Below, one piece after another: positions 1 to 64,000 of a DNA stretch of 64,000 bases (position 1 is the stretch's first letter; every line of letters begins with the position of its first letter). Where the stretch lies: positions 1,922,001 to 1,986,000 of the forward strand of contig NC_008709.1 of assembly GCF_000015285.1 (NCBI RefSeq). The letters run 5' to 3'. The notes below the pieces were generated by a model. That model had not been told where the DNA came from, searched no databases, and worked only from the letters and a program-made list of their open reading frames with translations. Position numbers and translations under genes: made by a program. The DNA is from Psychromonas ingrahamii 37 (GTDB lineage Bacteria; Pseudomonadota; Gammaproteobacteria; Enterobacterales; Psychromonadaceae).

Positions 1-1
1 C

Positions 2-421
2 GATCACTGTTTGCAATACATGGTCGCCATAGGATTAATTTTTGGTGATTTAAATGCGGACCACTATGAAGATGAAGTAGCAGCTGATGGTCGTATTGAT
101 ACGTTAAGATCAAAAATGCATGTCATTGAAGATAAGTCTTACAGTGAGGATTATCTCGACCCTGAAAAACGCAGCATAGCTAACGCAATTCAAATTTTCT
201 TTAAAGATGGCAGCAGCACAGAAAAAGTGGTAATGGAATATCCGATTGGTCATAAACTTCGCAGAGAAGAAGGGATCCCGTTGCTACAAGCCAAATTTGA
301 ACGTAATGTTAAAACACGATTCCCTGATAAACATGCAAGGACAATAGTGGAAATCTGCAGTGACAAGCAAGAGTTCGAAGCAATGCCGGTAAATGAATTT
401 ATGGATTTGCTGGTTATTTGA
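2..421 (+). CDS. prpD: 2-methylcitrate dehydratase PrpD, C-terminal part (cut by left edge)
   Basis: The reading frame is open from base 2 and starts mid-protein with DHCLQYMVAI, so only about the last 139 residues are in the window. The PrpD/MmgE family signature DPEKRSIANAI and the final substrate-domain helices (KFERNVKTRF) are visible. In the family, PrpD dehydrates 2-methylcitrate to 2-methyl-cis-aconitate in the methylcitrate cycle of propionate breakdown in the cytoplasm. The TTG at base 11 is not a real start because the family sequence continues upstream of it. The stop is followed by a clear terminator hairpin, so this is probably the last gene of a prp operon. Residues just before the stop (EFMDLLVI) fit a normal C-terminus. 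The active site itself lies outside the window. Confidence 0.9.
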   Translation, partial: DHCLQYMVAIGLIFGDLNADHYEDEVAADGRIDTLRSKMHVIEDKSYSEDYLDPEKRSIANAIQIFFKDGSSTEKVVMEYPIGHKLRREEGIPLLQAKFERNVKTRFPDKHARTIVEICSDKQEFEAMPVNEFMDLLVI

Positions 422-490
422 GATGAAGAGTTTTTACCGATAGTCTGTTTAGGTTGTTTGTAAAATATTTTGTTTTATTTCTATTAAATC

Positions 491-537
491 AAGGTCAAAA
501 GCGTTAGCGCTGTGAAACGTCTTTGACCTTTTCTTTT
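491..537 (+). terminator. Rho-independent terminator after prpD
   Basis: The arms AAGGTCAAA and TTTGACCTT enclose an inner hairpin around GCGTTAGCGC, and the structure is followed by a T-rich run (TTCTTTT). It lies 70 bases after the prpD stop and 110 bases before the next gene. Confidence 0.75.
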
Positions 538-648
538 AATGAAAATTTTTCAGCTTCAACGGGTTCTCAAATATAGTATTCCTGCACCATATCACAAGAT
601 CACATCTTTAATACATTTGGTATAAATAGATATTAATAAGGATATATT

Positions 649-1065
649 ATGAAAATTAACGGACGCTGCCATTGTGGTGAAGTTGTATACAGTGCAGAAA
701 TAGATGAAAATAAAGTAGTAAATTGTCATTGCACAGATTGCCAAGTGATGTCGAGTGGGCCTTTTCGTAGTGTGGTAATGTCATTACCTAATGCGGTTAC
801 TTTTAGCGCGACGCAGCCCAAAGAATACATAAAAACGGCTGAAAGTGGTAATAAACGAGCCCAAGGTTTTTGTGCTAACTGCGGTACGTCACTCTATGCA
901 ACCTCGGTAGGTGAAGGCAATAAAGTTTATGGCTTACGGCTAGGCGCGATAGAGCAACGAGAGCAGCTTATCCCTAAAGCACAAATATGGTGTCGCTCTG
1001 CTGCACCATGGCTTAAAGAATTAAATAGTATTACAGCATTTGATACTGTACCACCGGCAAAATAA
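649..1065 (+). CDS. GFA/CENP-V fold zinc protein
   Basis: This 138-residue protein has the full zinc-binding pattern of the GFA (glutathione-dependent formaldehyde-activating enzyme-like) family: GRCHCGEV at the N-terminus, NCHCTDC near residue 26, and CANCG near residue 82. Members of the fold bind structural and labile zinc. A few act with glutathione on formaldehyde, but most bacterial members have no proven substrate, so the exact role is unknown. The start ATG is preceded by AAGGATATATT, giving a usable Shine-Dalgarno. The gene is single, flanked by a terminator upstream and a convergent transporter downstream. Length is normal for the family. Confidence 0.85.
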   Translation: MKINGRCHCGEVVYSAEIDENKVVNCHCTDCQVMSSGPFRSVVMSLPNAVTFSATQPKEYIKTAESGNKRAQGFCANCGTSLYATSVGEGNKVYGLRLGAIEQREQLIPKAQIWCRSAAPWLKELNSITAFDTVPPAK

Positions 1066-1181
1066 TGTGTATGTAAGCCTGAGCTGACTGCAATTGTCGT
1101 CAGTTAATTGCAGCCAGCTTTATATTAAACAGCTTCATCAATTTCAATTTATTTTATTAAGTGGTTTTAAAGCATTTGTAC

Positions 1182-2390
1182 TTAAAGTGACTCGCTCAAA
1201 GTAATGTTACGCCCGCCTAAATAACCAAACACACCACAGAGCAGACTTGCTAAAGCACATAACCACAGTACAGGTGCCCAGCTTTCAAAGTGAGTATGCA
1301 AAGATCCTGCAAACATGGGGCCGATAGCAGCAAGTAAGTAACCTACGCACTGCGCCATACCCGACAGCGATGAGGCTTGGCCTGAGTGATGTGTGCGTAA
1401 ACTAATATATGACAGTCCTAAAATAAAAATTGCCCCGGCACAAAAGCCTAAAGTGGTTGACCATATAAAAGCATAATTTGGTAAATACAGTAACCCTAAT
1501 GAACAAAAGCACCCAATTAACGCCAATCCCAGGGCAAGTAAACGTTGATCTTTTAATTTTCCTAATAGCGGAATAAGTACAATTCCGGGCACAGCAGAGG
1601 CGAGTTGAAATGCACCATGCAGCACGCCAGCTTGCTGTGCATCGAGGCCGCCCTCCATTAATATATTAGGTAACCAAGCAATCATCACATAAGTAAAAAA
1701 TGAATTAAGACCCAAACACAAAGTAATATGCCACGCCAAAGCATGATGCCAAATTTTACCCTGGGTATCCGGTTGAGTAATATCTCTAGTTGGTTTGGTA
1801 TGTAACTTTAATTGCGGTAACCAAACAAGGAGACTTATTAGCGTCACTAATCCGTAACTGGCTAAAGCAATTTGCCAACCTATTTCTTTATAGGCGGCTA
1901 AAGGAATAAGTAAGGCAGAATAACTACCAGCAAAAATCCCCATAGCGAGTACATAGGCAGAGGTCATTACCGCGACTTTATGCGGAAAATCACGCTTAAT
2001 TAAACTCGGTAACAATACATTACCAATGGCAATTCCGGCCCCAATGACGGCAGTACCAATATAAAGCACAACAGCAGAATCTATCAGCCGGGAACTCAGC
2101 CCTAAACCAATCAGCACTAACGCAACAAACAGTGATATTTCAAGGCCTTGCTTTTTAGCTAAGCTCGTTGCCATTGGCGAGGCGATAGCAAATGCGAGTA
2201 ATGGCAAAGTGGTTAGCATACCCGCTTGAGGAGCGCTTAATGCAAAGCTCTCAATAATTTGATCAAGTACTGGTCCAATACCTGTTATTGGTCCACGTAG
2301 ATTAGCGGCGATAAATAAAATACCAAGGATCAAAATAGCAGATGAGAAAATAGAGCGGGTAGGCAAAACTGGATGCACAATAAAACTCAA
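1182..2390 (-). CDS. MFS transporter, CynX/NimT (cyanate transporter-like) family
   Basis: This 402-residue protein is almost wholly hydrophobic, with about twelve membrane segments. Near the N-terminus it has AANLRGPITGIGPVL, the signature of the CynX/NimT branch of the major facilitator superfamily. Family members move small organic anions such as cyanate or 2-nitroimidazole, but no substrate can be read from the sequence. No ATG lies near the frame start: the best start is the TTG at 2390, with an in-frame GTG four codons later as the alternative, and both have only a weak AGGA-like site upstream. The gene stands alone and converges on the GFA gene. No cyanase or other catabolic partner is adjacent. 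Confidence 0.82.
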   Translation of the reverse strand: MSFIVHPVLPTRSIFSSAILILGILFIAANLRGPITGIGPVLDQIIESFALSAPQAGMLTTLPLLAFAIASPMATSLAKKQGLEISLFVALVLIGLGLSSRLIDSAVVLYIGTAVIGAGIAIGNVLLPSLIKRDFPHKVAVMTSAYVLAMGIFAGSYSALLIPLAAYKEIGWQIALASYGLVTLISLLVWLPQLKLHTKPTRDITQPDTQGKIWHHALAWHITLCLGLNSFFTYVMIAWLPNILMEGGLDAQQAGVLHGAFQLASAVPGIVLIPLLGKLKDQRLLALGLALIGCFCSLGLLYLPNYAFIWSTTLGFCAGAIFILGLSYISLRTHHSGQASSLSGMAQCVGYLLAAIGPMFAGSLHTHFESWAPVLWLCALASLLCGVFGYLGGRNITLSESL

Positions 2391-2777
2391 TAGTTAGAAA
2401 AAAGTCCTAGGATGATAGCAGAGAGAGACAGGTACACGCATTAATTTATAGCTTTGATTTGTCTGCAATCATCGGATTATCTTCATGATTATTAATATTT
2501 TTTTTTGTTATATCGGCAGATTATTTTTAGCTCGCTCAATGCTAAGTCCGATATTCCCCCTATCTCAAGTACTTCCGCTTGAATAGCTTATTATGGGTTT
2601 TCACGCTGACAATTCCAGCACATTTCAAAAGAAGGATCATTTTTCTCAGAACCATATTTACAAATCCAATCCGTTTCTTTATTACTCTTCTGCGATAATG
2701 TTGTGATTTCTACTGCACGATCAAAATATTAATCGCCATAAACCCAAACTTCAGGTCAAGAATCGAAGGGTGATATT

Positions 2778-2806
2778 CGTACTCACCCAAGTACGTGGAT
2801 TGAAAC
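2778..2806 (+). repeat. Lone sequence resembling a type I-C CRISPR repeat
   Basis: A perfect 5-bp stem (CGTAC at 2778-2782, GTACG at 2791-2795) is followed directly by TGGATTGAAAC. That is the layout and 3' end of the widespread type I-C repeat class, where a GC stem precedes GTGGATTGAAAC. Only one copy exists in the window and no type I-C cas genes are present, so it may be chance. Confidence 0.25.
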
Positions 2807-2963
2807 CTACCATTATTGATGTGGCCAGCTATAAGACAACCTAGTACCTCAGTTCATAATAATTAAAGCATAATCTTCGTTATAAAATTGATGCTATCGC
2901 CAGGCTCGCTTTCCCCGAATCAAGCGTCGTATTTCTCCAGTGAATTCGGACACTGTTTTTTTG

Positions 2964-2998
2964 TTTTGTAAGTCGTAAGGGGGCGAAAGCGCCTTAGC
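2964..2998 (+). repeat. Short copy of a dispersed hairpin repeat
   Basis: It shares TTTTGTAAGTCG and GGGGGCGAAAGCG with the inverted copy at 14579-14645, and the end CGCCTTAG with the copy at 5021-5084. Its centre GGCGAAAGCGCC can fold. It looks like an internally deleted member of the family. Confidence 0.45.
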
Positions 2999-3176
2999 GA
3001 AATCGTTCAAGCAGTGCATGAATATTAAAATCAACTTTGCTGTAAGGAGCTTTTGTTTTGCTCGCTACCGGGAGAAATGCATGCAGCGTGCGACAACAGT
3101 AAATCACATTTGGCTGCGGCGCTAAAAACAGTTATAGTTCGCGTCTAAATTTAGTCATTGTTTGGAGATGTTCACT

Positions 3177-4367
3177 ATGCCTGATGGGTCAAGCAGTACA
3201 CTGACAGTTAACTCCCCACTTGGCGTATATCAAGCGCAATTGGGTAGCAAGCTTGTTGACGATCCCTCACAACTACAAGCAATAATTGCTCTGGATGCAC
3301 TGTTTAGCCAATTAAATCAGCAAAGTACAACGTCACCCGGGCCCATTAAAGGGCTTTACCTGTGGGGCGACGTGGGACGGGGTAAAACATTTTTAATGGA
3401 CTTGTTTTATGATTGCTTGCCACAGGAAGGCAAACTGAGACTGCACTTTCATCATTTTATGGCACGCATTCATCACGCCCTCAAAGAGCATGCAGGTCAA
3501 CAAGATCCTTTGGTGCTCATTGCCAAAGACCTGGCTAAAGAATGCCATATATTGTGTTTTGATGAGTTTTTTGTTTCCGACATTGGCGATGCCATGATAC
3601 TGGCAGGTTTGTTTGCATCTTTGTTTAAACAAGGGGTGGTGTTAGTCGCTACGTCGAATATACCCATCGAGCGTTTATATGAAAATGGCTTAGCCCGGCA
3701 TAAATTTTTGCCCTGCATTGCCCTGCTACAACAACATACGCAAATGTTGCATCTGGACGGTGAGCAAGATCACCGCTTACATCAACTAGATGTACAACAA
3801 AATGAAACTGGGTTTATCACCCCATCCAGGCATGTGGGAATGACTGGGGAAATGGATTTTTCAGCTGTTTTTTCTGAACTAACGCAAGCCACTCCCTCAG
3901 CAAAAACCAACCATAGCAGCATCAACATCTGCCACCGTGAGATCACTGTGGTTTGCGCCACTGACAGCAATATTCCAAACTCAATTGTGTGGTTCGACTT
4001 TTACGCTTTGTGTGATGGCCCCCGTTCGCAACTTGACTATATGGAAATTGCCACTCGCTTTAATACTGTGATGATAAGTGGTGTACCGCAATTAGGTGGC
4101 CAGGTACGGGGATGGATTAAGGCCCGTGGCACCGAAGATGGCATAGGTGATAACCAGGCTACCAGCACTGGTGAGCGTATATTATCTTATGCGGCTAATG
4201 ACGATATGGCCCGGCGTTTTATCAGCCTAATTGATGAGTTATATGAGCAAAAAGTAAGGCCCTATTTAAGCTGTGATGTGCCATTTGCCGAGCTTTATTT
4301 AGAAGGCGCACTGATATTTGAATTTCGCCGCACGTATAGTCGCCTGATTGAAATGAGTCAGGGCTAA
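3177..4367 (+). CDS. zapE: AFG1/ZapE-type cell-division ATPase
   Basis: This is a P-loop ATPase of the AFG1/ZapE family. Walker A is GDVGRGKT near residue 65, the conserved HFHHFMARIH follows, Walker B is HILCFDEFFVSD, and the sensor region is VLVATSNIP. ZapE acts at the Z ring during constriction in E. coli. Mitochondrial AFG1 has a quality-control role. The start is chosen as ATG 3177 because GGAG lies nine bases upstream; an ATG at 3168 and a TTG at 3162 in the same frame lack such spacing. The length (396 residues) is slightly above the E. coli protein (375). A single gene with no operon partner. Usual neighbours such as rplM-rpsI are absent, so the context adds nothing. Confidence 0.88.
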   Translation: MPDGSSSTLTVNSPLGVYQAQLGSKLVDDPSQLQAIIALDALFSQLNQQSTTSPGPIKGLYLWGDVGRGKTFLMDLFYDCLPQEGKLRLHFHHFMARIHHALKEHAGQQDPLVLIAKDLAKECHILCFDEFFVSDIGDAMILAGLFASLFKQGVVLVATSNIPIERLYENGLARHKFLPCIALLQQHTQMLHLDGEQDHRLHQLDVQQNETGFITPSRHVGMTGEMDFSAVFSELTQATPSAKTNHSSINICHREITVVCATDSNIPNSIVWFDFYALCDGPRSQLDYMEIATRFNTVMISGVPQLGGQVRGWIKARGTEDGIGDNQATSTGERILSYAANDDMARRFISLIDELYEQKVRPYLSCDVPFAELYLEGALIFEFRRTYSRLIEMSQG

Positions 4368-4601
4368 GTAAGTTTTCTCAGAAGCAAAAAGTTGTTGTTA
4401 GGGGGACGCCATCCTTTACGTGTGTGACATGCCATTACTCATAAGCCTGTCACTTGTTTGGTTTAACCCGATGCCCGAATCAAGACAACTTGTTCCACTA
4501 AGTTTGGTGAAAATCAATATATAGAAACATCACCTGACGTTGCTCAAAAGCTACTTGAAACAATATCTTCAATATTAGTTTTTAAATGAAAAAAACGAGC
4601 C

Positions 4602-4895
4602 TTAGCGGGCGCTGTTATCATCAGCATATTTCAAACCGGAGTATTGCTGAATAGCCGTCGTATTAGCGAGATGCACCTGGTAGTTAGCGTCATTTAATCC
4701 ATCAACTAGCCAATACCAGTTGAACGTAGACTCAACGACTAAGCCTGCCAATTGCAGCTTGAATGGGGAAAGAAATAGGAGAATTTGTTTTATGTCATTA
4801 GGTAATTTGCGTCGAGCTATAACATCACCCGTTTTATCTTTAATTGAAAAAACACTGTTATTTGAATGTAAGTCAATGCCACCATATAGTTTCAT
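4602..4895 (-). pseudogene. IS110-family transposase, N-terminal remnant
   Basis: The 97-residue frame begins MKLYGGIDLHSNNSVFSI, the N-terminus of IS110-family DEDD transposases, with the first catalytic aspartate in GIDLHS and the AGLVVESTFNWYWLVD block. It runs to GLKYADDNSAR and then stops. Intact proteins continue for about 250 more residues, so this is a 5' stump. Neither the remaining DEDD residues nor the serine-containing C-terminal domain is present downstream. It is non-functional. Confidence 0.8.
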
Positions 4896-5620
4896 TTTAA
4901 AGCCCTCGTTTTAGCTATGTGTATAACATATACTCTAGGCTTGAACGTGAATCGTAGGAACTTACTATATGATTATCAAGTCTTTCATTTTGCAGTTTGT
5001 TAATAATTAGTATCTATTCTAGGTCGTAATGGGGGAGTTTGTGTCTTAGCTTTCTGAGTCGCAAAGGGGCACAAACCGCCTTAGAACTTTTACTCTATTT
5101 ATGATGATACGATTTAGTTTTAACTCTCTTTCTAACAGGTACTATGCTCTTTCGACGCTAGATTCTATTTCTTTAAAGCCAAGCTTTTTCAACACAGAAG
5201 ATCTTCGAGCATTCCAAGAATGAACACCAACCCACACAGTGTCTCTGTAACCAGTTCTTTATATGTGAAATTGCAATGATTTGCACATTTCCATTGCGAT
5301 GCATTGTCCCAACAAACTCGGAACTACTCAATATGCCAAAGCCAAACTGTTTTCTTTTGGAAGTAGAGTCACCTGAGTCATAATTGCTGAATCTGACCTT
5401 GGATTTACTGCTTGTATTAATAATTGAAATAATGCACAAATAAACGAACTAATTTTACATTCTCACCGTATAAGTTAAGTATCTATAATTTATCTGAATT
5501 AGAGTCGCAAACTACACAATATGTAACATCATTGTCCCTTTTGCGCCAACCAATGAAAATGAATTAATAGAAGATTAACTAAATCAACAATGAATTTTAG
5601 TAAGGCAGGTAAATAACATT
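4896..5620. other. Gene-free stretch upstream of the FAD oxidoreductase operon
   Basis: I see no convincing gene here. An 88-codon frame on the minus strand (5173-5439) has no recognisable family, no ribosome site and odd composition. The stretch contains the hairpin repeat at 5021-5084 and presumably the promoter of the downstream operon in the AT-rich last 150 bases. Confidence 0.5.
5021..5084 (+). repeat. Dispersed hairpin repeat, full-length copy
   Basis: GTCGTAATGGGGG begins the unit and CGCCTTAG ends it. Internal GTTTGTG (5037-5043) and CACAAAC (5070-5076) can pair across the unit. Its right half TCGCAAA..G.GCACAAACCGCC matches, in reverse orientation, the copy at 14579-14645, and its ends match 2964-2998. 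Confidence 0.5.
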
Positions 5621-7096
5621 ATGGTAAATTCACAAAAAAGTAAAAAAATCGCAATTATAGGTGGCGGCATAGCAGGGGCTTCTGTTGCTTTATATTTAAG
5701 TGAAATAGGACTTGAAGTCAGCTTGTTTGAAAAAGGAACAAGCTTAGTCAATGGTCCTCCTATTTGTCATTTGCATGCTGGTGGTAACTTATATCGTGAA
5801 ATACCCGATAGCCAATGTGTCACCTTACTAAAAGAGTCTATTGAAACGCTGCGTTTATTTCCTGACTCTATTGATTACCGTCCGACAGTCATTGCTGTCC
5901 CTAAAAGAGACAGTGGGGATGCGCTTGCATTATTACCTCGTTTAAAAATGCTAACACAGGAATATGAACAACTCATTCAGCAAGATGCTAGTAATGAAGT
6001 GCTGGGCGCACCGAAAGATTATTATCGTTTATTTGAATTAGAAGAGATGCAAAAATTAGCAAAGCTCGATGAAGTCGCAGTACCTAGTACATCAGAAGAG
6101 TGGATGATTCCGATTGCTAAGCATGTTGATTTATCAACCCTTAAATTTCCATTAGTACTGGTGCAAGAATTTGGTTGGAATGTATTTCGATTGGGTGCAA
6201 GTGCTGCATTATCATTAGAAAAGAATCCGAAAAGCAAAATCCTGCTGAAGACTAAAGTTAATCAGTTAACGCACACAGAAGGTAAAGGTTGGAAAGTGTT
6301 TTTTGAGCAAAACCAACAAGAATCCGTTGAATATTTTGATTACATAATTAATGCCGCAGGTTTTAAAAGCGGTGAAATAGACGACGCAGCAGGTTTTCAC
6401 AAGCAACGTATTGTCGAGTTCAAGGCTGCTTATGTAACGCAATGGGAAGGAACTGGTAGCTTTTGGCCTGAAGTTATTTTTCACGGTGAGCGGGGCACAC
6501 CTCATGGGATGGCACAGTTTACACCTTATCCAGACAACGTAATACAATTGCACGGTATGACTGAAGAAATCACCTTATTTGATGAAGGACTTATTGCGAA
6601 TGATAAAAACAGTGCGCAACCTAAGCTAGGCAAGTCTTTTTTAGATAAAATTTATAAAGGCTGGTCTTTGGATGAAGTTAAACTACGCACTGAGCGAGCT
6701 ATTGATTATATGGCGGAGTTTATACCTAGTTTCTCGAGAGCAAAGGTAACTGATGTTCCATTATTCGGCGCGCAACAAATACCTGGTGATGATGCAAACC
6801 TTCGCGCTGCAGGTGTTTCATTTGAAGACAATAACTATGCACGTTGTGAAATAGTCAAAGCCTCTTCAGTCTTAACCTGCGCTGATGAAATAACAAAACG
6901 GTTAATTACATTAGGTTATGTTAATAAATCGGTTCAAGGTTGCAGAGAGTTTGCAATTACTAACTCTATTAGTGATGAGGCAATTACCCAACGCGCTTTA
7001 ACCTATACCAAACAACGTGGGTATCCAAGTGGATTAGCTTATCGAAATATTAAACAAACGTTTAATCAGACAGAATTACAAGTGAGTTTTGCTTAA
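5621..7096 (+). CDS. FAD-dependent oxidoreductase (DAO-type fold)
   Basis: This 491-residue protein opens with a dinucleotide-binding Rossmann motif, KIAIIGGGIAGASVALYL, followed by the acidic end of beta-2 (VSLFEKG), as in the D-amino-acid oxidase/glycerol-3-phosphate dehydrogenase superfamily. A later YIINAAGFKSGEID block matches the second FAD-contacting motif. The middle contains an unusual HLHAGGNLYREIPD segment that may be the FAD or substrate site. I cannot name a substrate. There is no signal peptide, so it is cytoplasmic. The ABC-transporter ATPase gene starts 100 bases downstream on the same strand, and no terminator separates them, so the enzyme may act on or produce a ligand of that transporter. 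The ATG start has only a weak ribosome site. Confidence 0.78.
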   Translation: MVNSQKSKKIAIIGGGIAGASVALYLSEIGLEVSLFEKGTSLVNGPPICHLHAGGNLYREIPDSQCVTLLKESIETLRLFPDSIDYRPTVIAVPKRDSGDALALLPRLKMLTQEYEQLIQQDASNEVLGAPKDYYRLFELEEMQKLAKLDEVAVPSTSEEWMIPIAKHVDLSTLKFPLVLVQEFGWNVFRLGASAALSLEKNPKSKILLKTKVNQLTHTEGKGWKVFFEQNQQESVEYFDYIINAAGFKSGEIDDAAGFHKQRIVEFKAAYVTQWEGTGSFWPEVIFHGERGTPHGMAQFTPYPDNVIQLHGMTEEITLFDEGLIANDKNSAQPKLGKSFLDKIYKGWSLDEVKLRTERAIDYMAEFIPSFSRAKVTDVPLFGAQQIPGDDANLRAAGVSFEDNNYARCEIVKASSVLTCADEITKRLITLGYVNKSVQGCREFAITNSISDEAITQRALTYTKQRGYPSGLAYRNIKQTFNQTELQVSFA

Positions 7097-7196
7097 TAAA
7101 ATCAATAAAAACACCGCTTTTATTAAGCATAATCAGTCGTTAGAGATACTTGTTGATGCATCTGCAGAGTGTTTGGATATATATCAAGGAGAAAAT

Positions 7197-7871
7197 GTGT
7201 CTTTAATTATTGAATCGCTAAATCATCAAATCATAGACGGTAATAAAACGCGTAACTTGCTGTCGAATATTGATTTATCCGTGTCACAGGGGGAGTGTGT
7301 CGCCCTAATGGGGGATAGCGGCAGTGGTAAAACCACCTTACTTAACCTTATTGCCGGGTTAGAGCCCATTCAGCAAGGTAGTATTAAGGTTGCTGATCTG
7401 CAATTGGGACAGGCGACTGAAAAGGCACTGAGTGAATTAAGGAAAAAACAGATAGGTATTATTTTCCAACAGTATAATTTACTCTCTAGCTTATCTGTTC
7501 GCGACAACATTGAATTTAGCGCGCGTTTAGCCGGGCGCTATGACCCTCTGATTTGTAATAAACTGGTTAATCAGTTAGATATTTTTTCATTATTAGATCA
7601 TTATCCCGCGACGCTTTCGGGAGGTGAAATGCAGCGGGTTGCTATCGCTCGAGCCCTTTGTGCCCAACCCCATTTATTACTTGCGGATGAACCAACGGGT
7701 AATCTCGATGAACACAATGGTGCTTGTGTCGTGACCCTATTAGTTGAACTCGCAAAACGTCAAAACACCGCATTATTGCTGGTTACTCACAGTGTTAATG
7801 TCGCACAGAAAATGGATAAAATATATCACTTGGCAAAAGGTAAATTATCTCTAGTTAAGGGAGCGTTTTAG
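7197..7871 (+). CDS. ABC transporter ATP-binding protein, LolD/AttE-like
   Basis: A complete ABC ATPase of 224 residues. Walker A is GDSGSGKTT, the Q-loop is [13 protein letters not shown], the signature is [15 protein letters not shown], Walker B is [12 protein letters not shown] and the H-loop is LLVTHS. The MacB/LolD-type phrase ADEPTGNLD places it with exporters and lipoprotein-release systems. The GTG start at 7197 is preferred because AAGGAG (7186-7191) sits five bases upstream and gives the usual LolD length. The in-frame TTG at 7089 would add 36 unlikely residues and overlap the preceding gene. Its stop overlaps the GTG start of the permease by one base, so the two are translationally coupled. 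Confidence 0.9.
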
Positions 7872-10312
7872 TGGCTTTCTTAATTCCCCAAATGGTTACT
7901 CCAGTCGCTAAAATTAAAAAATGGTTTAACCAAGATCTTTATTTGGTATTAAAAACCCAAGTTGCAGAATACAAAAACAAACCACTCCTACACCTTGCCT
8001 TTATACTCAGTTTAGCAATAGCAACCAGTACATTGTTATCTGTTTTGGTGTTAAATCATGCCAGTAGAGAGCAATATCAACAAGCAAATTCTTTGTTAAA
8101 AAATCCCGTGGGTTTTCATATTATTGCCCAGCAGGGAAGTAAACTGAAGAAAGAAGATTTTTTCAGCTTAAGAAAAAAAGGTTTTACCCAAATAACCCCA
8201 GTGCTAACCTTTCGTAAAAAACTGACTAACGGCAAATATACTACCTTCACCGCGATCGATTTATTGGCACTCAGTTTGATAAAAGCAGAGCACTTTAATA
8301 GCCAAAGTGTATCACTGACGGAGGAGTACGCTAGATCCCTATTATTATTCAATGGGGGAAGTAAAAATCAGGATAAACAATTTTTTTTAGCTGACAATCG
8401 CGCTATCCCCTTCAGCATTAGACCAGCAGGACAATGGCAAGATCAAGCATTACTCGATATAACCCTTGCTTGGAAACTATTTCCAGAAGAGGGGGATTTT
8501 AGTTATCTACTGGTTGCACCCTTGAGTGAGCAAAGTAAAGAAATACTGGAATCTGTTTTACCGACACATTTATCTTTATATAAACCATGGTCAGTAGAAG
8601 AACGTCAAGGTTTTGCAGATGCACTGCATCTCAATCTCAATGCGCTGGCTATTTTAGGTTTTATTGTCAGTTTATTTATTGCTTTTCAGGCGGCTAACCA
8701 GGCATGGCGAAAACGCGCTCAATTAACAGCACAGTTACGCTTATTAGGCGTGCAGTTGTTTACCATAAAAATTGCAGTGATAATTGAAGCATTATTTTTA
8801 GTTACCATGGCCACTGTACTAGGGATTTTACTGGCCATCGGCTTAGTTTCTATTTTACTCCCCCTATTAGGTTTAACCCTTAAACAATTATATTCCCTAA
8901 ACAGCAGTGGGCATTTTATATGGCAGTGGTCGTATAATTTATGGGCATTTTTCATTTCATCGCTTGCAGTCCTGCTGGCATTAATGAAGCAGTTTAAGCT
9001 GCTCTCCAGTAAATATATCGCTCGTTCTGCTCACTTGCAACGTGAGCTATTCTCTGCTCGAAAACACCTCATAGCAACGTTTCTGCTGTTAGCTTTATTT
9101 ATACTTTGGCCAAATAATAACTGGTTACAGTTAATGATTAAATACGGTTTGTTATTGATGGCAAGTATTGTTTTTTTGCCTGTTTTTTTACAATTAACCC
9201 TTTTTTTAGGTGCTAACTTAGGTAAATCGTTCCGCTTTAAGTTCCTTATTAAAGATGCGTATCAGCAGATAAAACGGCGTTATTTACCGCTTGCGTCTTT
9301 TTATTTGGCGCTAACGGCCAGTATTGCTGCGGCGTTATTGGTCAATAGCTTTGAAAGCGCTTTTGTACGCTATCTTGATCAGCAATTAAATGCAGACATT
9401 TTTATTCGCCACAAGGCTTGGCAAAAAGAAACTATAGAGGATTGGTTAGGGACTCAATCCGCACTAAAAGAATATACTCTGTTTCAGCATACTTGGGCAA
9501 AAATAGAAACCGAGTCAGTTAAGCTAGTCAATCACCAATCCTTGCGCCAGTTGGAATCACTGCTGCTTAAATCGTCTGACCATAGTGATGAAGAGGGTTG
9601 TTATATCAATGAGCAGCTGGCCTTGAAAAAAAAGCTAAACATAGGGGGGGAAATAAAAATAACACAAGGCAAACAAGTTTATCAATGCAATGTAAAAGGA
9701 GTCTACTACGAGTATGGATACCCGGGTTATTCTGTTACCGTTGACAATGCGCCATTAACCACTCATTTTAGTGGCTGGGCCGATACAGGATTTGGTTTGT
9801 TTTTTGAATCGGGGCAGTTGATTACAAAACAAGAGATTATAACGGCATTAAAACTCGATTCTCAACAGGTATATCAACCGCAGCAGATTAAAATTTTGGC
9901 TCTGGAAATTTTTTCGCAAACCTTTATTCTGATCCAGGCTATTACAGCGGTTTTATTATTGGTCGCCTGTTTTGGTTTATTTTTGTCCGCACAGAGTTTG
10001 GAGTTGGCTCGTAAAAGCGATTTATATATTCTTTACAGTTTGGGATATGACAAAAAGGCGCTGTTTACCCACATGTTGGTGCAATGGTTATTGCTTGTTT
10101 TATGCTCTATTATATTGAGCTGGCCGATTGCAACGCTTCTGGCTAATGCATTAGTCACAGAGGTTTTACCGGCATCTTTTGGCTGGTCTATGCCGTTGAT
10201 GATCAATATTGCCCCCTTTGTTGTCAGCAGTTTGCTCGGTTTACTCTTATTAATTCCGGCGGTAAGTATTCCCCTGCTTAAACTGAATGTCAGGAAAAAT
10301 TTATGTCCTTGA
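7871..10312 (+). CDS. FtsX-type ABC transporter permease (AttF/AttG-like)
   Basis: This 813-residue inner-membrane protein has the layout of large FtsX/MacB_PCD permeases: an N-terminal membrane segment, a long periplasmic domain (about residues 50-240), a block of membrane helices, a second long soluble domain (about 490-640) and a final group of helices. The repeated plan equals two fused LolC/LolE-like halves, so one polypeptide may supply both transmembrane subunits. The GTG start overlaps the ATPase stop and has AAGGGAG eight bases upstream. The next gene starts ten bases before its stop. With the LolD-like ATPase and an AttH-like partner, the set matches Att-type exporters. The substrate is unknown. 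Confidence 0.82.
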   Translation: MAFLIPQMVTPVAKIKKWFNQDLYLVLKTQVAEYKNKPLLHLAFILSLAIATSTLLSVLVLNHASREQYQQANSLLKNPVGFHIIAQQGSKLKKEDFFSLRKKGFTQITPVLTFRKKLTNGKYTTFTAIDLLALSLIKAEHFNSQSVSLTEEYARSLLLFNGGSKNQDKQFFLADNRAIPFSIRPAGQWQDQALLDITLAWKLFPEEGDFSYLLVAPLSEQSKEILESVLPTHLSLYKPWSVEERQGFADALHLNLNALAILGFIVSLFIAFQAANQAWRKRAQLTAQLRLLGVQLFTIKIAVIIEALFLVTMATVLGILLAIGLVSILLPLLGLTLKQLYSLNSSGHFIWQWSYNLWAFFISSLAVLLALMKQFKLLSSKYIARSAHLQRELFSARKHLIATFLLLALFILWPNNNWLQLMIKYGLLLMASIVFLPVFLQLTLFLGANLGKSFRFKFLIKDAYQQIKRRYLPLASFYLALTASIAAALLVNSFESAFVRYLDQQLNADIFIRHKAWQKETIEDWLGTQSALKEYTLFQHTWAKIETESVKLVNHQSLRQLESLLLKSSDHSDEEGCYINEQLALKKKLNIGGEIKITQGKQVYQCNVKGVYYEYGYPGYSVTVDNAPLTTHFSGWADTGFGLFFESGQLITKQEIITALKLDSQQVYQPQQIKILALEIFSQTFILIQAITAVLLLVACFGLFLSAQSLELARKSDLYILYSLGYDKKALFTHMLVQWLLLVLCSIILSWPIATLLANALVTEVLPASFGWSMPLMINIAPFVVSSLLGLLLLIPAVSIPLLKLNVRKNLCP

Positions 10313-11436
10313 AAAAAGTTAATAAATACAATGGTATTTCATCTAAAAAAATATTGGTTATATTATTCATTGTCTTTTTTTTATTCTTATTGAGTATTGC
10401 TCTTTTAAGCAAAGAACCCCCGAAGGGGAACCCTCTGATGGTGCTAGCAGAGGATTATACGCAATATGAATTACCGTCAGAAAATCAAAAGATCATCTTT
10501 CCACAAGCACATTGGCCGCATAGGGGATTTCGCCATGAATGGTGGTATTTAACGGCCAATTTAAGCACTGAAAGCGGTCAGCGTTTTGCCACTCAGTGGA
10601 CACTATTTCGTACTGCTATTAATGATCAGCATTGGTATTTTGCCCATGCAGCTTTAGCTGATACAACCGTTCATTTGGCCGAATTTCGTGACGGACGAGA
10701 AGAGTTAGGCAATGTTGAATTAATAAACTTTCCGTTTACTGCGCTAATAGACGATTGGAGCTGGCGCTCTTCTGCGCAGCTATTACCTGCGCAGTTAACT
10801 TATGGCAGTGCGAAGTATGGTTTAGCTGGTGGTATGGCTGACGATCCTGATTTTCCGCTAACAAACTGGCAAGTTAACCTCTTTTTAGCTGATGCCAACC
10901 CTTTTTATCTGCAGGGGGTGAACGGTTTTAGTAAAAAACATCCCAGTAAAGATATCGCCAGTTATTACTATTCACAGCCATTTATTAGTGTCAAAGGTGA
11001 TATTTTATGGCAGGGGGAACGTTCGAGTGTCACTGGAACGGCTTGGTTTGACCGCGAGTGGGGATCAAAAATGCTAGCTCCGGAACAAAAAGGTTGGGAC
11101 TGGTTTTCATTGCGTTTAACTAAAGACAGGGCATTGATGATTTACCGTATCCGTTCAGAGAAAAATGATTTTCTGTACGGAAGTGTAATGGATAGCAGCG
11201 GTGACATAAAAATATTAGCGACTAAGGATATCAGGCTAAAAAGTCAGGCAATGGTTCAAGGGAATTACCCGCAGGCTTTTACTCTGGAGGTTCAACCACT
11301 TGGTATCAACTTAATGATTAAGATCGTCAACGACCAGCAAGTGATGCGCTTTGGCATTGAATATTTCGAAGGTATGGTCACTTTTAGCGGCTCACACAAG
11401 GGGGAAGGATTTGTTGAAATGACCGGTTATCATTAA
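10303..11436 (+). CDS. AttH/CrtC lipocalin-like protein, membrane-anchored
   Basis: After a single N-terminal hydrophobic anchor (about residues 16-37) comes the AttH/CrtC (carotenoid hydratase-like) double-lipocalin domain. Marks of the family are FRHEWWYLTANL, the paired FATQWTLFRTA, HAALAD, GTAWFDREWGS and GWDWFSLRL. Family members bind hydrophobic ligands, and CrtC hydrates carotenoids, but most AttH proteins next to ABC exporters have no proven reaction. The anchor suggests the domain lies in the periplasm, facing the permease's soluble domains. It overlaps the permease gene by ten bases and ends the operon. No lipobox cysteine is seen, so it is anchored by the helix rather than lipid. 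Confidence 0.85.
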   Translation: MSLKKVNKYNGISSKKILVILFIVFFLFLLSIALLSKEPPKGNPLMVLAEDYTQYELPSENQKIIFPQAHWPHRGFRHEWWYLTANLSTESGQRFATQWTLFRTAINDQHWYFAHAALADTTVHLAEFRDGREELGNVELINFPFTALIDDWSWRSSAQLLPAQLTYGSAKYGLAGGMADDPDFPLTNWQVNLFLADANPFYLQGVNGFSKKHPSKDIASYYYSQPFISVKGDILWQGERSSVTGTAWFDREWGSKMLAPEQKGWDWFSLRLTKDRALMIYRIRSEKNDFLYGSVMDSSGDIKILATKDIRLKSQAMVQGNYPQAFTLEVQPLGINLMIKIVNDQQVMRFGIEYFEGMVTFSGSHKGEGFVEMTGYH

Positions 11437-11606
11437 TAAGCCATTATTTTAAGTGCGTTGTTTATCTGTTTTCACTGTGTTGAATCGTTCATTCGTTTTT
11501 TAAACCCTAAATAAAATCATCTGAATGAGCCGCGACTGCTATTGTTCTGCACTGTGAAATGTTAACCCTGCAGTGTTCTAACGTATGATTTTTCCTTGGA
11601 TTAGCA

Positions 11607-12113
11607 GTGAGGTTCAGGTTTTTAATTTTGACTGTCAATGAATTTGAGCTAGTTTTTCTCTTGCCAGAGCAAGATATTGCATTTAACGAGTTCCATGATG
11701 CGCGTTATCCGCTTCGTTTGCGCTTGCATAAATGTAGAAGTAAGGGCAGCTGGTATTTAGTTCGATCTAGTCATGGAAAGTCAAAACATGAAAAAATAGG
11801 CAGTTATCCGCACATTAAACTAAAAGATATTTTATCTAATTTAAGACACAATTTAATTGCGGATACTGCTGAGCCAGAAAGTGAATTTCAGACAGTGGGG
11901 CAGCTTTTAAAATGGTATTTGGCGCGCACTGAACAGAACAGCCAAATCACTTCACAGCGTAAAACGACTATACGTTGGGCGATCACCCGGCATTTATTGC
12001 CCCTTATTGACGAATTACCTCTAAATCAGACAAAGTTGTTGGCCCACATTTCATCATCAAACTTATTGCACGTAATGAAAATATTATGGGTAGTAATCAT
12101 CCTTGCAAAGTAA
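11607..12113 (+). pseudogene. Tyrosine-recombinase-like N-terminal fragment
   Basis: The 168-codon frame has an N-terminal DUF4102-like region (PLRLRLHKCRSKGSWYLV, HEKIGSYPHIKL) and a core-binding segment (FQTVGQLLKWYLARTE, RWAITRHLLPLIDELPLN), as in phage-type integrases. The catalytic domain with its R-H-R-Y residues is missing. After about residue 148 the sequence changes character, and another frame becomes open with HPCKVKIASVLGTTPN, which I cannot place. I read this as a truncated integrase fused to foreign DNA. It has no clear ribosome site. Confidence 0.5.
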
Positions 12114-12564
12114 AAATAGCAAGTGTACTTGGTACTACACCAAACAGACGCGCATTATCCCTACGCACTCACTATGAAAATGTGAATGCAGTTCTTGGTA
12201 ATTACTACTGGGTGGGGTTGAGTCATACAACCCGGCTAAAGACCAATTTTTTAAACGTTTGATTACTGTTCTGAACAATGGTCGTTCTAACTCTTAATTG
12301 GATAAGCGGGTCTGTAGTGGCGAGTAATGTTAGCCACAAATTTGTAGCTTTGTAAGTAGGTTTGAGGGTGAAAGCCAGGTAGTTTATTTACTCTAATATT
12401 GCGCTGTAATCTAATTGAACTGGCTCTGTTTAGGAAAAAATGATTGGGCGATTAATCTCCAAAAGTAAACTCATTTCAAAATGCCGTGATGTGAAAGTTC
12501 ACTCAATAGCAGCAAGAAACATATCCGGTAGACCAACACGCTGTTTTTATTCAAGGTTAATAAA
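12114..12564. other. Decayed stretch after the integrase fragment
   Basis: A short open segment on the plus strand up to about 12258 (with ALSLRTHYENVNAVLGNYYW) looks coding but is unrecognised and broken at both ends. The rest has no gene I can support. Confidence 0.4.
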
Positions 12565-12789
12565 ATGTCAGTACATTCAGAAAACTAGGAAAACTTAAAA
12601 TGGTTTCCTTGGATTCCGCTTTTTGTTCATATTAACGTTTATCAGGTAATTCCTAAGACTGCGGGAATCTATCGTATTCGGGCTAAAGGTGCAGAGCCAT
12701 TGGTCTATATTGGCCAAACTAATCGTGATGGCGTGAATAGCTTACTTAGGTATACAAACAACTTAAAAGCTAAAGAACTAAAGCGATAA
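12565..12789 (+). pseudogene. GIY-YIG domain protein, broken
   Basis: The frame starts at ATG 12565, hits an amber stop at codon 8 (12586-12588), and then reads through a typical GIY-YIG core: IPKTAGIYRIRAKGAEPL followed by VYIGQTNRDGVNSLLRY. The GIY and YIG strands and the following basic region are present, but the protein ends after about 65 residues, without the catalytic glutamate region of full nucleases. It is a nuclease-domain relic. GIY-YIG proteins occur in homing endonucleases and defence or mobile modules, which fits the debris around it. Confidence 0.6.
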
Positions 12790-12847
12790 GCTGATTCCTT
12801 GTTAAACTTTATGCCATTATCCTTGGCATAGAGTTCAGCAATGGTAA

Positions 12848-13036
12848 CTAATGATTGGTCGGGTCCTCCGGCGCCTTGTACCGTCGGCGCTCCCGGGCGC
12901 GCCTGATCTCTTCTGCGCGGTAGCCCTCTTTTTCCGTTTCGGGGTGGCTGTCCTCGTAATCCTGCACTGCTTTGTCGTAATCTTCTTGTTTTTGAAATCG
13001 GCTTCTTACCGGCCGGTCTGTATAAGTTTTCTTCAT
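12848..13036 (-). CDS. Small basic protein, copy 2 of a tandem pair
   Basis: This 62-residue frame (MKKTYTDRPVRSRFQKQEDY...) is clearly related to the protein encoded just upstream at 13199-13453. They share the pattern T-D-R-P-x-R-S, K-x-x-D-Y-x-K-A, T-E-x-E/N-G-x-R-A and a basic R-x-x-R tail. No known family comes to mind. The DNA is GC-rich (GCGCTCCCGGGCGCGCC nearby) compared with the AT-rich surroundings, hinting at transfer. The ribosome site is poor (GGCGAGC), and the frame can be extended upstream with unlikely hydrophobic sequence, so the start at 13036 is chosen from the paralog. An overlapping longer frame on the same strand is probably chance or an older, interrupted gene. Confidence 0.5.
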   Translation of the reverse strand: MKKTYTDRPVRSRFQKQEDYDKAVQDYEDSHPETEKEGYRAEEIRRARERRRYKAPEDPTNH

Positions 13037-13198
13037 TTTTAAGCTCGCCATCTTTGCCATCATTAGTCGGGAAAATACCCATGGTTTTATTGTAGCTAAG
13101 ATCACGAATCGCATTCCATAAAGTAGATAGATAATCAATATTCTTCTGAATATCAGTATCAATAAACCAAAATGATTATCCAGCCCCAACATCGGCAT

Positions 13199-13453
13199 CT
13201 ACTTTTGCGTAGCTGGCTTGTCTGGTGAACTCGATTCTGTTGTCTCTTGCGTATTGTTCTGCCGATTCAACAATTCCTCGAATTGGTCCATTGATCCCTC
13301 GGACTGAGGGTGCGCCCGTAAGAGCCGTTGTTGTCCCGCGCGTATCCCGTTCTCTTCCGTTTCCACTGGGTTGTTGTACTGCAATTGTGCTTTGTAGTAG
13401 TCCACTCTCTTGCGATACTCGCTTCGCATCGGTCGGTCTGTGTGATTTTTCAT
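13199..13453 (-). CDS. Small basic/acidic protein, copy 1 of a tandem pair
   Basis: This 84-residue protein begins MKNHTDRPMRSEYRKRVDYY. The ATG has an excellent ribosome site (AAGGAG seven bases upstream), which argues that it is translated. Its first about 48 residues align with the 62-residue product of 12848-13036. The C-terminal half (EELLNRQNNTQETTESSSPD) is polar and probably disordered. There is no signal peptide or membrane segment. The function is unknown. The two copies lie in the same orientation about 160 bases apart, a local duplication that then diverged. Confidence 0.6.
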   Translation of the reverse strand: MKNHTDRPMRSEYRKRVDYYKAQLQYNNPVETEENGIRAGQQRLLRAHPQSEGSMDQFEELLNRQNNTQETTESSSPDKPATQK

Positions 13454-14030
13454 TTTTAATCTCCTTATCCTTTGATTGACCAGGATTAGCAGCTTTTTAA
13501 GGACTCTATAAATAGATTGGTGCTTTTTTTAGCATTCGAACCCAGTTTGAACGGCATGATTTTAATCTAAAGTAGTACCGTAGCTAGTACCAGAAACAAA
13601 ACGATTAAATAAACTTCCTTTTACGCGCTATAAAAAAACTTTTTCATATTGGGTTAGACTCCCTCTGTCTCATTCCATTATGATAATCTCTTTTTTAGGG
13701 ACTCCATTTACTTAAGGCTTTTACGGATTAGAGAAATTATTGCGCATAATCATAATAAATCAGTTTTAAAATCTAATTTTTTTCCTATTCGTCTTTCTTA
13801 TTCATCTAAGGTAGGAGCTCTGCAGGCTTTGCTAAACTGGCTTTCATGGGTAAAAAGGGCAGTTTTTCAATTGAAAAAAAATTAACTGCTAAACTGTTAT
13901 AGTAGTAATGTAAGCATTTCAAATCTAACTCCCCCCAAAAAAACATTTTAAAAACACAGAAAACCAATTTCATTTAAATAAACATGCAGAACCAATTTTA
14001 CATCAATCTTATCTAAAAAAAGGAACTAAC
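13454..14030. other. Gene-free AT-rich stretch
   Basis: No convincing reading frame. The final 150 bases are very AT-rich and probably carry the promoter of the small gene at 14031. A T-rich block with TTTTTC tracts around 13770-13800 has no evident structure. Confidence 0.45.
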
Positions 14031-14216
14031 ATGCCTAACAATACAATTAATAAACTTCCGCGTAGGAACTCAGTTTTTAAGTCCGAGTTTCCAGATGGAT
14101 CTATTTTCTATTCAGCTAAAATACCCCCTCCAGGAAGTCCAGCTGCAAGCATTAGATGGGTATTGGCGGATATTCAGTGGGAAGTTGAAAGCGGAAATAC
14201 CAGATCCCACCTTTAG
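14031..14216 (+). CDS. Small hypothetical protein (61 residues)
   Basis: A short protein starting MPNNTINKLPRRNSVFKSEF with a good ribosome site (AAAAAGGA seven bases before the ATG), followed by a hairpin terminator, so it looks like a real monocistronic gene. It has a Pro-Gly turn (KIPPPGSPAAS) and two tryptophans near the end, no cysteine, no signal peptide and no membrane segment. I do not recognise the family. It lies just outside the left border of the ssrA island. Confidence 0.55.
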   Translation: MPNNTINKLPRRNSVFKSEFPDGSIFYSAKIPPPGSPAASIRWVLADIQWEVESGNTRSHL

Positions 14217-14283
14217 ATATAGTTAAATAACGCATGTTTAGTACCTTAATTTAGTACAAACAGCACAAATCACAGGCATAAAA

Positions 14284-14322
14284 AAACCCGCTAGACCAGT
14301 TGGTAACTGGCGTTGCGGGTTT
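14284..14322 (+). terminator. Hairpin terminator after the 61-residue gene
   Basis: AAACCCGC at 14284-14291 pairs with GCGGGTTT at 14315-14322, enclosing a second hairpin CCAGTT-GGT-AACTGG. A T-rich stretch follows a few bases later. Confidence 0.6.
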
Positions 14323-14349
14323 AGTCGGCTTTTAGTATTTTTAAAGCCT

Positions 14350-14367
14350 ATAGGTGGTGGGATGGGG
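14350..14367 (+). other. attL: Left attachment-site copy (ssrA 3'-end remnant)
   Basis: ATAGGTGGTGGGATGGGG matches ATAGGTGGTGGAGATGGGG at the 3' end of the tmRNA gene (35916-35934) in the same orientation, with a single missing base, and TCGAAC follows in both. The match includes bases just past the mature tmRNA end. This is what is expected of the far border of an element integrated into ssrA. Confidence 0.65.
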
Positions 14368-14429
14368 TAACTCGAACAGGGTCTGTAACAATCTGAATTT
14401 ATTGTTAAATTGTTGGTTTAAATTTTCAG

Positions 14430-14450
14430 TGGAATACCTTATGGAATACC
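14430..14450 (+). promoter_or_regulatory. Paired TGGAATACC boxes, putative integrase arm sites (left)
   Basis: TGGAATACC occurs twice as a direct repeat separated by TTA. The same 21-base arrangement recurs at 35787-35807 beside the integrase gene. Short direct repeats inside both ends of an element are typical arm-type binding sites of tyrosine integrases. Confidence 0.55.
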
Positions 14451-14578
14451 ATTGTTTTTTTTAGAGCGGAAATAGTTAAATTTTCAACCATAATAATTCA
14501 AATCGAATCCGCGCTTCCGCCTCTGTGAAGTGGCTCAATTAGGCTAAGTTATATTGCCCGTTTAACTTGAGGTTTCGC

Positions 14579-14645
14579 AAGGCGGTTTGTGCTCATTTGC
14601 GAGTTAGGAAGCTGTCTCGCTTTCGCCCCCAAGCGACTTACAAAA
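14579..14645 (-). repeat. Dispersed hairpin repeat, inverted copy
   Basis: Read on the minus strand it starts TTTTGTAAGTCG and ends CACAAACCGCCTT, matching parts of both plus-strand copies at 2964-2998 and 5021-5084. It abuts the IS1595 transposase remnant and may have replaced its N-terminal part. Confidence 0.5.
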
Positions 14646-15205
14646 TTAAAAATAGGTAATCACTATTTATCAGGTCTTGTTGAAGTTGATGAAATTTTAA
14701 TTGGTGGTGTTGTGCCTAGGAAAAGCATTAAAAATCATAGTGGTAAAAGTAAGGCAGTCGTTCTCGTAGCGGTAGAACTACTTGAACCTAAAGGTTTTGG
14801 GCGGATTCGTTTAAGACATTTTTCTGCGGCAAAAAAAGATAATATTGAATAGTTCATTATTGATGTAGTGAAACCCAGAAGTGTTATTTATAGTGATGGT
14901 TCTCCGGTATATAACCGTGCTAAAGAAAATGGATTTGCTCATCATAAACTGTTCATTTGGGCTCTGACATTGCGGCACATTTAACAATGCCAGGTGTTCA
15001 TAGGGTCGCTTCATTATTAAAAAGATGGCTTTTAGGGGCATATCAAGGAGCGATACAAGAAAAACAGTTAGAGTATTATCTTAATGAATATACTTTTAGC
15101 TTTAATCGCAGGAAAGCAAAATCAAGGGGACTGCTATTCTATCGACTGCTTGAGCAGGCCGTCATAACTGCTCCGCTAACTTATGACGATATAAAAACAC
15201 GATAA
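14646..15205 (+). pseudogene. IS1595-family (ISXO2-like) transposase, broken
   Basis: Pieces of an ISXO2-like DDE transposase appear in order but in different frames. The first is SGLVEVDEILIGGVVPRK with the first catalytic aspartate region. The next is SVIYSDGSPVYNRAKENGF around the second. The C-terminal block is PGVHRVASLLKRWLLGAYQG followed by EYYLNEYTFSFNRRKAKSRG. The N-terminal zinc-ribbon and helix-turn-helix part is absent, an in-frame stop lies at about 14850, and a frameshift lies near 14960. It cannot make a transposase. The hairpin repeat lies exactly at its truncated 5' end. Confidence 0.85.
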
Positions 15206-15432
15206 GCACTACATGTAGTGGCTGGTCGGTCTAAGTGGATAGCCCTTATTTATATGCAGTTATAATTATTTTGATCCATTTACAAATAATTACATATGCT
15301 ATTCAACTGTTTTATTGCGTGTTCTGGTCTAATCTTTAACAATAAAAAAAATTAAACGTGTGTTATTAAGAATGCAGACTAATACACTGTTAGCCCACCC
15401 CGGTAGCCCTCAAATATTTAAAAGGAGTTGTT

Positions 15433-16050
15433 ATGAAAGTTTTCACTAGTGTTCTTTGTTTGTTTGGTTTAATTACAGTGCTTACTGGTTGTGCCACGCC
15501 CGGCCCCCTCGTGAATAGCAGCATCACACCCGAAGTAAGAAATGCTATTGCTTATTGTAGTGCGGGCATAGCGTCGGAAACAGGTCTGAAAATTGAAGCG
15601 GCCATTGTTGAAAATGGAGGGAAGATTGATACTGTTCTACATGACAAAATTACAGGTGTTTTTGCAAGTATACCTGGTGTTACGGAAGCTAACGCTGTTG
15701 CTTCGCAAAAGCTGTACATGGATTGCCTCGACAAAAAAACATCACAAGAGAAAACATCTTCAATTGAAGCTTGCCATGCAAAATTGGCATGTGAAATAGA
15801 CACCATGCAACAGTTCTGCAATTGCAGAACCATTATTACCGAAATGACCATTGAAAAGGGGTATTCTGATTCGTTTGGGGACAAGATGCTAAAAGAGCGG
15901 TGTTACTCTGGACAGTACGATCTAAGGGAATGTTGGAATGGCGAAGATGTAAATATGGCGCGTGCATCCTGCACAGTTTTATTGCAAAGTAATGGGCGTG
16001 AGCTGCCAAAGGCAATGACGGGAACATGCCTGACCAAGCAAAAAGACTAA
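15433..16050 (+). CDS. Cysteine-rich predicted lipoprotein, unknown function
   Basis: This 205-residue protein has a lipoprotein signal peptide ending in the lipobox LTGC (Cys20), so it should be exported and lipid-anchored. The mature part has about a dozen cysteines (CHAKLAC, FCNCRT, RCYSGQ, ECWNGE, ASCTV), implying disulfides in the periplasm or at the surface. I do not recognise a family. The ribosome site AAAAGGAG sits six bases before the ATG. It is the first intact gene inside the left end of the island and has no operon partner. An upstream AT-rich region of about 220 bases could hold its promoter. Function: unknown cargo. Confidence 0.65.
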   Translation: MKVFTSVLCLFGLITVLTGCATPGPLVNSSITPEVRNAIAYCSAGIASETGLKIEAAIVENGGKIDTVLHDKITGVFASIPGVTEANAVASQKLYMDCLDKKTSQEKTSSIEACHAKLACEIDTMQQFCNCRTIITEMTIEKGYSDSFGDKMLKERCYSGQYDLRECWNGEDVNMARASCTVLLQSNGRELPKAMTGTCLTKQKD

Positions 16051-16213
16051 CCCGACATTCAACCCGGACTCCGCAAAAGCGCGTAACCAATTAATTTTAC
16101 GTTATAAATCAATTGAAACTAATATACATATGAATATTTTTCAAATTATTAAGTCGTTAGGAACGCTGTTGTTTGAAATAGCTATGTGGTTTTATTTTTG
16201 ACCTAAAACCCTA

Positions 16214-16712
16214 ATGAAAATAGTATTAAAACCAAAGTGGATTGCTGGACATATAAGAAATGAGTTAACAAAAAGTATAATGATCAATTTAGGGAAATCT
16301 TAAACCCATTATTATTTTTTGTTTTAAGCATTGTGCCAATTTATGTTTTTAGCGAAATTAACCTTGCAAGGAATACAATTCCTGAATAAATTAAAATTCC
16401 GGTGCTCCCCATTGAATTTAAATTTAGTATAAATGTAAATTTAAATGTAATGTAATGTTGCCTCTATTACTATCTATCTTATTCGTAAAATACAAAAAAG
16501 AATCAATTACAAGAAGTACAGTATATTTCATTTTCTTATTTAACTGCATGGCATGCTCAGTTTTTTTATTATTACTTACAGTATGTTCTAATTTAATATT
16601 GCCTATCCTTGTGAAGGGAGAGGTAAATTGGTCTTATATGATAGCTCTTCCTTGTTTTTTGTATGCTCAATCAGCATTAATAAAGGATGAGCTGGGGATT
16701 GGTAATATATAG
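16214..16712 (+). pseudogene. Membrane protein remnant with frameshifts
   Basis: Three successive frames make one plausible hydrophobic protein: MKIVLKPKWIAGHIRNEL, then FREILNPLLFFVLSIVPIY with an in-frame stop at 16388, then an 85-codon segment with two strong membrane helices (IFLFNCMACSVFLLLL and nearby). Each segment lacks its own ribosome site. I read it as a decayed multi-pass membrane gene of unknown family. Alternatively, only the last 85 codons are expressed. Confidence 0.4.
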
Positions 16713-17284
16713 TGTTTATGGCCAAAAAGAGTTAATGCAGAACAGAATGTATCTCCCTAATAGATAAATACTATGATAATTTGTGGACTTATAACCGATC
16801 AGTAAACCAGACCGAAAAAATCGTCCCATTGCTCTTCTGTCGAAGCTATGGTGGAACTCGGGCGTACCTAGTTCCTTGTCCTACGTCACCCTCCATTTCA
16901 AACTTTTCCAACTCCACCGCAGAAGTTGTAGGTTTTGCGAAGGAACAGGGCCACAAGGTTGAAAGCCTTTACCAGCCATGAGGGCTCAGTAAGGAAGTAC
17001 TGTGATGTCGGCTAATAAGGCAAATGCAGTCTCTTACAAAATCTAGTTTAAGGATAGAAAGATTTTTTACGCTCGCTCTTGGGAGAAAGCGAGCGTAAAT
17101 GGGGTAGTCTCAACAGATAAATAGTGCAAAAGTTCTAAGGTGATGTATGGACTCCACTTTTATTCGTTAATACCCCTAAAAGATGATTCCTAGAAACGTA
17201 GGTGATATTCCCATCAGGTAATAAGGCACTATTTAGTGCCAACGCATATAACCTTTACACATAAATGGTTAGCCTAGTATTTAC
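16713..17284. other. Gene-poor stretch with inverted repeats
   Basis: A 66-codon frame at 16781-16981 is unrecognised and has no ribosome site. A perfect 12-bp inverted repeat lies at 17066-17099 (TTTACGCTCGCT, 10-base loop, AGCGAGCGTAAA), and a 7-bp one at 17229-17244 (GGCACTA/TAGTGCC), which may end transcription of the minus-strand gene that follows. Bases 17118-17146 resemble the flank of the hairpin repeat at 5021-5084 (AAAAGTTCTAAGG). Confidence 0.45.
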
Positions 17285-18046
17285 TCATTCGATTGGCCCA
17301 TCTAATTTCATAATCTCGTAATATACTTCATCAATTTTTGGTTTGTTCGCAGCTATTTCCCGATTTAATTTATCAATTTGCAGTTCGAACTTGTTTGTTA
17401 ATATGATGGCTCTTTCTGTATCAGCTTTCATTTTTTCTTGCTTAAGCAGCGACATCTCTAATGATTCGATACGTGCTATTTGGTTGTCCTCATGAATATA
17501 AAATTTGTCATGCATAATCTGTAAATTGTTCTTTTTCGCGGCTGTAATATCATCTTTTAGGTCTGAATCGATTTGCTTAACAATAACCATCGTGTGTAAT
17601 AGTTGTATACGCACCAAATTAAGCTCATCACTTAATGATGCTGTTGAAGCAGATAAGTATCGTCGGACATCTTCATTCGTGCAGAGGAATGTACTGTAAT
17701 GGCCAAATTTTCGTGCATTTTGATTACCAAGTGACGCTACTCGTTTCTGTGGTGGCGGTTTTTTCAAGAGGGCAGTGTTTGCAAAAGTATCACTTTTATT
17801 TTTGTTAACCGATTGAATTTTATGCTTATAACTTTTTGGAACTGTTGTTTTGCGAGTGCATTTGTCATTTTGTGCTGCGCGTAGTTTGCGCACTCTGTAC
17901 TGCGTATTTTTTTCATTTACTTTGATATGTCGTCGCGCGCTAGCGTAATTAATATTTGTCTGTTTACACCAAGCTTTGACAGATATTTCGTTACGAGCAT
18001 GCTCATTTATAAAACGCTGAGTTAATGCTTCCCAATCAGTTAACAT
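17285..18046 (-). CDS. Phage terminase small subunit-like protein
   Basis: The 253-residue protein begins with a helix-turn-helix-like segment (WEALTQRFINEHARNEISVKAW, then NYASARRHI), as in the DNA-recognition domain of small terminase subunits. A basic linker and GNQNARKFGHYSTFL follow, a motif that closely resembles the GNQNA-x-K-x-G-x-Y element common in those proteins. The C-terminal half is strongly helical with coiled-coil character (SLEMSLLKQEKMKADTERA), suitable for oligomer formation. No large terminase subunit or other packaging gene is nearby, so it is an orphan phage-type gene in the island, either a relic or one with a changed role. The ribosome site is weak. Assignment rests on motif resemblance only. 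Confidence 0.5.
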   Translation of the reverse strand: MLTDWEALTQRFINEHARNEISVKAWCKQTNINYASARRHIKVNEKNTQYRVRKLRAAQNDKCTRKTTVPKSYKHKIQSVNKNKSDTFANTALLKKPPPQKRVASLGNQNARKFGHYSTFLCTNEDVRRYLSASTASLSDELNLVRIQLLHTMVIVKQIDSDLKDDITAAKKNNLQIMHDKFYIHEDNQIARIESLEMSLLKQEKMKADTERAIILTNKFELQIDKLNREIAANKPKIDEVYYEIMKLDGPIE

Positions 18047-18497
18047 GACAACCTCACCAATAACTTTTCAAAAAATACACATATAAAATGCCGTAAACAA
18101 CATTTTAATCTATATGTAGTTGCTAAACCCTATAAATCCGCTTTTTGTAGTAAAAAACATCCCTTTGATCAATTTCTATTGTTTACTAGGATAAATCCTT
18201 GAAATGGCTTGCAGGGCTTGTATGGCAAGGGCTGGTGGCTATTAGGCGAAATCTTTTATCTTTGGATTGTCGTTGGATGATAAAATTTCAATTTTGCTTT
18301 GTTGATACCTCACCATTGTTACATCTATCACTTTTTCGTTATTTTATTTTTACTTTTTTCCTTTGATTATTGATAAAAAATGCTAATAAGGTAGTCTGCA
18401 ATCATTTTTCAATAAATAAATACTGTGTTTTATCTTAAGCACTACATTTCCTGACCTACAAATTGCGTAGAGCCAAAGGTTAAATCGTGGAGCGTTA
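18047..18497. promoter_or_regulatory. Intergenic region upstream of cas3, likely cas promoter
   Basis: This 450-base AT-rich gap separates two divergently transcribed units, the terminase-like gene (minus) and the cas operon (plus). No gene is visible. It should contain the cas promoter and any H-NS/LeuO-type control, but I cannot pin a -35/-10 pair with confidence. GGAG at 18489-18492 serves cas3. Confidence 0.45.
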
Positions 18498-20969
18498 ATG
18501 AAACATTTAATAAATAGAAAAAATTCTCACGATGAAAAAATTAACACTTATTTCATGTACTGGGGAAAGGCAAAGAGCGAGTCACAGGCAACGGGTGCTG
18601 ATTATCATTTATTACCCTATCATTGCTTAGATGTGACGGCGGTAGCTGATGTGTGGCTAGAGGAATCTAATATTCTACTGTCGCAAATATCTTGTTATTT
18701 GGACACAACTCAAGATCAGGCAAAACGAATTTGCTTGTTTTTTATCCTACTCCACGATTTAGGAAAGTTTGATGCGCGCTTTCAAAACTTCCGTGAAGAT
18801 ATTCGTCAAATATTACAAGGTGATGATTGGGAAATTGAACCAGATCCAACCTATTACTCGCATGGCTCTTGCGGTTATCGGCAATTTAGTGAGATGTTCG
18901 ATACTAATGAAGCGATGAAAGCAGTGGCGGGGCATCACGGTTCTTGTGATACCTCTCAGCCCTACCATGATCCAGATGCGGATGACGAGCTGCTAGAGCT
19001 AGATGAACAAGCTAGAAAGGAATGGGTTGAGTTCAGTCTTGACTTTTGTCAGTTAAAAGAAGTTCCCGATGTCGGTGATATTCCCATGTTGGCCGGTTTG
19101 TGCAGTGTTGCTGATTGGGTGGGGTCATCCATCACTAATTTCACAACTGATCCATCTATTAATTTACAGCAGTATTATCAAGACACTTTACTTCGAGCAA
19201 GAAAAGCACTCGTCGATACAGGCATGATTGAAAAATCACAGGGAGCGGGGTTTGCTTATTTATTTAACGGGTATCGTCCTCGGGGCATTCAAACATTATT
19301 GAGTGAGATGCCATTAAAAGCGGGACTGACCTTAGTCGAGTCGGATACCGGATCAGGTAAAACAGAATTTGCGTTAGCTTATGCGTCCTCTCTTATTGAA
19401 GCTGGGCTTGCAGATGGAGTGGTATTTGGTTTACCCACACAGGCAACCGCCAATGGTCTATTTTCTCGCGTGGGAGATGCTGCAAAGAAATTATTTCCTG
19501 ATACAAAAACGACACTTGCGCATGGTAAATCTAAATATTTGATGTCAGATGAAAGCGGTTTTTTACAGCAATCAAATAAACGCGCTTTCTTAGGCTCAAT
19601 GTCAGTGGCAACCATAGATCAAATTCTGATGGGCGTGCTGGGTATTCGCCATCAATTTGTCCGTTCATTTGGTACGCGAAAATCTGTGTTGGTGCTCGAC
19701 GAAATTCACAGTTTTGATGCCTATATGTTGGGCCTTATCGAACAAGTTTTAAAAGGGCAGCATCAAGCCTATTCAAGTGTGATTTTACTTTCCGCCACAT
19801 TGCCTAATACGCTAAAAGAAAAACTACTCTCAACTTACAAAGGAAAATCGCTTAATAATGCGTATCCGCTTGTTAGCCATACTGACTTATTCGCTACTAC
19901 CCAAGAATTTACCTTGCCTAAGCAAGCAACTAACAAAACGATCACTTTAAAAACATGGTGTAGCGATGATCTCTTACCCAGTATTAATCAGCGAAAAAAG
20001 ATGATTGATTGGGTATCTCAGGGCGCTATGGTTGGGGTTATTTGCAATACAGTAAAAGATGCACAGCGGTTATATCACCAGATTAAAATAGCAAATCCAG
20101 AACTGAAAATAGAATTGTTTCATGCGCGTTTTACCTTTGGCGACAGGAAAAAACGAGAAGATCAGGTGCTTAAAAATTATGACAAAAATGCTAAACGCAC
20201 GGGACGACTGCTTATTGCCACTCAAGTAATAGAACAATCACTTGATTTAGATTTTGATGTGCTAATCAGTCAAATTGCACCTATTGAATTTTTGATGCAG
20301 CGCATGGGCCGATTATGGCGGCATGAGCGTATAGACAGTGGTTTATGTCCGCGGGCAAGTTGTATTAAAGCACCTTTATTTATCACTTTATTACCCAATG
20401 AGAAAATAACAGATCTGACATCGAGTGAGCAATTAAAGCATCATTACCAAGGCAGCGGATATGTTTATCAAAATAGCCGCTTACTTTATCGCACTGAGCA
20501 ATATCTAAATCAACATCCATTGTTACATTTTCCTGATTGCTACCGAGAGGCGATAAATTATGTTCACGAGGAACAATCTTACTCGGAGGAGCCACAAGTT
20601 TTAACTTCCGTGGCAGATGAATACAGTATTATAGCTGATGGTAGTAACTATACCGCTCGTTCTTTAAGCAAACTGCAGTCAAAGCCACTTAATGATGTTG
20701 ATCCGCGCTGCGCATTGTTAACCCGAGATGGTGAAATGAGTGCCACTGTAGTGCTATTTAAGGAAGACGGTAGTTTATTACACGGTGGGGATTTTAATGA
20801 GCAGCAAGACCGAGAAAACAGCACAGTCGCATTGGCAAAAAAACATGCCAAAGGGATAAAGGACGAACGCTATTACTGCTATAAGGCGGTAGTGGACAAA
20901 GATATTATTTATAACGAGATGGGGTTTATAACGACCGATCTCATCGATGAATTAACAGCAGGGAGTTAA
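18498..20969 (+). CDS. cas3: CRISPR-associated helicase/nuclease Cas3 (type I-E)
   Basis: This 823-residue protein carries an N-terminal HD nuclease: HCLDVTAVADVW near residue 48, LLHDLGKFDARF with the HD pair, SHGSCGY, and AGHHGS near 149. The superfamily-2 helicase follows, with motif I ESDTGSGKTEFALAY, motif II VLDEIHSFDAY, motif III LLSATLP, motif V LIATQVIEQSLDLD and motif VI QRMGRLWRH. A short C-terminal region ends the protein. Cas3 is recruited by Cascade after R-loop formation and degrades the target strand in the 3' to 5' direction. ATG 18498 has GGAG five bases upstream. The length is close to I-E Cas3 proteins, and all catalytic motifs look intact. It is the first gene of the operon; cas6e starts two bases after its stop. 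Confidence 0.97.
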   Translation: MKHLINRKNSHDEKINTYFMYWGKAKSESQATGADYHLLPYHCLDVTAVADVWLEESNILLSQISCYLDTTQDQAKRICLFFILLHDLGKFDARFQNFREDIRQILQGDDWEIEPDPTYYSHGSCGYRQFSEMFDTNEAMKAVAGHHGSCDTSQPYHDPDADDELLELDEQARKEWVEFSLDFCQLKEVPDVGDIPMLAGLCSVADWVGSSITNFTTDPSINLQQYYQDTLLRARKALVDTGMIEKSQGAGFAYLFNGYRPRGIQTLLSEMPLKAGLTLVESDTGSGKTEFALAYASSLIEAGLADGVVFGLPTQATANGLFSRVGDAAKKLFPDTKTTLAHGKSKYLMSDESGFLQQSNKRAFLGSMSVATIDQILMGVLGIRHQFVRSFGTRKSVLVLDEIHSFDAYMLGLIEQVLKGQHQAYSSVILLSATLPNTLKEKLLSTYKGKSLNNAYPLVSHTDLFATTQEFTLPKQATNKTITLKTWCSDDLLPSINQRKKMIDWVSQGAMVGVICNTVKDAQRLYHQIKIANPELKIELFHARFTFGDRKKREDQVLKNYDKNAKRTGRLLIATQVIEQSLDLDFDVLISQIAPIEFLMQRMGRLWRHERIDSGLCPRASCIKAPLFITLLPNEKITDLTSSEQLKHHYQGSGYVYQNSRLLYRTEQYLNQHPLLHFPDCYREAINYVHEEQSYSEEPQVLTSVADEYSIIADGSNYTARSLSKLQSKPLNDVDPRCALLTRDGEMSATVVLFKEDGSLLHGGDFNEQQDRENSTVALAKKHAKGIKDERYYCYKAVVDKDIIYNEMGFITTDLIDELTAGS

Positions 20970-20971
20970 CT

Positions 20972-21514
20972 ATGTATTTATCACAGGTGATGCTCAACAC
21001 GCATGACATTTATGAGCAGCATCAAGCTATTTGGAGTTTGTTTGAGAATGTAGCAGATCGTAAGCGTGATCACTTATTTCGGGTTGAGGTCGCGGATCGG
21101 CAATCGTGTAAAGTTTTGTTGCAATCAAGCACTGAGCCTAAAAGCAGCGAACAAGCCAAGGTGTTAGCCAGTAAGTCATTTTTGGCTGAGATTAAGCAAG
21201 ATGCATTTTATAAATTCAAGCTGCTGGCTTACCCGACAAAGTGTTTAAGCCAAGGTAAAAAAGTAATAGAAATAAAAGAGGCTAATGAACAGGTACAGTG
21301 GCTACAGCGAAAGCTTAGTGGTGCCAATGTTACTGTGACAGCCATGGATGACCTCATGGTGCGCAGTAAAAAGTCATATAACAGCCGCTTCGTCTGCTTT
21401 GAAGGTATTTTACAAGTAACAGATAGTGAACAAATACAGCGTGCATTAGTGATGGGAATTGGCCGTAAAAAACATGCGGGAGCAGGTTTGCTATCACTTG
21501 CCCGCACACAATAG
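20972..21514 (+). CDS. cas6e: Cas6e (CasE/Cse3) crRNA-processing endoribonuclease
   Basis: The 180-residue protein starts MYLSQVMLNTHDIYEQHQAIW, aligning with the E. coli CasE N-terminus; the histidine at residue 17 matches the catalytic His20 of that enzyme. The C-terminal glycine-rich loop GIGRKKHAGAGLLSLA is the family's RNA-binding signature. It cleaves pre-crRNA at the base of the repeat hairpin and stays bound to the 3' handle in Cascade. Position is unusual: it directly follows cas3 with a 2-base gap, whereas in the standard I-E operon it comes after cas5e. It is slightly short compared with E. coli (199 residues) but has all landmarks. Confidence 0.93.
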   Translation: MYLSQVMLNTHDIYEQHQAIWSLFENVADRKRDHLFRVEVADRQSCKVLLQSSTEPKSSEQAKVLASKSFLAEIKQDAFYKFKLLAYPTKCLSQGKKVIEIKEANEQVQWLQRKLSGANVTVTAMDDLMVRSKKSYNSRFVCFEGILQVTDSEQIQRALVMGIGRKKHAGAGLLSLARTQ

Positions 21515-21523
21515 GGAGAAGGT

Positions 21524-21955
21524 ATGTATCAAAGAATATATCAAGCTTATCAGTTACTAAGTAATGGTGATAAGGCAGATTTGAAACGCTGCAATTTAAA
21601 GAAATTGGCCGATTCCCCCGCCTATTTTCGAGTGTTAAAATTCAGCAGAGCGAAAGATACACCGCAAACACAGCGTATTTTGTATTTATTGGTTGGCCTT
21701 AAAATGAGTGATGATCAGCCAGGCGTGAATGTTGCCAATGCATTATTAAATGCGGGTGTAAAAGAGGCGCAAATCATTCAAATCACGCGTAGTGGTGATA
21801 ACGGCATTGATTACTTAAAACGCCAGCTAGTACGCTGTGAAAATATTAAGCTTGAAAGTATCGGCAAGTTAGCTCAATTTTGGGGTGACAATGCCCGCCG
21901 TAATCTATTAAAAAACTTCATTTTATCAGCTAACGATACACAAACCGCTAGCTAA
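21524..21955 (+). CDS. cse2: Cse2 (CasB/Cas11e) Cascade small subunit
   Basis: This 143-residue helical protein has the Cse2 pattern: an N-terminal RIYQAYQLLSNGDKADLKR followed by LADSPAYFRVL, and a C-terminal basic helix pair (LIRCEN-like, FWGDNARRNLLKNFIL). Two copies form the belly of Cascade and stabilise the displaced DNA strand. The ribosome site GGGAGAAGG lies immediately upstream of ATG 21524, just after the cas6e stop. It is a little shorter than the E. coli protein (160 residues). Presence of Cse2 together with Cas6e and Cse1 fixes the system as subtype I-E. Confidence 0.9.
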   Translation: MYQRIYQAYQLLSNGDKADLKRCNLKKLADSPAYFRVLKFSRAKDTPQTQRILYLLVGLKMSDDQPGVNVANALLNAGVKEAQIIQITRSGDNGIDYLKRQLVRCENIKLESIGKLAQFWGDNARRNLLKNFILSANDTQTAS

Positions 21956-21987
21956 CCATTATCAAATTAATCCAAAGGATATTTTCC

Positions 21988-23001
21988 ATGACAACGTTTA
22001 TTAATATTCATACCCTTATTTCTCATCCATCATCGATGATGAATCGTGATGATTCAGGCATGCAAAAAACCGCTGTTTTTGGTGGTAGTGTACGCAGTCG
22101 TATTTCCAGCCAATGTTTAAAGCGTGCTATTCGCCAAAGCGATATTTATGGAGAAGCAGTTGCTGAAAAGTCTATTCGTACCAATAAGTTTGATGAATTG
22201 TTAGATCTATGCAAAGAAGCAATGCCTGAAACTGATATTAAACTAATTGAAGATGTGTTGTTAAACATGGGTTCGAAAGTAACTAAAGATAAGAAAACTG
22301 AGATACGCAATTTCGATGCTGTTCAACCTTATGCAATAGGCTCAATACGTGAAGCCATTAATATGGTGAATGAAGGAACTGAATTAAAAGATCTTAAAAA
22401 AATTGTGCAAATCCCAACCATTGATGTGGCGTTGTCAGGTCGGATGGATGCTAGCTGCCCACCGCGAAATGTTGAAGCGGCAATGAGTGTGGCACACAGC
22501 TTAACCACGCACAGCGCGGATATTGAAGTAGATTGGTTTACCGCCTGTGATGATTTAGCAGAGCAAGGCTCCGGACATATAGGGACAACGGAATTCAGCT
22601 CGGGCGTATTTTATCGTTATGCGTCAATCAATGTTGATTTATTGGCAAAAAATGTTAAATCCACTGTGAGTGAAGTAACACCCATTATTAATACTATGAT
22701 CCGCTGTTTTGCTCAGGTATCACCTAGCGCCAAGCAAAAAGTATTTGCAGCCTACAATCAAGCTGATTTTGTGATGGCCACACATTCCAACCAGCCGATT
22801 TCCCTTGCCAATGCATTTAGAAAACCGATTGAAAATAATGGTGATGTGATGGAAAACTCGATCGCTGCGTTAGTGAAACATTATGAAAAGCTCACCAATG
22901 CTTATGAGCTTGACTCAAAAGCGATAGCACTCGATTTAACCGATAGTGCGCAAAGTAAACAAATCAATTTGGTTAACAAAATCAGTGATATTCGTTTTTA
23001 A
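21988..23001 (+). CDS. cas7e: Cas7e (CasC/Cse4) Cascade backbone subunit
   Basis: The 337-residue protein opens FINIHTLISHPSSMMNRDD and continues MQKTAVFGGSVRSRISSQCL, almost collinear with E. coli CasC. RISSQ-x-LKRA is the family hallmark. Six copies form the helical backbone that holds the crRNA spacer. ATG 21988 has AAAGGA about nine bases upstream. A 32-base gap separates it from cse2, and cas5e begins 20 bases after its stop. No truncation is visible; it is about 25 residues shorter than E. coli Cas7e. Confidence 0.96.
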   Translation: MTTFINIHTLISHPSSMMNRDDSGMQKTAVFGGSVRSRISSQCLKRAIRQSDIYGEAVAEKSIRTNKFDELLDLCKEAMPETDIKLIEDVLLNMGSKVTKDKKTEIRNFDAVQPYAIGSIREAINMVNEGTELKDLKKIVQIPTIDVALSGRMDASCPPRNVEAAMSVAHSLTTHSADIEVDWFTACDDLAEQGSGHIGTTEFSSGVFYRYASINVDLLAKNVKSTVSEVTPIINTMIRCFAQVSPSAKQKVFAAYNQADFVMATHSNQPISLANAFRKPIENNGDVMENSIAALVKHYEKLTNAYELDSKAIALDLTDSAQSKQINLVNKISDIRF

Positions 23002-23021
23002 GTTTGCATAGGATACGTGTG

Positions 23022-23675
23022 ATGAAAACCTTGATATTAAAAACCGAAGGAATGTCGGCCTACGGTCTGCAAACTTTTGATGTGCACCGTAGAGCAAATC
23101 ACTTTCCAACGCGCTCAGCCATTATGGGCATTCTGGGTGCCGCCATGGGGATAACTCGTGAAAATTTTAATGAACTATATGCGCTCTCGGAGCAGCTTAA
23201 AATTGCAGTACAAGTGAACCTGAGTGGCGAAAAAATGGTGGATTACCATACAGTCCAACACTTTCGCAGTCCACAGGGGAAAATTCAAAAGGGAGTTAAA
23301 CCGACCTACCGGGAATACTGGTGTGATAGCGAACATACCTTTGCAATCAGTGCTGCTGAGCACGTAATTGAAAAATTGGTAAACAGTGTGAAATTTCCTG
23401 AATTTACTCTGTTTCAGGGGCGTAAATCTTGTCCTTTAACCCGGCCATTATTTGAAGCTGTAACTGATGATGATAACCCCGCCAATGCGTTGAAAAACCA
23501 TGGAGAACAAGGTCAAATTTTTAGTGATATTAGCGGCGATAATCAACTGGCGATTGTCCAGGTGCGCGACTTGATCACCGCAATACCACGCAAATACGCC
23601 ATGCGGACAGTCTATGTTTGCGGTCAAATAGCAAAAGTACAGAATGATAAGGAGGAAATGAATGAACCTGCTTAA
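23022..23675 (+). CDS. cas5e: Cas5e (CasD) Cascade 5'-handle subunit
   Basis: The 217-residue RAMP protein begins MKTLILKTEGMSAYGLQTF and has the Cas5 landmarks FPTRSAIMGILGAAMGI, VDYHTVQHFR and REYWCDSEHTFAI. Cas5e caps the 5' handle of the crRNA in Cascade. ATG 23022 is preferred over the TTG at 23004 because the AGGA at 23010-23013 fits it and family proteins start with this beta strand. The gene overlaps cse1 by 14 bases, so translation of the two is coupled. Confidence 0.95.
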   Translation: MKTLILKTEGMSAYGLQTFDVHRRANHFPTRSAIMGILGAAMGITRENFNELYALSEQLKIAVQVNLSGEKMVDYHTVQHFRSPQGKIQKGVKPTYREYWCDSEHTFAISAAEHVIEKLVNSVKFPEFTLFQGRKSCPLTRPLFEAVTDDDNPANALKNHGEQGQIFSDISGDNQLAIVQVRDLITAIPRKYAMRTVYVCGQIAKVQNDKEEMNEPA

Positions 23676-25128
23676 AGACGATTTTATTTCAACCTCACAA
23701 GGCAAAATCTCCTTAAAAACAATTTTAACCGGTGAGCAGAACTATCAACTGCAATACTATTTTGATGAAATTCAGCTGGCAATGTTACAACTGTTAAGTT
23801 CGCTAAGCACTGTTGTATTACAACCAACGGTTCAAGAGCTTAAAGATTATTTAAAAAATGGATTAACACCTGAACAATATGAAGCTGCTTTGGACAAAGT
23901 AGAAAGCCAATGGTTTGAAAGCGATTGTTTTATGCAATCTAAACCGCCAACTAATGCTAAATGGCCTGATGCCCCAATTACCAAGTTACTATCTGGCATT
24001 GAATGTGGAACATCTGCTAATGCGATGGGGCTTTTCTCGGAAATTGAACAAGCAGAAATAAGCTGTACCGACTGCATGCATGCATTGAATTATAACTTGC
24101 ACATGAATATCAAGGGTGAATGCTTTGGTCCTACAGGTGCCACCGGTATTCGAGGTGGAGGGGCAATTAGTACCTTAATCGCAGGTGAAAATTTAAAACA
24201 AACACTTTTGAATAATACCATTGCCAAAGATTATTTTAATGATTATGCACAACTTGACAGCGATGCCGAGCAGAGACCGATGTGGGTAGCCCCCTTATCA
24301 GGGAGCGTTTATCAGGCATCAAAAATCGGTATTAATCGTGGTTTATTTGCTTTGGCGTATCACATCGGTTTTAACATTGAAGATAAACCTTGTCTTTGTG
24401 ATGTTTGCGGTAGTGAGTCGGAACAATCAGTAAAAACATTTAATCGTGAAAAATATAAAGGTAATTATGGTTCAACTAAAAATGGACGAGAAGCTGGGGC
24501 TGGCTGGTGGCCACATCCTTATACACCGCGAACCATAAAAGAAGAAGGGGCTTTTGCGGTGTGTGCGCGTGATCAAAACTGGCAAAGTTGGCAAGAACTT
24601 GGAAGTTATATCGTGGGCAAAGAAACGGATAAAGCGACGCTAGAGCCTGCTTATATTATTAAGCAATTTCAATATATGAAAACCCCGCGTCAAACCAATT
24701 TATTAGTCGGTGGCAATATTGCGGATCAAGGAGGGATTACGGGTCGGGTATATGATTTGTATTCCATGCCCTCATCGTTGAATAAACACTTGAGCAAAGT
24801 GACTCAGGTACTTGATTCAGGGCTTGATCAAAAAAACCGCTTATCGCAGGCATTTAACAAAATGTTTGGCGCAGGCTATGACAAAAATTTTGTTGGGGGA
24901 ATTAAAGAAAATGCGATGTACCGCTTTACGGCAAATGCTCAGCAAATTATCCAACGAACCCTGCTTGATGTTGAACGCAAAGAAGCCACTGAATTAAGAA
25001 AAACAGCCGTCATTGAACTTAAGCAAGAAGCACAACGGATCTTTATGGGAGTTCAACGAAAATATCAGCATGATCTTCCTCTTTTTAAAGCATTAGTAAA
25101 AGGAGAGAGCGCACTCTATCGAAAATAA
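23662..25128 (+). CDS. cse1: Cse1 (CasA/Cas8e) Cascade large subunit
   Basis: This 488-residue protein shows Cse1 hallmarks: an N-terminal TILTGEQ...FDEIQLAMLQLL region, the L1-type loop FGPTGATGIRGGGA, a CxxC pair (CLCDVCGS), AGAGWWPHPYTPR and LLVGGNIADQGGITGRVYD. Cse1 recognises the PAM, helps open the DNA and recruits Cas3. GGAGG at 23651-23655, six bases before the ATG, is a strong ribosome site inside the end of cas5e. Here cse1 is the last Cascade gene, whereas in the usual I-E operon it directly follows cas3. Confidence 0.96.
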   Translation: MNLLKDDFISTSQGKISLKTILTGEQNYQLQYYFDEIQLAMLQLLSSLSTVVLQPTVQELKDYLKNGLTPEQYEAALDKVESQWFESDCFMQSKPPTNAKWPDAPITKLLSGIECGTSANAMGLFSEIEQAEISCTDCMHALNYNLHMNIKGECFGPTGATGIRGGGAISTLIAGENLKQTLLNNTIAKDYFNDYAQLDSDAEQRPMWVAPLSGSVYQASKIGINRGLFALAYHIGFNIEDKPCLCDVCGSESEQSVKTFNREKYKGNYGSTKNGREAGAGWWPHPYTPRTIKEEGAFAVCARDQNWQSWQELGSYIVGKETDKATLEPAYIIKQFQYMKTPRQTNLLVGGNIADQGGITGRVYDLYSMPSSLNKHLSKVTQVLDSGLDQKNRLSQAFNKMFGAGYDKNFVGGIKENAMYRFTANAQQIIQRTLLDVERKEATELRKTAVIELKQEAQRIFMGVQRKYQHDLPLFKALVKGESALYRK

Positions 25129-25182
25129 CAAAGAGAATACCTTATCGAAGGGGTATTGCCATTAACATAAGGAGGTTGAAAG

Positions 25183-26100
25183 GTGACATTTATTCCCCTT
25201 AAACCCATCCCAATAAAAGCGCGAACGTCCATGATCTTTGTGGGAATGGGACAAATTGATGTAAAAGACGGCGCATTTGTCGTTATTGATAAAAATGGCG
25301 AACGAATGCATATCACAGTCGGCACTATCGCATGCATTATGCTTGAGCCGGGTACTCGGGTTAGTCATGCGGCCATTAAACTTGCCAGTATTTGCGGCAC
25401 GTTGCTTATTTGGGTGGGTGAAGCGGGCGTTAGGCTTTATTCTGCCGGGCAGCCTGGCGGTGCGCGCAGTGATAAATTACTTTATCAAGCCAAATTGGCA
25501 TTAGATGCTGAATTGCGTTTAAAGGTTGTTCGTAAGATGTTTGAACTCCGTTTTGGTGATGAAGCACCGCAACGCCGCAGTGTTGAACAATTACGTGGAA
25601 TCGAGGGGGCTAGGGTAAAAAAAACCTATCAGTTACTCGCTAAGCAGTATGGGGTTGAATGGCATGGTCGACGCTATGATCGAAAAGACTGGGATAAAGG
25701 TGATACCATTAATCAATGTATCAGTGCTGCGACCGCTTGTTTGTATGGCATTACCGAGGCGGCAATTTTAGCGGCAGGTTATGCCCCGGCGATCGGATTT
25801 TTACATACAGGAAAACCCTTGAGTTTTGTCTATGATATTTCCGATATTATAAAATTTGAAACGGTTGTGCCAGTCGCCTTTCAGGTTGCAGCTAAAAAAA
25901 CATACTCTCCAGATCGGGATGTACGCATTGCATGCAGGGAATCTTTTAGAAAAACCAAAATCTTAAAAAGGCTTATTCCTCTGATAGAAGAAGTGTTAGG
26001 CGCTGGAGAGATAAAACCACCAGAGCCTTACGAAAATGCACAGCCACCCGCTATTCCTATGCCTGAGACGATAGGTGATGACGGTCATCGTACTTCTTAA
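25183..26100 (+). CDS. cas1: Cas1 integrase (type I-E adaptation)
   Basis: The 305-residue protein has the catalytic triad of Cas1: the glutamate in RGIEGARVK (about residue 142), the histidine in IGFLHTGKP and the acidic VYDISDIIKFE motif. The N-terminal beta domain MIFVGMGQIDVKDGAFVVID is typical for subtype I-E. With Cas2 it captures and inserts spacers next to the leader. The GTG start at 25183 is preceded by AAGGAGG with eight bases of spacing. A 54-base gap separates it from cse1. The C-terminal tail is proline-rich (KPPEPYENAQPPAIPMPE), as in E. coli Cas1. All catalytic residues are present. Confidence 0.97.
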   Translation: MTFIPLKPIPIKARTSMIFVGMGQIDVKDGAFVVIDKNGERMHITVGTIACIMLEPGTRVSHAAIKLASICGTLLIWVGEAGVRLYSAGQPGGARSDKLLYQAKLALDAELRLKVVRKMFELRFGDEAPQRRSVEQLRGIEGARVKKTYQLLAKQYGVEWHGRRYDRKDWDKGDTINQCISAATACLYGITEAAILAAGYAPAIGFLHTGKPLSFVYDISDIIKFETVVPVAFQVAAKKTYSPDRDVRIACRESFRKTKILKRLIPLIEEVLGAGEIKPPEPYENAQPPAIPMPETIGDDGHRTS

Positions 26101-26409
<309 letters not shown>

Positions 26410-26486
26410 ACAAAATTTGCTCTTTAAAAATCGGTAATTATTGAAGTACTCTATTTATCCTTACAAAACAATGATATATACTTAGA
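26410..26486 (+). promoter_or_regulatory. CRISPR leader
   Basis: This 77-base AT-rich stretch lies between cas2 and the first repeat. It is placed on the leader side because the repeats here are perfect while those at the opposite end are degenerate. It should contain the array promoter and an IHF-type bend site. CAAAACAATGATATATA just before repeat 1 is a candidate but was not proven. Confidence 0.75.
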
Positions 26487-29262
26487 GTGTTCCCCGTGCC
26501 CACGGGGATGAACCGGTTATAGATTGGCGGGGGGATTCTAGGGACACGTGTTCCCCGTGCCCACGGGGATGAACCGACAAATTTTGTGCGGCTTGACCTG
26601 CTTTGCGGGTGTTCCCCGTGCCCACGGGGATGAACCGTAAAATCACAGAGTCATGGTTCGCTGGTCCTCGTGTTCCCCGTGCCCACGGGGATGAACCTCG
26701 CGTTGCCGCCGTAAAAATGGTTATCATAGTGTGTTCCCCGTGCCCACGGGGATGAACCGCCTTTTAACTTCGCTCTGTGTTCTGGATTGGTGTGTTCCCC
26801 GTGCCCACGGGGATGAACCGTGATGATTGGCTTGATATTTTGGCACGTTGGCGTGTTCCCCGTGCCCACGGGGATGAACCGTTAATGCAAGGCCACAACG
26901 TTTTTGGATCATGGTGTTCCCCGTGCCCACGGGGATGAACCGCCTTATTAGTTATTTAATTAATATATTTAATAGTGTTCCCCGTGCCCACGGGGATGAA
27001 CCGCTTAGAGCGCGGAATGTATTAGAAAGTAAAAAGTGTTCCCCGTGCCCACGGGGATGAACCGTGCAATCTATCGAATCTATGAACACTGAAGCAGTGT
27101 TCCCCGTGCCCACGGGGATGAACCGCTCTTTCTGCCTTGGCAAGTTCTGCTAATTCTGTGTTCCCCGTGCCCACGGGGATGAACCGCTTATGTGATGCTT
27201 TCCAGTAATCGCCTAATAGTGTTCCCCGTGCCCACGGGGATGAACCGCATGAAATATATGAGAGAAAATCCGCCAAATCGTGTTCCCCGTGCCCACGGGG
27301 ATGAACCGTTGCGAACAGTTGAAGATTATCAGCTATCAAAGTGTTCCCCGTGCCCACGGGGATGAACCGGGTAATAATAGTTTTTTTAGTTCAAACTGTT
27401 GGTGTTCCCCGTGCCCACGGGGATGAACCGGTGATCATTTCAAATGGCACTACATCACCACTGTGTTCCCCGTGCCCACGGGGATGAACCGTGCAGACAT
27501 AAAATCATGTGGTTGTGGTAATGGTGTTCCCCGTGCCCACGGGGATGAACCGCGCGATATTTATTAATCTTTTGTATTGAAAAGGTGTTCCCCGTGCCCA
27601 CGGGGATGAACCGCATGAACACGCACTATTGATGATTATAGCACCGTGTTCCCCGTGCCCACGGGGATGAACCGCTGGCTATACACTGTAAACGTTATGC
27701 AAAAATGTGTTCCCCGTGCCCACGGGGATGAACCGCAATATAACTATTAAAAACCAATCCCAATCATGTGTTCCCCGTGCCCACGGGGATGAACCGCGTA
27801 AAATGTTCCGGTTTAATTGCTACATTAGAGTGTTCCCCGTGCCCACGGGGATGAACCGTGCCATTTTAGGCGCTCTAACGCTGCCGCTTTGTGTTCCCCG
27901 TGCCCACGGGGATGAACCGCAAGCGTGCCTGATTTGAATATTGATCAGACAGTGTTCCCCGTGCCCACGGGGATGAACCGCGTTCATTCCGCGATACACG
28001 CGCCTTACGATAGTGTTCCCCGTGCCCACGGGGATGAACCGCTCTTGTGACCAAGGCACTATCGCCATGCACAGTGTTCCCCGTGCCCACGGGGATGAAC
28101 CGCCTCACCCAGATGAACATAACCAAACTGATTGTGTGTTCCCCGTGCCCACGGGGATGAACCGTGATACTTGGTGCGGTAATCCGTAAAACTCAAGTGT
28201 TCCCCGTGCCCACGGGGATGAACCGTAGCAGAAATAGCAGCGTAGGCAATGGATTTTGTGTTCCCCGTGCCCACGGGGATGAACCGCTTTCAAGTCAGAT
28301 CAGCCGCTTAGTTTCCCGGTGTTCCCCGTGCCCACGGGGATGAACCGTCAGATTGTATTTTGTGAGCGTGTGCAACTGTGTGTTCCCCGTGCCCACGGGG
28401 ATGAACCGCAAAACAATTAGCAGTGATATGTTTATATAATGTGTTCCCCGTGCCCACGGGGATGAACCGTAAATTACAAGCCGCCAGGATGGCCTGAGAC
28501 TGTGTTCCCCGTGCCCACGGGGATGAACCGGAGCAAAAACAGAACCCGCATTTTAACGAGGTGTGTTCCCCGTGCCCACGGGGATGAACCGGTATTGAGT
28601 TAGCAACCTGGCGAATGATGAGAGTGTTCCCCGTGCCCACGGGGATGAACCGCCAATAACTTGATCATGGTTTTGAGCGTGTATGTGTTCCCCGTGCCCA
28701 CGGGGATGAACCGCAAGTACAACCTGATTAAGTTTAGCGACTCTGGTGTTCCCCGTGCCCACGGGGATGAACCGCGGTAAAGACAACAGTAATAAATCGC
28801 TGTTAAGTGTTCCCCGTGCCCACGGGGATGAACCGTATTAAGCCATAAATTAGCAGTGGCAAATAAAGTGTTCCCCGTGCCCACGGGGATGAACCGGTTC
28901 TCGAAAAGCTAGCAATTTGACTTAAATCGTGTTCCCCGTGCCCACGGGGATGAACCGCAATGACAAATTAAACGTAAAAGTAGTGCACCGTGTTCCCCGT
29001 GCCCACGGGGATGAACCGCAGATTGATGTTAATGCAATAACTGAAGATAAGTGTTCCCCGTGCCCACGGGGATGAACCGCAGCCGACCATGGGCGATAGG
29101 AAAATATCTGGGTGTTCCCCGTGCCCACGGGGATGAACCGATAGGATTATGTATCAAAGATCATCAGCAGCAGTGTTCCCCGTGCCTACGGGGATGAACC
29201 GCTTCAGTCACACTGCACTGTTCCGTGTTGTGAGTGTTCCCCGTACTCACGGGGATGAACCA
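26487..29262 (+). CRISPR. Type I-E CRISPR array, 46 repeats and 45 spacers
   Basis: The repeat is 29 bases (GTGTTCCCCGTG...ACGGGGATGAACCG) with the palindrome CCCCGTG/CACGGGG, close to the E. coli I-E repeat. Repeat starts step by 61 bases from 26487 to 29234. Two spacers (27797-27829 and 28103-28135) are 33 bases and the rest are 32. Nearly all repeats are identical. Repeat 4 (26670) differs at its last base, repeat 45 (29173) has one C to T change, and repeat 46 (29234) has several changes, so the leader-distal end is the right end. The spacers appear unique. Transcription is expected on the plus strand from the leader. Confidence 0.99.
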
Positions 29263-29277
29263 TTATAATATAATGCT

Positions 29278-29847
29278 TCAATTTTTATTCCAATAACGCT
29301 TAACTGTTGCTATCGACAAGCCTGTTGCTTTAGACGCTTTACTTTGGCTAATTCCTGTTGCTTTCGCATCTTGCACCGTTTCTATGGTGTTAATCGCGAC
29401 GGGGCGGCCTAATTTTTTACCTTCTGCTTTTGCACGCGCAAGGCCTTCATTGGTGCGTTCGATGATTCGATTACGTTCAAACTCGGCAAATGCTGAGAAC
29501 ATTTGCAGCATTAACTTTCCTTCTGGGCTTGATAGATCTGCAACGGGTAAGTCTAAGCAAATAACCTTTATTCCTTTACCGGTTAAGTTTTGAATTGTTT
29601 GTTGTACATTAATGTTGTCACGGCCAAGACGGTCAAGTTTGAGAACAATTAACGTATCGCCTGATTCAAGTTTGTTATCAACCAGGTTTTTAAACTCAGC
29701 ACGTTTTTCTGTCGGGGTTGAGCCTGAACAAGTTTCGGTGATCACACGTTGTGCTTCGACACTATACCCTGCATTGCTAATTGCTAAGATTTGATTTTCA
29801 GTTGTTTGCTCTGTTGTCGAAACGCGGCAATATGCAAAAGTTCTCAT
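29278..29847 (-). CDS. Serine recombinase (resolvase/invertase family)
   Basis: This 189-residue protein has a complete resolvase catalytic domain: FAYCRVSTTEQTTENQ with the active serine at residue 9, LIVLKLDRLGRD with the arginine motif, and FSAFAEFERNRIIERTNEGL. A C-terminal helix-turn-helix follows (GISQSKASKATGLSIATVKRYW). Such enzymes resolve cointegrates or invert DNA. The ATG at 29847 is preferred over an upstream extension lacking family similarity. The gene points towards the CRISPR array and its stop lies 16 bases from the last repeat. A perfect inverted repeat just upstream of its start (29876-29998) is a likely recombination site. Confidence 0.88.
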   Translation of the reverse strand: MRTFAYCRVSTTEQTTENQILAISNAGYSVEAQRVITETCSGSTPTEKRAEFKNLVDNKLESGDTLIVLKLDRLGRDNINVQQTIQNLTGKGIKVICLDLPVADLSSPEGKLMLQMFSAFAEFERNRIIERTNEGLARAKAEGKKLGRPVAINTIETVQDAKATGISQSKASKATGLSIATVKRYWNKN

Positions 29848-29875
29848 AAATCTATTCCATCTGTTTTTGTTTACT

Positions 29876-29998
29876 ACTGGTATCAACAAACGTAATCATA
29901 AATGATTGTTGGCATCAAAAAAGCCTGATACCGTTTAATGATACTCATTTCAGTGCGTGATTAATGATGTCATTTAACGAGTGTTTGTTGATACCAGT
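29876..29998. repeat. Inverted repeat, candidate res site of the serine recombinase
   Basis: ACTGGTATCAACAAAC (29876-29891) and its exact complement GTTTGTTGATACCAGT (29983-29998) bound a 123-base segment. Related partial copies, such as ATTGTTGGCATCA, lie between them. Resolvase sites are made of several such imperfect dyads next to the recombinase gene, which is the position here. The right arm also covers the stop of the next minus-strand gene. Confidence 0.6.
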
Positions 29999-30849
29999 CA
30001 GCTGAGTGTTTTTTTCTTGCGTTTCATGGCTGGAGCGAACACTCTCTCAAGGCTATATCCTCTACCAATCCTAGTCCTAACAGTTACAATATTAAGCCCA
30101 TACCTCTCCGCATGTTCTTTTACGGTCAGGAATTGTCCATCATACTCAAGGCGCTTGGAGTGTTTGTTATAAATCCGTTGATCTCCCACTGGTAGTAGTA
30201 ATGCCTCTTTAATGCTCCAACCTTGGTTCAGTCGATACCTAACGGTGGCTTCTCCTTGCCCGTATTTTTCAGCCATTCGATATAATGACAAGGTTTCACC
30301 TTCGAAGGTGATTTGGATAGTTCTGCAAGTGTTAAATGCTTGAGTATTTGCATCTGCCCAGCGACAATTTTCAGGACAGTAATTGCCATTGGAATCTATT
30401 CTATCCAGTGACATTCCTTCAGGCCTTTGGCCCATATCTTCATAAAACGCCAGGAAATCACCAACCCATCTATCACAAATTTTAATACCTTTGCCACCAT
30501 ATATGTTCCAATGGATACCCTTAGGATTTGAGCACCTTTCTTTCATCCCTCGCCATGACTGATATTCAGGCGTGCCCACCATGCCATGCGTTTTATTTCT
30601 CGCTGCTGTGACTTCTGATTTTTGGCACCCGCACGACTTAACTTTATGGTAAACCAAACTTGAAGTAGATTTGATTGTTGTATGACCGCATGTACAAACA
30701 CACTTCCATTGATGTCGCCGGCTTTTCTTACCTGTTTTTTTGTTCGTTACAACCTCACATCCAGCATACTCAAGAACAGTTAACCTTTCTGTCTTGTAAC
30801 CGATTAAATTGTGGCTGCAGGAGTTAATTTCTTCTTTAATTATTGACAT
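29998..30849 (-). CDS. Phage-type HNH/AP2-like protein
   Basis: The 283-residue protein has a zinc-finger-like N-terminal module (KCVCTCGHTT, KSCGCQKS), then the block WRGMKERCSNPKGIHWNIYG and GMSLDRIDSNGNYCPENCRW. This arrangement is common in phage and prophage proteins annotated as HNH endonucleases or AP2-domain DNA-binding proteins. Two similar C-terminal repeats (LSLYRMAEKYGQGEATVRYR and LTVKEHAERYGLNIVTVRTR) look like DNA-binding intron-endonuclease repeats. It probably acts on phage-type DNA, perhaps as a homing nuclease. Of two close ATGs, the one at 30849 has AGGA at eight bases. It is the upstream neighbour of the recombinase on the same strand, separated by the inverted repeat. 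Confidence 0.65.
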   Translation of the reverse strand: MSIIKEEINSCSHNLIGYKTERLTVLEYAGCEVVTNKKTGKKSRRHQWKCVCTCGHTTIKSTSSLVYHKVKSCGCQKSEVTAARNKTHGMVGTPEYQSWRGMKERCSNPKGIHWNIYGGKGIKICDRWVGDFLAFYEDMGQRPEGMSLDRIDSNGNYCPENCRWADANTQAFNTCRTIQITFEGETLSLYRMAEKYGQGEATVRYRLNQGWSIKEALLLPVGDQRIYNKHSKRLEYDGQFLTVKEHAERYGLNIVTVRTRIGRGYSLERVFAPAMKRKKKTLS

Positions 30850-30991
30850 AGACATATTCCTTTATGATTGTTAATTATAAAATAATGTTAATTTATCAAG
30901 CATATAGATGAACTCAGTTGTAATAATTTAAATGCTGCTGTTTGGTTACAAACCAATATCGATGAGTAATATGCTCACCGTAATATTTTGG

Positions 30992-31573
30992 TTATGTTGG
31001 TTTAGGCCTAATTCGGCTTGTGCCATAATCATTTGCCCGTGCAGTGTTTTTATCCTTTGTCCATACCTTGGCTTGATAAGATAATCGCTCAATCGCTTCC
31101 GCTTTGTTTATTTCCGTATCTCTTTTAATGTTGTAGTAACAATTTTCCAGCCCGTGTAAGTGACCACCTAGCGTGACTTCATCCCACATTAATTTTATTT
31201 TATGAAATAGCCTTATTGGATTTTGTATTTTTGAACCATCTACAATTATTGCCATGTGATAATGCTGTCTTGGCGACGTGTTCTGTTCCCGGCACCATGC
31301 ATAACCTAATCGTTTGATTTTATAATGTTGTTTAAAATGGAAACGTAATTTACTGATGAATGCCGCGATGTATTTATTGTCTAAGCTAAAGTCAGCAACA
31401 TGTAAATCGAACACATAGACAAACACCCGACTATGCCAACTGATCATATTTTCCACCTGTTCAATTATTTTTCCCATTTGGTGGGTAAATATAGGTTTAC
31501 CCCTGTCACAGTTAACTTTATATATTTTTCCTTTAGTCCTATAAACAGGACTTTCACTTTTATATTTAGCCAT
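30992..31573 (-). CDS. Inovirus Gp2 / YagK-YfjJ-type protein (replication-initiator-like)
   Basis: This 193-residue protein resembles the YagK/YfjJ C-terminal (inovirus Gp2) family found in P4-like satellites and filamentous-phage-related elements. It contains YVFDLHVADFS, a histidine pair in RQHYHMAIIVDG like the HUH motif of rolling-circle initiators, and tyrosines in the C-terminal part (ENCYYNIKRDTEI). A role in starting element replication is inferred from the family. Biochemical proof is not available from the sequence. The ribosome site is weak. It lies downstream of two AlpA-like regulator genes on the same strand, a typical satellite-element module. Confidence 0.65.
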   Translation of the reverse strand: MAKYKSESPVYRTKGKIYKVNCDRGKPIFTHQMGKIIEQVENMISWHSRVFVYVFDLHVADFSLDNKYIAAFISKLRFHFKQHYKIKRLGYAWCREQNTSPRQHYHMAIIVDGSKIQNPIRLFHKIKLMWDEVTLGGHLHGLENCYYNIKRDTEINKAEAIERLSYQAKVWTKDKNTARANDYGTSRIRPKPT

Positions 31574-31704
31574 ATCAGGTATAAACTCGGCGCTAGATAT
31601 TATTAATTACCCAACTGTTTTTAGGTATGTAATGCCTTGCTAGGCAAGTAATGCCTAGCCTTAAGCGGAAAATTAATTAATAACAGAAGAGGGTACAAAT
31701 GCTT

Positions 31705-31754
31705 CAAACTGTTCAATACTGTTTCATTTTGTGTCATTCAGTATCAAATTGTTT
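31705..31754. repeat. Run of short CA-starting direct repeats
   Basis: Five units of about ten bases follow each other: CAAACTGTT, CAATACTGTTT, CATTTTGTGT, CATTCAGTAT, CAAATTGTTT. They sit between the AlpA genes and the replication-like gene and could be protein-binding iterons. The units are imperfect and the call is weak. Confidence 0.3.
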
Positions 31755-31762
31755 CTCATGCA

Positions 31763-31936
31763 TTAACCCTGTTCTTTTTTATTAAGCCATTGTTGGACGG
31801 CTTCCTCGTTCCAACCTAATGTCCTTCCGTTATAAAGTAAGGGCTCAGGGAAAATGCCCTTTTTCCACCAACGGAATAGTGTTCCACGAGAACGGCCTAC
31901 AATTTTTGTTACTTCATCTGTAGTTAATAATTTCAT
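31763..31936 (-). CDS. AlpA/MerR-type small DNA-binding protein (57 residues)
   Basis: This short gene reads MKLLTTDEVTKIVGRSRGTL, then FRWWKKGIFPEP and GWNEEAVQQWLNKKEQG, which is the complete winged-helix fold of AlpA-family regulators and excisionases. The ATG overlaps the stop of the preceding AlpA-like gene (TGATG), so the two are translationally coupled. AlpA proteins in P4-like islands switch on the integrase or act as recombination directionality factors, which suggests control of excision of this island. The tryptophan pattern is typical. No truncation is seen. Confidence 0.8.
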   Translation of the reverse strand: MKLLTTDEVTKIVGRSRGTLFRWWKKGIFPEPLLYNGRTLGWNEEAVQQWLNKKEQG

Positions 31937-32175
31937 CAGCAATTCTCACTATTTTTTTTCGCTTCAATCTGTTGATCGCGTTCTTCAATGCGTTCATTAA
32001 TCCAATCCAAAATTTCGATTTCTACCCAGCCGACTGCGCGGCCACAGCCACTACTGAGGTTAATACTCATGGGAAAATCATCTGTGGCCATTTTTTTATA
32101 GATTGTTGCCCGCGCGAGCCCTGTCATATCCTTTACTTCTGGTAAGCGAATAATTTTTTTAGATTTGGTCGTCAT
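31936..32175 (-). CDS. AlpA-family transcriptional regulator (79 residues)
   Basis: The sequence IIRLPEVKDMTGLARATIYK, FPMSINLSSGCGRAVGWVEI and EILDWINERIEERD is the classic AlpA family pattern seen in P4-type islands. An AAGGAG eight bases before ATG 32175 is a strong ribosome site. It overlaps the second, smaller AlpA-like gene by one base. In known elements AlpA raises integrase or excisionase expression. Here the pair could control the integrase at 34483-35733. A palindromic site lies 77 bases upstream of its start and may be its operator. Confidence 0.88.
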   Translation of the reverse strand: MTTKSKKIIRLPEVKDMTGLARATIYKKMATDDFPMSINLSSGCGRAVGWVEIEILDWINERIEERDQQIEAKKNSENC

Positions 32176-32251
32176 CACTGCATCTCCTTGATAGGTAATC
32201 GACTTAATAGGTAATCGATTTTTTTGAGCTTACGGAGATTTTTTTGCATAC

Positions 32252-32287
32252 ATGGACACTTAGTTAAGTGTCCATGGACACTTAACT
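32252..32287. promoter_or_regulatory. Overlapping palindromes upstream of the alpA genes
   Basis: Three alternating half-sites GGACACTTA make two overlapping palindromes, 32252-32275 (arms ATGGACACTTA/TAAGTGTCCAT) and 32262-32287 (a perfect 26-base palindrome centred on CCATGG). They lie between the alpA start and the IS256 remnant, where an operator for an element regulator would be expected. Confidence 0.55.
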
Positions 32288-32448
32288 TTTATGGGGTAAT
32301 ATGTTTATTATCATTATTTTTATAGATAAAAAAGGAGGGGTTAAATTACGTTCATAAGTTGGTATTAACTGAGTTAAAACTAGGTGAGGGGGAATAAAAA
32401 GGATTGTGCAACTGCTTATTATCTATAACCTTAAAACAGGCCAAAATA

Positions 32449-33432
32449 ATGAGTAACGCGATGAATAAAGATAAACTACAAGCACTTGCGAATGAGTTAG
32501 CTAAAGACATTAAACGCCAGATGATCTCAGTCAGTTAAGCGCTATGCTCACTAAGCTGACGGTTGAAGCTGCTTTAAAATCAGAAATGGACGAACAAATC
32601 CTAAGGTTGTATGCAAAAGGCATGAGTACTCGCGATATTGTTGCTGCTTTCCTAGAAATGTATGGTGATGAAATATCGCCAGGCTTAGTCTCTCAAGTAA
32701 CCAATACCGTGATAGAGAAAGTTGTCGAATAGCAAAGCAGACCTTTAGATGCAGTGTATCCAATCGTATATATGGACTGTGTTTTTTAAAAATTCGTCAA
32801 GATAAAGGGGTGATCAACAAAGCAATTTACCTTGCACTCGGCATAAATATTGAAGGCCATAAAGAATTATTAGGTATGTGGATTTCTGAAAATAAAGGCG
32901 CTAAATCCTGGCTTTCAGTGCTGACGGATTAAAGGGTTTCCCAGAAGCCATTAATGCAACGTTCACATATGCAAAGATCCAGCTCTGCATTGTTCATCTG
33001 GCCCGTCATTCGTTAAAGTTTGTGCCTCGGAAAGATTACAAGCAAGTAACCAGTGACTTAAATCGAATATATCAGTCTGTAAAAGAAGCTAAATTAGAGC
33101 TCGAACATTTCAGTGACAAGTGGGATGATAAATACCCTCAAATAAGCCGTTCTTGGCGTGTTAACTGGGAAAATTTAAACACACTTTACGATTATCCCGC
33201 CGATATTCGTAAAGTAATTTATACAACGAACGCGATTGAATCATTAAATAGTGTCATTAGAAAATCGGTTAAAACGAGAAAAGTATTTTCGAGCGATGAT
33301 GCTGCATTTAAAGTTGCCTATTTGGCAATTCAAGCAGCTTCTAAAAAGTGGACGATGCCAATAAGGGATTGGAAACTAGCTTTAAATCGTTTTATAATTA
33401 AATTTGAGGAGCAGTTAGCTCCCCATATCTAA
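32449..33432 (+). pseudogene. IS256-family transposase, broken
   Basis: Fragments of an IS256 (mutator-type) transposase occur in order. They are MNKDKLQALANELAKDIKRQ, then MLTKLTVEAALKSEMDEQIL, the LYAKGMSTRDIVAAFLEMYG block, a zone with several stops and frameshifts, and the C-terminal DYPADIRKVIYTTNAIESLN and SVIRKSVKTRKVF. Missing bases in the first third and stops at 32536, 32730 and about 32930 make it inactive. The last 136 codons are an open frame but lack a catalytic core and a ribosome site. Confidence 0.88.
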
Positions 33433-33470
33433 CGGGCATTTACACAGTTTTTTTACACCCTCAAACTTAG

Positions 33471-34394
33471 TTATAAGCGTTCTTTCCCAGCTTTTATCAT
33501 TCGATAAAGCGTTTTTGCAGACATTTTTGGTGCTTTTAATAGTTTAAAAGCAAAGTCTTTTTCGAGTAACTCCATTGCTGCACTAGGTTCATTGAATAAT
33601 TCATCAGCGAATGGACAGTAAGCATCGAGAATCTGTACCAGTAGAGTGCTTGCTTGTATTGAAGGGGATCTGGGGTTTCGTTCTTTTAATTCGTTTAATT
33701 CGTTTAATTCTTTAAGTGGCATTTTATTTCCATCTAACTTTACCAGCTCTTCTCCCCCATCTAAATGGGCATGTAACCTTTGCATATCATCATAACTTAT
33801 TCGGATATCTTGAACCGCAACATCAACGGCAAACCCGCCTAAATAAGCACCATGTATTTTATCAACTTCATAATGGTATAAACCTTCAGGCATATAGGGG
33901 ACGACATTAATTAATATCGGAGTTTCAGATGAGTGAGTAATAAGCTCTTTAATTTCATCCAAGGGTTCTATTTCCCATAATCCCTTGATCCAACAATAAA
34001 GTATTTCACCCATCCTGCCATTTTCATCCATATTGAAAAAGCTGACTTGGATTTTTGAATGGTAGGTTCCAAATATACGGTTCAATGGGCAATTGTCTAA
34101 ATCTTCTCCATCTGAATTTTCTGGATGAAACCCAAATTCATCTTCAACGGTGTTTGTGTCTAATTCGTCTCTTTTTAACCACTGCTTATTAGCTTCCGTT
34201 GTATCAATGTCAGTACTAACAAATACTGCTGAGTGTGACTGATAAGGGTGGAAATCAACAAACAATACGCATGCTCGTATTTTGCGATCGACTATTAATT
34301 TTATTAGGAATTCTTCTGAAGTTTCCAATACTTTTGCGGCATCACTTATACTATATTCCCGCTTTTGGATTTGAGGGCGATTTTTTTTATTCAC
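33471..34394 (-). CDS. Hypothetical island protein (307 residues)
   Basis: I do not recognise this protein. The N-terminus, REYSISDAAKVLETSEEFLI, resembles a MerR/AlpA-like helix-turn-helix start, followed by a beta-rich middle (IQVSFFNMDENGRMGEILYC and nearby). A run of KELNELNELKERN from a short DNA triplicate and a helical C-terminus (MELLEKDFAFKLLKAPKM then SAKTLYRMIKAG) end the protein. The end looks like a second DNA-binding helix pair. There is no signal peptide or membrane helix, so it is cytoplasmic. It sits beside the integrase gene on the same strand, a common cargo or regulator slot in ssrA islands. Confidence 0.6.
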   Translation of the reverse strand: MNKKNRPQIQKREYSISDAAKVLETSEEFLIKLIVDRKIRACVLFVDFHPYQSHSAVFVSTDIDTTEANKQWLKRDELDTNTVEDEFGFHPENSDGEDLDNCPLNRIFGTYHSKIQVSFFNMDENGRMGEILYCWIKGLWEIEPLDEIKELITHSSETPILINVVPYMPEGLYHYEVDKIHGAYLGGFAVDVAVQDIRISYDDMQRLHAHLDGGEELVKLDGNKMPLKELNELNELKERNPRSPSIQASTLLVQILDAYCPFADELFNEPSAAMELLEKDFAFKLLKAPKMSAKTLYRMIKAGKERL

Positions 34395-34482
34395 ACTATT
34401 ACCTTAATTGTTGCGTAATTATAATTAACGTATGCAATTGTAAGCATTAATCGTTTGTTATTTCCCGTAAGCGAATAGGTGA

Positions 34483-35733
34483 CTAGAAGTTGTCACCTAT
34501 TACTTTTAAGCTTTTAAACCCAGTAACAGACAGGTTTCCCTGTGATGCTTTTTCAATATGCTCGCTCCACCAGTACATCATTGGTCTTCTGCGTTCCAGA
34601 TAATCAGTCCGGTTATAAGCATTACGCACTTGATTATCACCGACATGTGCCAGAGCTGCTTCCACTAGGTCAGCTTCAAAGCCTTGTTCATTAAGTGTGG
34701 TACTGGCGATTGAACGTAATCCATGACTCACTAAACGGCCACCAAAATTCATGCGTCTTAAAGCAGTATTGGCCGTTTCGCTATTAGCATGAGTTCTTGG
34801 GTTGCGGTCTGATGGGAAAAGATATTCTCTATGTCCACTGATTGGACGCATCGTTTCAAGTAGTGTCAGAGCTTGATCCGTCAATGGCACCACATGTTCA
34901 CGGCGTTTCTTCATACGTTCAGGTGGAATAGTCCATGTTTTAGCTTCAATATCAATCTCTTCCCATTTTGCACCGGCACTTTCAGAAGGGCGGGTCATGG
35001 TATGAAGTTGCCATTCAATCAAGCAGCGTGTTGTTCTCTTGATGCTGGCATTGGCAATGGTCATCATCAATTCAGGCAGTTCGTCAGGTGTTAGGGCGAG
35101 CATGTGTGATTTTTTAGGTTTTTTGAAATTAGCTTTGATGCCACTTAACGGATTAGCAAAGATTAAACCGCCATTGACGGCGTAGGTCATAATTTCATTT
35201 AAACGTTGAGTAAGGCGTTTAACTGTTTCTAAGCTGCCTTTTGCTTCTATCGGCCTTAATAGATCGATGACCATTGGGGCTGTAACCGAGGATATGGGGG
35301 TGTTTTCAAGGAGGGGGAAGATATGACGATCTAAGGAGCGCCAAATATCAGTGGCATAATCAGCCGTTACTGAATGTTTTTTTAGTTCATACCATTCTAA
35401 TGCGACATTTTTCACTGTGTGTTCAGTGATTTTTTTATCTTCTGCTAATTTTTTTTCCCTGTTTTCTTTAGGGTCAATATCTTGTGCCAGAAGATCACGA
35501 TAACTCAATGCTTTTTTACGTGCATTAAGTAATGCAACACCTGGGTATTTACCAATATTAATATTAATACGTTTTTTTGTTTGTGGGTGTTTGTAGTTGA
35601 AGTTCCAGATTTTAGAACCATTAGATCTCACTCTTAGCTGTAATCCATCACCATCAGATAATACATAATCTTTATCGTGAATCTTTGCTGAGTTAATTTT
35701 CTTATCAGTTAGGGGAATTACTTTTACTGCCAT
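34483..35733 (-). CDS. int: P4-type tyrosine integrase of the ssrA island
   Basis: This 416-residue protein has the DUF4102 arm-binding N-terminus (LTDKKINSAKIHDKDYVLSD, GDGLQLRVRSNGSKIW), a core-binding middle and a catalytic domain. The catalytic arginine is in HTMTRPSESAGAKWEEI, the HxxR box is SHGLRSIAST, the last histidine is LAHVGDNQVRNAY and the nucleophile tyrosine is in NAYNRTDYLERRR. The gene begins 182 bases from the tmRNA 3' end and reads into the island, the standard layout for integrases that use ssrA. TGGAATACC boxes, probably its own arm sites, sit between the gene and ssrA. It appears intact. Confidence 0.95.
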   Translation of the reverse strand: MAVKVIPLTDKKINSAKIHDKDYVLSDGDGLQLRVRSNGSKIWNFNYKHPQTKKRININIGKYPGVALLNARKKALSYRDLLAQDIDPKENREKKLAEDKKITEHTVKNVALEWYELKKHSVTADYATDIWRSLDRHIFPLLENTPISSVTAPMVIDLLRPIEAKGSLETVKRLTQRLNEIMTYAVNGGLIFANPLSGIKANFKKPKKSHMLALTPDELPELMMTIANASIKRTTRCLIEWQLHTMTRPSESAGAKWEEIDIEAKTWTIPPERMKKRREHVVPLTDQALTLLETMRPISGHREYLFPSDRNPRTHANSETANTALRRMNFGGRLVSHGLRSIASTTLNEQGFEADLVEAALAHVGDNQVRNAYNRTDYLERRRPMMYWWSEHIEKASQGNLSVTGFKSLKVIGDNF

Positions 35734-35758
35734 GATTTACCTGCAAATAGCTAAGAAT

Positions 35759-35807
35759 GGTATTCCAAATTATAACAGGATTTATTTGGAATACCTTATG
35801 GAATACC
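35759..35807. promoter_or_regulatory. TGGAATACC boxes, putative integrase arm sites (right)
   Basis: One inverted box GGTATTCCA (35759-35767) is followed by two direct TGGAATACC boxes (35787-35795, 35799-35807) separated by TTA. The direct pair with the same TTA spacer is at 14430-14450 near the other border. They overlap the integrase promoter region, so integrase may repress itself. Confidence 0.6.
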
Positions 35808-35883
35808 ATTATTCGTAGCTGCTGGTAGACGCCTATAGGCACTAATAGACGATAAGTTGTTGATTTTACTATATTATAGACGA

Positions 35884-35913
35884 AAAAAAAGACGTCCTGA
35901 GACGTCTTTTTTT
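35884..35913. terminator. Bidirectional terminator next to ssrA 3' end
   Basis: A perfect 13-bp stem, AAAAAAAGACGTC/GACGTCTTTTTTT, with the loop CTGA. It works in principle on both strands and ends tmRNA transcription on the minus strand. Confidence 0.85.
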
Positions 35914-35915
35914 AG

Positions 35916-35934
35916 ATAGGTGGTGGAGATGGGG
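35916..35934 (+). other. attR: Right attachment-site copy within the ssrA 3' end
   Basis: ATAGGTGGTGGAGATGGGG covers the tmRNA 3' acceptor end and five bases beyond it. A copy lacking one base lies at 14350-14367 in direct orientation, and the 21.6 kb between is the predicted island. Confidence 0.65.
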
Positions 35935-36274
35935 GGAGTCGAACCCCCGTCCGAAAAACCTACATCCTCGGCACTACATGCTTAGTCAGTTATTTGGTTA
36001 ACTCGTTGATCTCCAACTGACAGGATATCAAAAAGCGAGTCCGATACTATTTCGCGGTTCACCCTCGAACAAGGTTCCCTCGCTATCCAATGTGAATGAC
36101 CTTCCGAATCCCTGCCCATAGGAGAAACGTGGGTGGAAGGCTAGCTAGCCTAAGCTGCTAGAGAGTAGTTAGAGTCGTTTGCAACTATAACGTTGGCGGC
36201 TTTTTACGAGGCCAACCGCCACCTCGGCATGCACCTTGGGTTTCAAGAATCCCGTCGAGTCCTAAATCATCCCC
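35921..36274 (-). ncRNA. ssrA: tmRNA (ssrA)
   Basis: The 354-base RNA starts GGGGATGATTTAGGACTCGA and ends CCCCCATCTCCACCA. The first seven bases pair with the acceptor end (GGGGAUG with CAUCUCC), leaving ACCA. Conserved tmRNA blocks CTCGACGGGATT, AAACCCAAGGTGCATGCCGA and GGTTGGCCTCGTAAAAAG are present. The tag frame at 36150-36182 encodes ANDSNYSLAA and a TAG stop, preceded by the usual resume-codon context, so stalled chains would receive (A)ANDSNYSLAA. tmRNA with SmpB rescues stalled ribosomes; smpB lies 120 bases upstream on the same strand. The 3' end doubles as the attachment site of the genomic island. Confidence 0.97.
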
Positions 36275-36393
36275 ACAGTGGTAAGCGCTTTATCTGCTTA
36301 CGTTTTAATGATAGCAAAAAAAATATTCTTTAGATAGTGTTATTGTTATCTATATCACATTATTTTGCTATTAATTAATTTTCACATTTGTTG

Positions 36394-36879
36394 CTAGCGA
36401 ACGCTGTGTTTCATCATACGTTCTTTGTCTACTTTCCATTCCCTATCTTTCACATCAGCACGTTTGTCGTGTTCTTGCTTACCTTTTGCCAGTGCAAATG
36501 ATATTTTTACCCACGCGTGTTTCCAGTATAAAGAGATGGGAATAATAGAGTAACCCTGACGTTCAACTTTACCGACTAAGTTGTCGAGTTCTCGCCTGTT
36601 AAGCAGTAATTTACGATAACGCATAGGATCACATACAACATGTGAAGATGCGACAAGAAGAGGAGGAAAAGTGGCACCCAGTAGCCATGCTTCTCCATTT
36701 TTCAGGAAAATATAACTATCAGCGATATTCGCTTTGCCCGCGCGTAACGATTTTACTTCCCAACCCTGTAATTCAAGACCTGCTTCAAAGCGCTCTTCTA
36801 GGTGGTAGTCGTGACTAGCACGTTTATTTCGTGCAATCGTATTGTCATTGTTTTTAGTTTTTGAATTTTTTTTAGCCAT
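36394..36879 (-). CDS. smpB: SsrA-binding protein SmpB
   Basis: The 161-residue OB-fold protein includes [20 protein letters not shown], the conserved [36 protein letters not shown] and a basic C-terminal tail ([17 protein letters not shown]). SmpB carries tmRNA to the ribosome and mimics the anticodon arm in the A site. The gene lies just upstream of ssrA in the same direction, a widely kept pairing. Length and all motifs are normal. It is divergent from ratA with about 160 bases of AT-rich DNA between, containing a short direct repeat (GAGTGACTATTATAAATT, twice). Confidence 0.97.
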
Positions 36880-37041
36880 AGTCTCGTATTATAGAGTGAC
36901 TATTATAAATTGATAGAGTGACTATTATAAATTACTCATTGATTTGTATAAAAATCGCTTAAATTTAGGATTAAATCCTTATTTGTTTTTTCTTGATGGC
37001 ACGGATCGTGTAATATAACTTTTTTTATGTAGGGAAAGCAG

Positions 37042-37479
37042 ATGGCACAGGTATCTCGTAGTGCGTTACTCATGTACAGCGCCGAAGAAATGTATCAATT
37101 GGTTAATGACGTGAATGCTTATCCTGAATTTTTACCGGGCTGTGTTGATGCTAATATATTAACCAACAATAATAATGTCATGCGCGCTTCAGTTGAAGTG
37201 TCAAAAGCTGGTATTAGCCAAACTTTTACCACAGAAAATATTTTAGTAAATGGTCAAAGCATTTTAATGAATTTAGTCGACGGCCCTTTTAAACATTTAA
37301 AAGGTGGCTGGACATTTTCTAAACTCGATGAACAGGCCTGTAAGATAAATTTAGATTTAGAGTTTGAATTTAATAGTTCACTGGCTGAACTTGCATTTGG
37401 TCGGATTTTTAATGAGTTAGTGGGTTCAATGGTGAAATCTTTTTCTAGCCGTGCAAAAGTAGTTTATGGAATACGATAG
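37042..37479 (+). CDS. ratA: RatA/Coq10-like START-domain protein
   Basis: This 145-residue SRPBCC-fold protein reads MAQVSRSALLMYSAEEMYQL, DVNAYPEFLPGC and GGWTFSKLDEQACKI. It belongs to the polyketide-cyclase/Coq10 family; E. coli RatA (YfjG) was described as inhibiting 70S ribosome assembly, and relatives bind ubiquinone. Its position divergent to smpB and in front of rnfH is the classical gammaproteobacterial arrangement. Start ATG 37042 has GGGAAA eight bases upstream. Only eight bases separate it from the next gene, so they form an operon. Confidence 0.9.
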   Translation: MAQVSRSALLMYSAEEMYQLVNDVNAYPEFLPGCVDANILTNNNNVMRASVEVSKAGISQTFTTENILVNGQSILMNLVDGPFKHLKGGWTFSKLDEQACKINLDLEFEFNSSLAELAFGRIFNELVGSMVKSFSSRAKVVYGIR

Positions 37480-37487
37480 GGAAATTT

Positions 37488-37778
37488 ATGAATGAGTTGA
37501 TTGAAATTGAAGTTGTTTATGGACGGCCTGATAAACAAGTTTTACTGTCGTTATCTGTGCCAGTCGGTAGCACGCTGGAAGACTGTATTAAGTTATCCGG
37601 GATAACCACTCATTTTCCAGAAATTATACCCAGTGAAGCCATGGTTGGTATTTTCAGCCGAGCAGACAAATTATCCAGCATTGTTAAAGCGGGGGATCGT
37701 ATCGAGATTTATCGTCCGCTAACAGCAGATCCTAAAGAGATGCGCAAATTACGCGCCGCTAAAATGAGTAAAAAATAG
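37488..37778 (+). CDS. rnfH: RnfH/RatB family ubiquitin-like protein
   Basis: The 96-residue beta-grasp protein contains IEIEVVYGRPDKQVLLSLSV, GSTLEDCIKLSGI and the signature VGIFSRADKLSSIVKAGDRI with EIYRPLTADPKEMRKLRA. This is the UPF0125/RnfH family. It pairs with ratA in most gammaproteobacteria, and the exact role is not settled. Ribosome site GGGAAA lies upstream. The operon ends in a perfect 18-bp hairpin shared with the convergent bamE gene. Confidence 0.93.
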   Translation: MNELIEIEVVYGRPDKQVLLSLSVPVGSTLEDCIKLSGITTHFPEIIPSEAMVGIFSRADKLSSIVKAGDRIEIYRPLTADPKEMRKLRAAKMSKK

Positions 37779-37812
37779 TCTTTTCATTTTCATCCTCATT
37801 ATTATTAATAAG

Positions 37813-37850
37813 TTAGCCGTTATCAATTGAACTCAATTGATAACGGCTAA
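37813..37850. terminator. Long perfect hairpin between convergent rnfH and bamE
   Basis: TTAGCCGTTATCAATTGA and its exact complement are separated by only two bases (AC). The 18-bp stem lies midway between two convergent gene ends and has no long T-run, so it may stop transcription in both directions or stabilise 3' ends. Confidence 0.7.
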
Positions 37851-37861
37851 CGCTATCTAAG

Positions 37862-38308
37862 TTAATTAACAATAACTGGTGTGTCATTATCTGTTTGCGG
37901 GTTATCGCTAGTGCTGGGGTCTTCAGTCGCTGCATTCGGCACATTTCTTGCCTTAGGCGTTTTAATCAGCGGATTTATATCAATTGTACCTTCTCTTGCA
38001 ATATCGGTCAGCAGCAGATTGTCAAAGGTAAAAACGACTTTGTCCTGTTGAATCGGTTCTCCACCCGGTTTAATGTAACGAATATAGTACCATTTTGATG
38101 AATCGAATTGATCAATCAACATGGGAGAGCCAAGAATAAAAATAACTTGTTCTTGAGACATACCAAGGAGTATTTGATCTAATTTTTCATCCTCAATGTA
38201 ATTACCCTGTGTAACATCAATTTGATATACAAAGGTATCATAAAGAGATGTACATCCCGAGAGTGCAAAAATAAGAAAGAAAAAGGTGGCGATATTTTTA
38301 ATAGGCAT
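37862..38308 (-). CDS. bamE: Outer-membrane assembly lipoprotein BamE
   Basis: The 148-residue protein has a signal peptide with the lipobox LSGC (Cys19), then the SmpA/OmlA (BamE) fold: [49 protein letters not shown] and [15 protein letters not shown]. It is the small lipoprotein of the BAM complex that inserts beta-barrel proteins in the outer membrane. The C-terminal tail ([19 protein letters not shown]) is acidic and disordered, longer than in E. coli (113 residues). Convergent with rnfH. Conserved synteny supports the name. Confidence 0.93.
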
Positions 38309-38562
38309 GGTTTAAACAACATCTTAGTTGAAGTGAGTGGATATTAATTAAAGTAATAATACCCAAGGGTCGCTGACTTGTAAAAATATTAAAGGAAAAA
38401 TTTGTCATTTCTGCTTTGTTTCGTGCGCTTTTAACCATCACATATAAAAATAAATTGCTTAAATGTAGTCGATATACATCGTTTTCTTTAAATCTTGCGT
38501 AAATGTCCGTAGAATTCCTCATTCTCCCCTAACCGTTTTAACTTGTTTTGTGAAATTATTAC

Positions 38563-39822
38563 ATGCCTCTATTTGCTTTAGGAATTAACCATCAAACGGC
38601 TTCAGTCGCATTGCGTGAAAAAGTCGCGTTTTCAGCTGATCTGTTATTAGATGCCTATCAAGCATTATTAGCGCAACCGACAGTATTGGAAGCGGTCATT
38701 GTTTCAACTTGTAACCGTACTGAAATTTATTGTCATTTAAAACAGGACAACTGTGATGAGGTCATTAAGTGGCTTTGTTCTTTTCATCAGATCGAAGATC
38801 ATAAATTAAGACCCAGTTTATATTGTTATTCTGAGTATCAAGCTATCCAGCATCTTTTTCGCGTCTCATGCGGACTGGATTCGTTAGTGCTGGGTGAACC
38901 TCAAATTTTAGGGCAGATAAAACAAGCTTTTGCCACCGCTAAACAAGCTAAAGGTGTGGATAAAATTGTTCAGAAATGGTTCCAGCATACTTTTACGGTG
39001 GCAAAGCGAGTACGTACTGAAACGCAAATAGGCGCTAATGCTATTTCTGTTGCCTTTGCAGCTGTTTGTTTAGCAAAACAAATATTCAGTGATTTATCTC
39101 AAAGCCGGGTCTTATTAATTGGTGCGGGTGAGACAATCGAATTAGTGGGTAAATATTTAATTGAGCACCAAGTCCCTAATATTACTATTGCTAATCGTAC
39201 TTTATCACGGGCGATGGCACTGGTTGAGCAGTTTGATGCGCAGGCTATTACTCTGGGGGAAATTCCCAATCATCTTGCTCAAGCTGATATCATTATCTCA
39301 TCGACAGCAAGTCCGCTTCCTATTATTGGTAAAGGCATGGTTGAAAGGGCGTTAAAAGCGCGTCGCAATCGACCTATGTTATTTATAGATATCGCTGTAC
39401 CGCGTGATATTGAAGCGGAGGTTTCAGAGTTACGTGATATTTACCTTTACAGCGTTGATGATTTACAGGGCATTATCGAAGAGAATAAACAAGCCCGTCA
39501 GGTCGCAGCGCTTGAAGCCGAAAAAATTATCGACGGCTGTATTGTTGACTTTATCTCATGGATAGAATCACTAAAGGCGGTTGAGTCTATTCGTACTTAT
39601 CGTCAAAACAGTGAACAATTACGAGATGATTTATTAAATCGAGCCTCTGCTGCGTTGCAAAACGGAGAGGAAGCTGAGAATGTTTTAAAAGAGTTAGCCT
39701 TTAAATTAACCAATAAATTGATTCATCATCCCAGTCTGGCTCTGAACGAGACTGCTCGGTCGGGTAATGATGATGAACTGATATTGTTGCGTAATGCTTT
39801 GGGCCTGAGCAAAAAAGATTAA
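38563..39822 (+). CDS. hemA: Glutamyl-tRNA reductase HemA
   Basis: This 419-residue enzyme has the N-terminal catalytic domain with LGINHQTASVALREKVAF and the nucleophile cysteine in IVSTCNRTEIYC, the GLDSLVLGEPQILGQIKQAF block, an NADPH-binding Rossmann domain (VLLIGAGETIELVGKYL) and a C-terminal dimerisation helix domain. It reduces glutamyl-tRNA to glutamate-1-semialdehyde, the first committed step of C5-pathway tetrapyrrole synthesis. It heads the conserved run hemA-prfA-prmC-sirB2-sirB1-kdsA. The ATG at 38563 starts immediately at the conserved N-terminus. Divergent from bamE. Length and motifs are normal. Confidence 0.97.
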   Translation: MPLFALGINHQTASVALREKVAFSADLLLDAYQALLAQPTVLEAVIVSTCNRTEIYCHLKQDNCDEVIKWLCSFHQIEDHKLRPSLYCYSEYQAIQHLFRVSCGLDSLVLGEPQILGQIKQAFATAKQAKGVDKIVQKWFQHTFTVAKRVRTETQIGANAISVAFAAVCLAKQIFSDLSQSRVLLIGAGETIELVGKYLIEHQVPNITIANRTLSRAMALVEQFDAQAITLGEIPNHLAQADIIISSTASPLPIIGKGMVERALKARRNRPMLFIDIAVPRDIEAEVSELRDIYLYSVDDLQGIIEENKQARQVAALEAEKIIDGCIVDFISWIESLKAVESIRTYRQNSEQLRDDLLNRASAALQNGEEAENVLKELAFKLTNKLIHHPSLALNETARSGNDDELILLRNALGLSKKD

Positions 39823-39870
39823 CATTCGCTGTACACTCAGCAAATGAATAAAAGAACATAAGAGAAAAAT

Positions 39871-40962
39871 ATGAAAGCATCAATAGTGGCAAAGCTCGAA
39901 GTCCTAGTTGAACGTTACGAAGAGGTTCAAGCATTATTAGGTGATCCGGGTACGATCAGTGATCAAAATAAATACAGAGAGTTAACCAAAGAGTATGCAC
40001 AACTGGAAGTTGTGGTACTTTCCTTTAAAAAATATCAAAGTGCCCAAAATGATCTTGCCGTTGCTGAAATGATGTCCGATGATGATGATCCCGATATGCG
40101 TGAAATGGCCAAAGAAGAAATTAAAGAAGCTAAAAAAACGGTGGAAAAATTGGCTGCCGATTTACAGATTCTACTGCTGCCAAAGGATCCTAATGATGAT
40201 CGTAATTGTTATTTAGAAATTAGAGCGGGTGCCGGAGGTGACGAAGCAGCCATTTTTGCGGGCAATCTGTTCCGTATGTACAGTAAATATGCTGAAAGCA
40301 AAGGTTGGCGAGTTGAGGTGATGAACAGCAATGCCAGCGAGCAGGGCGGTTACAAAGAATTAATTGCTAAGATTGATGGTGAGGGCGCATACGGGATTAT
40401 GAAATTTGAGTCTGGCGGTCATCGTGTGCAGCGTGTGCCGGAAACTGAATCTCAAGGTCGTATTCATACCTCCGCTTGTACCGTTGTGGTTATGCCGGAA
40501 GTACCTGAAGCCGAGGCCATTTCCATTAATCCTGCTGATCTTAAAGTTGATACCTTCCGTGCTTCTGGCGCGGGTGGACAGCATGTTAATAAAACCGATT
40601 CAGCGGTGCGATTAACTCACTTGCCAACCGGTACCGTGGTCGAGTGTCAGGATCAGCGTTCACAGCATAAAAACAGAGCACAAGCTATGTCTGTGTTACA
40701 GTCGCGTCTGCAGCAGGCTGAGGATGAAAAGAGCCATGCTGAAGAACAAACTATTCGCCGCAGCTTAGTTGCAAGTGGTGATCGCAGTGAGCGTATTCGT
40801 ACCTACAATTATCCGCAGGGACGTGTCAGTGACCACCGTATCAACTTAACGGTTTACCGTTTGAATGAGGTGTTAGAAGGTGATTTAAATGCCTTGCATG
40901 AGCCTATTTTGCTGGAAGATCAAGCCGATAAACTCGCGGCACTTTCTCAGGCGGAATTCTAA
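39871..40962 (+). CDS. prfA: Peptide chain release factor 1
   Basis: The 363-residue class I release factor has the tripeptide anticodon P-E-T in [14 protein letters not shown] (E. coli has PAT), which reads UAA and UAG, and the catalytic GGQ in [13 protein letters not shown]. Domain 1 at the N-terminus is rich in charged helices. It triggers peptide release at the ribosome, with the GGQ glutamine methylated by PrmC encoded right after it. The prmC start codon follows its stop directly. All essential residues are present. Confidence 0.97.
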
Positions 40963-41802
40963 TTGTCTATTGACGACGCGCTTGCTTGGGCAAAGTTTAC
41001 TCTGGTCAACAGCGAAAGTGCGTTATTAGATGCGCAGGTACTGTTAGCGTTTGTTTTAGAAAAAGAAACCGTTTACCTGATGACTTGGCCTGAGCGTGAG
41101 CTTAGCCAAGCGCAAAAAAGTGCTTTTGAGGGACTAATTAGTCAGCGAGTAAAAGGTGTTCCGGTTGCCCATTTAACGGGTGCCAGAGAGTTTTGGTCGT
41201 TGCCTTTAAAAGTGAATAATTCAACATTGATACCGCGCCCTGACACTGAACTATTGGTTGAAGCTGCCCTTGACTATTGCAGCGCCGATGCCCGTATTTT
41301 AGATCTCGGTACAGGGAGTGGGGCGATTATTTTGGCACTAGCCAGTGAATTACCTGATGCCTATTGTCTGGGTGTTGATGTTAATGAAAGCGCGGTGCAG
41401 CTGGCGATTGAAAATGGAAAAAATTTAAAGCTTAACAATGTTCATTTCCAACAGAGCAATTGGTTTGATAATATTAACGGCTTGTTTGATGTGGTTGTTT
41501 CAAATCCGCCTTATATTGAAAAAAATGATCATCACCTTAAGCTGGGAGATGTTCGTTTTGAGCCTTTGTCGGCTTTAGTGGCGGATGAAAATGGTCTGGC
41601 AGATATTCGTAAAATTGCACAAAAAACGCCGGAATATCTTAAAAAAGGGGGCTATTTATTGGTTGAACATGGTTTTAACCAAGGTTCAACAGTTCGAGAA
41701 TTATTCACTGACCTAGGTTATTCAGAGGTTATTACCATTAAAGACTACGGAGATAATGATCGCGTTACGATGGGATTGTTTAACCAACCTAATTCACTAT
41801 AA
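40963..41802 (+). CDS. prmC: Release factor glutamine methyltransferase PrmC
   Basis: The 279-residue SAM-dependent methyltransferase has an N-terminal helical recognition domain (ALAWAKFTLVNSESALLDAQ then VLLAFVL), VLIPRPDTELLVE-type sequence, the SAM loop ILDLGTGSGAIILALA and the catalytic NPPY in VVSNPPYIEK. It methylates the GGQ glutamine of release factors. It starts with TTG at the base following the prfA stop, with no gap, so its translation is likely coupled to prfA. An unusual start codon, but the family N-terminus supports it. Operon context is conserved. Confidence 0.95.
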   Translation: MSIDDALAWAKFTLVNSESALLDAQVLLAFVLEKETVYLMTWPERELSQAQKSAFEGLISQRVKGVPVAHLTGAREFWSLPLKVNNSTLIPRPDTELLVEAALDYCSADARILDLGTGSGAIILALASELPDAYCLGVDVNESAVQLAIENGKNLKLNNVHFQQSNWFDNINGLFDVVVSNPPYIEKNDHHLKLGDVRFEPLSALVADENGLADIRKIAQKTPEYLKKGGYLLVEHGFNQGSTVRELFTDLGYSEVITIKDYGDNDRVTMGLFNQPNSL

Positions 41803-41829
41803 AAATAAACCTAATACTTGGAGAAATAG

Positions 41830-42216
41830 ATGTATAGCTTTTTAAAACATACTCATTTAACGTTGATATTAATAGCGATTGTGCTTTTTATCTTATGTTT
41901 TTACTGGATAGTAACGGGGCATAAAAATGCCCAAAAAGTTATTTTCAAAAAAATATTATTACACACACATTTAACCATTGCGCTGATAGGTTTAGGACTG
42001 ATGGGTGTTTTGCAGATCAATCCGTTTGAAAGCCAGAATTATTGGCTAATTGAAAAAATAGGTGCATTCATTGGTTACTTAATCCTTGTTAGTGTGGCCT
42101 TGAATGAAAAAACCCGCAAAGGGATGCGCTTTTTAGCCTTTGTTGGTGTGTTTGGTTGGATTGTTTATATCGGACAACTCGTCTTCAGTAAACAAGCCAT
42201 GATATTGCTAGGATAA
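41830..42216 (+). CDS. sirB2: SirB2-family membrane protein
   Basis: A 128-residue protein with four predicted membrane segments (TLILIAIVLFILCFYWIV, ALIGLGLMGVLQI, IGYLILVSVAL, FLAFVGVFGWIVYIGQL). Its place between prmC and sirB1 is the SirB2 slot. The biochemical function is unknown. GGAGAAATAG provides the ribosome site. It is the fourth gene of the hemA operon. Confidence 0.85.
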   Translation: MYSFLKHTHLTLILIAIVLFILCFYWIVTGHKNAQKVIFKKILLHTHLTIALIGLGLMGVLQINPFESQNYWLIEKIGAFIGYLILVSVALNEKTRKGMRFLAFVGVFGWIVYIGQLVFSKQAMILLG

Positions 42217-42219
42217 AAA

Positions 42220-43065
42220 ATGACAACAGTTTCCAAAAATGAAAAAACAGAATTTATTATAAATGAACAGTTTGATTTCGCAGAGCATTCACTTGTCGAT
42301 GCTGCTATTTCTGTCGAGTCTGAATTGACTGGGCTGAATGTGGCAGAGTTTCATAAGACGTTACGTTTACAGCATCTTGTTTTGCAGTCTCAGTTATCCG
42401 ATTTTGATCTTGTTGATAAAGCGAAGTTGTTAAAATTAATTGATTGTTTATATCAACAACAAGCTTTCAAGGGTGATTGGAAGGCATTTTTTAAAGTAGA
42501 AAATGCCCTTGTTTCAAATGTATTATCACGTCGTAAAGGTATTCCAATTAGTTTAGGCGTGTTATTACTGGATTTCTTGAAGGAGAGTCAGTTTGATGCG
42601 CAGGGAATTTGTTTTCCGAGTGGTTTTATTATTCGCGTCAATATTGAAGATGAAACGCTTTATATTGATCCCTTTACCGGCGAATTAGCGTCAAGGAATC
42701 TACTCGAGCTTAAACTGCGCGGTCAATTAGGTAACCATGCCAGGTTAAGTCCTGAGATGTTGGAGCCCGATGATAATAAAACTATTATTATGCGTTTAAT
42801 CAATGTTATCAAGGCCGCTTATGTTCAAGAGGAGTCATTAGAGCAGGCGTTACTTTGTTGCGATATGTTGCTGCGTATTGATCCGAATGATGCTTATGAG
42901 GTGAGAGACCGCGGTTTTTTATTCCAGCAACTAGACTGTTTGAATTTAGCGCGCACAGACTTTGAGTTTTTTATTGATCACTATCCCCAAGACCCTATTG
43001 TCGGTTTGTTAAAACGACAAATCAGACAAATAGATATTGATACTCCTACGCAAGTTGTCCATTAA
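42220..43065 (+). CDS. sirB1: SirB1-family protein (transglutaminase-like fold, TPR)
   Basis: The 281-residue protein has the SirB1 core: VENALVSNVLSRRKGIPISL with the LGVLLLDFL helix, QGICFPSGFIIRV and DETLYIDPFTGELASR. This is a transglutaminase-like fold in which the usual catalytic cysteine region is altered. A C-terminal tetratricopeptide-like segment follows (EQALLCCDMLLRIDPNDAYE). The function is unknown. Three bases separate it from sirB2 and 15 from kdsA, so they are co-transcribed. Confidence 0.88.
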   Translation: MTTVSKNEKTEFIINEQFDFAEHSLVDAAISVESELTGLNVAEFHKTLRLQHLVLQSQLSDFDLVDKAKLLKLIDCLYQQQAFKGDWKAFFKVENALVSNVLSRRKGIPISLGVLLLDFLKESQFDAQGICFPSGFIIRVNIEDETLYIDPFTGELASRNLLELKLRGQLGNHARLSPEMLEPDDNKTIIMRLINVIKAAYVQEESLEQALLCCDMLLRIDPNDAYEVRDRGFLFQQLDCLNLARTDFEFFIDHYPQDPIVGLLKRQIRQIDIDTPTQVVH

Positions 43066-43925
<860 letters not shown>

Positions 43926-43926
<1 letters not shown>

Positions 43927-44339
43927 TGCTTAAACAACCAATAAAATTGACTGAAACAACGCGCTTTTTTTTAATTCTGGCCTCTTTATTAGGGGCTTCG
44001 GGCGTTGCATTAGGGGCTTATGCCAGTCATGGTCTGTCGGCTTGGGCGACGGTAAAAGAGATTGAATATTTTCAATTAGCCGTCACTTATCAACTATTTC
44101 ATGCGATCACTTTATTAGCAGTTTGTCTGTTATCCCTTTTTATCACTAACGCTTTTTTAATCGCGAGTAAAATCGCTTTTGTACTGGGGGTAGTTTTATT
44201 TAGTGGTAGTCTGTATCTGTATGTTTTGACCGGGACAAAAATATTGGGGGCGATTACGCCAATAGGTGGTTTGTGCTTAATTGTTGCATGGCTTTTAATT
44301 GCTCTAGCTTTATTAAGCCATAGAAATAACACCAAGTAA
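43926..44339 (+). CDS. DUF423 (YgdD-type) membrane protein
   Basis: The 137-residue protein has about four membrane helices and the DUF423 signature GASGVALGAYASHGLSAWAT with FQLAVTYQLFHAITLLA. The function is unknown. It overlaps the kdsA stop by one base and so is translationally coupled to it. In many relatives it stands beside rlmM, as here (270 bases away). Confidence 0.9.
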
Positions 44340-44608
44340 CCTAAGCTTGGGATAAGAAAAACAATACAATACTGTTATTTTCGCGTATTTCTGTGTTAAA
44401 TCATCTTTCAATAGCCCACTATTGTGTTGATAATTTGCCTTGAACTACACAAAACTAACGGCACAGTATAAAATAAAGTGTAACAATTTGATATTAAACA
44501 GTATTGCGCTTTCATTATGCCGAGTTTAGGTTAAGTAAATTGTGAATGAACGTTTTAACAGAATGAAAATTTCCACGTCGATGACGGGAACTCATTCTAG
44601 AGGTAAGT

Positions 44609-45706
44609 ATGTTAGGAATTTTATTATATTGTCGCCCGGGGTTTGAAAACGACTGCGCTAATGAGCTGCAGGACAAAGCAACGGCATTAGAAGTCTTTGG
44701 TTTTGTGAAAACAAAACGTAATAGCGGTTATGTTTTCTACCAGTGTTATGACCCACAACAGGTGGAATATTTATTAGAAAAGCTTGATTATAAACAGCTG
44801 ATATTTGCACGGCAGTTGATTGCAGTTAAAGCCTTTATTAATGATTTACCACTGGACGACCGCATTAGTCCTATTTTAGAAATTACGCGTAATCTGCCAT
44901 TAGGTGGCGATCTTTATGTTGAAACACCTGAGGGTGACGATACTAAACCACTATTAACTTTTTGCCGCAAATTTACAGTGCCTTTGCGTCAGGCATTAAG
45001 AAAACATAATAGCCTCACCGCAAAAGAAAACCGCAATAAAATTTTTTATCATTTATGTTTTTTGGATAATAAATCTGCTTATATCGGTTTTTCTGTGCCG
45101 CATAACCGGAGTGAATTTTATATGGGGATCCCCCGTTTACGTTCACCAAGTGAAGCACCCAGTCGTTCTACATTAAAGCTTGATGAAGCTATTCAGGTTT
45201 TTCTTACGGCGGAAGAACAGCAAGAGCGCTTACATTCAGGAATGCGTGCGGTCGATTTAGGTGCCTGTCCCGGTGGCTGGACATACCAGCTTGTTCGCCG
45301 TGGTTTATTTGTGACTGCTATTGATAATGGTGCTATGGCACAAAGCCTGATGGATACCGGTCAAGTTACTCATTATACGGTTGACGGGTTTAAATATGAA
45401 CCTGAGCGTAAGAACATAGACTGGCTGGTCTGTGACATGATAGAGAAACCCAAGCGTGTGGCTAAATTGATGGGGCAATGGTTAATTGACGGCTGGTGTA
45501 AAGAAGCTATTTTCAACTTTAAATTGCCCATGAAAAAACGTTATCAGGAAGCCTCTGAAGATATTAAAATATTAACCGATATGTTCGAAAAGGAAGATCT
45601 TCAGTATGAACTGCAAGCGAAGCAGCTTTATCATGATCGTGAAGAGATAACCCTGCATGTGCGTTTAATCGGTAATCACTGGGGTAAACAACTGGGTAAC
45701 GGATAA
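44609..45706 (+). CDS. rlmM: 23S rRNA 2'-O-ribose methyltransferase RlmM
   Basis: The 365-residue protein has an N-terminal THUMP-like region (GILLYCRPGFENDCANEL) and a C-terminal Rossmann methyltransferase with the SAM motif RAVDLGACPGGWTYQLVRRG, then WLVCDMIEKPKRVA and FNFKLPMKKRY, giving the K-D-K-type catalytic set. It methylates C2498 of 23S rRNA. AGAGGTAAGT gives the ribosome site. A 250-bp MITE-like sequence starts immediately after its stop. Confidence 0.95.
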   Translation: MLGILLYCRPGFENDCANELQDKATALEVFGFVKTKRNSGYVFYQCYDPQQVEYLLEKLDYKQLIFARQLIAVKAFINDLPLDDRISPILEITRNLPLGGDLYVETPEGDDTKPLLTFCRKFTVPLRQALRKHNSLTAKENRNKIFYHLCFLDNKSAYIGFSVPHNRSEFYMGIPRLRSPSEAPSRSTLKLDEAIQVFLTAEEQQERLHSGMRAVDLGACPGGWTYQLVRRGLFVTAIDNGAMAQSLMDTGQVTHYTVDGFKYEPERKNIDWLVCDMIEKPKRVAKLMGQWLIDGWCKEAIFNFKLPMKKRYQEASEDIKILTDMFEKEDLQYELQAKQLYHDREEITLHVRLIGNHWGKQLGNG

Positions 45707-45708
45707 TA

Positions 45709-45958
45709 CCAAATCTATTCATTTTCTGTTCATTTATGCGGGTTAAAATACATGCTGGCTAGACATAAAACGTCGTTTTAGTCTCTGTGCTTGATTTGAT
45801 TCATAACATCCTGTTATTTACCACTTCGTGGCCAACTAAAGCTGTTCAAAATCGTTCCAGACGATTTTTTGTAATTAGAACAACTAATTACTGCAATCAA
45901 TGCCTTGCTTTCATGCATTTTCCTACGCCTAAACAGCTCATTTCATGAGTGGAGTTGG
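45709..45958. mobile_element. MITE-like non-autonomous repeat downstream of rlmM
   Basis: CCAAATCTATTCAT (45709-45722) and the complement of ATGAGTGGAGTTGG (45945-45958) agree at 11 of 14 positions, giving imperfect terminal inverted repeats around 250 bases without a gene. Internal dyads occur (AAAATCGTTCCAGACGATTT). Size and structure suit a miniature inverted-repeat element. The family is unknown to me. Confidence 0.45.
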
Positions 45959-46068
45959 TCTAAGTTTTAATTTTTTATTAGCTATTGCAAGCAGCCTTAA
46001 CTTATTGCTTAAAAAAAGTTGGTTGTGATGGCTAATGTCATTTCTGGTTTTTATCTCTGTTGACCGCT

Positions 46069-46629
46069 TTATCCCCAAGAACGAACATTACCCGTATCAA
46101 TGTGAACGAAATTACTTTTAGGATAGTAACCTACACCGCCCACTTTAAGGGATAATGCCGCTTTTTTAACTTCGATTAATGGTACACCTTCCAAACGAAA
46201 ATCAATTGCCCGGCCGAGCATATGCAGACTTTTTTTCGCCACGCCACCTGACTGAGCACTCAGCATTTTATTGGTCGCGGGAGAACGATAACCCGAAATT
46301 AATTGAACTTGACTATTAGAGCCAATGGTTTTTTGAATTGCCATTAAATGATCGAATAATCGCTTATCCATATTGATCGTTTCGTTGCGGCGAAAATCAC
46401 GACAGAAATGATTGATTTTTTTCATTTCACTGCGTTGATAATGCTTACCATCAAAATACTCAGTCAGTAATTCTTCACCCGTATGGAGGTTATTCAGGTT
46501 TAACTCTCTCGGATTGTTTTTAAATAAAGATGCAAATGAAGCAGAAGGGGCGCATATTGCGCCCAAGGTGACGATACCGGTTAATATTGCATGTCGACGA
46601 CTAAGATCAGTTTTTGGCATAGGACTCAA
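46069..46629 (-). CDS. mepK: MepK-type murein endopeptidase (YcbK, M15/DUF882), Tat-exported
   Basis: The 186-residue protein begins with a Tat signal (SRRHAILTGIVTLGAICAPS) and has the zinc peptidase M15_3 motifs LISGYRSPATNKMLSAQSG, SLHMLGRAIDFRLEG (H and D ligands) and SNFVHIDTGNVRSWG (final H). In E. coli MepK cleaves D,D- and L,D-crosslinks in peptidoglycan. It is co-oriented with and downstream of ldtD, the same pairing as in E. coli ycbB-ycbK. The start is ATG 46629 or the fourth-codon ATG. Active-site residues are present. Confidence 0.92.
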   Translation of the reverse strand: MSPMPKTDLSRRHAILTGIVTLGAICAPSASFASLFKNNPRELNLNNLHTGEELLTEYFDGKHYQRSEMKKINHFCRDFRRNETINMDKRLFDHLMAIQKTIGSNSQVQLISGYRSPATNKMLSAQSGGVAKKSLHMLGRAIDFRLEGVPLIEVKKAALSLKVGGVGYYPKSNFVHIDTGNVRSWG

Positions 46630-46807
46630 CAGTAGAAAAGGAACAAATAGACAAGCGAACAGATGAAACTACTGATTTTTTATACTACCGTCAAATTTTA
46701 AAAACGGCATAAACGCTGATAAATATATTTTCAGTGGTTAGTTATTGAACAGTAAACAGTTTTTTATTTTCAAAAAAAAATAATTTTTAGTCAAATTTAA
46801 AGCGTTT

Positions 46808-48349
46808 TTATTTGTCGTAGTGATAAATATCATTTCTAAACTGTGTAAAGCCAAACTGATCCACCCAGACAGTCCGATAGACGCTATAAACCGTGATTTT
46901 TTTCTTTAAACTTACGCTGCTAGTTTCTGGAACATTATGATGTATGTTGTAACGCTCAAGCGGATAGCCTGATTTATCCATTAAAAACAGTGCAAATTGT
47001 TCTGCTTTTTGCACGCGTATGCAGCCTGAACTGAATGCCCTATCTTGTTTTTCAAATAAATTTTTTGCAGGTGTATCGTGGAGGTAAATGGAATTGTTGT
47101 TAGGGGTATTAAATTTATATAAACCAAGCGCATTATTTTCCCCTGATTTTTGGCGTAATCGATAAGGAAAGTTATGGACAGTGATTAATTTCCAGTTAAT
47201 TGTCTCTGCATCTATCACCTTTTGACTTTGATAATTTTCAATAATTTCATAACTATGGCGGCTGAGGTAATTTATGTCCAATAACACCTTAGGCAGAATA
47301 TCTTCACGCATTATGATCGTTGGTACATTCCATCTAGGGTTGAATACGATGGCATTAAGTTGGGCTGAAAAAAGCGGGGTTTTTCGCTTTGTTTGACCCA
47401 CTATGACCTTACTTTCAAATATTTTTTGATCTTCTTCCCAATACTCCATTGTATAGTCCGGGATATTAATGATTACTTTTCTGGTATTATCCATTGTCCA
47501 TAATTGCTGCCTGAGAATGTTTAAGGCCATTAAGCGGACCCGTTCCTGGCGGCTGATATTAAGCCAATATAGGGTGTTTTTTCCTATAATACCGTCGGGC
47601 TCTAAACCATGGCGAATTTGAAATGAACGTATTATTTCTCCAAGTTTCTGGCTGTACCCTTGATGGTTTTCTAACTCAATTTGCTGTTTTTCTTGTGAAG
47701 ATAGTTCACCCGATATTTCTAATCGAGACAGAAGCACTTTTTTTTGTGCAAGCGAATCCCCTATTTTAGCAAATTCAGTTAACTTTACCGCGTCAAAAAT
47801 TTGAACCGGTTTATTTTTCAGTTTTAATATATTTTGATAGAGCTGGGATTGTTGTGCAGATATCGGCGACAACCTTTGTAAATAGCGCAATCTTATTTGA
47901 GGGGAACCTGTATTAAAAAATGCGTCGATAGATTCTTTTGAAGGTGCCTTTAAGCTATTTTTGATTCTCTCTCCAAATAACCAATAAGTTACTTTGTCGG
48001 GTATTTGTTCATGGTAGGACAGATAAAATAGCAATAAATCCGATGCTAGCCGTTCATAGAGCAGCCAATTTTTTTGCTCTTTTGCATTTTTTAATGCCTG
48101 ATAGGAATAAAATAAATCATCACTAATATCAGCAAAAACAATTAATGATATCTGTTTTTCAAATTCGTCTCGAAGGGCAGGTTCTCCCCAAAAAAAATTG
48201 TCCGGGTGCTGTTGATAGATGGCTGTGATTAAGGTCGGATATTTCAGGTTGAGCTTCGGATTAACAAGCTCAGCGCGCAAAGGTACACTCATTATTTGCC
48301 ATAGTAGAGACAATAGGAGAGCCGTTTTACACCAACGCATTATATTCAT
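46808..48349 (-). CDS. ldtD: L,D-transpeptidase LdtD (YcbB)
   Basis: The 513-residue exported enzyme has a signal segment (ALLLSLLWQIMSVPLRA), a large scaffold domain, a peptidoglycan-binding domain (RSFQIRHGLEPDGIIGKNTL) and a YkuD catalytic domain with IYLHDTPAKNLF and the nucleophile cysteine in FSSGCIRVQ. It forms meso-DAP to meso-DAP crosslinks in the periplasm. The ATG at 48349 has GGAG six bases upstream, a better start than the GTG at 48361. Paired with mepK downstream. Confidence 0.94.
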   Translation of the reverse strand: MNIMRWCKTALLLSLLWQIMSVPLRAELVNPKLNLKYPTLITAIYQQHPDNFFWGEPALRDEFEKQISLIVFADISDDLFYSYQALKNAKEQKNWLLYERLASDLLLFYLSYHEQIPDKVTYWLFGERIKNSLKAPSKESIDAFFNTGSPQIRLRYLQRLSPISAQQSQLYQNILKLKNKPVQIFDAVKLTEFAKIGDSLAQKKVLLSRLEISGELSSQEKQQIELENHQGYSQKLGEIIRSFQIRHGLEPDGIIGKNTLYWLNISRQERVRLMALNILRQQLWTMDNTRKVIINIPDYTMEYWEEDQKIFESKVIVGQTKRKTPLFSAQLNAIVFNPRWNVPTIIMREDILPKVLLDINYLSRHSYEIIENYQSQKVIDAETINWKLITVHNFPYRLRQKSGENNALGLYKFNTPNNNSIYLHDTPAKNLFEKQDRAFSSGCIRVQKAEQFALFLMDKSGYPLERYNIHHNVPETSSVSLKKKITVYSVYRTVWVDQFGFTQFRNDIYHYDK

Positions 48350-48911
48350 TAAGTTCTCCACAAAATACCCTGTGCTTTAGCGTAGGGATGAATAGCGGGG
48401 GAGTGCAAAGTACTCCTTAAACCACTTTAAAGTAATAGTGGGCTGGCAGTTTTTTACCAGCACTGTGTAAATTAACGGTTAAAACCCTTACGGAAAGCAA
48501 ATTCTCGTCTCCACCGTATTGCGTAGGATTCGCTTTTTAGTTGTCCAATTTTTCCGACTTTCTGTCGACTAGATAATGACAGATTTGTCATTATAGTCAC
48601 TCACAACATAGCGACTAATCGCATGTTTACAGTATAATTCTATAAATGTGGTATTCCAACGTGCCTATTTCTGTCTTATTTTTTGCATACTGCTTACCAT
48701 CTCCAGTATCTAGTCTGGTCAACTAAGAATCCCACTTTAGTGGGGTAGTTGATATTGCTCCTTATCGTGAAAACTACATTAAAGTATGAGTATTAAGTTA
48801 ATTCATGTGACTCAAATTATTATAAAATAAAGACACCGAGGTGAGCGGATCTTTTATAGTATAATAGATGTATCCTTTTATGCGCGCGCATTAAGCTTGA
48901 GTGGTAGTTAA
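48350..48911. other. Intergenic stretch with several hairpins
   Basis: There is no gene in this 560-base stretch between ldtD and pspC, both on the minus strand. It holds three inverted repeats. ATAATGACA/TGTCATTAT with loop GATT lies at 48573-48594. A two-tier hairpin TCAACTA..CCCACT/AGTGGG..TAGTTGA lies at 48719-48752, a shape like the ends of IS200/IS605 elements. A weaker one lies near 48437-48466 (GCTGG/CCAGC). No T-run marks a plain terminator. Confidence 0.5.
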
Positions 48912-49322
48912 CTACTTGGTTTTATTATTTTTATTTTTATTTTTAAATTCACGATTTATTTTGTATTCTAATGAGGTTACATAGTCTTCCATCTGCTCAA
49001 TATTTTTCTGCATTTTATCTAATTCAATGCTGATATCTTCTAATATTTGCTGTGCAGAATCACCTGTCTGCCAAGCTTTCTTTTTTACCTTATGCTTTTT
49101 ATAGGCATTTTGTTGCCACTGTTGCTTTTCCGGCATTTCATCTAGCGTAAAATAAGCCACAATATAGATGAGAAACACAATAAATCCTGCGGTAAATAAA
49201 AAGGCTGATACCACTAATAACCGGACAAACCATACTTCAATCTCAAAATACTCTGCTATTCCGGCGCATACACCTCCTAACTTGGCATTTTTAGGATCAC
49301 GATGGAGTCTTTTCTTATTCAT
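48912..49322 (-). CDS. pspC: Phage-shock protein C (PspC domain)
   Basis: This 136-residue membrane protein has the PspC domain: KRLHRDPKNAKLGGVCAGIA then EYFEIEVWFVRLL and a membrane helix (AGFIVFLIYIVAYFTL). A basic, coiled-coil C-terminal half follows (DISIELDKMQKNIEQMEDYV). PspC senses secretin mislocalisation or envelope stress and, with PspB, recruits PspA. Its ATG overlaps the pspB stop by four bases. pspA and pspF are not next to it. Confidence 0.92.
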   Translation of the reverse strand: MNKKRLHRDPKNAKLGGVCAGIAEYFEIEVWFVRLLVVSAFLFTAGFIVFLIYIVAYFTLDEMPEKQQWQQNAYKKHKVKKKAWQTGDSAQQILEDISIELDKMQKNIEQMEDYVTSLEYKINREFKNKNKNNKTK

Positions 49323-49540
49323 TTATTTCTCCATTGCGGTGCTTCTTTATCAAGAATTTCTTCTAATGAAGCTATCCGCTGCTGCATCTCTTCAGTACGA
49401 TTCACAAGGGATTGTAAATTTTCTTGATCAACAGCGGACAAGCCTTTGCCAGTCTCTTTTTTACTGCGGTAATACAGGAATAACCAGAGCGGTGCGACAA
49501 AGATAAAAAAGATACTTAATGGTGTTGCAATATAATTCAT
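49319..49540 (-). CDS. pspB: Phage-shock protein B
   Basis: The 73-residue protein has one N-terminal membrane helix (ATPLSIFFIFVAPLWLFLYY) followed by a charged coiled coil (VNRTEEMQQRIASLEEILD) ending in APQWRNK, typical of PspB. It acts with PspC in the inner membrane. The normal first gene pspA is missing upstream, where only 300 AT-rich bases separate pspB from a divergent gene. I found no sigma-54 GG/GC pair there. Overlap with pspC indicates coupling. Confidence 0.93.
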   Translation of the reverse strand: MNYIATPLSIFFIFVAPLWLFLYYRSKKETGKGLSAVDQENLQSLVNRTEEMQQRIASLEEILDKEAPQWRNK

Positions 49541-49841
49541 AGAAATTCCTTAATAAATTTAAATAAAATTGTTATTTTTTAATCTGTTAATACAGGCAGT
49601 TTTAATTTCTGGTTTGTAACATATTATGTCACCTATTTTTTATTTCCTACAACACTGCACGCTTAAAAGCAAGTGTTACAATGTTTCTATAAAAACTTTT
49701 TAATTAAAGCGGATCTGTTCAAGTAACATTAATAAGAATATGGATATATTCGGTGATTTAGTCTCTAATTGTTTGATGTTTTTTTAAATAAAATTCAAGT
49801 CAAAGCTATCTTTCTCTTTATTGTATCGTCGCGGAGTTATT

Positions 49842-50138
49842 ATGACCAAGTCATTAAATCAAGTCGTCGTCAGTTATCAAGATTTGTGCTCTAAGGGGCT
49901 GATAAGTGATCTTAAACAAGCTGCTTTATGCGAGGTTAAAACGCTATGCCGTTTATCTTGCAATAATTGCCCAAATGTCTGTGTCGATATCAATTTAAAA
50001 AAAGTATCTTTTGTCGGTCTGCAACCTGACTCTCTGATTATTAAGTACACTGAAAACGAAGATCTTGATATACATATGAGTGGAGAGCATATTATTGTCT
50101 GGCTTGATAAACATGATTTAGACTACAAACTGTCTTAG
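49842..50138 (+). CDS. Cysteine-cluster small protein, unknown
   Basis: The 98-residue protein starts at ATG 49842 with GGAG six bases upstream; the frame is open seven codons further up. It carries the cluster LCEVKTLCRLSC then NNCPNVCVD, five or six cysteines within about 20 residues, which could bind a metal or Fe-S centre. The second half is a compact alpha/beta pattern (LIIKYTENEDLDIHM, HIIVWLDKHDLDYKL). There is no signal peptide, so it is cytoplasmic. I do not recognise the family. Confidence 0.65.
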   Translation: MTKSLNQVVVSYQDLCSKGLISDLKQAALCEVKTLCRLSCNNCPNVCVDINLKKVSFVGLQPDSLIIKYTENEDLDIHMSGEHIIVWLDKHDLDYKLS

Positions 50139-50365
50139 TTTTTTAATGGGTGCCCTAGATGTTGGACAATCGCTGAGATAAACGTACATGTTTATAAACC
50201 TCTCTAGCCGCTTTAGTTTTCCCAAAAAACGCAATGCTATTGTGTTATAACCATTCTGATGCGGTTCACAAAGTGAAGAATAACAGAATCAAATCAATCA
50301 TAAAGACTGAAACCGAGTTTTATATCTGACTCGTATTTATTTTAACCCACATAAAGGAATAGAAA

Positions 50366-50410
50366 ATGAGTGGATTTGGTATTACAATCCATGTTGTTTT
50401 TAATAATTGA
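50366..50410 (+). other. Possible 14-codon upstream ORF before the parvulin gene
   Basis: ATG 50366 has AAGGA eight bases upstream and encodes [14 protein letters not shown] before TGA at 50408. The stop lies in the ribosome site of the parvulin gene (TTGAGGTAAGT), so translation of the two could be coupled. No other evidence of function. Confidence 0.3.
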
Positions 50411-50417
50411 GGTAAGT

Positions 50418-50696
50418 ATGGCGGGAACAGCAGCTGCTTTGCACATTTTAGTGAAGCATAAAGAAAAAGCGGATGAGATCCTTTTGCAGTTAAAAAAAGG
50501 CGCTAAATTCCAAATATTAGCGAAGAAATACTCAACTTGTCCATCGGGTAAAAAAGGTGGCGATCTCGGTGAATTTAAAAAAGGTCAGATGGTGCCTGCC
50601 TTTGACAAGGTGGCTTTTACTGGCGAAATATTAACCCCGCATTTAGTTAAAACCAAGTTTGGTTGGCATGTAATAAAGGTGTTATATCGTACTTAG
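50418..50696 (+). CDS. ppiC: Parvulin-type peptidyl-prolyl isomerase PpiC
   Basis: This 92-residue single-domain parvulin contains [20 protein letters not shown], the [20 protein letters not shown] core, [17 protein letters not shown] and [13 protein letters not shown]. All the usual histidine and hydrophobic active-site positions are there. It speeds cis/trans proline isomerisation in the cytoplasm. GAGG lies five bases before ATG 50418. An upstream in-frame extension to 50370 lacks family similarity. Its stop lies within a long convergent hairpin shared with the next gene. Confidence 0.95.
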
Positions 50697-50737
50697 TAAT
50701 AATTAGATTTTAACACCGTTAAAATCTAATTATTACT
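50695..50737. terminator. Perfect 20-bp hairpin between convergent ppiC and HAD genes
   Basis: AGTAATAATTAGATTTTAAC and its exact complement flank a 3-base loop (ACC). The stem contains the stop codons of both convergent genes, one in each arm. It is AT-rich and suits a bidirectional terminator. Confidence 0.8.
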
Positions 50738-51493
50738 CTGATCCGATAAAGCATAGTCCACGGCGTCGACAATTGAGTTAAATGTCAGATGGGCAGCGCT
50801 GATTTTATGCTCATCGCCTGTTTGGTATTTTCCCGTACGCACCAATCCGGCAAGCAGCCCGGCATTTATTGCACCCTCAATATCACCATAGATATCATCG
50901 CCAATCATCAAAACTTGATCTGCACTCAAACCCGTTGATGCAAGCGCTTGTAGAAAAAAATCTTTGCTGGGTTTTCCTATGATAATGGCTTGCGTTAATG
51001 CCGCAAACTCAATGGCTTTTATAAAGGGCCCTGCATCTAACAGGAGCTGACCCTCTAATTTAAAATAACGATTATAGCCAATACCGACTAGCACTGCGCC
51101 TTGCTGGCATAATTGAAAGGCGCGATTTAACTTATCATAACAAAAATTTTGCTCAGCATCTCCAATCACAACCGCATTAGGCATTGCCTGAAGCAAATCA
51201 GCGAATTCACTTTTGATATTGTGATGAATAAGACAATAGGGGCGAAGTTTTTTTTCTTGCAGCCACGCATGCACAGCAACAGGGGCAGTAAAGAGCTCTT
51301 TTTTTTGCAGATCAAACCCTAAATTTTGCAGATCAGTTAACAGCTGAGTACGGGTTCTGCGAGAGGTATTCGTTACAAAACGTAATTGTAATTGGCTCGC
51401 TCTGGCCTTTTTAATGGCCGCGACGGCGCCGGGAATAACGTTGTGACCTTCATACAATACGCCGCTTAAATCAATAAAAAGGGCTTTTAACAT
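50726..51493 (-). CDS. HAD-family hydrolase, LHPP/HDHD2 type
   Basis: The 255-residue HAD subfamily IIA protein has the first motif LFIDLSGVLYEG: the nucleophile Asp is present and the second Asp is Ser, exactly as in LHPP/HDHD2-type phosphatases. Further motifs are RFVTNTSRR, IIIGKPSKDFFLQAL and MIGDDIYGDIEGA. LHPP-type enzymes act on inorganic pyrophosphate or phospho-amino acids, but the bacterial substrate is unknown. ATG 51493 has GGAG nine bases upstream and is preferred over the one two codons earlier. Confidence 0.85.
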   Translation of the reverse strand: MLKALFIDLSGVLYEGHNVIPGAVAAIKKARASQLQLRFVTNTSRRTRTQLLTDLQNLGFDLQKKELFTAPVAVHAWLQEKKLRPYCLIHHNIKSEFADLLQAMPNAVVIGDAEQNFCYDKLNRAFQLCQQGAVLVGIGYNRYFKLEGQLLLDAGPFIKAIEFAALTQAIIIGKPSKDFFLQALASTGLSADQVLMIGDDIYGDIEGAINAGLLAGLVRTGKYQTGDEHKISAAHLTFNSIVDAVDYALSDQSNN

Positions 51494-51836
51494 AACCATT
51501 CACTCCCCGTTGAGACTCTGTCTAGAGTATAGAATAAAGCCTTATTTTGAATACAACACTTTTTTTGTGTAGGGTCTACACCCCTATTTAGTGCTTGATG
51601 ACGGCACAAAAAGTCCCTAGTTATCGTGTCAATCTTTATCTTTAATCGAAGTTATTAAACAGTCATTATTTAACTGATATTTATATTTTAAGCGGTTTAT
51701 TGATTTTTTTATAAAAAATAGTTGTTTGTGATATTTATTTGATGCGCGCGGGTAAATTTTACGTAATAATTGTTTCATAATTAATACAATAAGTTGTGTC
51801 ATTTAAGTTCTTTTATAGATAGATTTTGGTACCCAG
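51494..51836. other. Divergent promoter region
   Basis: An AT-rich 340-base gap between the HAD gene (minus) and the serine hydrolase gene (plus). No gene is seen. It presumably holds both promoters; no regulator site could be identified. Confidence 0.5.
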
Positions 51837-53144
51837 ATGCTGTCTTTATTGGGTTATAGGGTGATGGCAGGCTTATATTTTGATAAACTGTTTTTTTTTG
51901 CAAAATCACCATTAGGGATGTTTTTGAAACATATAATAGTTTTTTTTTTGACACTGCTTTTTTTAAGTACAATAGTACCTGTCTCCGCTAAATCAACCCC
52001 TCCTTCAAAAATAGAAATTGAGTTCAATAAGCTGTTTAAGCGGGCTATGCGTGTGAATCACATTCCCGGTGCCACTTATGCCATTGTGCGAGGCGATCGC
52101 GTGTCGACAATTAAAGCCTATGGAGTACGTGGACAAAAGAATAACAAAGCGATCGATAAAGATACCTCTTTTAGATTGGCCTCGGTATCAAAAACATTTT
52201 CCGCTGAGTTGGCAGCGCTGATGATCGAAAAAAAATCATTTGCTTGGAACGATTCTATTGTCGATTATATTCCTGAATTTAAGCTTAAGCAGGCAGGTCA
52301 AGCCGAAGCTATTACCATCAAGCATGTGCTAAGCCACAGCAGCGGATTAATGCCCAATGCCTTTGATGGTTATTTAAAAGGTGGTTTTCAATTTAGCCAT
52401 ATTATATCAAAATTTGAAGCTTTAGAGCCTTATTGTTCACCTGGGGCATGTTACGGTTATCAGAATGTACTGTTTAGTTTTATAGCCGAAGTGTTTAAAC
52501 GCAGTACAGGTAAAGCATACGCTGAATTGATGCAACAGATGATTTTTTCCCCCTTAGCAATGAACAATGCCAGTGTCGGTTTTGATGCTTATAAAAATAC
52601 CACTAATAAAGCCTACCCTCATGTTAAAGTCAGCCGTAACGGGCCTTGGCATCAAGTAAAAATAAAACCAGATTTCTACAAAGTCGAGGCTGCAGCTGGT
52701 ATCAATGCCAGCATTACGGATATGAGTAAATGGTTGCTTGCGCAGTTGGGGCATACGCCAGAGGTAATTTCGGCGCATTTATTAGAGACAGTAAGGGAGC
52801 CTGTCGTTAGCACAGAGAAAGATGTAAAAAGTCGCACCTGGAAGGGCATCATTGATGATGCCCATTATGGTATTGGCTGGCGTGTTTACCAATATAATGA
52901 GGACATATTATATTTTCACAGTGGCTGGGTTGAAGGTTTTCGAGCGGTAATTGCCTATTCAAAAGATAAGCAGATAGGGTTAGTTATATTGGCTAATGCT
53001 GAATCACGCAGTATTGATAAATTAACGGTGGATTTCTGGCGTTTGTTACTTAAAGAGCCTTCGGTTAAGGAAACCCTATTAGTGAAGGATATTAAACCGG
53101 TTAAGGCAAACCGATCAGTGAAGGATATTAAATCGTCTTTCTAA
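51837..53144 (+). CDS. Class C beta-lactamase-fold serine hydrolase, exported
   Basis: The protein (up to 435 residues) has the penicillin-binding/beta-lactamase class C motifs: SVSK in FRLASVSKTFSAELA (nucleophile serine), YQN in GACYGYQNVLFSF, and HSG in DILYFHSGWVEGFRA. A strong hydrophobic segment (HIIVFFLTLLFLSTIVPVSA) near residues 32-51 ends in a plausible signal cleavage site, so a start at ATG 51864 or 51918 may be the true one. Family members include esterases, D-aminopeptidases and EstB-like enzymes, and the substrate cannot be told. The C-terminus has a short repeated segment (VKDIKPVKANRSVKDIKS). Confidence 0.85.
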   Translation: MLSLLGYRVMAGLYFDKLFFFAKSPLGMFLKHIIVFFLTLLFLSTIVPVSAKSTPPSKIEIEFNKLFKRAMRVNHIPGATYAIVRGDRVSTIKAYGVRGQKNNKAIDKDTSFRLASVSKTFSAELAALMIEKKSFAWNDSIVDYIPEFKLKQAGQAEAITIKHVLSHSSGLMPNAFDGYLKGGFQFSHIISKFEALEPYCSPGACYGYQNVLFSFIAEVFKRSTGKAYAELMQQMIFSPLAMNNASVGFDAYKNTTNKAYPHVKVSRNGPWHQVKIKPDFYKVEAAAGINASITDMSKWLLAQLGHTPEVISAHLLETVREPVVSTEKDVKSRTWKGIIDDAHYGIGWRVYQYNEDILYFHSGWVEGFRAVIAYSKDKQIGLVILANAESRSIDKLTVDFWRLLLKEPSVKETLLVKDIKPVKANRSVKDIKSSF

Positions 53145-53331
53145 TAAAATACTGATGGCAGTCAACGCTTCAGGCTATCTCACCAACTAGTTATTTATTA
53201 TATTTTTTTAAGATAGATCGGCTTATAAATATTTTATATGAAATGACATTTCATCTTTTATTGCCGTTTTACTTTTTTTTACTGAATTCTTATGTACAGT
53301 GCTAAATTCTATTTTTTGAATAAGGTTTGTC

Positions 53332-53916
53332 ATGCAAAAAACATTATTACGGGGAATATTAAATCTATTACCCTTGGCAGTGTCGGTGTGGTTATGTTGG
53401 TCTATTACCGTGGCGCTCGATGATATGGGGCATGCTGTTTTAACCTTAATTGGCCTGGGTAATCAGTGGACAGGCAGTGGTTTTATCCTTATTTTTTGTT
53501 TGTTACTGGTGGCCGGCGTGGCCTTTAGCGTCAGCCCAATCATTTGGTTGTATCAAAAGCTTGAGAAACAGATATTACGTTTCCCCTTTTTTAGAACTAT
53601 TTATACCTCGATCAAGGATTTAGCATCGCTGGCAGGCAGTGACGGATCAAAAGCCCAAAAACGTCAGACAGTGCTGTTTAAACAAAGCAATGGCACTTTT
53701 ATTATTGGCTTTGTGACCTCTGAAAGTATCCCGAAGGCCGTGAATGATGCTTTACCTAACGATCAATGGGTGCCTGTTTTGATTCAAATGAGTTATCAGG
53801 TAGCAGGAATCACTTCACTGGTCAAACGTAGCGATCTTATTTATGTTGACTGGCCTTTTGAAGACGCCATGCGTTTTATGTTAACCGCAGGCATTTCGCC
53901 AGCAAAGCCGAAATAG
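53332..53916 (+). CDS. DUF502-family membrane protein
   Basis: The 194-residue protein has two membrane segments (NLLPLAVSVWLCWSITVAL; GFILIFCLLLVAGVAFSV), then the DUF502 core FPFFRTIYTSIKDLASLAGS and TVLFKQSNGTFIIGFVTSES. The function is unknown. Its ribosome site is a weak AAGG ten bases before the ATG. Transcription ends at the bidirectional hairpin at 54097-54131, shared with convergent metG. Confidence 0.88.
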   Translation: MQKTLLRGILNLLPLAVSVWLCWSITVALDDMGHAVLTLIGLGNQWTGSGFILIFCLLLVAGVAFSVSPIIWLYQKLEKQILRFPFFRTIYTSIKDLASLAGSDGSKAQKRQTVLFKQSNGTFIIGFVTSESIPKAVNDALPNDQWVPVLIQMSYQVAGITSLVKRSDLIYVDWPFEDAMRFMLTAGISPAKPK

Positions 53917-54096
53917 CGTTGTCATACGTGAGAAGGGAATAACCCTTTGTAAGTGTTCAAGAGTTACGCTTTTTTCCTGCATTCGCGCAACACTCTGAAT
54001 CTTCAAGTAGTTTAGGTATAGATTAATAAAGAGCTAAAATTAATAATGACAGTTACCTGTTTTCTGGACCCTTTAAAGATAAAACATTTAAAATAA

Positions 54097-54131
54097 AAAA
54101 GCCCCAAACAATTAATATGTTTAGGGCTTTT
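54097..54131. terminator. Bidirectional terminator, DUF502 gene/metG
   Basis: AAAAGCCC-C-AAAC pairs with GTTT-A-GGGCTTTT, with one C/A mismatch and a nine-base loop. A/T runs flank both sides, so it can terminate in both directions. Confidence 0.85.
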
Positions 54132-54193
54132 ACATTTTTTTTCGGCTTTAACTGACAAGCATTATTTTGCTAAAAACGAAATGGGCCTAAGAC

Positions 54194-56254
54194 TTACATT
54201 ATACGTTGGCCCGGTTTTGCACCATCATCTGGATTTAGAATGTGGATCTCTTTACCGCCAGGACCCGTTGCTAATACCATGCCTTCTGATAAACCGAACT
54301 TCATTTGACGTGGCGCTAAGTTCGCAACCATGACCGTTAACCTGCCCTCTAATTCTTCAGGCGTATAGGCTGACTTAATACCGGCGAATACTGTGCGTGT
54401 TTCGCCGCCTAAATCTAAGGTTAGTTTAAGTAATTTGTTAGCCTTAGGTACTGCTTCCGCTTTTGTGATTAGAGCGACACGTAAGTCTGTTTTAGCAAAA
54501 GTATCAAAGTCAATTTCCGGTGCCAGCGGCTCTTTATCCAGTTCTGATTTTGCAGCATCAAGTTGTGCTGCTGCTTGTTTCTGCTTGGCAGCTTTATCCG
54601 CTTCCAGACTGTCTTTCGATGCGTCAACCATGGCTTCTACATGTTTAGGATCAATACGTTGGAATAACGCTTTGAATTTATTGATGCGGTGACCGGCAAG
54701 AGGCTTTTTAATGATTTCCCAATCCAGTGTTTCCGCCAGAAAGTCCTCACTGCGTGCCGCCAGTTTTGGGATAATAGGTTTTAGATAAGTCATTAGAACA
54801 CGGAATAAGTTGATCCCCATTGAGCAGATCTCCTGCACTTTCACTTCGCTGCCTTCCTGTTTCGCTAATGCCCAGGGTGCTTTTTCATCAATGTATTTGT
54901 TAGCGATATCAGCCAATGCCATTATTTCACGAATCGCACGGGCAAAATCACGTTGTTCAAATAATGCTGCAATGCTTGTCCCTGCATCAATAAATGATTG
55001 ATATAACTGCGGTTCAGAAACATGGTTTGATAATTGACCATCGTATTTTTTAGTAATAAAACCCGCTGTACGTGATGCAAGATTAACCAGTTTGTTAACC
55101 ACATCGGAGTTTACCCTCTGTGTAAAATCTTCAAGGTTTAAATCTAAATCGTCAATGCGACTGGTTAATTTAGCTGCATAATAATAACGTAAACACTCAG
55201 GATCCAGGTTATCTAAGTAGGTGCTGGCTTTAATGAAAGTGCCTTTAGATTTTGACATTTTCGCGCCATTTACTGTGACATAACCGTGTACATTAACAGC
55301 CGTTGGTTTACGGAATCCGGCACCTTCTAAAACAGCTGGCCAAAATAGGCTGTGGAAGTTAACAATGTCTTTACCGATGAAATGGTATAACTCAGCTGCG
55401 CTGTCTTTTTTCCAATAATCATCAAAGTTAAGTCCCTCGGTTTTATCACAGAGGTTTTTAAAGCTGCCCATGTAACCAATCGGTGCGTCTAACCAAACAT
55501 AGAAAAATTTACCCGGTGCATCGGGTATTTCAAAACCAAAGTAAGGCGCATCACGGGTAATATCCCACTGCTTTAGACCGGTTTCAAACCATTCACCGAC
55601 TTTATTTGCCATCTCTGTCTGTAGCGCACCTGATTTAGTCCAGACTTTTAACATATCTTCAAATTGCGGCAGATCGAAAAAGAAATGCTCAGTGTCTTTC
55701 ATAATGGGCGTGCTGCCTGAAACCGCTGATTTGGGGTTAATCATCTCTGTTGGGCTATACGTTGCGCCACAAGCGTCACAATTATCGCCGTATTGATCGT
55801 CAGCTTTACAGTCAGGACAGGTCCCTTTGACAAAACGGTCCGGTAAAAACATCTTTTTTTCAGGATCAAATAATTGTGAGATAGTTCTATTGGTAATATA
55901 ACCATTTTCACGTAGTGCGATATAAATTTGTGAAGACAACGCCTGGTTCTCTTCGCTATGGGTGCTGTGGTAGTTATCAAAGCTAATATTAAACCCGGAA
56001 AAATCACTTTCGTGAGAAGCTCGAATGTCCGCTATCATATCGGTCGGCTTAATACCCATCTCTTGTGCTTTAAGCATAATAGGTGTGCCGTGCGCATCAT
56101 CTGCACAAATAAAATGGATATTGTGACCACGTAAACGCTGAAAACGAACCCAGATATCAGCTTGAACATGTTCAAGCATGTGTCCGAGATGAATCGGACC
56201 GTTTGCATAGGGTAGGGCGCAGGTAACAAGGATTTTACGTTGTTGAATTTCCAT
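54194..56254 (-). CDS. metG: Methionyl-tRNA synthetase
   Basis: The 686-residue class I synthetase has the HIGH-type motif [11 protein letters not shown], the zinc knuckle [18 protein letters not shown], the KMSKS loop [11 protein letters not shown], an anticodon-binding helical domain ([20 protein letters not shown]) and a C-terminal EMAP-like tRNA-binding OB domain ([20 protein letters not shown]). It charges tRNA-Met and initiator tRNA. The ATG at 56254 starts [21 protein letters not shown] 19-codon upstream extension has no family support. Divergent from apbC, as in other gammaproteobacteria. Confidence 0.98.
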
Positions 56255-56441
56255 TTTATTTATTATTCCTGTTGTATTAAATCTAAATTTTAAGGTTGCG
56301 ATTCTACCCAAAAAAGGCTTGAAATCCCACTCTTAAATGGGCTTGAAAAATCCTTATTTAATTGTGGATGAAATAACAACAGGTTTTGTTACACTGTTTT
56401 TATCGTAACAGGAGATCTCGTTGCTTAAATAAGGAGCATTT

Positions 56442-57527
56442 GTGTTTTTTAAGAAAAAAAGTTTGTCAGATAAAGTTACCGCCTGTTTGCAGGAAAATGA
56501 TCCCACTAAGGTGGTCGCTAAATTAATGGCCAATAAGGCAATCTTAATCGATGAAAATAGCGCTACTATAAAAATTGTAATGCCTTTTTATGCCCCTGTT
56601 TGGCTGCACAATCTGCAACTTGATTGTACCGCTAAACTGGAAAAGTTGTTTGGCAAACCGGTTAGCTGGAAGGTTAATCATCAGGTGGCTGTATTACAAA
56701 ATGACACCACTAAATCTGCTTTGCCAAACATCAAAAATATTATCGTGGTTGCATCGGGTAAAGGGGGCGTCGGTAAATCGACGGTAAGTGTTAATTTAGC
56801 CCTTGCTTTAGCCGAAAATGGTGCTCAAGTGGGTATTTTAGATGCCGATATTTATGGGCCTTCTATTCCGACTATGTTAGGTGTTAAAGGTGCAGAGCCT
56901 GTAAGTGTTGATGGTAAATTAATGTCACCAATTGAGGCGCACGGTATTGTTTGTAATAGCATCGGTTTTTTAGTGGCCGAAGAGGATGCCATGATCTGGC
57001 GTGGCCCGATGGCCAGTAAAGCTTTGTCGCAAGTGCTCAATGAAACGGATTGGCAAGGACTTGATTATTTAGTGGTCGATATGCCCCCCGGCACTGGCGA
57101 TATTCAGTTGACTATGGCGCAAAATGTGCCTGTGACAGCGGCTGTGGTGGTGACAACACCGCAGGATGTGGCATTAGTTGATGCAAAAAAAGGCATCTCG
57201 ATGTTTAATAAAGTCGACGTTAATGTCGCTGGTATTATTGAAAACATGAGTCTTTATTCATGCAGTCAATGCGGTTATGAAGAAGCTATTTTTGGTACGG
57301 GTGGTGGTAAAAAACTGGCTGAGCAATTCAATTTACCTTTTTTAGCGTCATTACCCTTACATATAAAATACCGGGAAGACACAGACCAGGGGATACCAAC
57401 GGTTGTTAAAGACGATAGTGAGGTGTTAAGTGCGCCATTTTTATCCTTAGCTGAAACCTTAACAATTAATCTTTATCGCGATTTAACCATCGCTTTACCG
57501 GAAATCACGATCACTAATTTAGGTTAA
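56442..57527 (+). CDS. apbC: Mrp/ApbC Fe-S cluster carrier ATPase
   Basis: The 361-residue protein has an N-terminal MIP18/DUF59-like region, then a deviant Walker A GKGGVGKSTVSVNLALAL, DADIYGPSIPTMLGV, LVVDMPPGTGDIQLTMAQ and a CxxC pair in YSCSQCGYEE that binds the bridging 4Fe-4S cluster. It delivers Fe-S clusters to target proteins. The GTG start at 56442 has AAGGAG seven bases upstream. Divergent from metG, the usual location. A strong hairpin follows the stop. Confidence 0.96.
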   Translation: MFFKKKSLSDKVTACLQENDPTKVVAKLMANKAILIDENSATIKIVMPFYAPVWLHNLQLDCTAKLEKLFGKPVSWKVNHQVAVLQNDTTKSALPNIKNIIVVASGKGGVGKSTVSVNLALALAENGAQVGILDADIYGPSIPTMLGVKGAEPVSVDGKLMSPIEAHGIVCNSIGFLVAEEDAMIWRGPMASKALSQVLNETDWQGLDYLVVDMPPGTGDIQLTMAQNVPVTAAVVVTTPQDVALVDAKKGISMFNKVDVNVAGIIENMSLYSCSQCGYEEAIFGTGGGKKLAEQFNLPFLASLPLHIKYREDTDQGIPTVVKDDSEVLSAPFLSLAETLTINLYRDLTIALPEITITNLG

Positions 57528-57547
57528 TCCTTGTCTTAAAATTCCTC

Positions 57548-57583
57548 TAAGTTGTTGGCAGTTTTGTAACTGCCAACAACTTA
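57548..57583 (+). terminator. Perfect 16-bp hairpin after apbC
   Basis: TAAGTTGTTGGCAGTT and its exact complement enclose the loop TTGT, 20 bases beyond the apbC stop. There is no long T-run, but the stem is strong. Confidence 0.75.
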
Positions 57584-57784
57584 ACAAAATCATTGCATGC
57601 AGTATGTTATCACTATCATTAAATAAAATGGGTAAAAATATTTTTATTGGCAGGGCAGTGACTAAATTCAAATATATGAAATGCTTGAATTTAAGGTTTT
57701 GTTTTGATTAATGACGCCTGTTTTTTCATTTGGATCTATTCCCTGTTATTACAATTTAAAATTGGATTAACAAGGCGTATTCAA

Positions 57785-58881
<1,097 letters not shown>

Positions 58882-59064
58882 TCTGATTAAGGCCGTTATC
58901 AATTATTTATAAACCGACGATTTTGTTGGTCATTACTTTATATTTAAATAATTAACAGGTCTTATTGGATTTAACAAAGTTGTGTATAAAAGAGGTAAAG
59001 TTGTGTATAAAAGAGGTAGTAATGAACATTAGTGAGGGCTCTAGAAAATATAAAGTAGTTAAAG

Positions 59065-59140
59065 TGGTGGAGCCATGCGGGATCGAACCGCAGACCTCAA
59101 CGCTGCCAGCGTTGCGCTCTCCCAGCTGAGCTATGGCCCC
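59065..59140 (-). tRNA. tRNA-Ala (anticodon GGC)
   Basis: A 76-base cloverleaf starting GGGGCCATAGCTCAGCTGGG. The anticodon stem CAACG/CGTTG holds the loop CTGGCAG with anticodon GGC. The T arm GGTTCGATCC and an encoded CCA end are present. Confidence 0.96.
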
Positions 59141-59259
59141 ACTTTAATCTTTAACTAACCGTTTGAATTGGCTAGGTATAACAAGAACAGGGCGCATAAT
59201 ATGCACCTTGCTCTTAACTGTCAATCAAAACTTGCAAAATAAATTATATTTAAGCATTT

Positions 59260-60672
59260 TTATGAAGCAGCTACGCGCGCAGCGATAAATTCAAGTGCGC
59301 GATCGATACGTTTAATACTACGCTCTTTACCAATTAAGCGCAGGGTGACATCTAAAGAAGGTGATTGCCCGCCGCCTGTGATAGCAACCCGCAGAGGCAT
59401 ACCTACTTTACCCATACCAACCCCTAATTCATTGGCAGTATCATTGATTATTTGATGCAGTGCTGGATCTGTCCAGTCATCGCTTGTTTGCAGTTTTTGC
59501 TTAACTAAAACAAGTGCATCTTCAGCCACTGGGCGAAGATGTTTCTTGGCAGCTGTAGCATCAAAGTCTTCATACTCTTCAAAGAAGTAGCGGCTGGTGG
59601 TCGCTAACTCAACTAATGTTTTAGCGCGTTCAGAAAGTGCGCTGACAATTTCAGGAAGGGCTGGACCATTAGTCATATCTATTTTTTGATTCGTCATGTG
59701 CCATGCAAGATGCTGTGCAATGTAAGCCGGATCCAGTGATTTAATATAATGTTGATTTAACCAAAGTAATTTTTCAGTATTAAATGCAGAAGGAGCTTTA
59801 TTAATCGCATCTAAGGAAAATAGCTCAATCATCTCTTTTTCTGAGAAAATTTCCTGATCACCGTGTGACCAACCTAAACGTACCAGATAGTTTTTAAGTG
59901 CTTCAGGTAAATAACCTTCATCACGGAATTGCATGACAGAGACTGCACCATGACGTTTAGACAGTTTTGCGCCGTCATCCCCTAAAATCATAGCAACATG
60001 CGCATATTCAGGGAGAGGGGCTCCTAATGCTTTTAATATATTAATTTGCCGCGGTGTATTGTTGATATGATCTTCGCCTCGAACAACATAAGTAATACCC
60101 ATGTCCCAATCATCAACGACCACACAAAAATTATAAGTCGGTGTGCCATCGGTACGCTGAATAATTAAATCGTCAAGCTCGGTATTTGAAAATTCAATAG
60201 GACCACGTACATGATCGTCAAATTTAACACTGCCTTCTTTAGGATTTTTGAAACGTATAACATAAGGGGCATCTGTGTTCTGCGGTGCTAAGCCTCGACA
60301 CTTGCTATCATAGCGTGGTGACTCGCCTGCCTTTTCCTGCGCTTCACGCAGTTCATTAACGCGTTCTTTTGTGCAGTAACATTTGTAAGCTGTTCCATCG
60401 GAAAGCATTTTTGCTATGATTTCTTTATAGCGATCAAAACGTTTGGTCTGGTAATAAGGACCTTCATCCCAAGTCAAACCCATCCAAGTCATCCCTTCTA
60501 AGATCGCATCAACTGCTTCTTGAGTTGAACGCGCAATATCCGTATCCTCTATGCGCAGTACAAACTCACCCCCTTTACTTTTCGCATGTAACCAGGAATA
60601 GAGCGCAGTACGCGCGCCACCAACATGTAAAAAACCAGTGGGGCTAGGGGCAAAACGTGTTTTAACTTTCAT
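59260..60672 (-). CDS. gltX: Glutamyl-tRNA synthetase
   Basis: The 470-residue class I synthetase has [20 protein letters not shown] (HIGH-type motif), the zinc-site cysteines ([16 protein letters not shown]), [19 protein letters not shown] and the KMSKS-type loop [15 protein letters not shown]. The C-terminal anticodon-binding domain is complete. It charges tRNA-Glu. The ATG at 60672 directly begins the conserved N-terminus. Flanked by tRNA-Ala and the tRNA-Val array. Normal in all respects. Confidence 0.97.
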
Positions 60673-60864
60673 TGAAAAATGTCCTTATGTATAGGCGCTA
60701 AAATAATAGGCGTATTTTAACGGATACCATTGTAATTACATTAACTATTTCTGTTTTCTCGAAAACAAAGTAAGAAAAAAAAACGTATTAGCTAGAAAAT
60801 AAGCAAGCATTGTTTACCCTTTGAGCGATCGACCATAAATCAAGGTTTTTATTATAAAAATGGC

Positions 60865-60892
60865 TTGACTGAAAAAAGGGGATCCCTATAAT
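60865..60892 (+). promoter_or_regulatory. Sigma-70 promoter of the tRNA-Val array
   Basis: TTGACT (60865-60870) and TATAAT (60887-60892) are spaced by 16 bases, followed by a GC-rich discriminator (ACGCCCC) as in stringently controlled stable-RNA promoters. It lies about 75 bases before the first tRNA. Confidence 0.8.
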
Positions 60893-60967
60893 ACGCCCCA
60901 CAAACGACATGCCTGATTAGTGCCGTTTTGCTCCGAGCTTGCTCGAAGTGCAGTTGAAATTAAAGAT

Positions 60968-61043
60968 GGGCGATTAGCTCAGTTGGGAGAGCACCGCCCT
61001 TACAAGGCGGGGGTCACTGGTTCAAGCCCAGTATCGCCCACCA
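60968..61043 (+). tRNA. tRNA-Val (TAC), copy 1 of 7
   Basis: A 76-base cloverleaf GGGCGATTAGCTCAGTTGGG...CGCCCACCA. The anticodon loop CTTACAA carries TAC, and CCA is encoded. Confidence 0.97.
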
Positions 61044-61148
61044 TCTTTAATCTTCTTTATTCAGAAGTAAAACGAATTCTATATTAAAGATTAGCGGTTA
61101 GTACCGTTATACTTCGAGCTTGTTCGATGCCTTTGAAAAATTAAAGAT

Positions 61149-61224
61149 GGGCGATTAGCTCAGTTGGGAGAGCACCGCCCTTACAAGGCGGGGGTCACTG
61201 GTTCAAGCCCAGTATCGCCCACCA
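61149..61224 (+). tRNA. tRNA-Val (TAC), copy 2 of 7
   Basis: Identical to copy 1 over 76 bases. The spacer before it is 105 bases. Confidence 0.97.
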
Positions 61225-61329
61225 TCTTTAGTCTTCTTTATTCGGAAGTAAAATGAATTCTATATTAAAGATTAGCGGTTAGCGCCGTTATACTTCGAGC
61301 TTGCTCGATGCCTTTAAAAAATTAAAGAT

Positions 61330-61405
61330 GGGCGATTAGCTCAGTTGGGAGAGCACCGCCCTTACAAGGCGGGGGTCACTGGTTCAAGCCCAGTATCGCC
61401 CACCA
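61330..61405 (+). tRNA. tRNA-Val (TAC), copy 3 of 7
   Basis: Identical to copy 1. The spacer before it is 105 bases and nearly identical to the previous one. Confidence 0.97.
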
Positions 61406-61567
61406 TCTTTAATATTCTTTATTCGGAAGTAAAATGAATTCTATATTAAAGATTAGCGGTTAGCGGCGTTATACTTCGAGCTTGCTCGATGCCTTTAAAA
61501 AATTAAAGATTGGCGGTTAGTGCCGTTATGCGGAGAGCAATGCTCGAAGCTTGTAAAACTTAAAGAT

Positions 61568-61643
61568 GGGCGATTAGCTCAGTTGGGAGAGCACCGCCCT
61601 TACAAGGCGGGGGTCACTGGTTCAAGCCCAGTATCGCCCACCA
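61568..61643 (+). tRNA. tRNA-Val (TAC), copy 4 of 7
   Basis: Identical to copy 1. From here the spacers are 160-162 bases because of an added unit with GGCGGTTAGTGCCG. Confidence 0.97.
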
Positions 61644-61803
61644 TCTTTAATCTTCTTTATTCGGAAGTAAAATGAATTCTATATTAAAGATTAGCGGTTA
61701 GTGCCGTTATACTTCGAGCTTGCTCGATGCCTTTAAAAATCAAAGATAGACGGTTAGTGCCGTTACGCGGAGAGCAATGCTCAATGCTTTTAAACTTAAA
61801 GAT

Positions 61804-61879
61804 GGGCGATTAGCTCAGTTGGGAGAGCACCGCCCTTACAAGGCGGGGGTCACTGGTTCAAGCCCAGTATCGCCCACCA
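61804..61879 (+). tRNA. tRNA-Val (TAC), copy 5 of 7
   Basis: Identical to copy 1. The spacer before it is 160 bases, with a few changes from its neighbours. Confidence 0.97.
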
Positions 61880-62041
61880 TCTTTAATCTTCTTTATTCGG
61901 AAGTAAAATAAATTCTATATTAAAGATTAGCGGTTAGCGGCGTTATACTTCGAGCTTGCTCGATGCCTTTAAAAAATTAGAGATTGGCGGTTAGTGCCGT
62001 TATGCGGAGAGCAATGCTCGAAGCTTGTAAAACTTAAAGAT

Positions 62042-62117
62042 GGGCGATTAGCTCAGTTGGGAGAGCACCGCCCTTACAAGGCGGGGGTCACTGGTTCAAG
62101 CCCAGTATCGCCCACCA
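62042..62117 (+). tRNA. tRNA-Val (TAC), copy 6 of 7
   Basis: Identical to copy 1. The spacer before it is 162 bases. Confidence 0.97.
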
Positions 62118-62279
62118 TCTTTAATCTTCTTTATTCAGAAGTAAAATAAATTCTATATTAAAGATTAGCGGTTAGTGCCGTTATACTTCGAGTTTGCTCG
62201 ATGCCTTTAAAAAATTAAAGATTGGCGGTTAGTGCCGTTATGCGGAGAGCAATGCTCGAAGCTTGTAAAACTTAAAGAT

Positions 62280-62355
62280 GGGCGATTAGCTCAGTTGGGA
62301 GAGCACCGCCCTTACAAGGCGGGGGTCACTGGTTCAAGCCCAGTATCGCCCACCA
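62280..62355 (+). tRNA. tRNA-Val (TAC), copy 7 of 7
   Basis: Identical to copy 1. It is the last copy, followed by unrelated AT-rich sequence without a spacer unit. Confidence 0.97.
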
Positions 62356-62816
62356 TCTTTAACGAACAAATTTCATGTTCAAATAAAATGCCAGCCACCA
62401 CATTTAACGCATTAATTATCTACGTTCACATCAAATTAAACACCACTTACCATCTTTAAATCAAAATATTTTATTATTTATATTGTCATACTCGGCTGTA
62501 TTCCAATCCTGAAATAACTGATTTTTATTATCAGCTGTTTAGCCTTCACACAGAAATCCATTTTACAGCCTTTATACAAGTCTACTAATCATCTTGTTTT
62601 ACGCTGCATTGTTATTCTCTTTTTATAAAATATCGGAAAGTGTGGTAAGACTGTTATTTTATTAGCGGCATGATTTAAATTTATAATTTTCATTAATCCT
62701 GATCTTTGTCATTTTTTTGTTGTTTCTTGTAAAAAACACCTGTAAATATTTTGATATATGCAAAGCATAAGTTAAAATCCGTTAAATTTTTTTTTGGGTC
62801 AACAATAGAGAATTAA
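62356..62816. other. Intergenic region before the ammonium transporter
   Basis: About 460 AT-rich bases with no gene. The end of the tRNA transcript and the transporter promoter should be here, but I see no clear terminator stem or sigma-54/NtrC sites. Confidence 0.5.
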
Positions 62817-64000
62817 ATGGATTTAATACAAAATCATGTTACTGCATTAGTCAGTAGTGCAGATACGTTATTTATTTTATTGGGTGCAATCATGGTATTT
62901 GCCATGCATGCAGGATTTGCTTTTTTGGAAGTTGGCACTGTGCGCCATAAAAACCAGGTGAACGCGTTAGTTAAAATTATGTCTGACTTTGGGATTTCAG
63001 CATTAGTTTATTTTTTCTTTGGTTATTGGCTGGCTTACGGTGTTACCTTTTTTGATAGTGCCGCGATATTAGCTGAAAATAATGGTTATGAATTGGTTAA
63101 ATTCTTTTTCTTAATGACCTTTGCTGCCGCAATACCGGCGATTATCTCAGGTGGTGTTGCTGAGAGAGCTAAATTTAATCCCATGCTAATTGCAGCTGCG
63201 TTATGTGTTGGTCTGGTTTATCCTTTCTTTGAAGGCCTTATTTGGAACGGTAATTATGGATTCCAAGATTGGTTAGCGGCGAACTTTGGTGCGGTATTCC
63301 ACGATTTTGCCGGCTCAATTGTTGTACATGCTGTGGGTGGGTGGATTGCATTTACTGCCATTATTGTTTTGGGCAGTCGTAATGGCCGTTATCGTGCTGG
63401 CAGATTAGTGGCTTTTGCACCCTCTAATATTCCCTTATTAGGACTTGGTGCTTGGATTTTATCCGTTGGCTGGTTCGGTTTTAACGTTATGTCTGCTCAA
63501 GCTATTGAAGGTATTAGTGGTTTAGTTGCAATGAACTCTTTAATGGCGATGGTTGGCGGCATTATTAGTGCACTCGTTATTGGTAAAAAAGATCCGGGTT
63601 TTATCCACAATGGTCCATTAGCCGGACTCGTCGCAGTCTGTGCTGGTTCCGATATAATGCACCCAATGGGCGCATTGGTGACAGGTTTAGTGGCTGGTGG
63701 TTTGTTTGTATGGTTATTCACTTACGTACAAAAAAAATATACCAGTTTTGACGATGTATTGGGTGTGTGGCCTTTACATGGTGTTTGCGGCTTATGGGGC
63801 GGTATCTCCGCAGGTATTTTTGGTCTGGAAATCTTTGGTGGTTTAGGTGGTGTCAGTTTTGCAAGTCAATTAATAGGCTCGTTTGCCGGTGTCTCAGTCG
63901 CGCTGATTGGCGGTTTTGCTGTCTACAAACTCGTTAATCACTTTATGCCCATTCGCCTCTCTGAAGAAGAAGAATTCAATGGGGCAGATGTTTCAATACA
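62817..64000 (+). CDS. amt: Ammonium transporter (Amt family), cut by right edge
   Basis: The open frame from ATG 62817 runs to the window edge without a stop (394 residues seen). Amt hallmarks are DTLFILLGAIMVFAMHAGFA, FLEVGTVRHKNQVNALVK, FHDFAGSIVVHAVGGW (first pore histidine region), LGLGAWILSVGWFGFN and WPLHGVCGLWGG (second). About eleven membrane helices are expected and no cleaved signal peptide. It conducts ammonium or ammonia across the inner membrane, normally controlled by a GlnK protein, which is not in the window. AGAG seven bases before the ATG is the ribosome site. Confidence 0.95.
   Translation, partial: MDLIQNHVTALVSSADTLFILLGAIMVFAMHAGFAFLEVGTVRHKNQVNALVKIMSDFGISALVYFFFGYWLAYGVTFFDSAAILAENNGYELVKFFFLMTFAAAIPAIISGGVAERAKFNPMLIAAALCVGLVYPFFEGLIWNGNYGFQDWLAANFGAVFHDFAGSIVVHAVGGWIAFTAIIVLGSRNGRYRAGRLVAFAPSNIPLLGLGAWILSVGWFGFNVMSAQAIEGISGLVAMNSLMAMVGGIISALVIGKKDPGFIHNGPLAGLVAVCAGSDIMHPMGALVTGLVAGGLFVWLFTYVQKKYTSFDDVLGVWPLHGVCGLWGGISAGIFGLEIFGGLGGVSFASQLIGSFAGVSVALIGGFAVYKLVNHFMPIRLSEEEEFNGADVSI

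Follow-up and report, generated by a model that had tools for sequence, protein, structure and literature searches.

Genomic islands that carry CRISPR-Cas systems and can excise have been described in Vibrio cholerae. The island GIVchS12 / VPI-6 carries a type I-F system at the VPI-1 site (PMC5109276, PMC6360697), which lies downstream of the tmRNA locus in V. cholerae (PMC7574455); its attachment sites are identical to those of VPI-1, and excision was seen by PCR. GI-24 of classical V. cholerae, located between VC0289 and VC0290, possesses a type I-E system with a variant cas order (cas3-cas8e-cse2-cas6-cas7-cas5-cas1-cas2) and an integrase, and excises at a low rate (PMC6360697). In addition, the versions in V. 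halioticoli NBRC 102217 and on plasmid pPBPR1 of Photobacterium profundum SS9 were noted as a plasmid-borne type I-E variant (PMC6360697).

In the present study, a stretch of 64,000 nucleotides from the Psychromonas ingrahamii 37 chromosome (1,922,001 to 1,986,000 of its single contig; the window, to which all positions refer) was analysed, in which an island of 21.6 kb beside ssrA held a cas locus and array between its ends. Like GIVchS12 / VPI-6, it was a tyrosine-integrase island at a tmRNA site with CRISPR-Cas cargo; unlike that island, it carried type I-E instead of type I-F, its left attachment site was degenerate and it lacked a type VI secretion module. Like GI-24, it combined type I-E and a variant cas order on an integrase-bearing island, but it was situated at tmRNA and its order was cas3-cas6e-cas11-cas7-cas5-cas8e-cas1-cas2. 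This order was the same as in pPBPR1 and V. halioticoli NBRC 102217, with Cas8e 64-69% identical, whereas the variant there is plasmid-borne, with no ssrA island. CRISPR-carrying excisable islands are thus already known, including at the tmRNA site of V. cholerae (PMC5109276, PMC6360697, PMC7574455), and the Psychromonas case adds another of that kind; the sequence-only reading of this DNA, which had called the setting unusual for the system, overstated the point. Less usual is the situation in the nearest relative, whose genome has the same immune genes at a different locus. The genome paper of P. ingrahamii mentions neither CRISPR nor genomic islands.

Organization of the island

The ends of the island and the genes other than the cas operon were assigned as follows.

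14280-14349, - strand: terminator-like block just outside the left island end, matching the sequence directly downstream of ssrA in Psychromonas sp. MB-3u-54
14350-14377, - strand: left attachment-site remnant, a degenerate tmRNA 3'-end copy (by local alignment with ssrA)
14430-14456, + strand: putative block of integrase arm-type sites, a tandem pair of TGGAATACC, 96% identical to 35787-35813
14589-15205, + strand: IS1595-type transposase remnant, interrupted (PF12762, weak match below its cut-off)
17285-18046, - strand: phage terminase small subunit-like ORF (phrog_370, E 1.3e-28)
29278-29889, - strand: serine recombinase, DNA-invertase type (PF00239, phrog_125)
29998-30855, - strand: HNH endonuclease-like protein (phrog_374, E 5.5e-63)
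30992-31573, - strand: YfjJ/YagK-type Rep-like protein (PF11726)
31763-31936, - strand: second small AlpA-like ORF, 58 aa (translation; assigned by inspection)
31936-32178, - strand: AlpA-type regulator/excisionase (PF05930, E 3.9e-17)
33022-33432, + strand: Mutator/IS256-type transposase fragment (PF00872, profile positions 266-377 only)
33471-34394, - strand: 307-aa protein of unknown function with a weak HTH at its N-terminus, hardly present outside this genome
34483-35733, - strand: P4-type tyrosine integrase, 416 aa (PF00589, PF22022, PF13356; NF007246)
35787-35813, + strand: putative integrase arm-type site block, 27-nt direct repeat partner of 14430-14456
35916-35944, - strand: attachment site within the ssrA 3' end (tmRNA call and alignment)
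35921-36274, - strand: ssrA (tmRNA), intact, tag ANDSNYSLAA (ARAGORN)

The integrase adjoined the ssrA 3' end and was intact, as the sequence-only reading had described it, with the arm-binding, central and catalytic domains all present by profile matches; smpB comes next after ssrA. The AlpA regulators, the Rep-like gene and the IS debris reported in that reading were likewise recovered between the ends by profile matches, the second AlpA by inspection. The 307-aa gene adjacent to the integrase had matches in 2/395 related genomes, and the sole other one, in G005, was partial. Profile scans of the island ORFs brought up no relaxase, oriT-like or conjugation gene. An integrase by the ssrA 3' end, AlpA and a YfjJ-type gene are presumably also possessed by P4-type/CP4-57-like ssrA islands, a likeness drawn from family names only, and the CRISPR-Cas cargo presumably sets the Psychromonas island apart from these.

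Type I-E cas locus and CRISPR array

The cas operon and array comprised the following features.

18498-20969, + strand: cas3, HD nuclease-helicase, type I-E (curated models)
20972-21514, + strand: cas6e, out of canonical position (TIGR01907)
21524-21955, + strand: cas11e (cse2) (PADLOC Cas11e, E 5e-17)
21988-23001, + strand: cas7e (TIGR01869; homologous to E. coli CasC 4qyz)
23004-23675, + strand: cas5e (TIGR01868)
23662-25128, + strand: cas8e (cse1), out of canonical position (NF007247; homologous to E. coli CasA 4qyz)
25183-26100, + strand: cas1e (TIGR03638)
26113-26409, + strand: cas2e (TIGR01873)
26410-26486, + strand: presumed leader, from the end of cas2 to repeat 1 of the array (position only)
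26487-29262, + strand: CRISPR array, 46 repeats (29 nt) and 45 unique spacers (32-33 nt)

The type I-E set at 18498-26409 was complete, its eight cas genes all being open and matching type I-E models, and the last repeat of the array was degenerate. The presence of a full operon and array on the island, which had been noted from the letters of the DNA, was therefore borne out. Compared with the canonical order (cas3-cas8e-cas11-cas7-cas5-cas6e-cas1-cas2), cas6e and cas8e were exchanged. The order is characteristic of type I-E rather than defining, and variants have been published (PMC6360697). All relatives whose sequence extended far enough for the order to be read had the exchanged one (uncultured Vibrio, Marisediminitalea, Cognaticolwellia, Methyloprofundus, a Hahellaceae MAG and MB-3u-54), as did V. 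halioticoli NBRC 102217 and pPBPR1 of P. profundum SS9. Marine gammaproteobacteria and two vibrio-family plasmids share this variant.

Comparison of the joined spacers with phage records and 24 Psychromonas genomes gave weak matches only, and five spacers in which every sixth base was set to N had no match in IMG/VR. As no confident protospacer emerged, the 'immune memory' attributed to the locus is putative and is read from the structure of the array.

Ends of the island and the ssrA site

The alignment of 14350-14377 to the ssrA 3' end (ATAGGTGGTGG-GATGGGGtaAcTCGAAC) spanned 29 columns and contained 3 mismatches and 1 gap (score 36), strict identity being limited to 11+7 nt. The runner-up in 134 kb, ssrA itself aside, was a tRNA 3' end with a score of 26, and the top score in Markov simulations of 64 kb (n=60) was 29. 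Since its score exceeded all simulated maxima and the next-best genomic place, the left copy is real but degenerate. Of the direct tmRNA 3'-end copies claimed at both ends, a left copy above chance thus stood, in imperfect form. Two other origins of the left repeat were discarded: chance was ruled out by the simulation and the junction in MB-3u-54 described below, and a tRNA remnant was rejected because no tRNA lies at the position and the same junction shows the ssrA context.

Furthermore, a 27-nt direct repeat (TGGAATACCTTATGGAATACCATT), 96% identical and missed by the earlier reading, was located just inside both island ends, and the TGGAATACC/GGTATTCCA 9-mers were concentrated there, with 5/9 of those in 134 kb at the two ends. 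These blocks fit the expected look of integrase arm-type binding sites and are regarded as putative sites of that type, at which the integrase would bind.

The nearest relative, Psychromonas sp. MB-3u-54 (G021), has no island at ssrA. Its ssrA was 100% identical and ran straight into a terminator block nearly identical to 14280-14349 read leftwards (72 bp at 90% in the search; near-identical through the attachment site in direct alignment), and neither integrase nor cas genes were found beside it. Together with the arm blocks at both ends, this junction supports a bounded island next to ssrA. The empty-site comparison proposed earlier was only partly successful: the ssrA-terminator junction was obtained, but the left flank in common was only about 70-100 bp. 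The 13.8 kb downstream of ssrA in MB-3u-54 had no match to the left flank beyond about 72 bp. A clean empty site with the left flank was therefore not found. The left flank contains an AttH gene (10303-11436), and its homologues in two other genomes (G023 and G015) were on other contigs than ssrA, so no empty site was shown there.

Among 23 Psychromonas genomes, several terminator types followed ssrA, and in many cases the integrases and the candidate arm motifs differed as well. Given this variety in many of the genomes, ssrA is an active insertion site within Psychromonas. The attachment remnant of an ssrA island in another genome (G016) keeps 26/26 nt. In two of the Psychromonas genomes (G011 and G018), core-type genes came soon after ssrA with no integrase, a state that approaches an empty site. 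The 23 congeners yielded no second copy of the island, and the 12-kb contig with the closest integrase (77%, G017) had no other island genes.

A remnant of an integrase N-terminus (MRYLTISKGGIWYFRFQLP) lay on the minus strand immediately left of the 14280-14349 block. In view of this remnant and the short match to MB-3u-54, the ssrA site had probably already borne, or later gathered, debris of other elements. Elsewhere in the P. ingrahamii 37 genome, the terminator part alone of the left junction recurs at 1.86 Mb, and a degenerate relative of the junction at 2.62 Mb runs across the attachment site; given the latter, the history of the left end may be more complex.

The same cas genes beside aroC in the nearest relative

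In MB-3u-54 the cas operon adjoined aroC, with no integrase in 34 kb upstream, and P. ingrahamii 37 has its own aroC followed by an ordinary AsmA-like gene. Homology between the two cas regions started inside cas3 and ended in the array, with no common flank. The MB-3u-54 contig ends in the CRISPR array, and none of its 5 complete spacers was shared with the island array. The synonymous divergence between the two species was 0.18-0.29 for cas3, cas6e, cas11, cas5 and cas1, and 0.15-0.41 for seven genes beside ssrA. Divergence of the cas genes at core-genome level would fit descent from a common ancestor and later relocation, and two separate acquisitions from close sources could also have produced it. 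Because the same cas genes occupy another locus in the nearest species at this divergence, the idea of the defence arriving as a single unit is complicated, even though the operon and array do lie between the island ends, as had been claimed.

The divergence was uneven within two Cascade subunits. Compared with MB-3u-54, Cas7e was identical over residues 1-65 and 96% identical over the last 193, with 27-29% between, where the MB-3u-54 protein carries a 50-residue insertion. Cas8e was 91% identical over 1-93 and 99% over 419-488, with about 50% between. The middle parts of P. ingrahamii Cas7e and Cas8e were 78-80% identical to the uncultured Vibrio locus, and those of MB-3u-54 were equally distant from all sampled relatives; on this basis MB-3u-54 is likely to be the recombinant, with a donor outside the sample.

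Origin and mobility of the island

Very probably, the locus is a P4-integrase-type island in the ssrA 3' end with type I-E cargo, which is now probably fixed or rarely excising. The course that we infer for its integration, loss of mobility and immune function is as follows. The 21.6-kb element would have integrated in the ssrA 3' end, so that the native terminator of ssrA came to lie beyond the opposite end of the island, and would have brought as cargo a full type I-E locus of the gene-order variant circulating among marine gammaproteobacteria. The integrase would originally have moved the island, and its expression or direction was probably regulated by the AlpA proteins. The left attachment site would later have decayed, while IS elements and older integrase debris would have piled up. 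The defence locus is expected to function in the usual type I-E manner: Cas6e would process crRNA, Cascade would bind target DNA, Cas3 would then degrade the target, and Cas1-Cas2 would add spacers.

An alternative with nearly even prospects is that two or more ssrA elements make up the region, which the cas locus joined separately, by IS- or recombination-mediated events, and not with this integrase. The minus-strand integrase remnant just left of 14350, the IS fragments flanking the cas module on both sides and the occurrence of the same module beside aroC without a common flank are all in agreement with such stacking. However, neither a target duplication nor an IS pair was found to bracket the cas module exactly, and all of the module falls between the two arm-site blocks.

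A more tentative proposal, possible rather than probable, concerns the cas locus itself. An ancestral CRISPR-Cas locus of the two sister species would have been relocated within the genus (aroC versus the ssrA island), and its Cascade surfaces renewed by segmental exchange, residues 66 to about 150 of Cas7e and 95-418 of Cas8e being replaced by distant versions in MB-3u-54. Published anti-CRISPRs (Acr) bind Cas7e and the PAM site of Cas8e (PMC12740422, PMC8887544). Anti-CRISPR pressure, under which exchange of this sort would be expected, might hypothetically have caused it; alternatively, the choice of PAM may have changed.

A fully mobile island, with precise excision at two attachment copies, restoration of tmRNA and movement of immunity as one unit, appears unlikely. 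The intact integrase, the AlpA proteins and the arm-site blocks kept at both ends speak for it, and comparable V. cholerae islands excise (PMC5109276, PMC6360697). On the other side stand the left attachment site, with 3 mismatches and a deletion against the 26/26 nt kept in the G016 remnant, the IS debris, the lack of any identified transfer gene among the island ORFs, the 307-aa gene, matched only once more and then partially in 395 related genomes, and the failure to find a second copy in 23 congeners. Since the left site is imperfect, present-day excision is doubtful. An intact tmRNA would be regained only through a crossover within the conserved 11-nt ATAGGTGGTGG block that covers its CCA end, where recombination could still restore the gene. 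The description of the island as apparently mobilisable, and of tmRNA as restored on excision, could thus not be upheld as worded. Finally, an ordinary chromosome with a native CRISPR locus, the left copy being a chance match or tRNA remnant, would suit the short, imperfect copy and the close GC values of the stretch (0.408) and its surroundings (0.394), but it is highly improbable in view of the alignment score above all simulations, the arm-site blocks at both ends, the orthologous ssrA-terminator junction in MB-3u-54, which contradicts it, and the presence of Cse1 in only 2/24 Psychromonas genomes, at different loci.

The island is an instance of type I-E adaptive immunity carried at a tmRNA site outside Vibrio, and it shows an old island state in which the integrase and arm sites are kept and the attachment site has decayed. 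Moreover, P. ingrahamii and MB-3u-54 form a test case of how whole CRISPR loci, diverged to a core-like degree, move to new places within a genus, and of whether Cascade subunits are renewed through a swap of their exposed middle parts only.

Divergent Middle Segments of Cas7e and Cas8e

The Cas7e and Cas8e proteins encoded in the window were compared with those of the nearest relative, Psychromonas sp. MB-3u-54, using the following regions:

Window, 21988-25128: region compared with both genes
MB-3u-54 cas locus, 8177-9337: cas7
MB-3u-54 cas locus, 10001-11518: cas8e

In both proteins the middle was sharply replaced, while the rest was 91-100% identical, and a 50-residue insertion was found within Cas7e. 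The recombinant of the pair is likely MB-3u-54.

Genes around the cas Operon in Relatives

In four relatives with the type I-E variant, a WYL-domain protein was encoded immediately 5' of cas3; no such gene was seen at that position in the window or MB-3u-54. Furthermore, a KilA-N domain gene stood between cas8e and cas1 in Marisediminitalea (L013), and about 860 bp likewise separated these two genes in L020.

Genes flanking or interrupting the operon in loci of relatives
L012, 3780-4760: WYL-domain protein
L013, 3890-4732: WYL-domain protein
L014, 3777-4697: WYL-domain protein
L020, 3905-4738: WYL-domain protein
L013, 11482-12309: KilA-N domain gene

Island Boundaries and the ssrA Region

Elsewhere in the window's own chromosome, the island left junction had a degenerate relative at 2623262-2623482 (71% across att), and the ssrA-type terminator had one at 1859224-1859313 (84%); no tRNA or tmRNA gene lay at either place. 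The 307-aa gene adjoining the integrase (window 33471-34394) had a sole match among 395 related genomes, which was partial (41%, in G005). Also present in the window were two adjacent or overlapping minus-strand ORFs (12705-13453) with a repeated sequence of about 40% similarity (TDRPxRSxxxKxxDY...), and seven tandem tRNA-Val(TAC) genes (60968-62355).

Near ssrA in MB-3u-54, on its downstream side, a phage-portal-like C-terminal fragment, assigned to portal proteins by inspection, occurred in three near-identical copies:

ssrA locus, 2454-2771: first copy
ssrA locus, 12585-12866: second copy
ssrA locus, 12999-13340: third copy

These copies suggest that prophages repeatedly inserted near ssrA in this relative and were lost.
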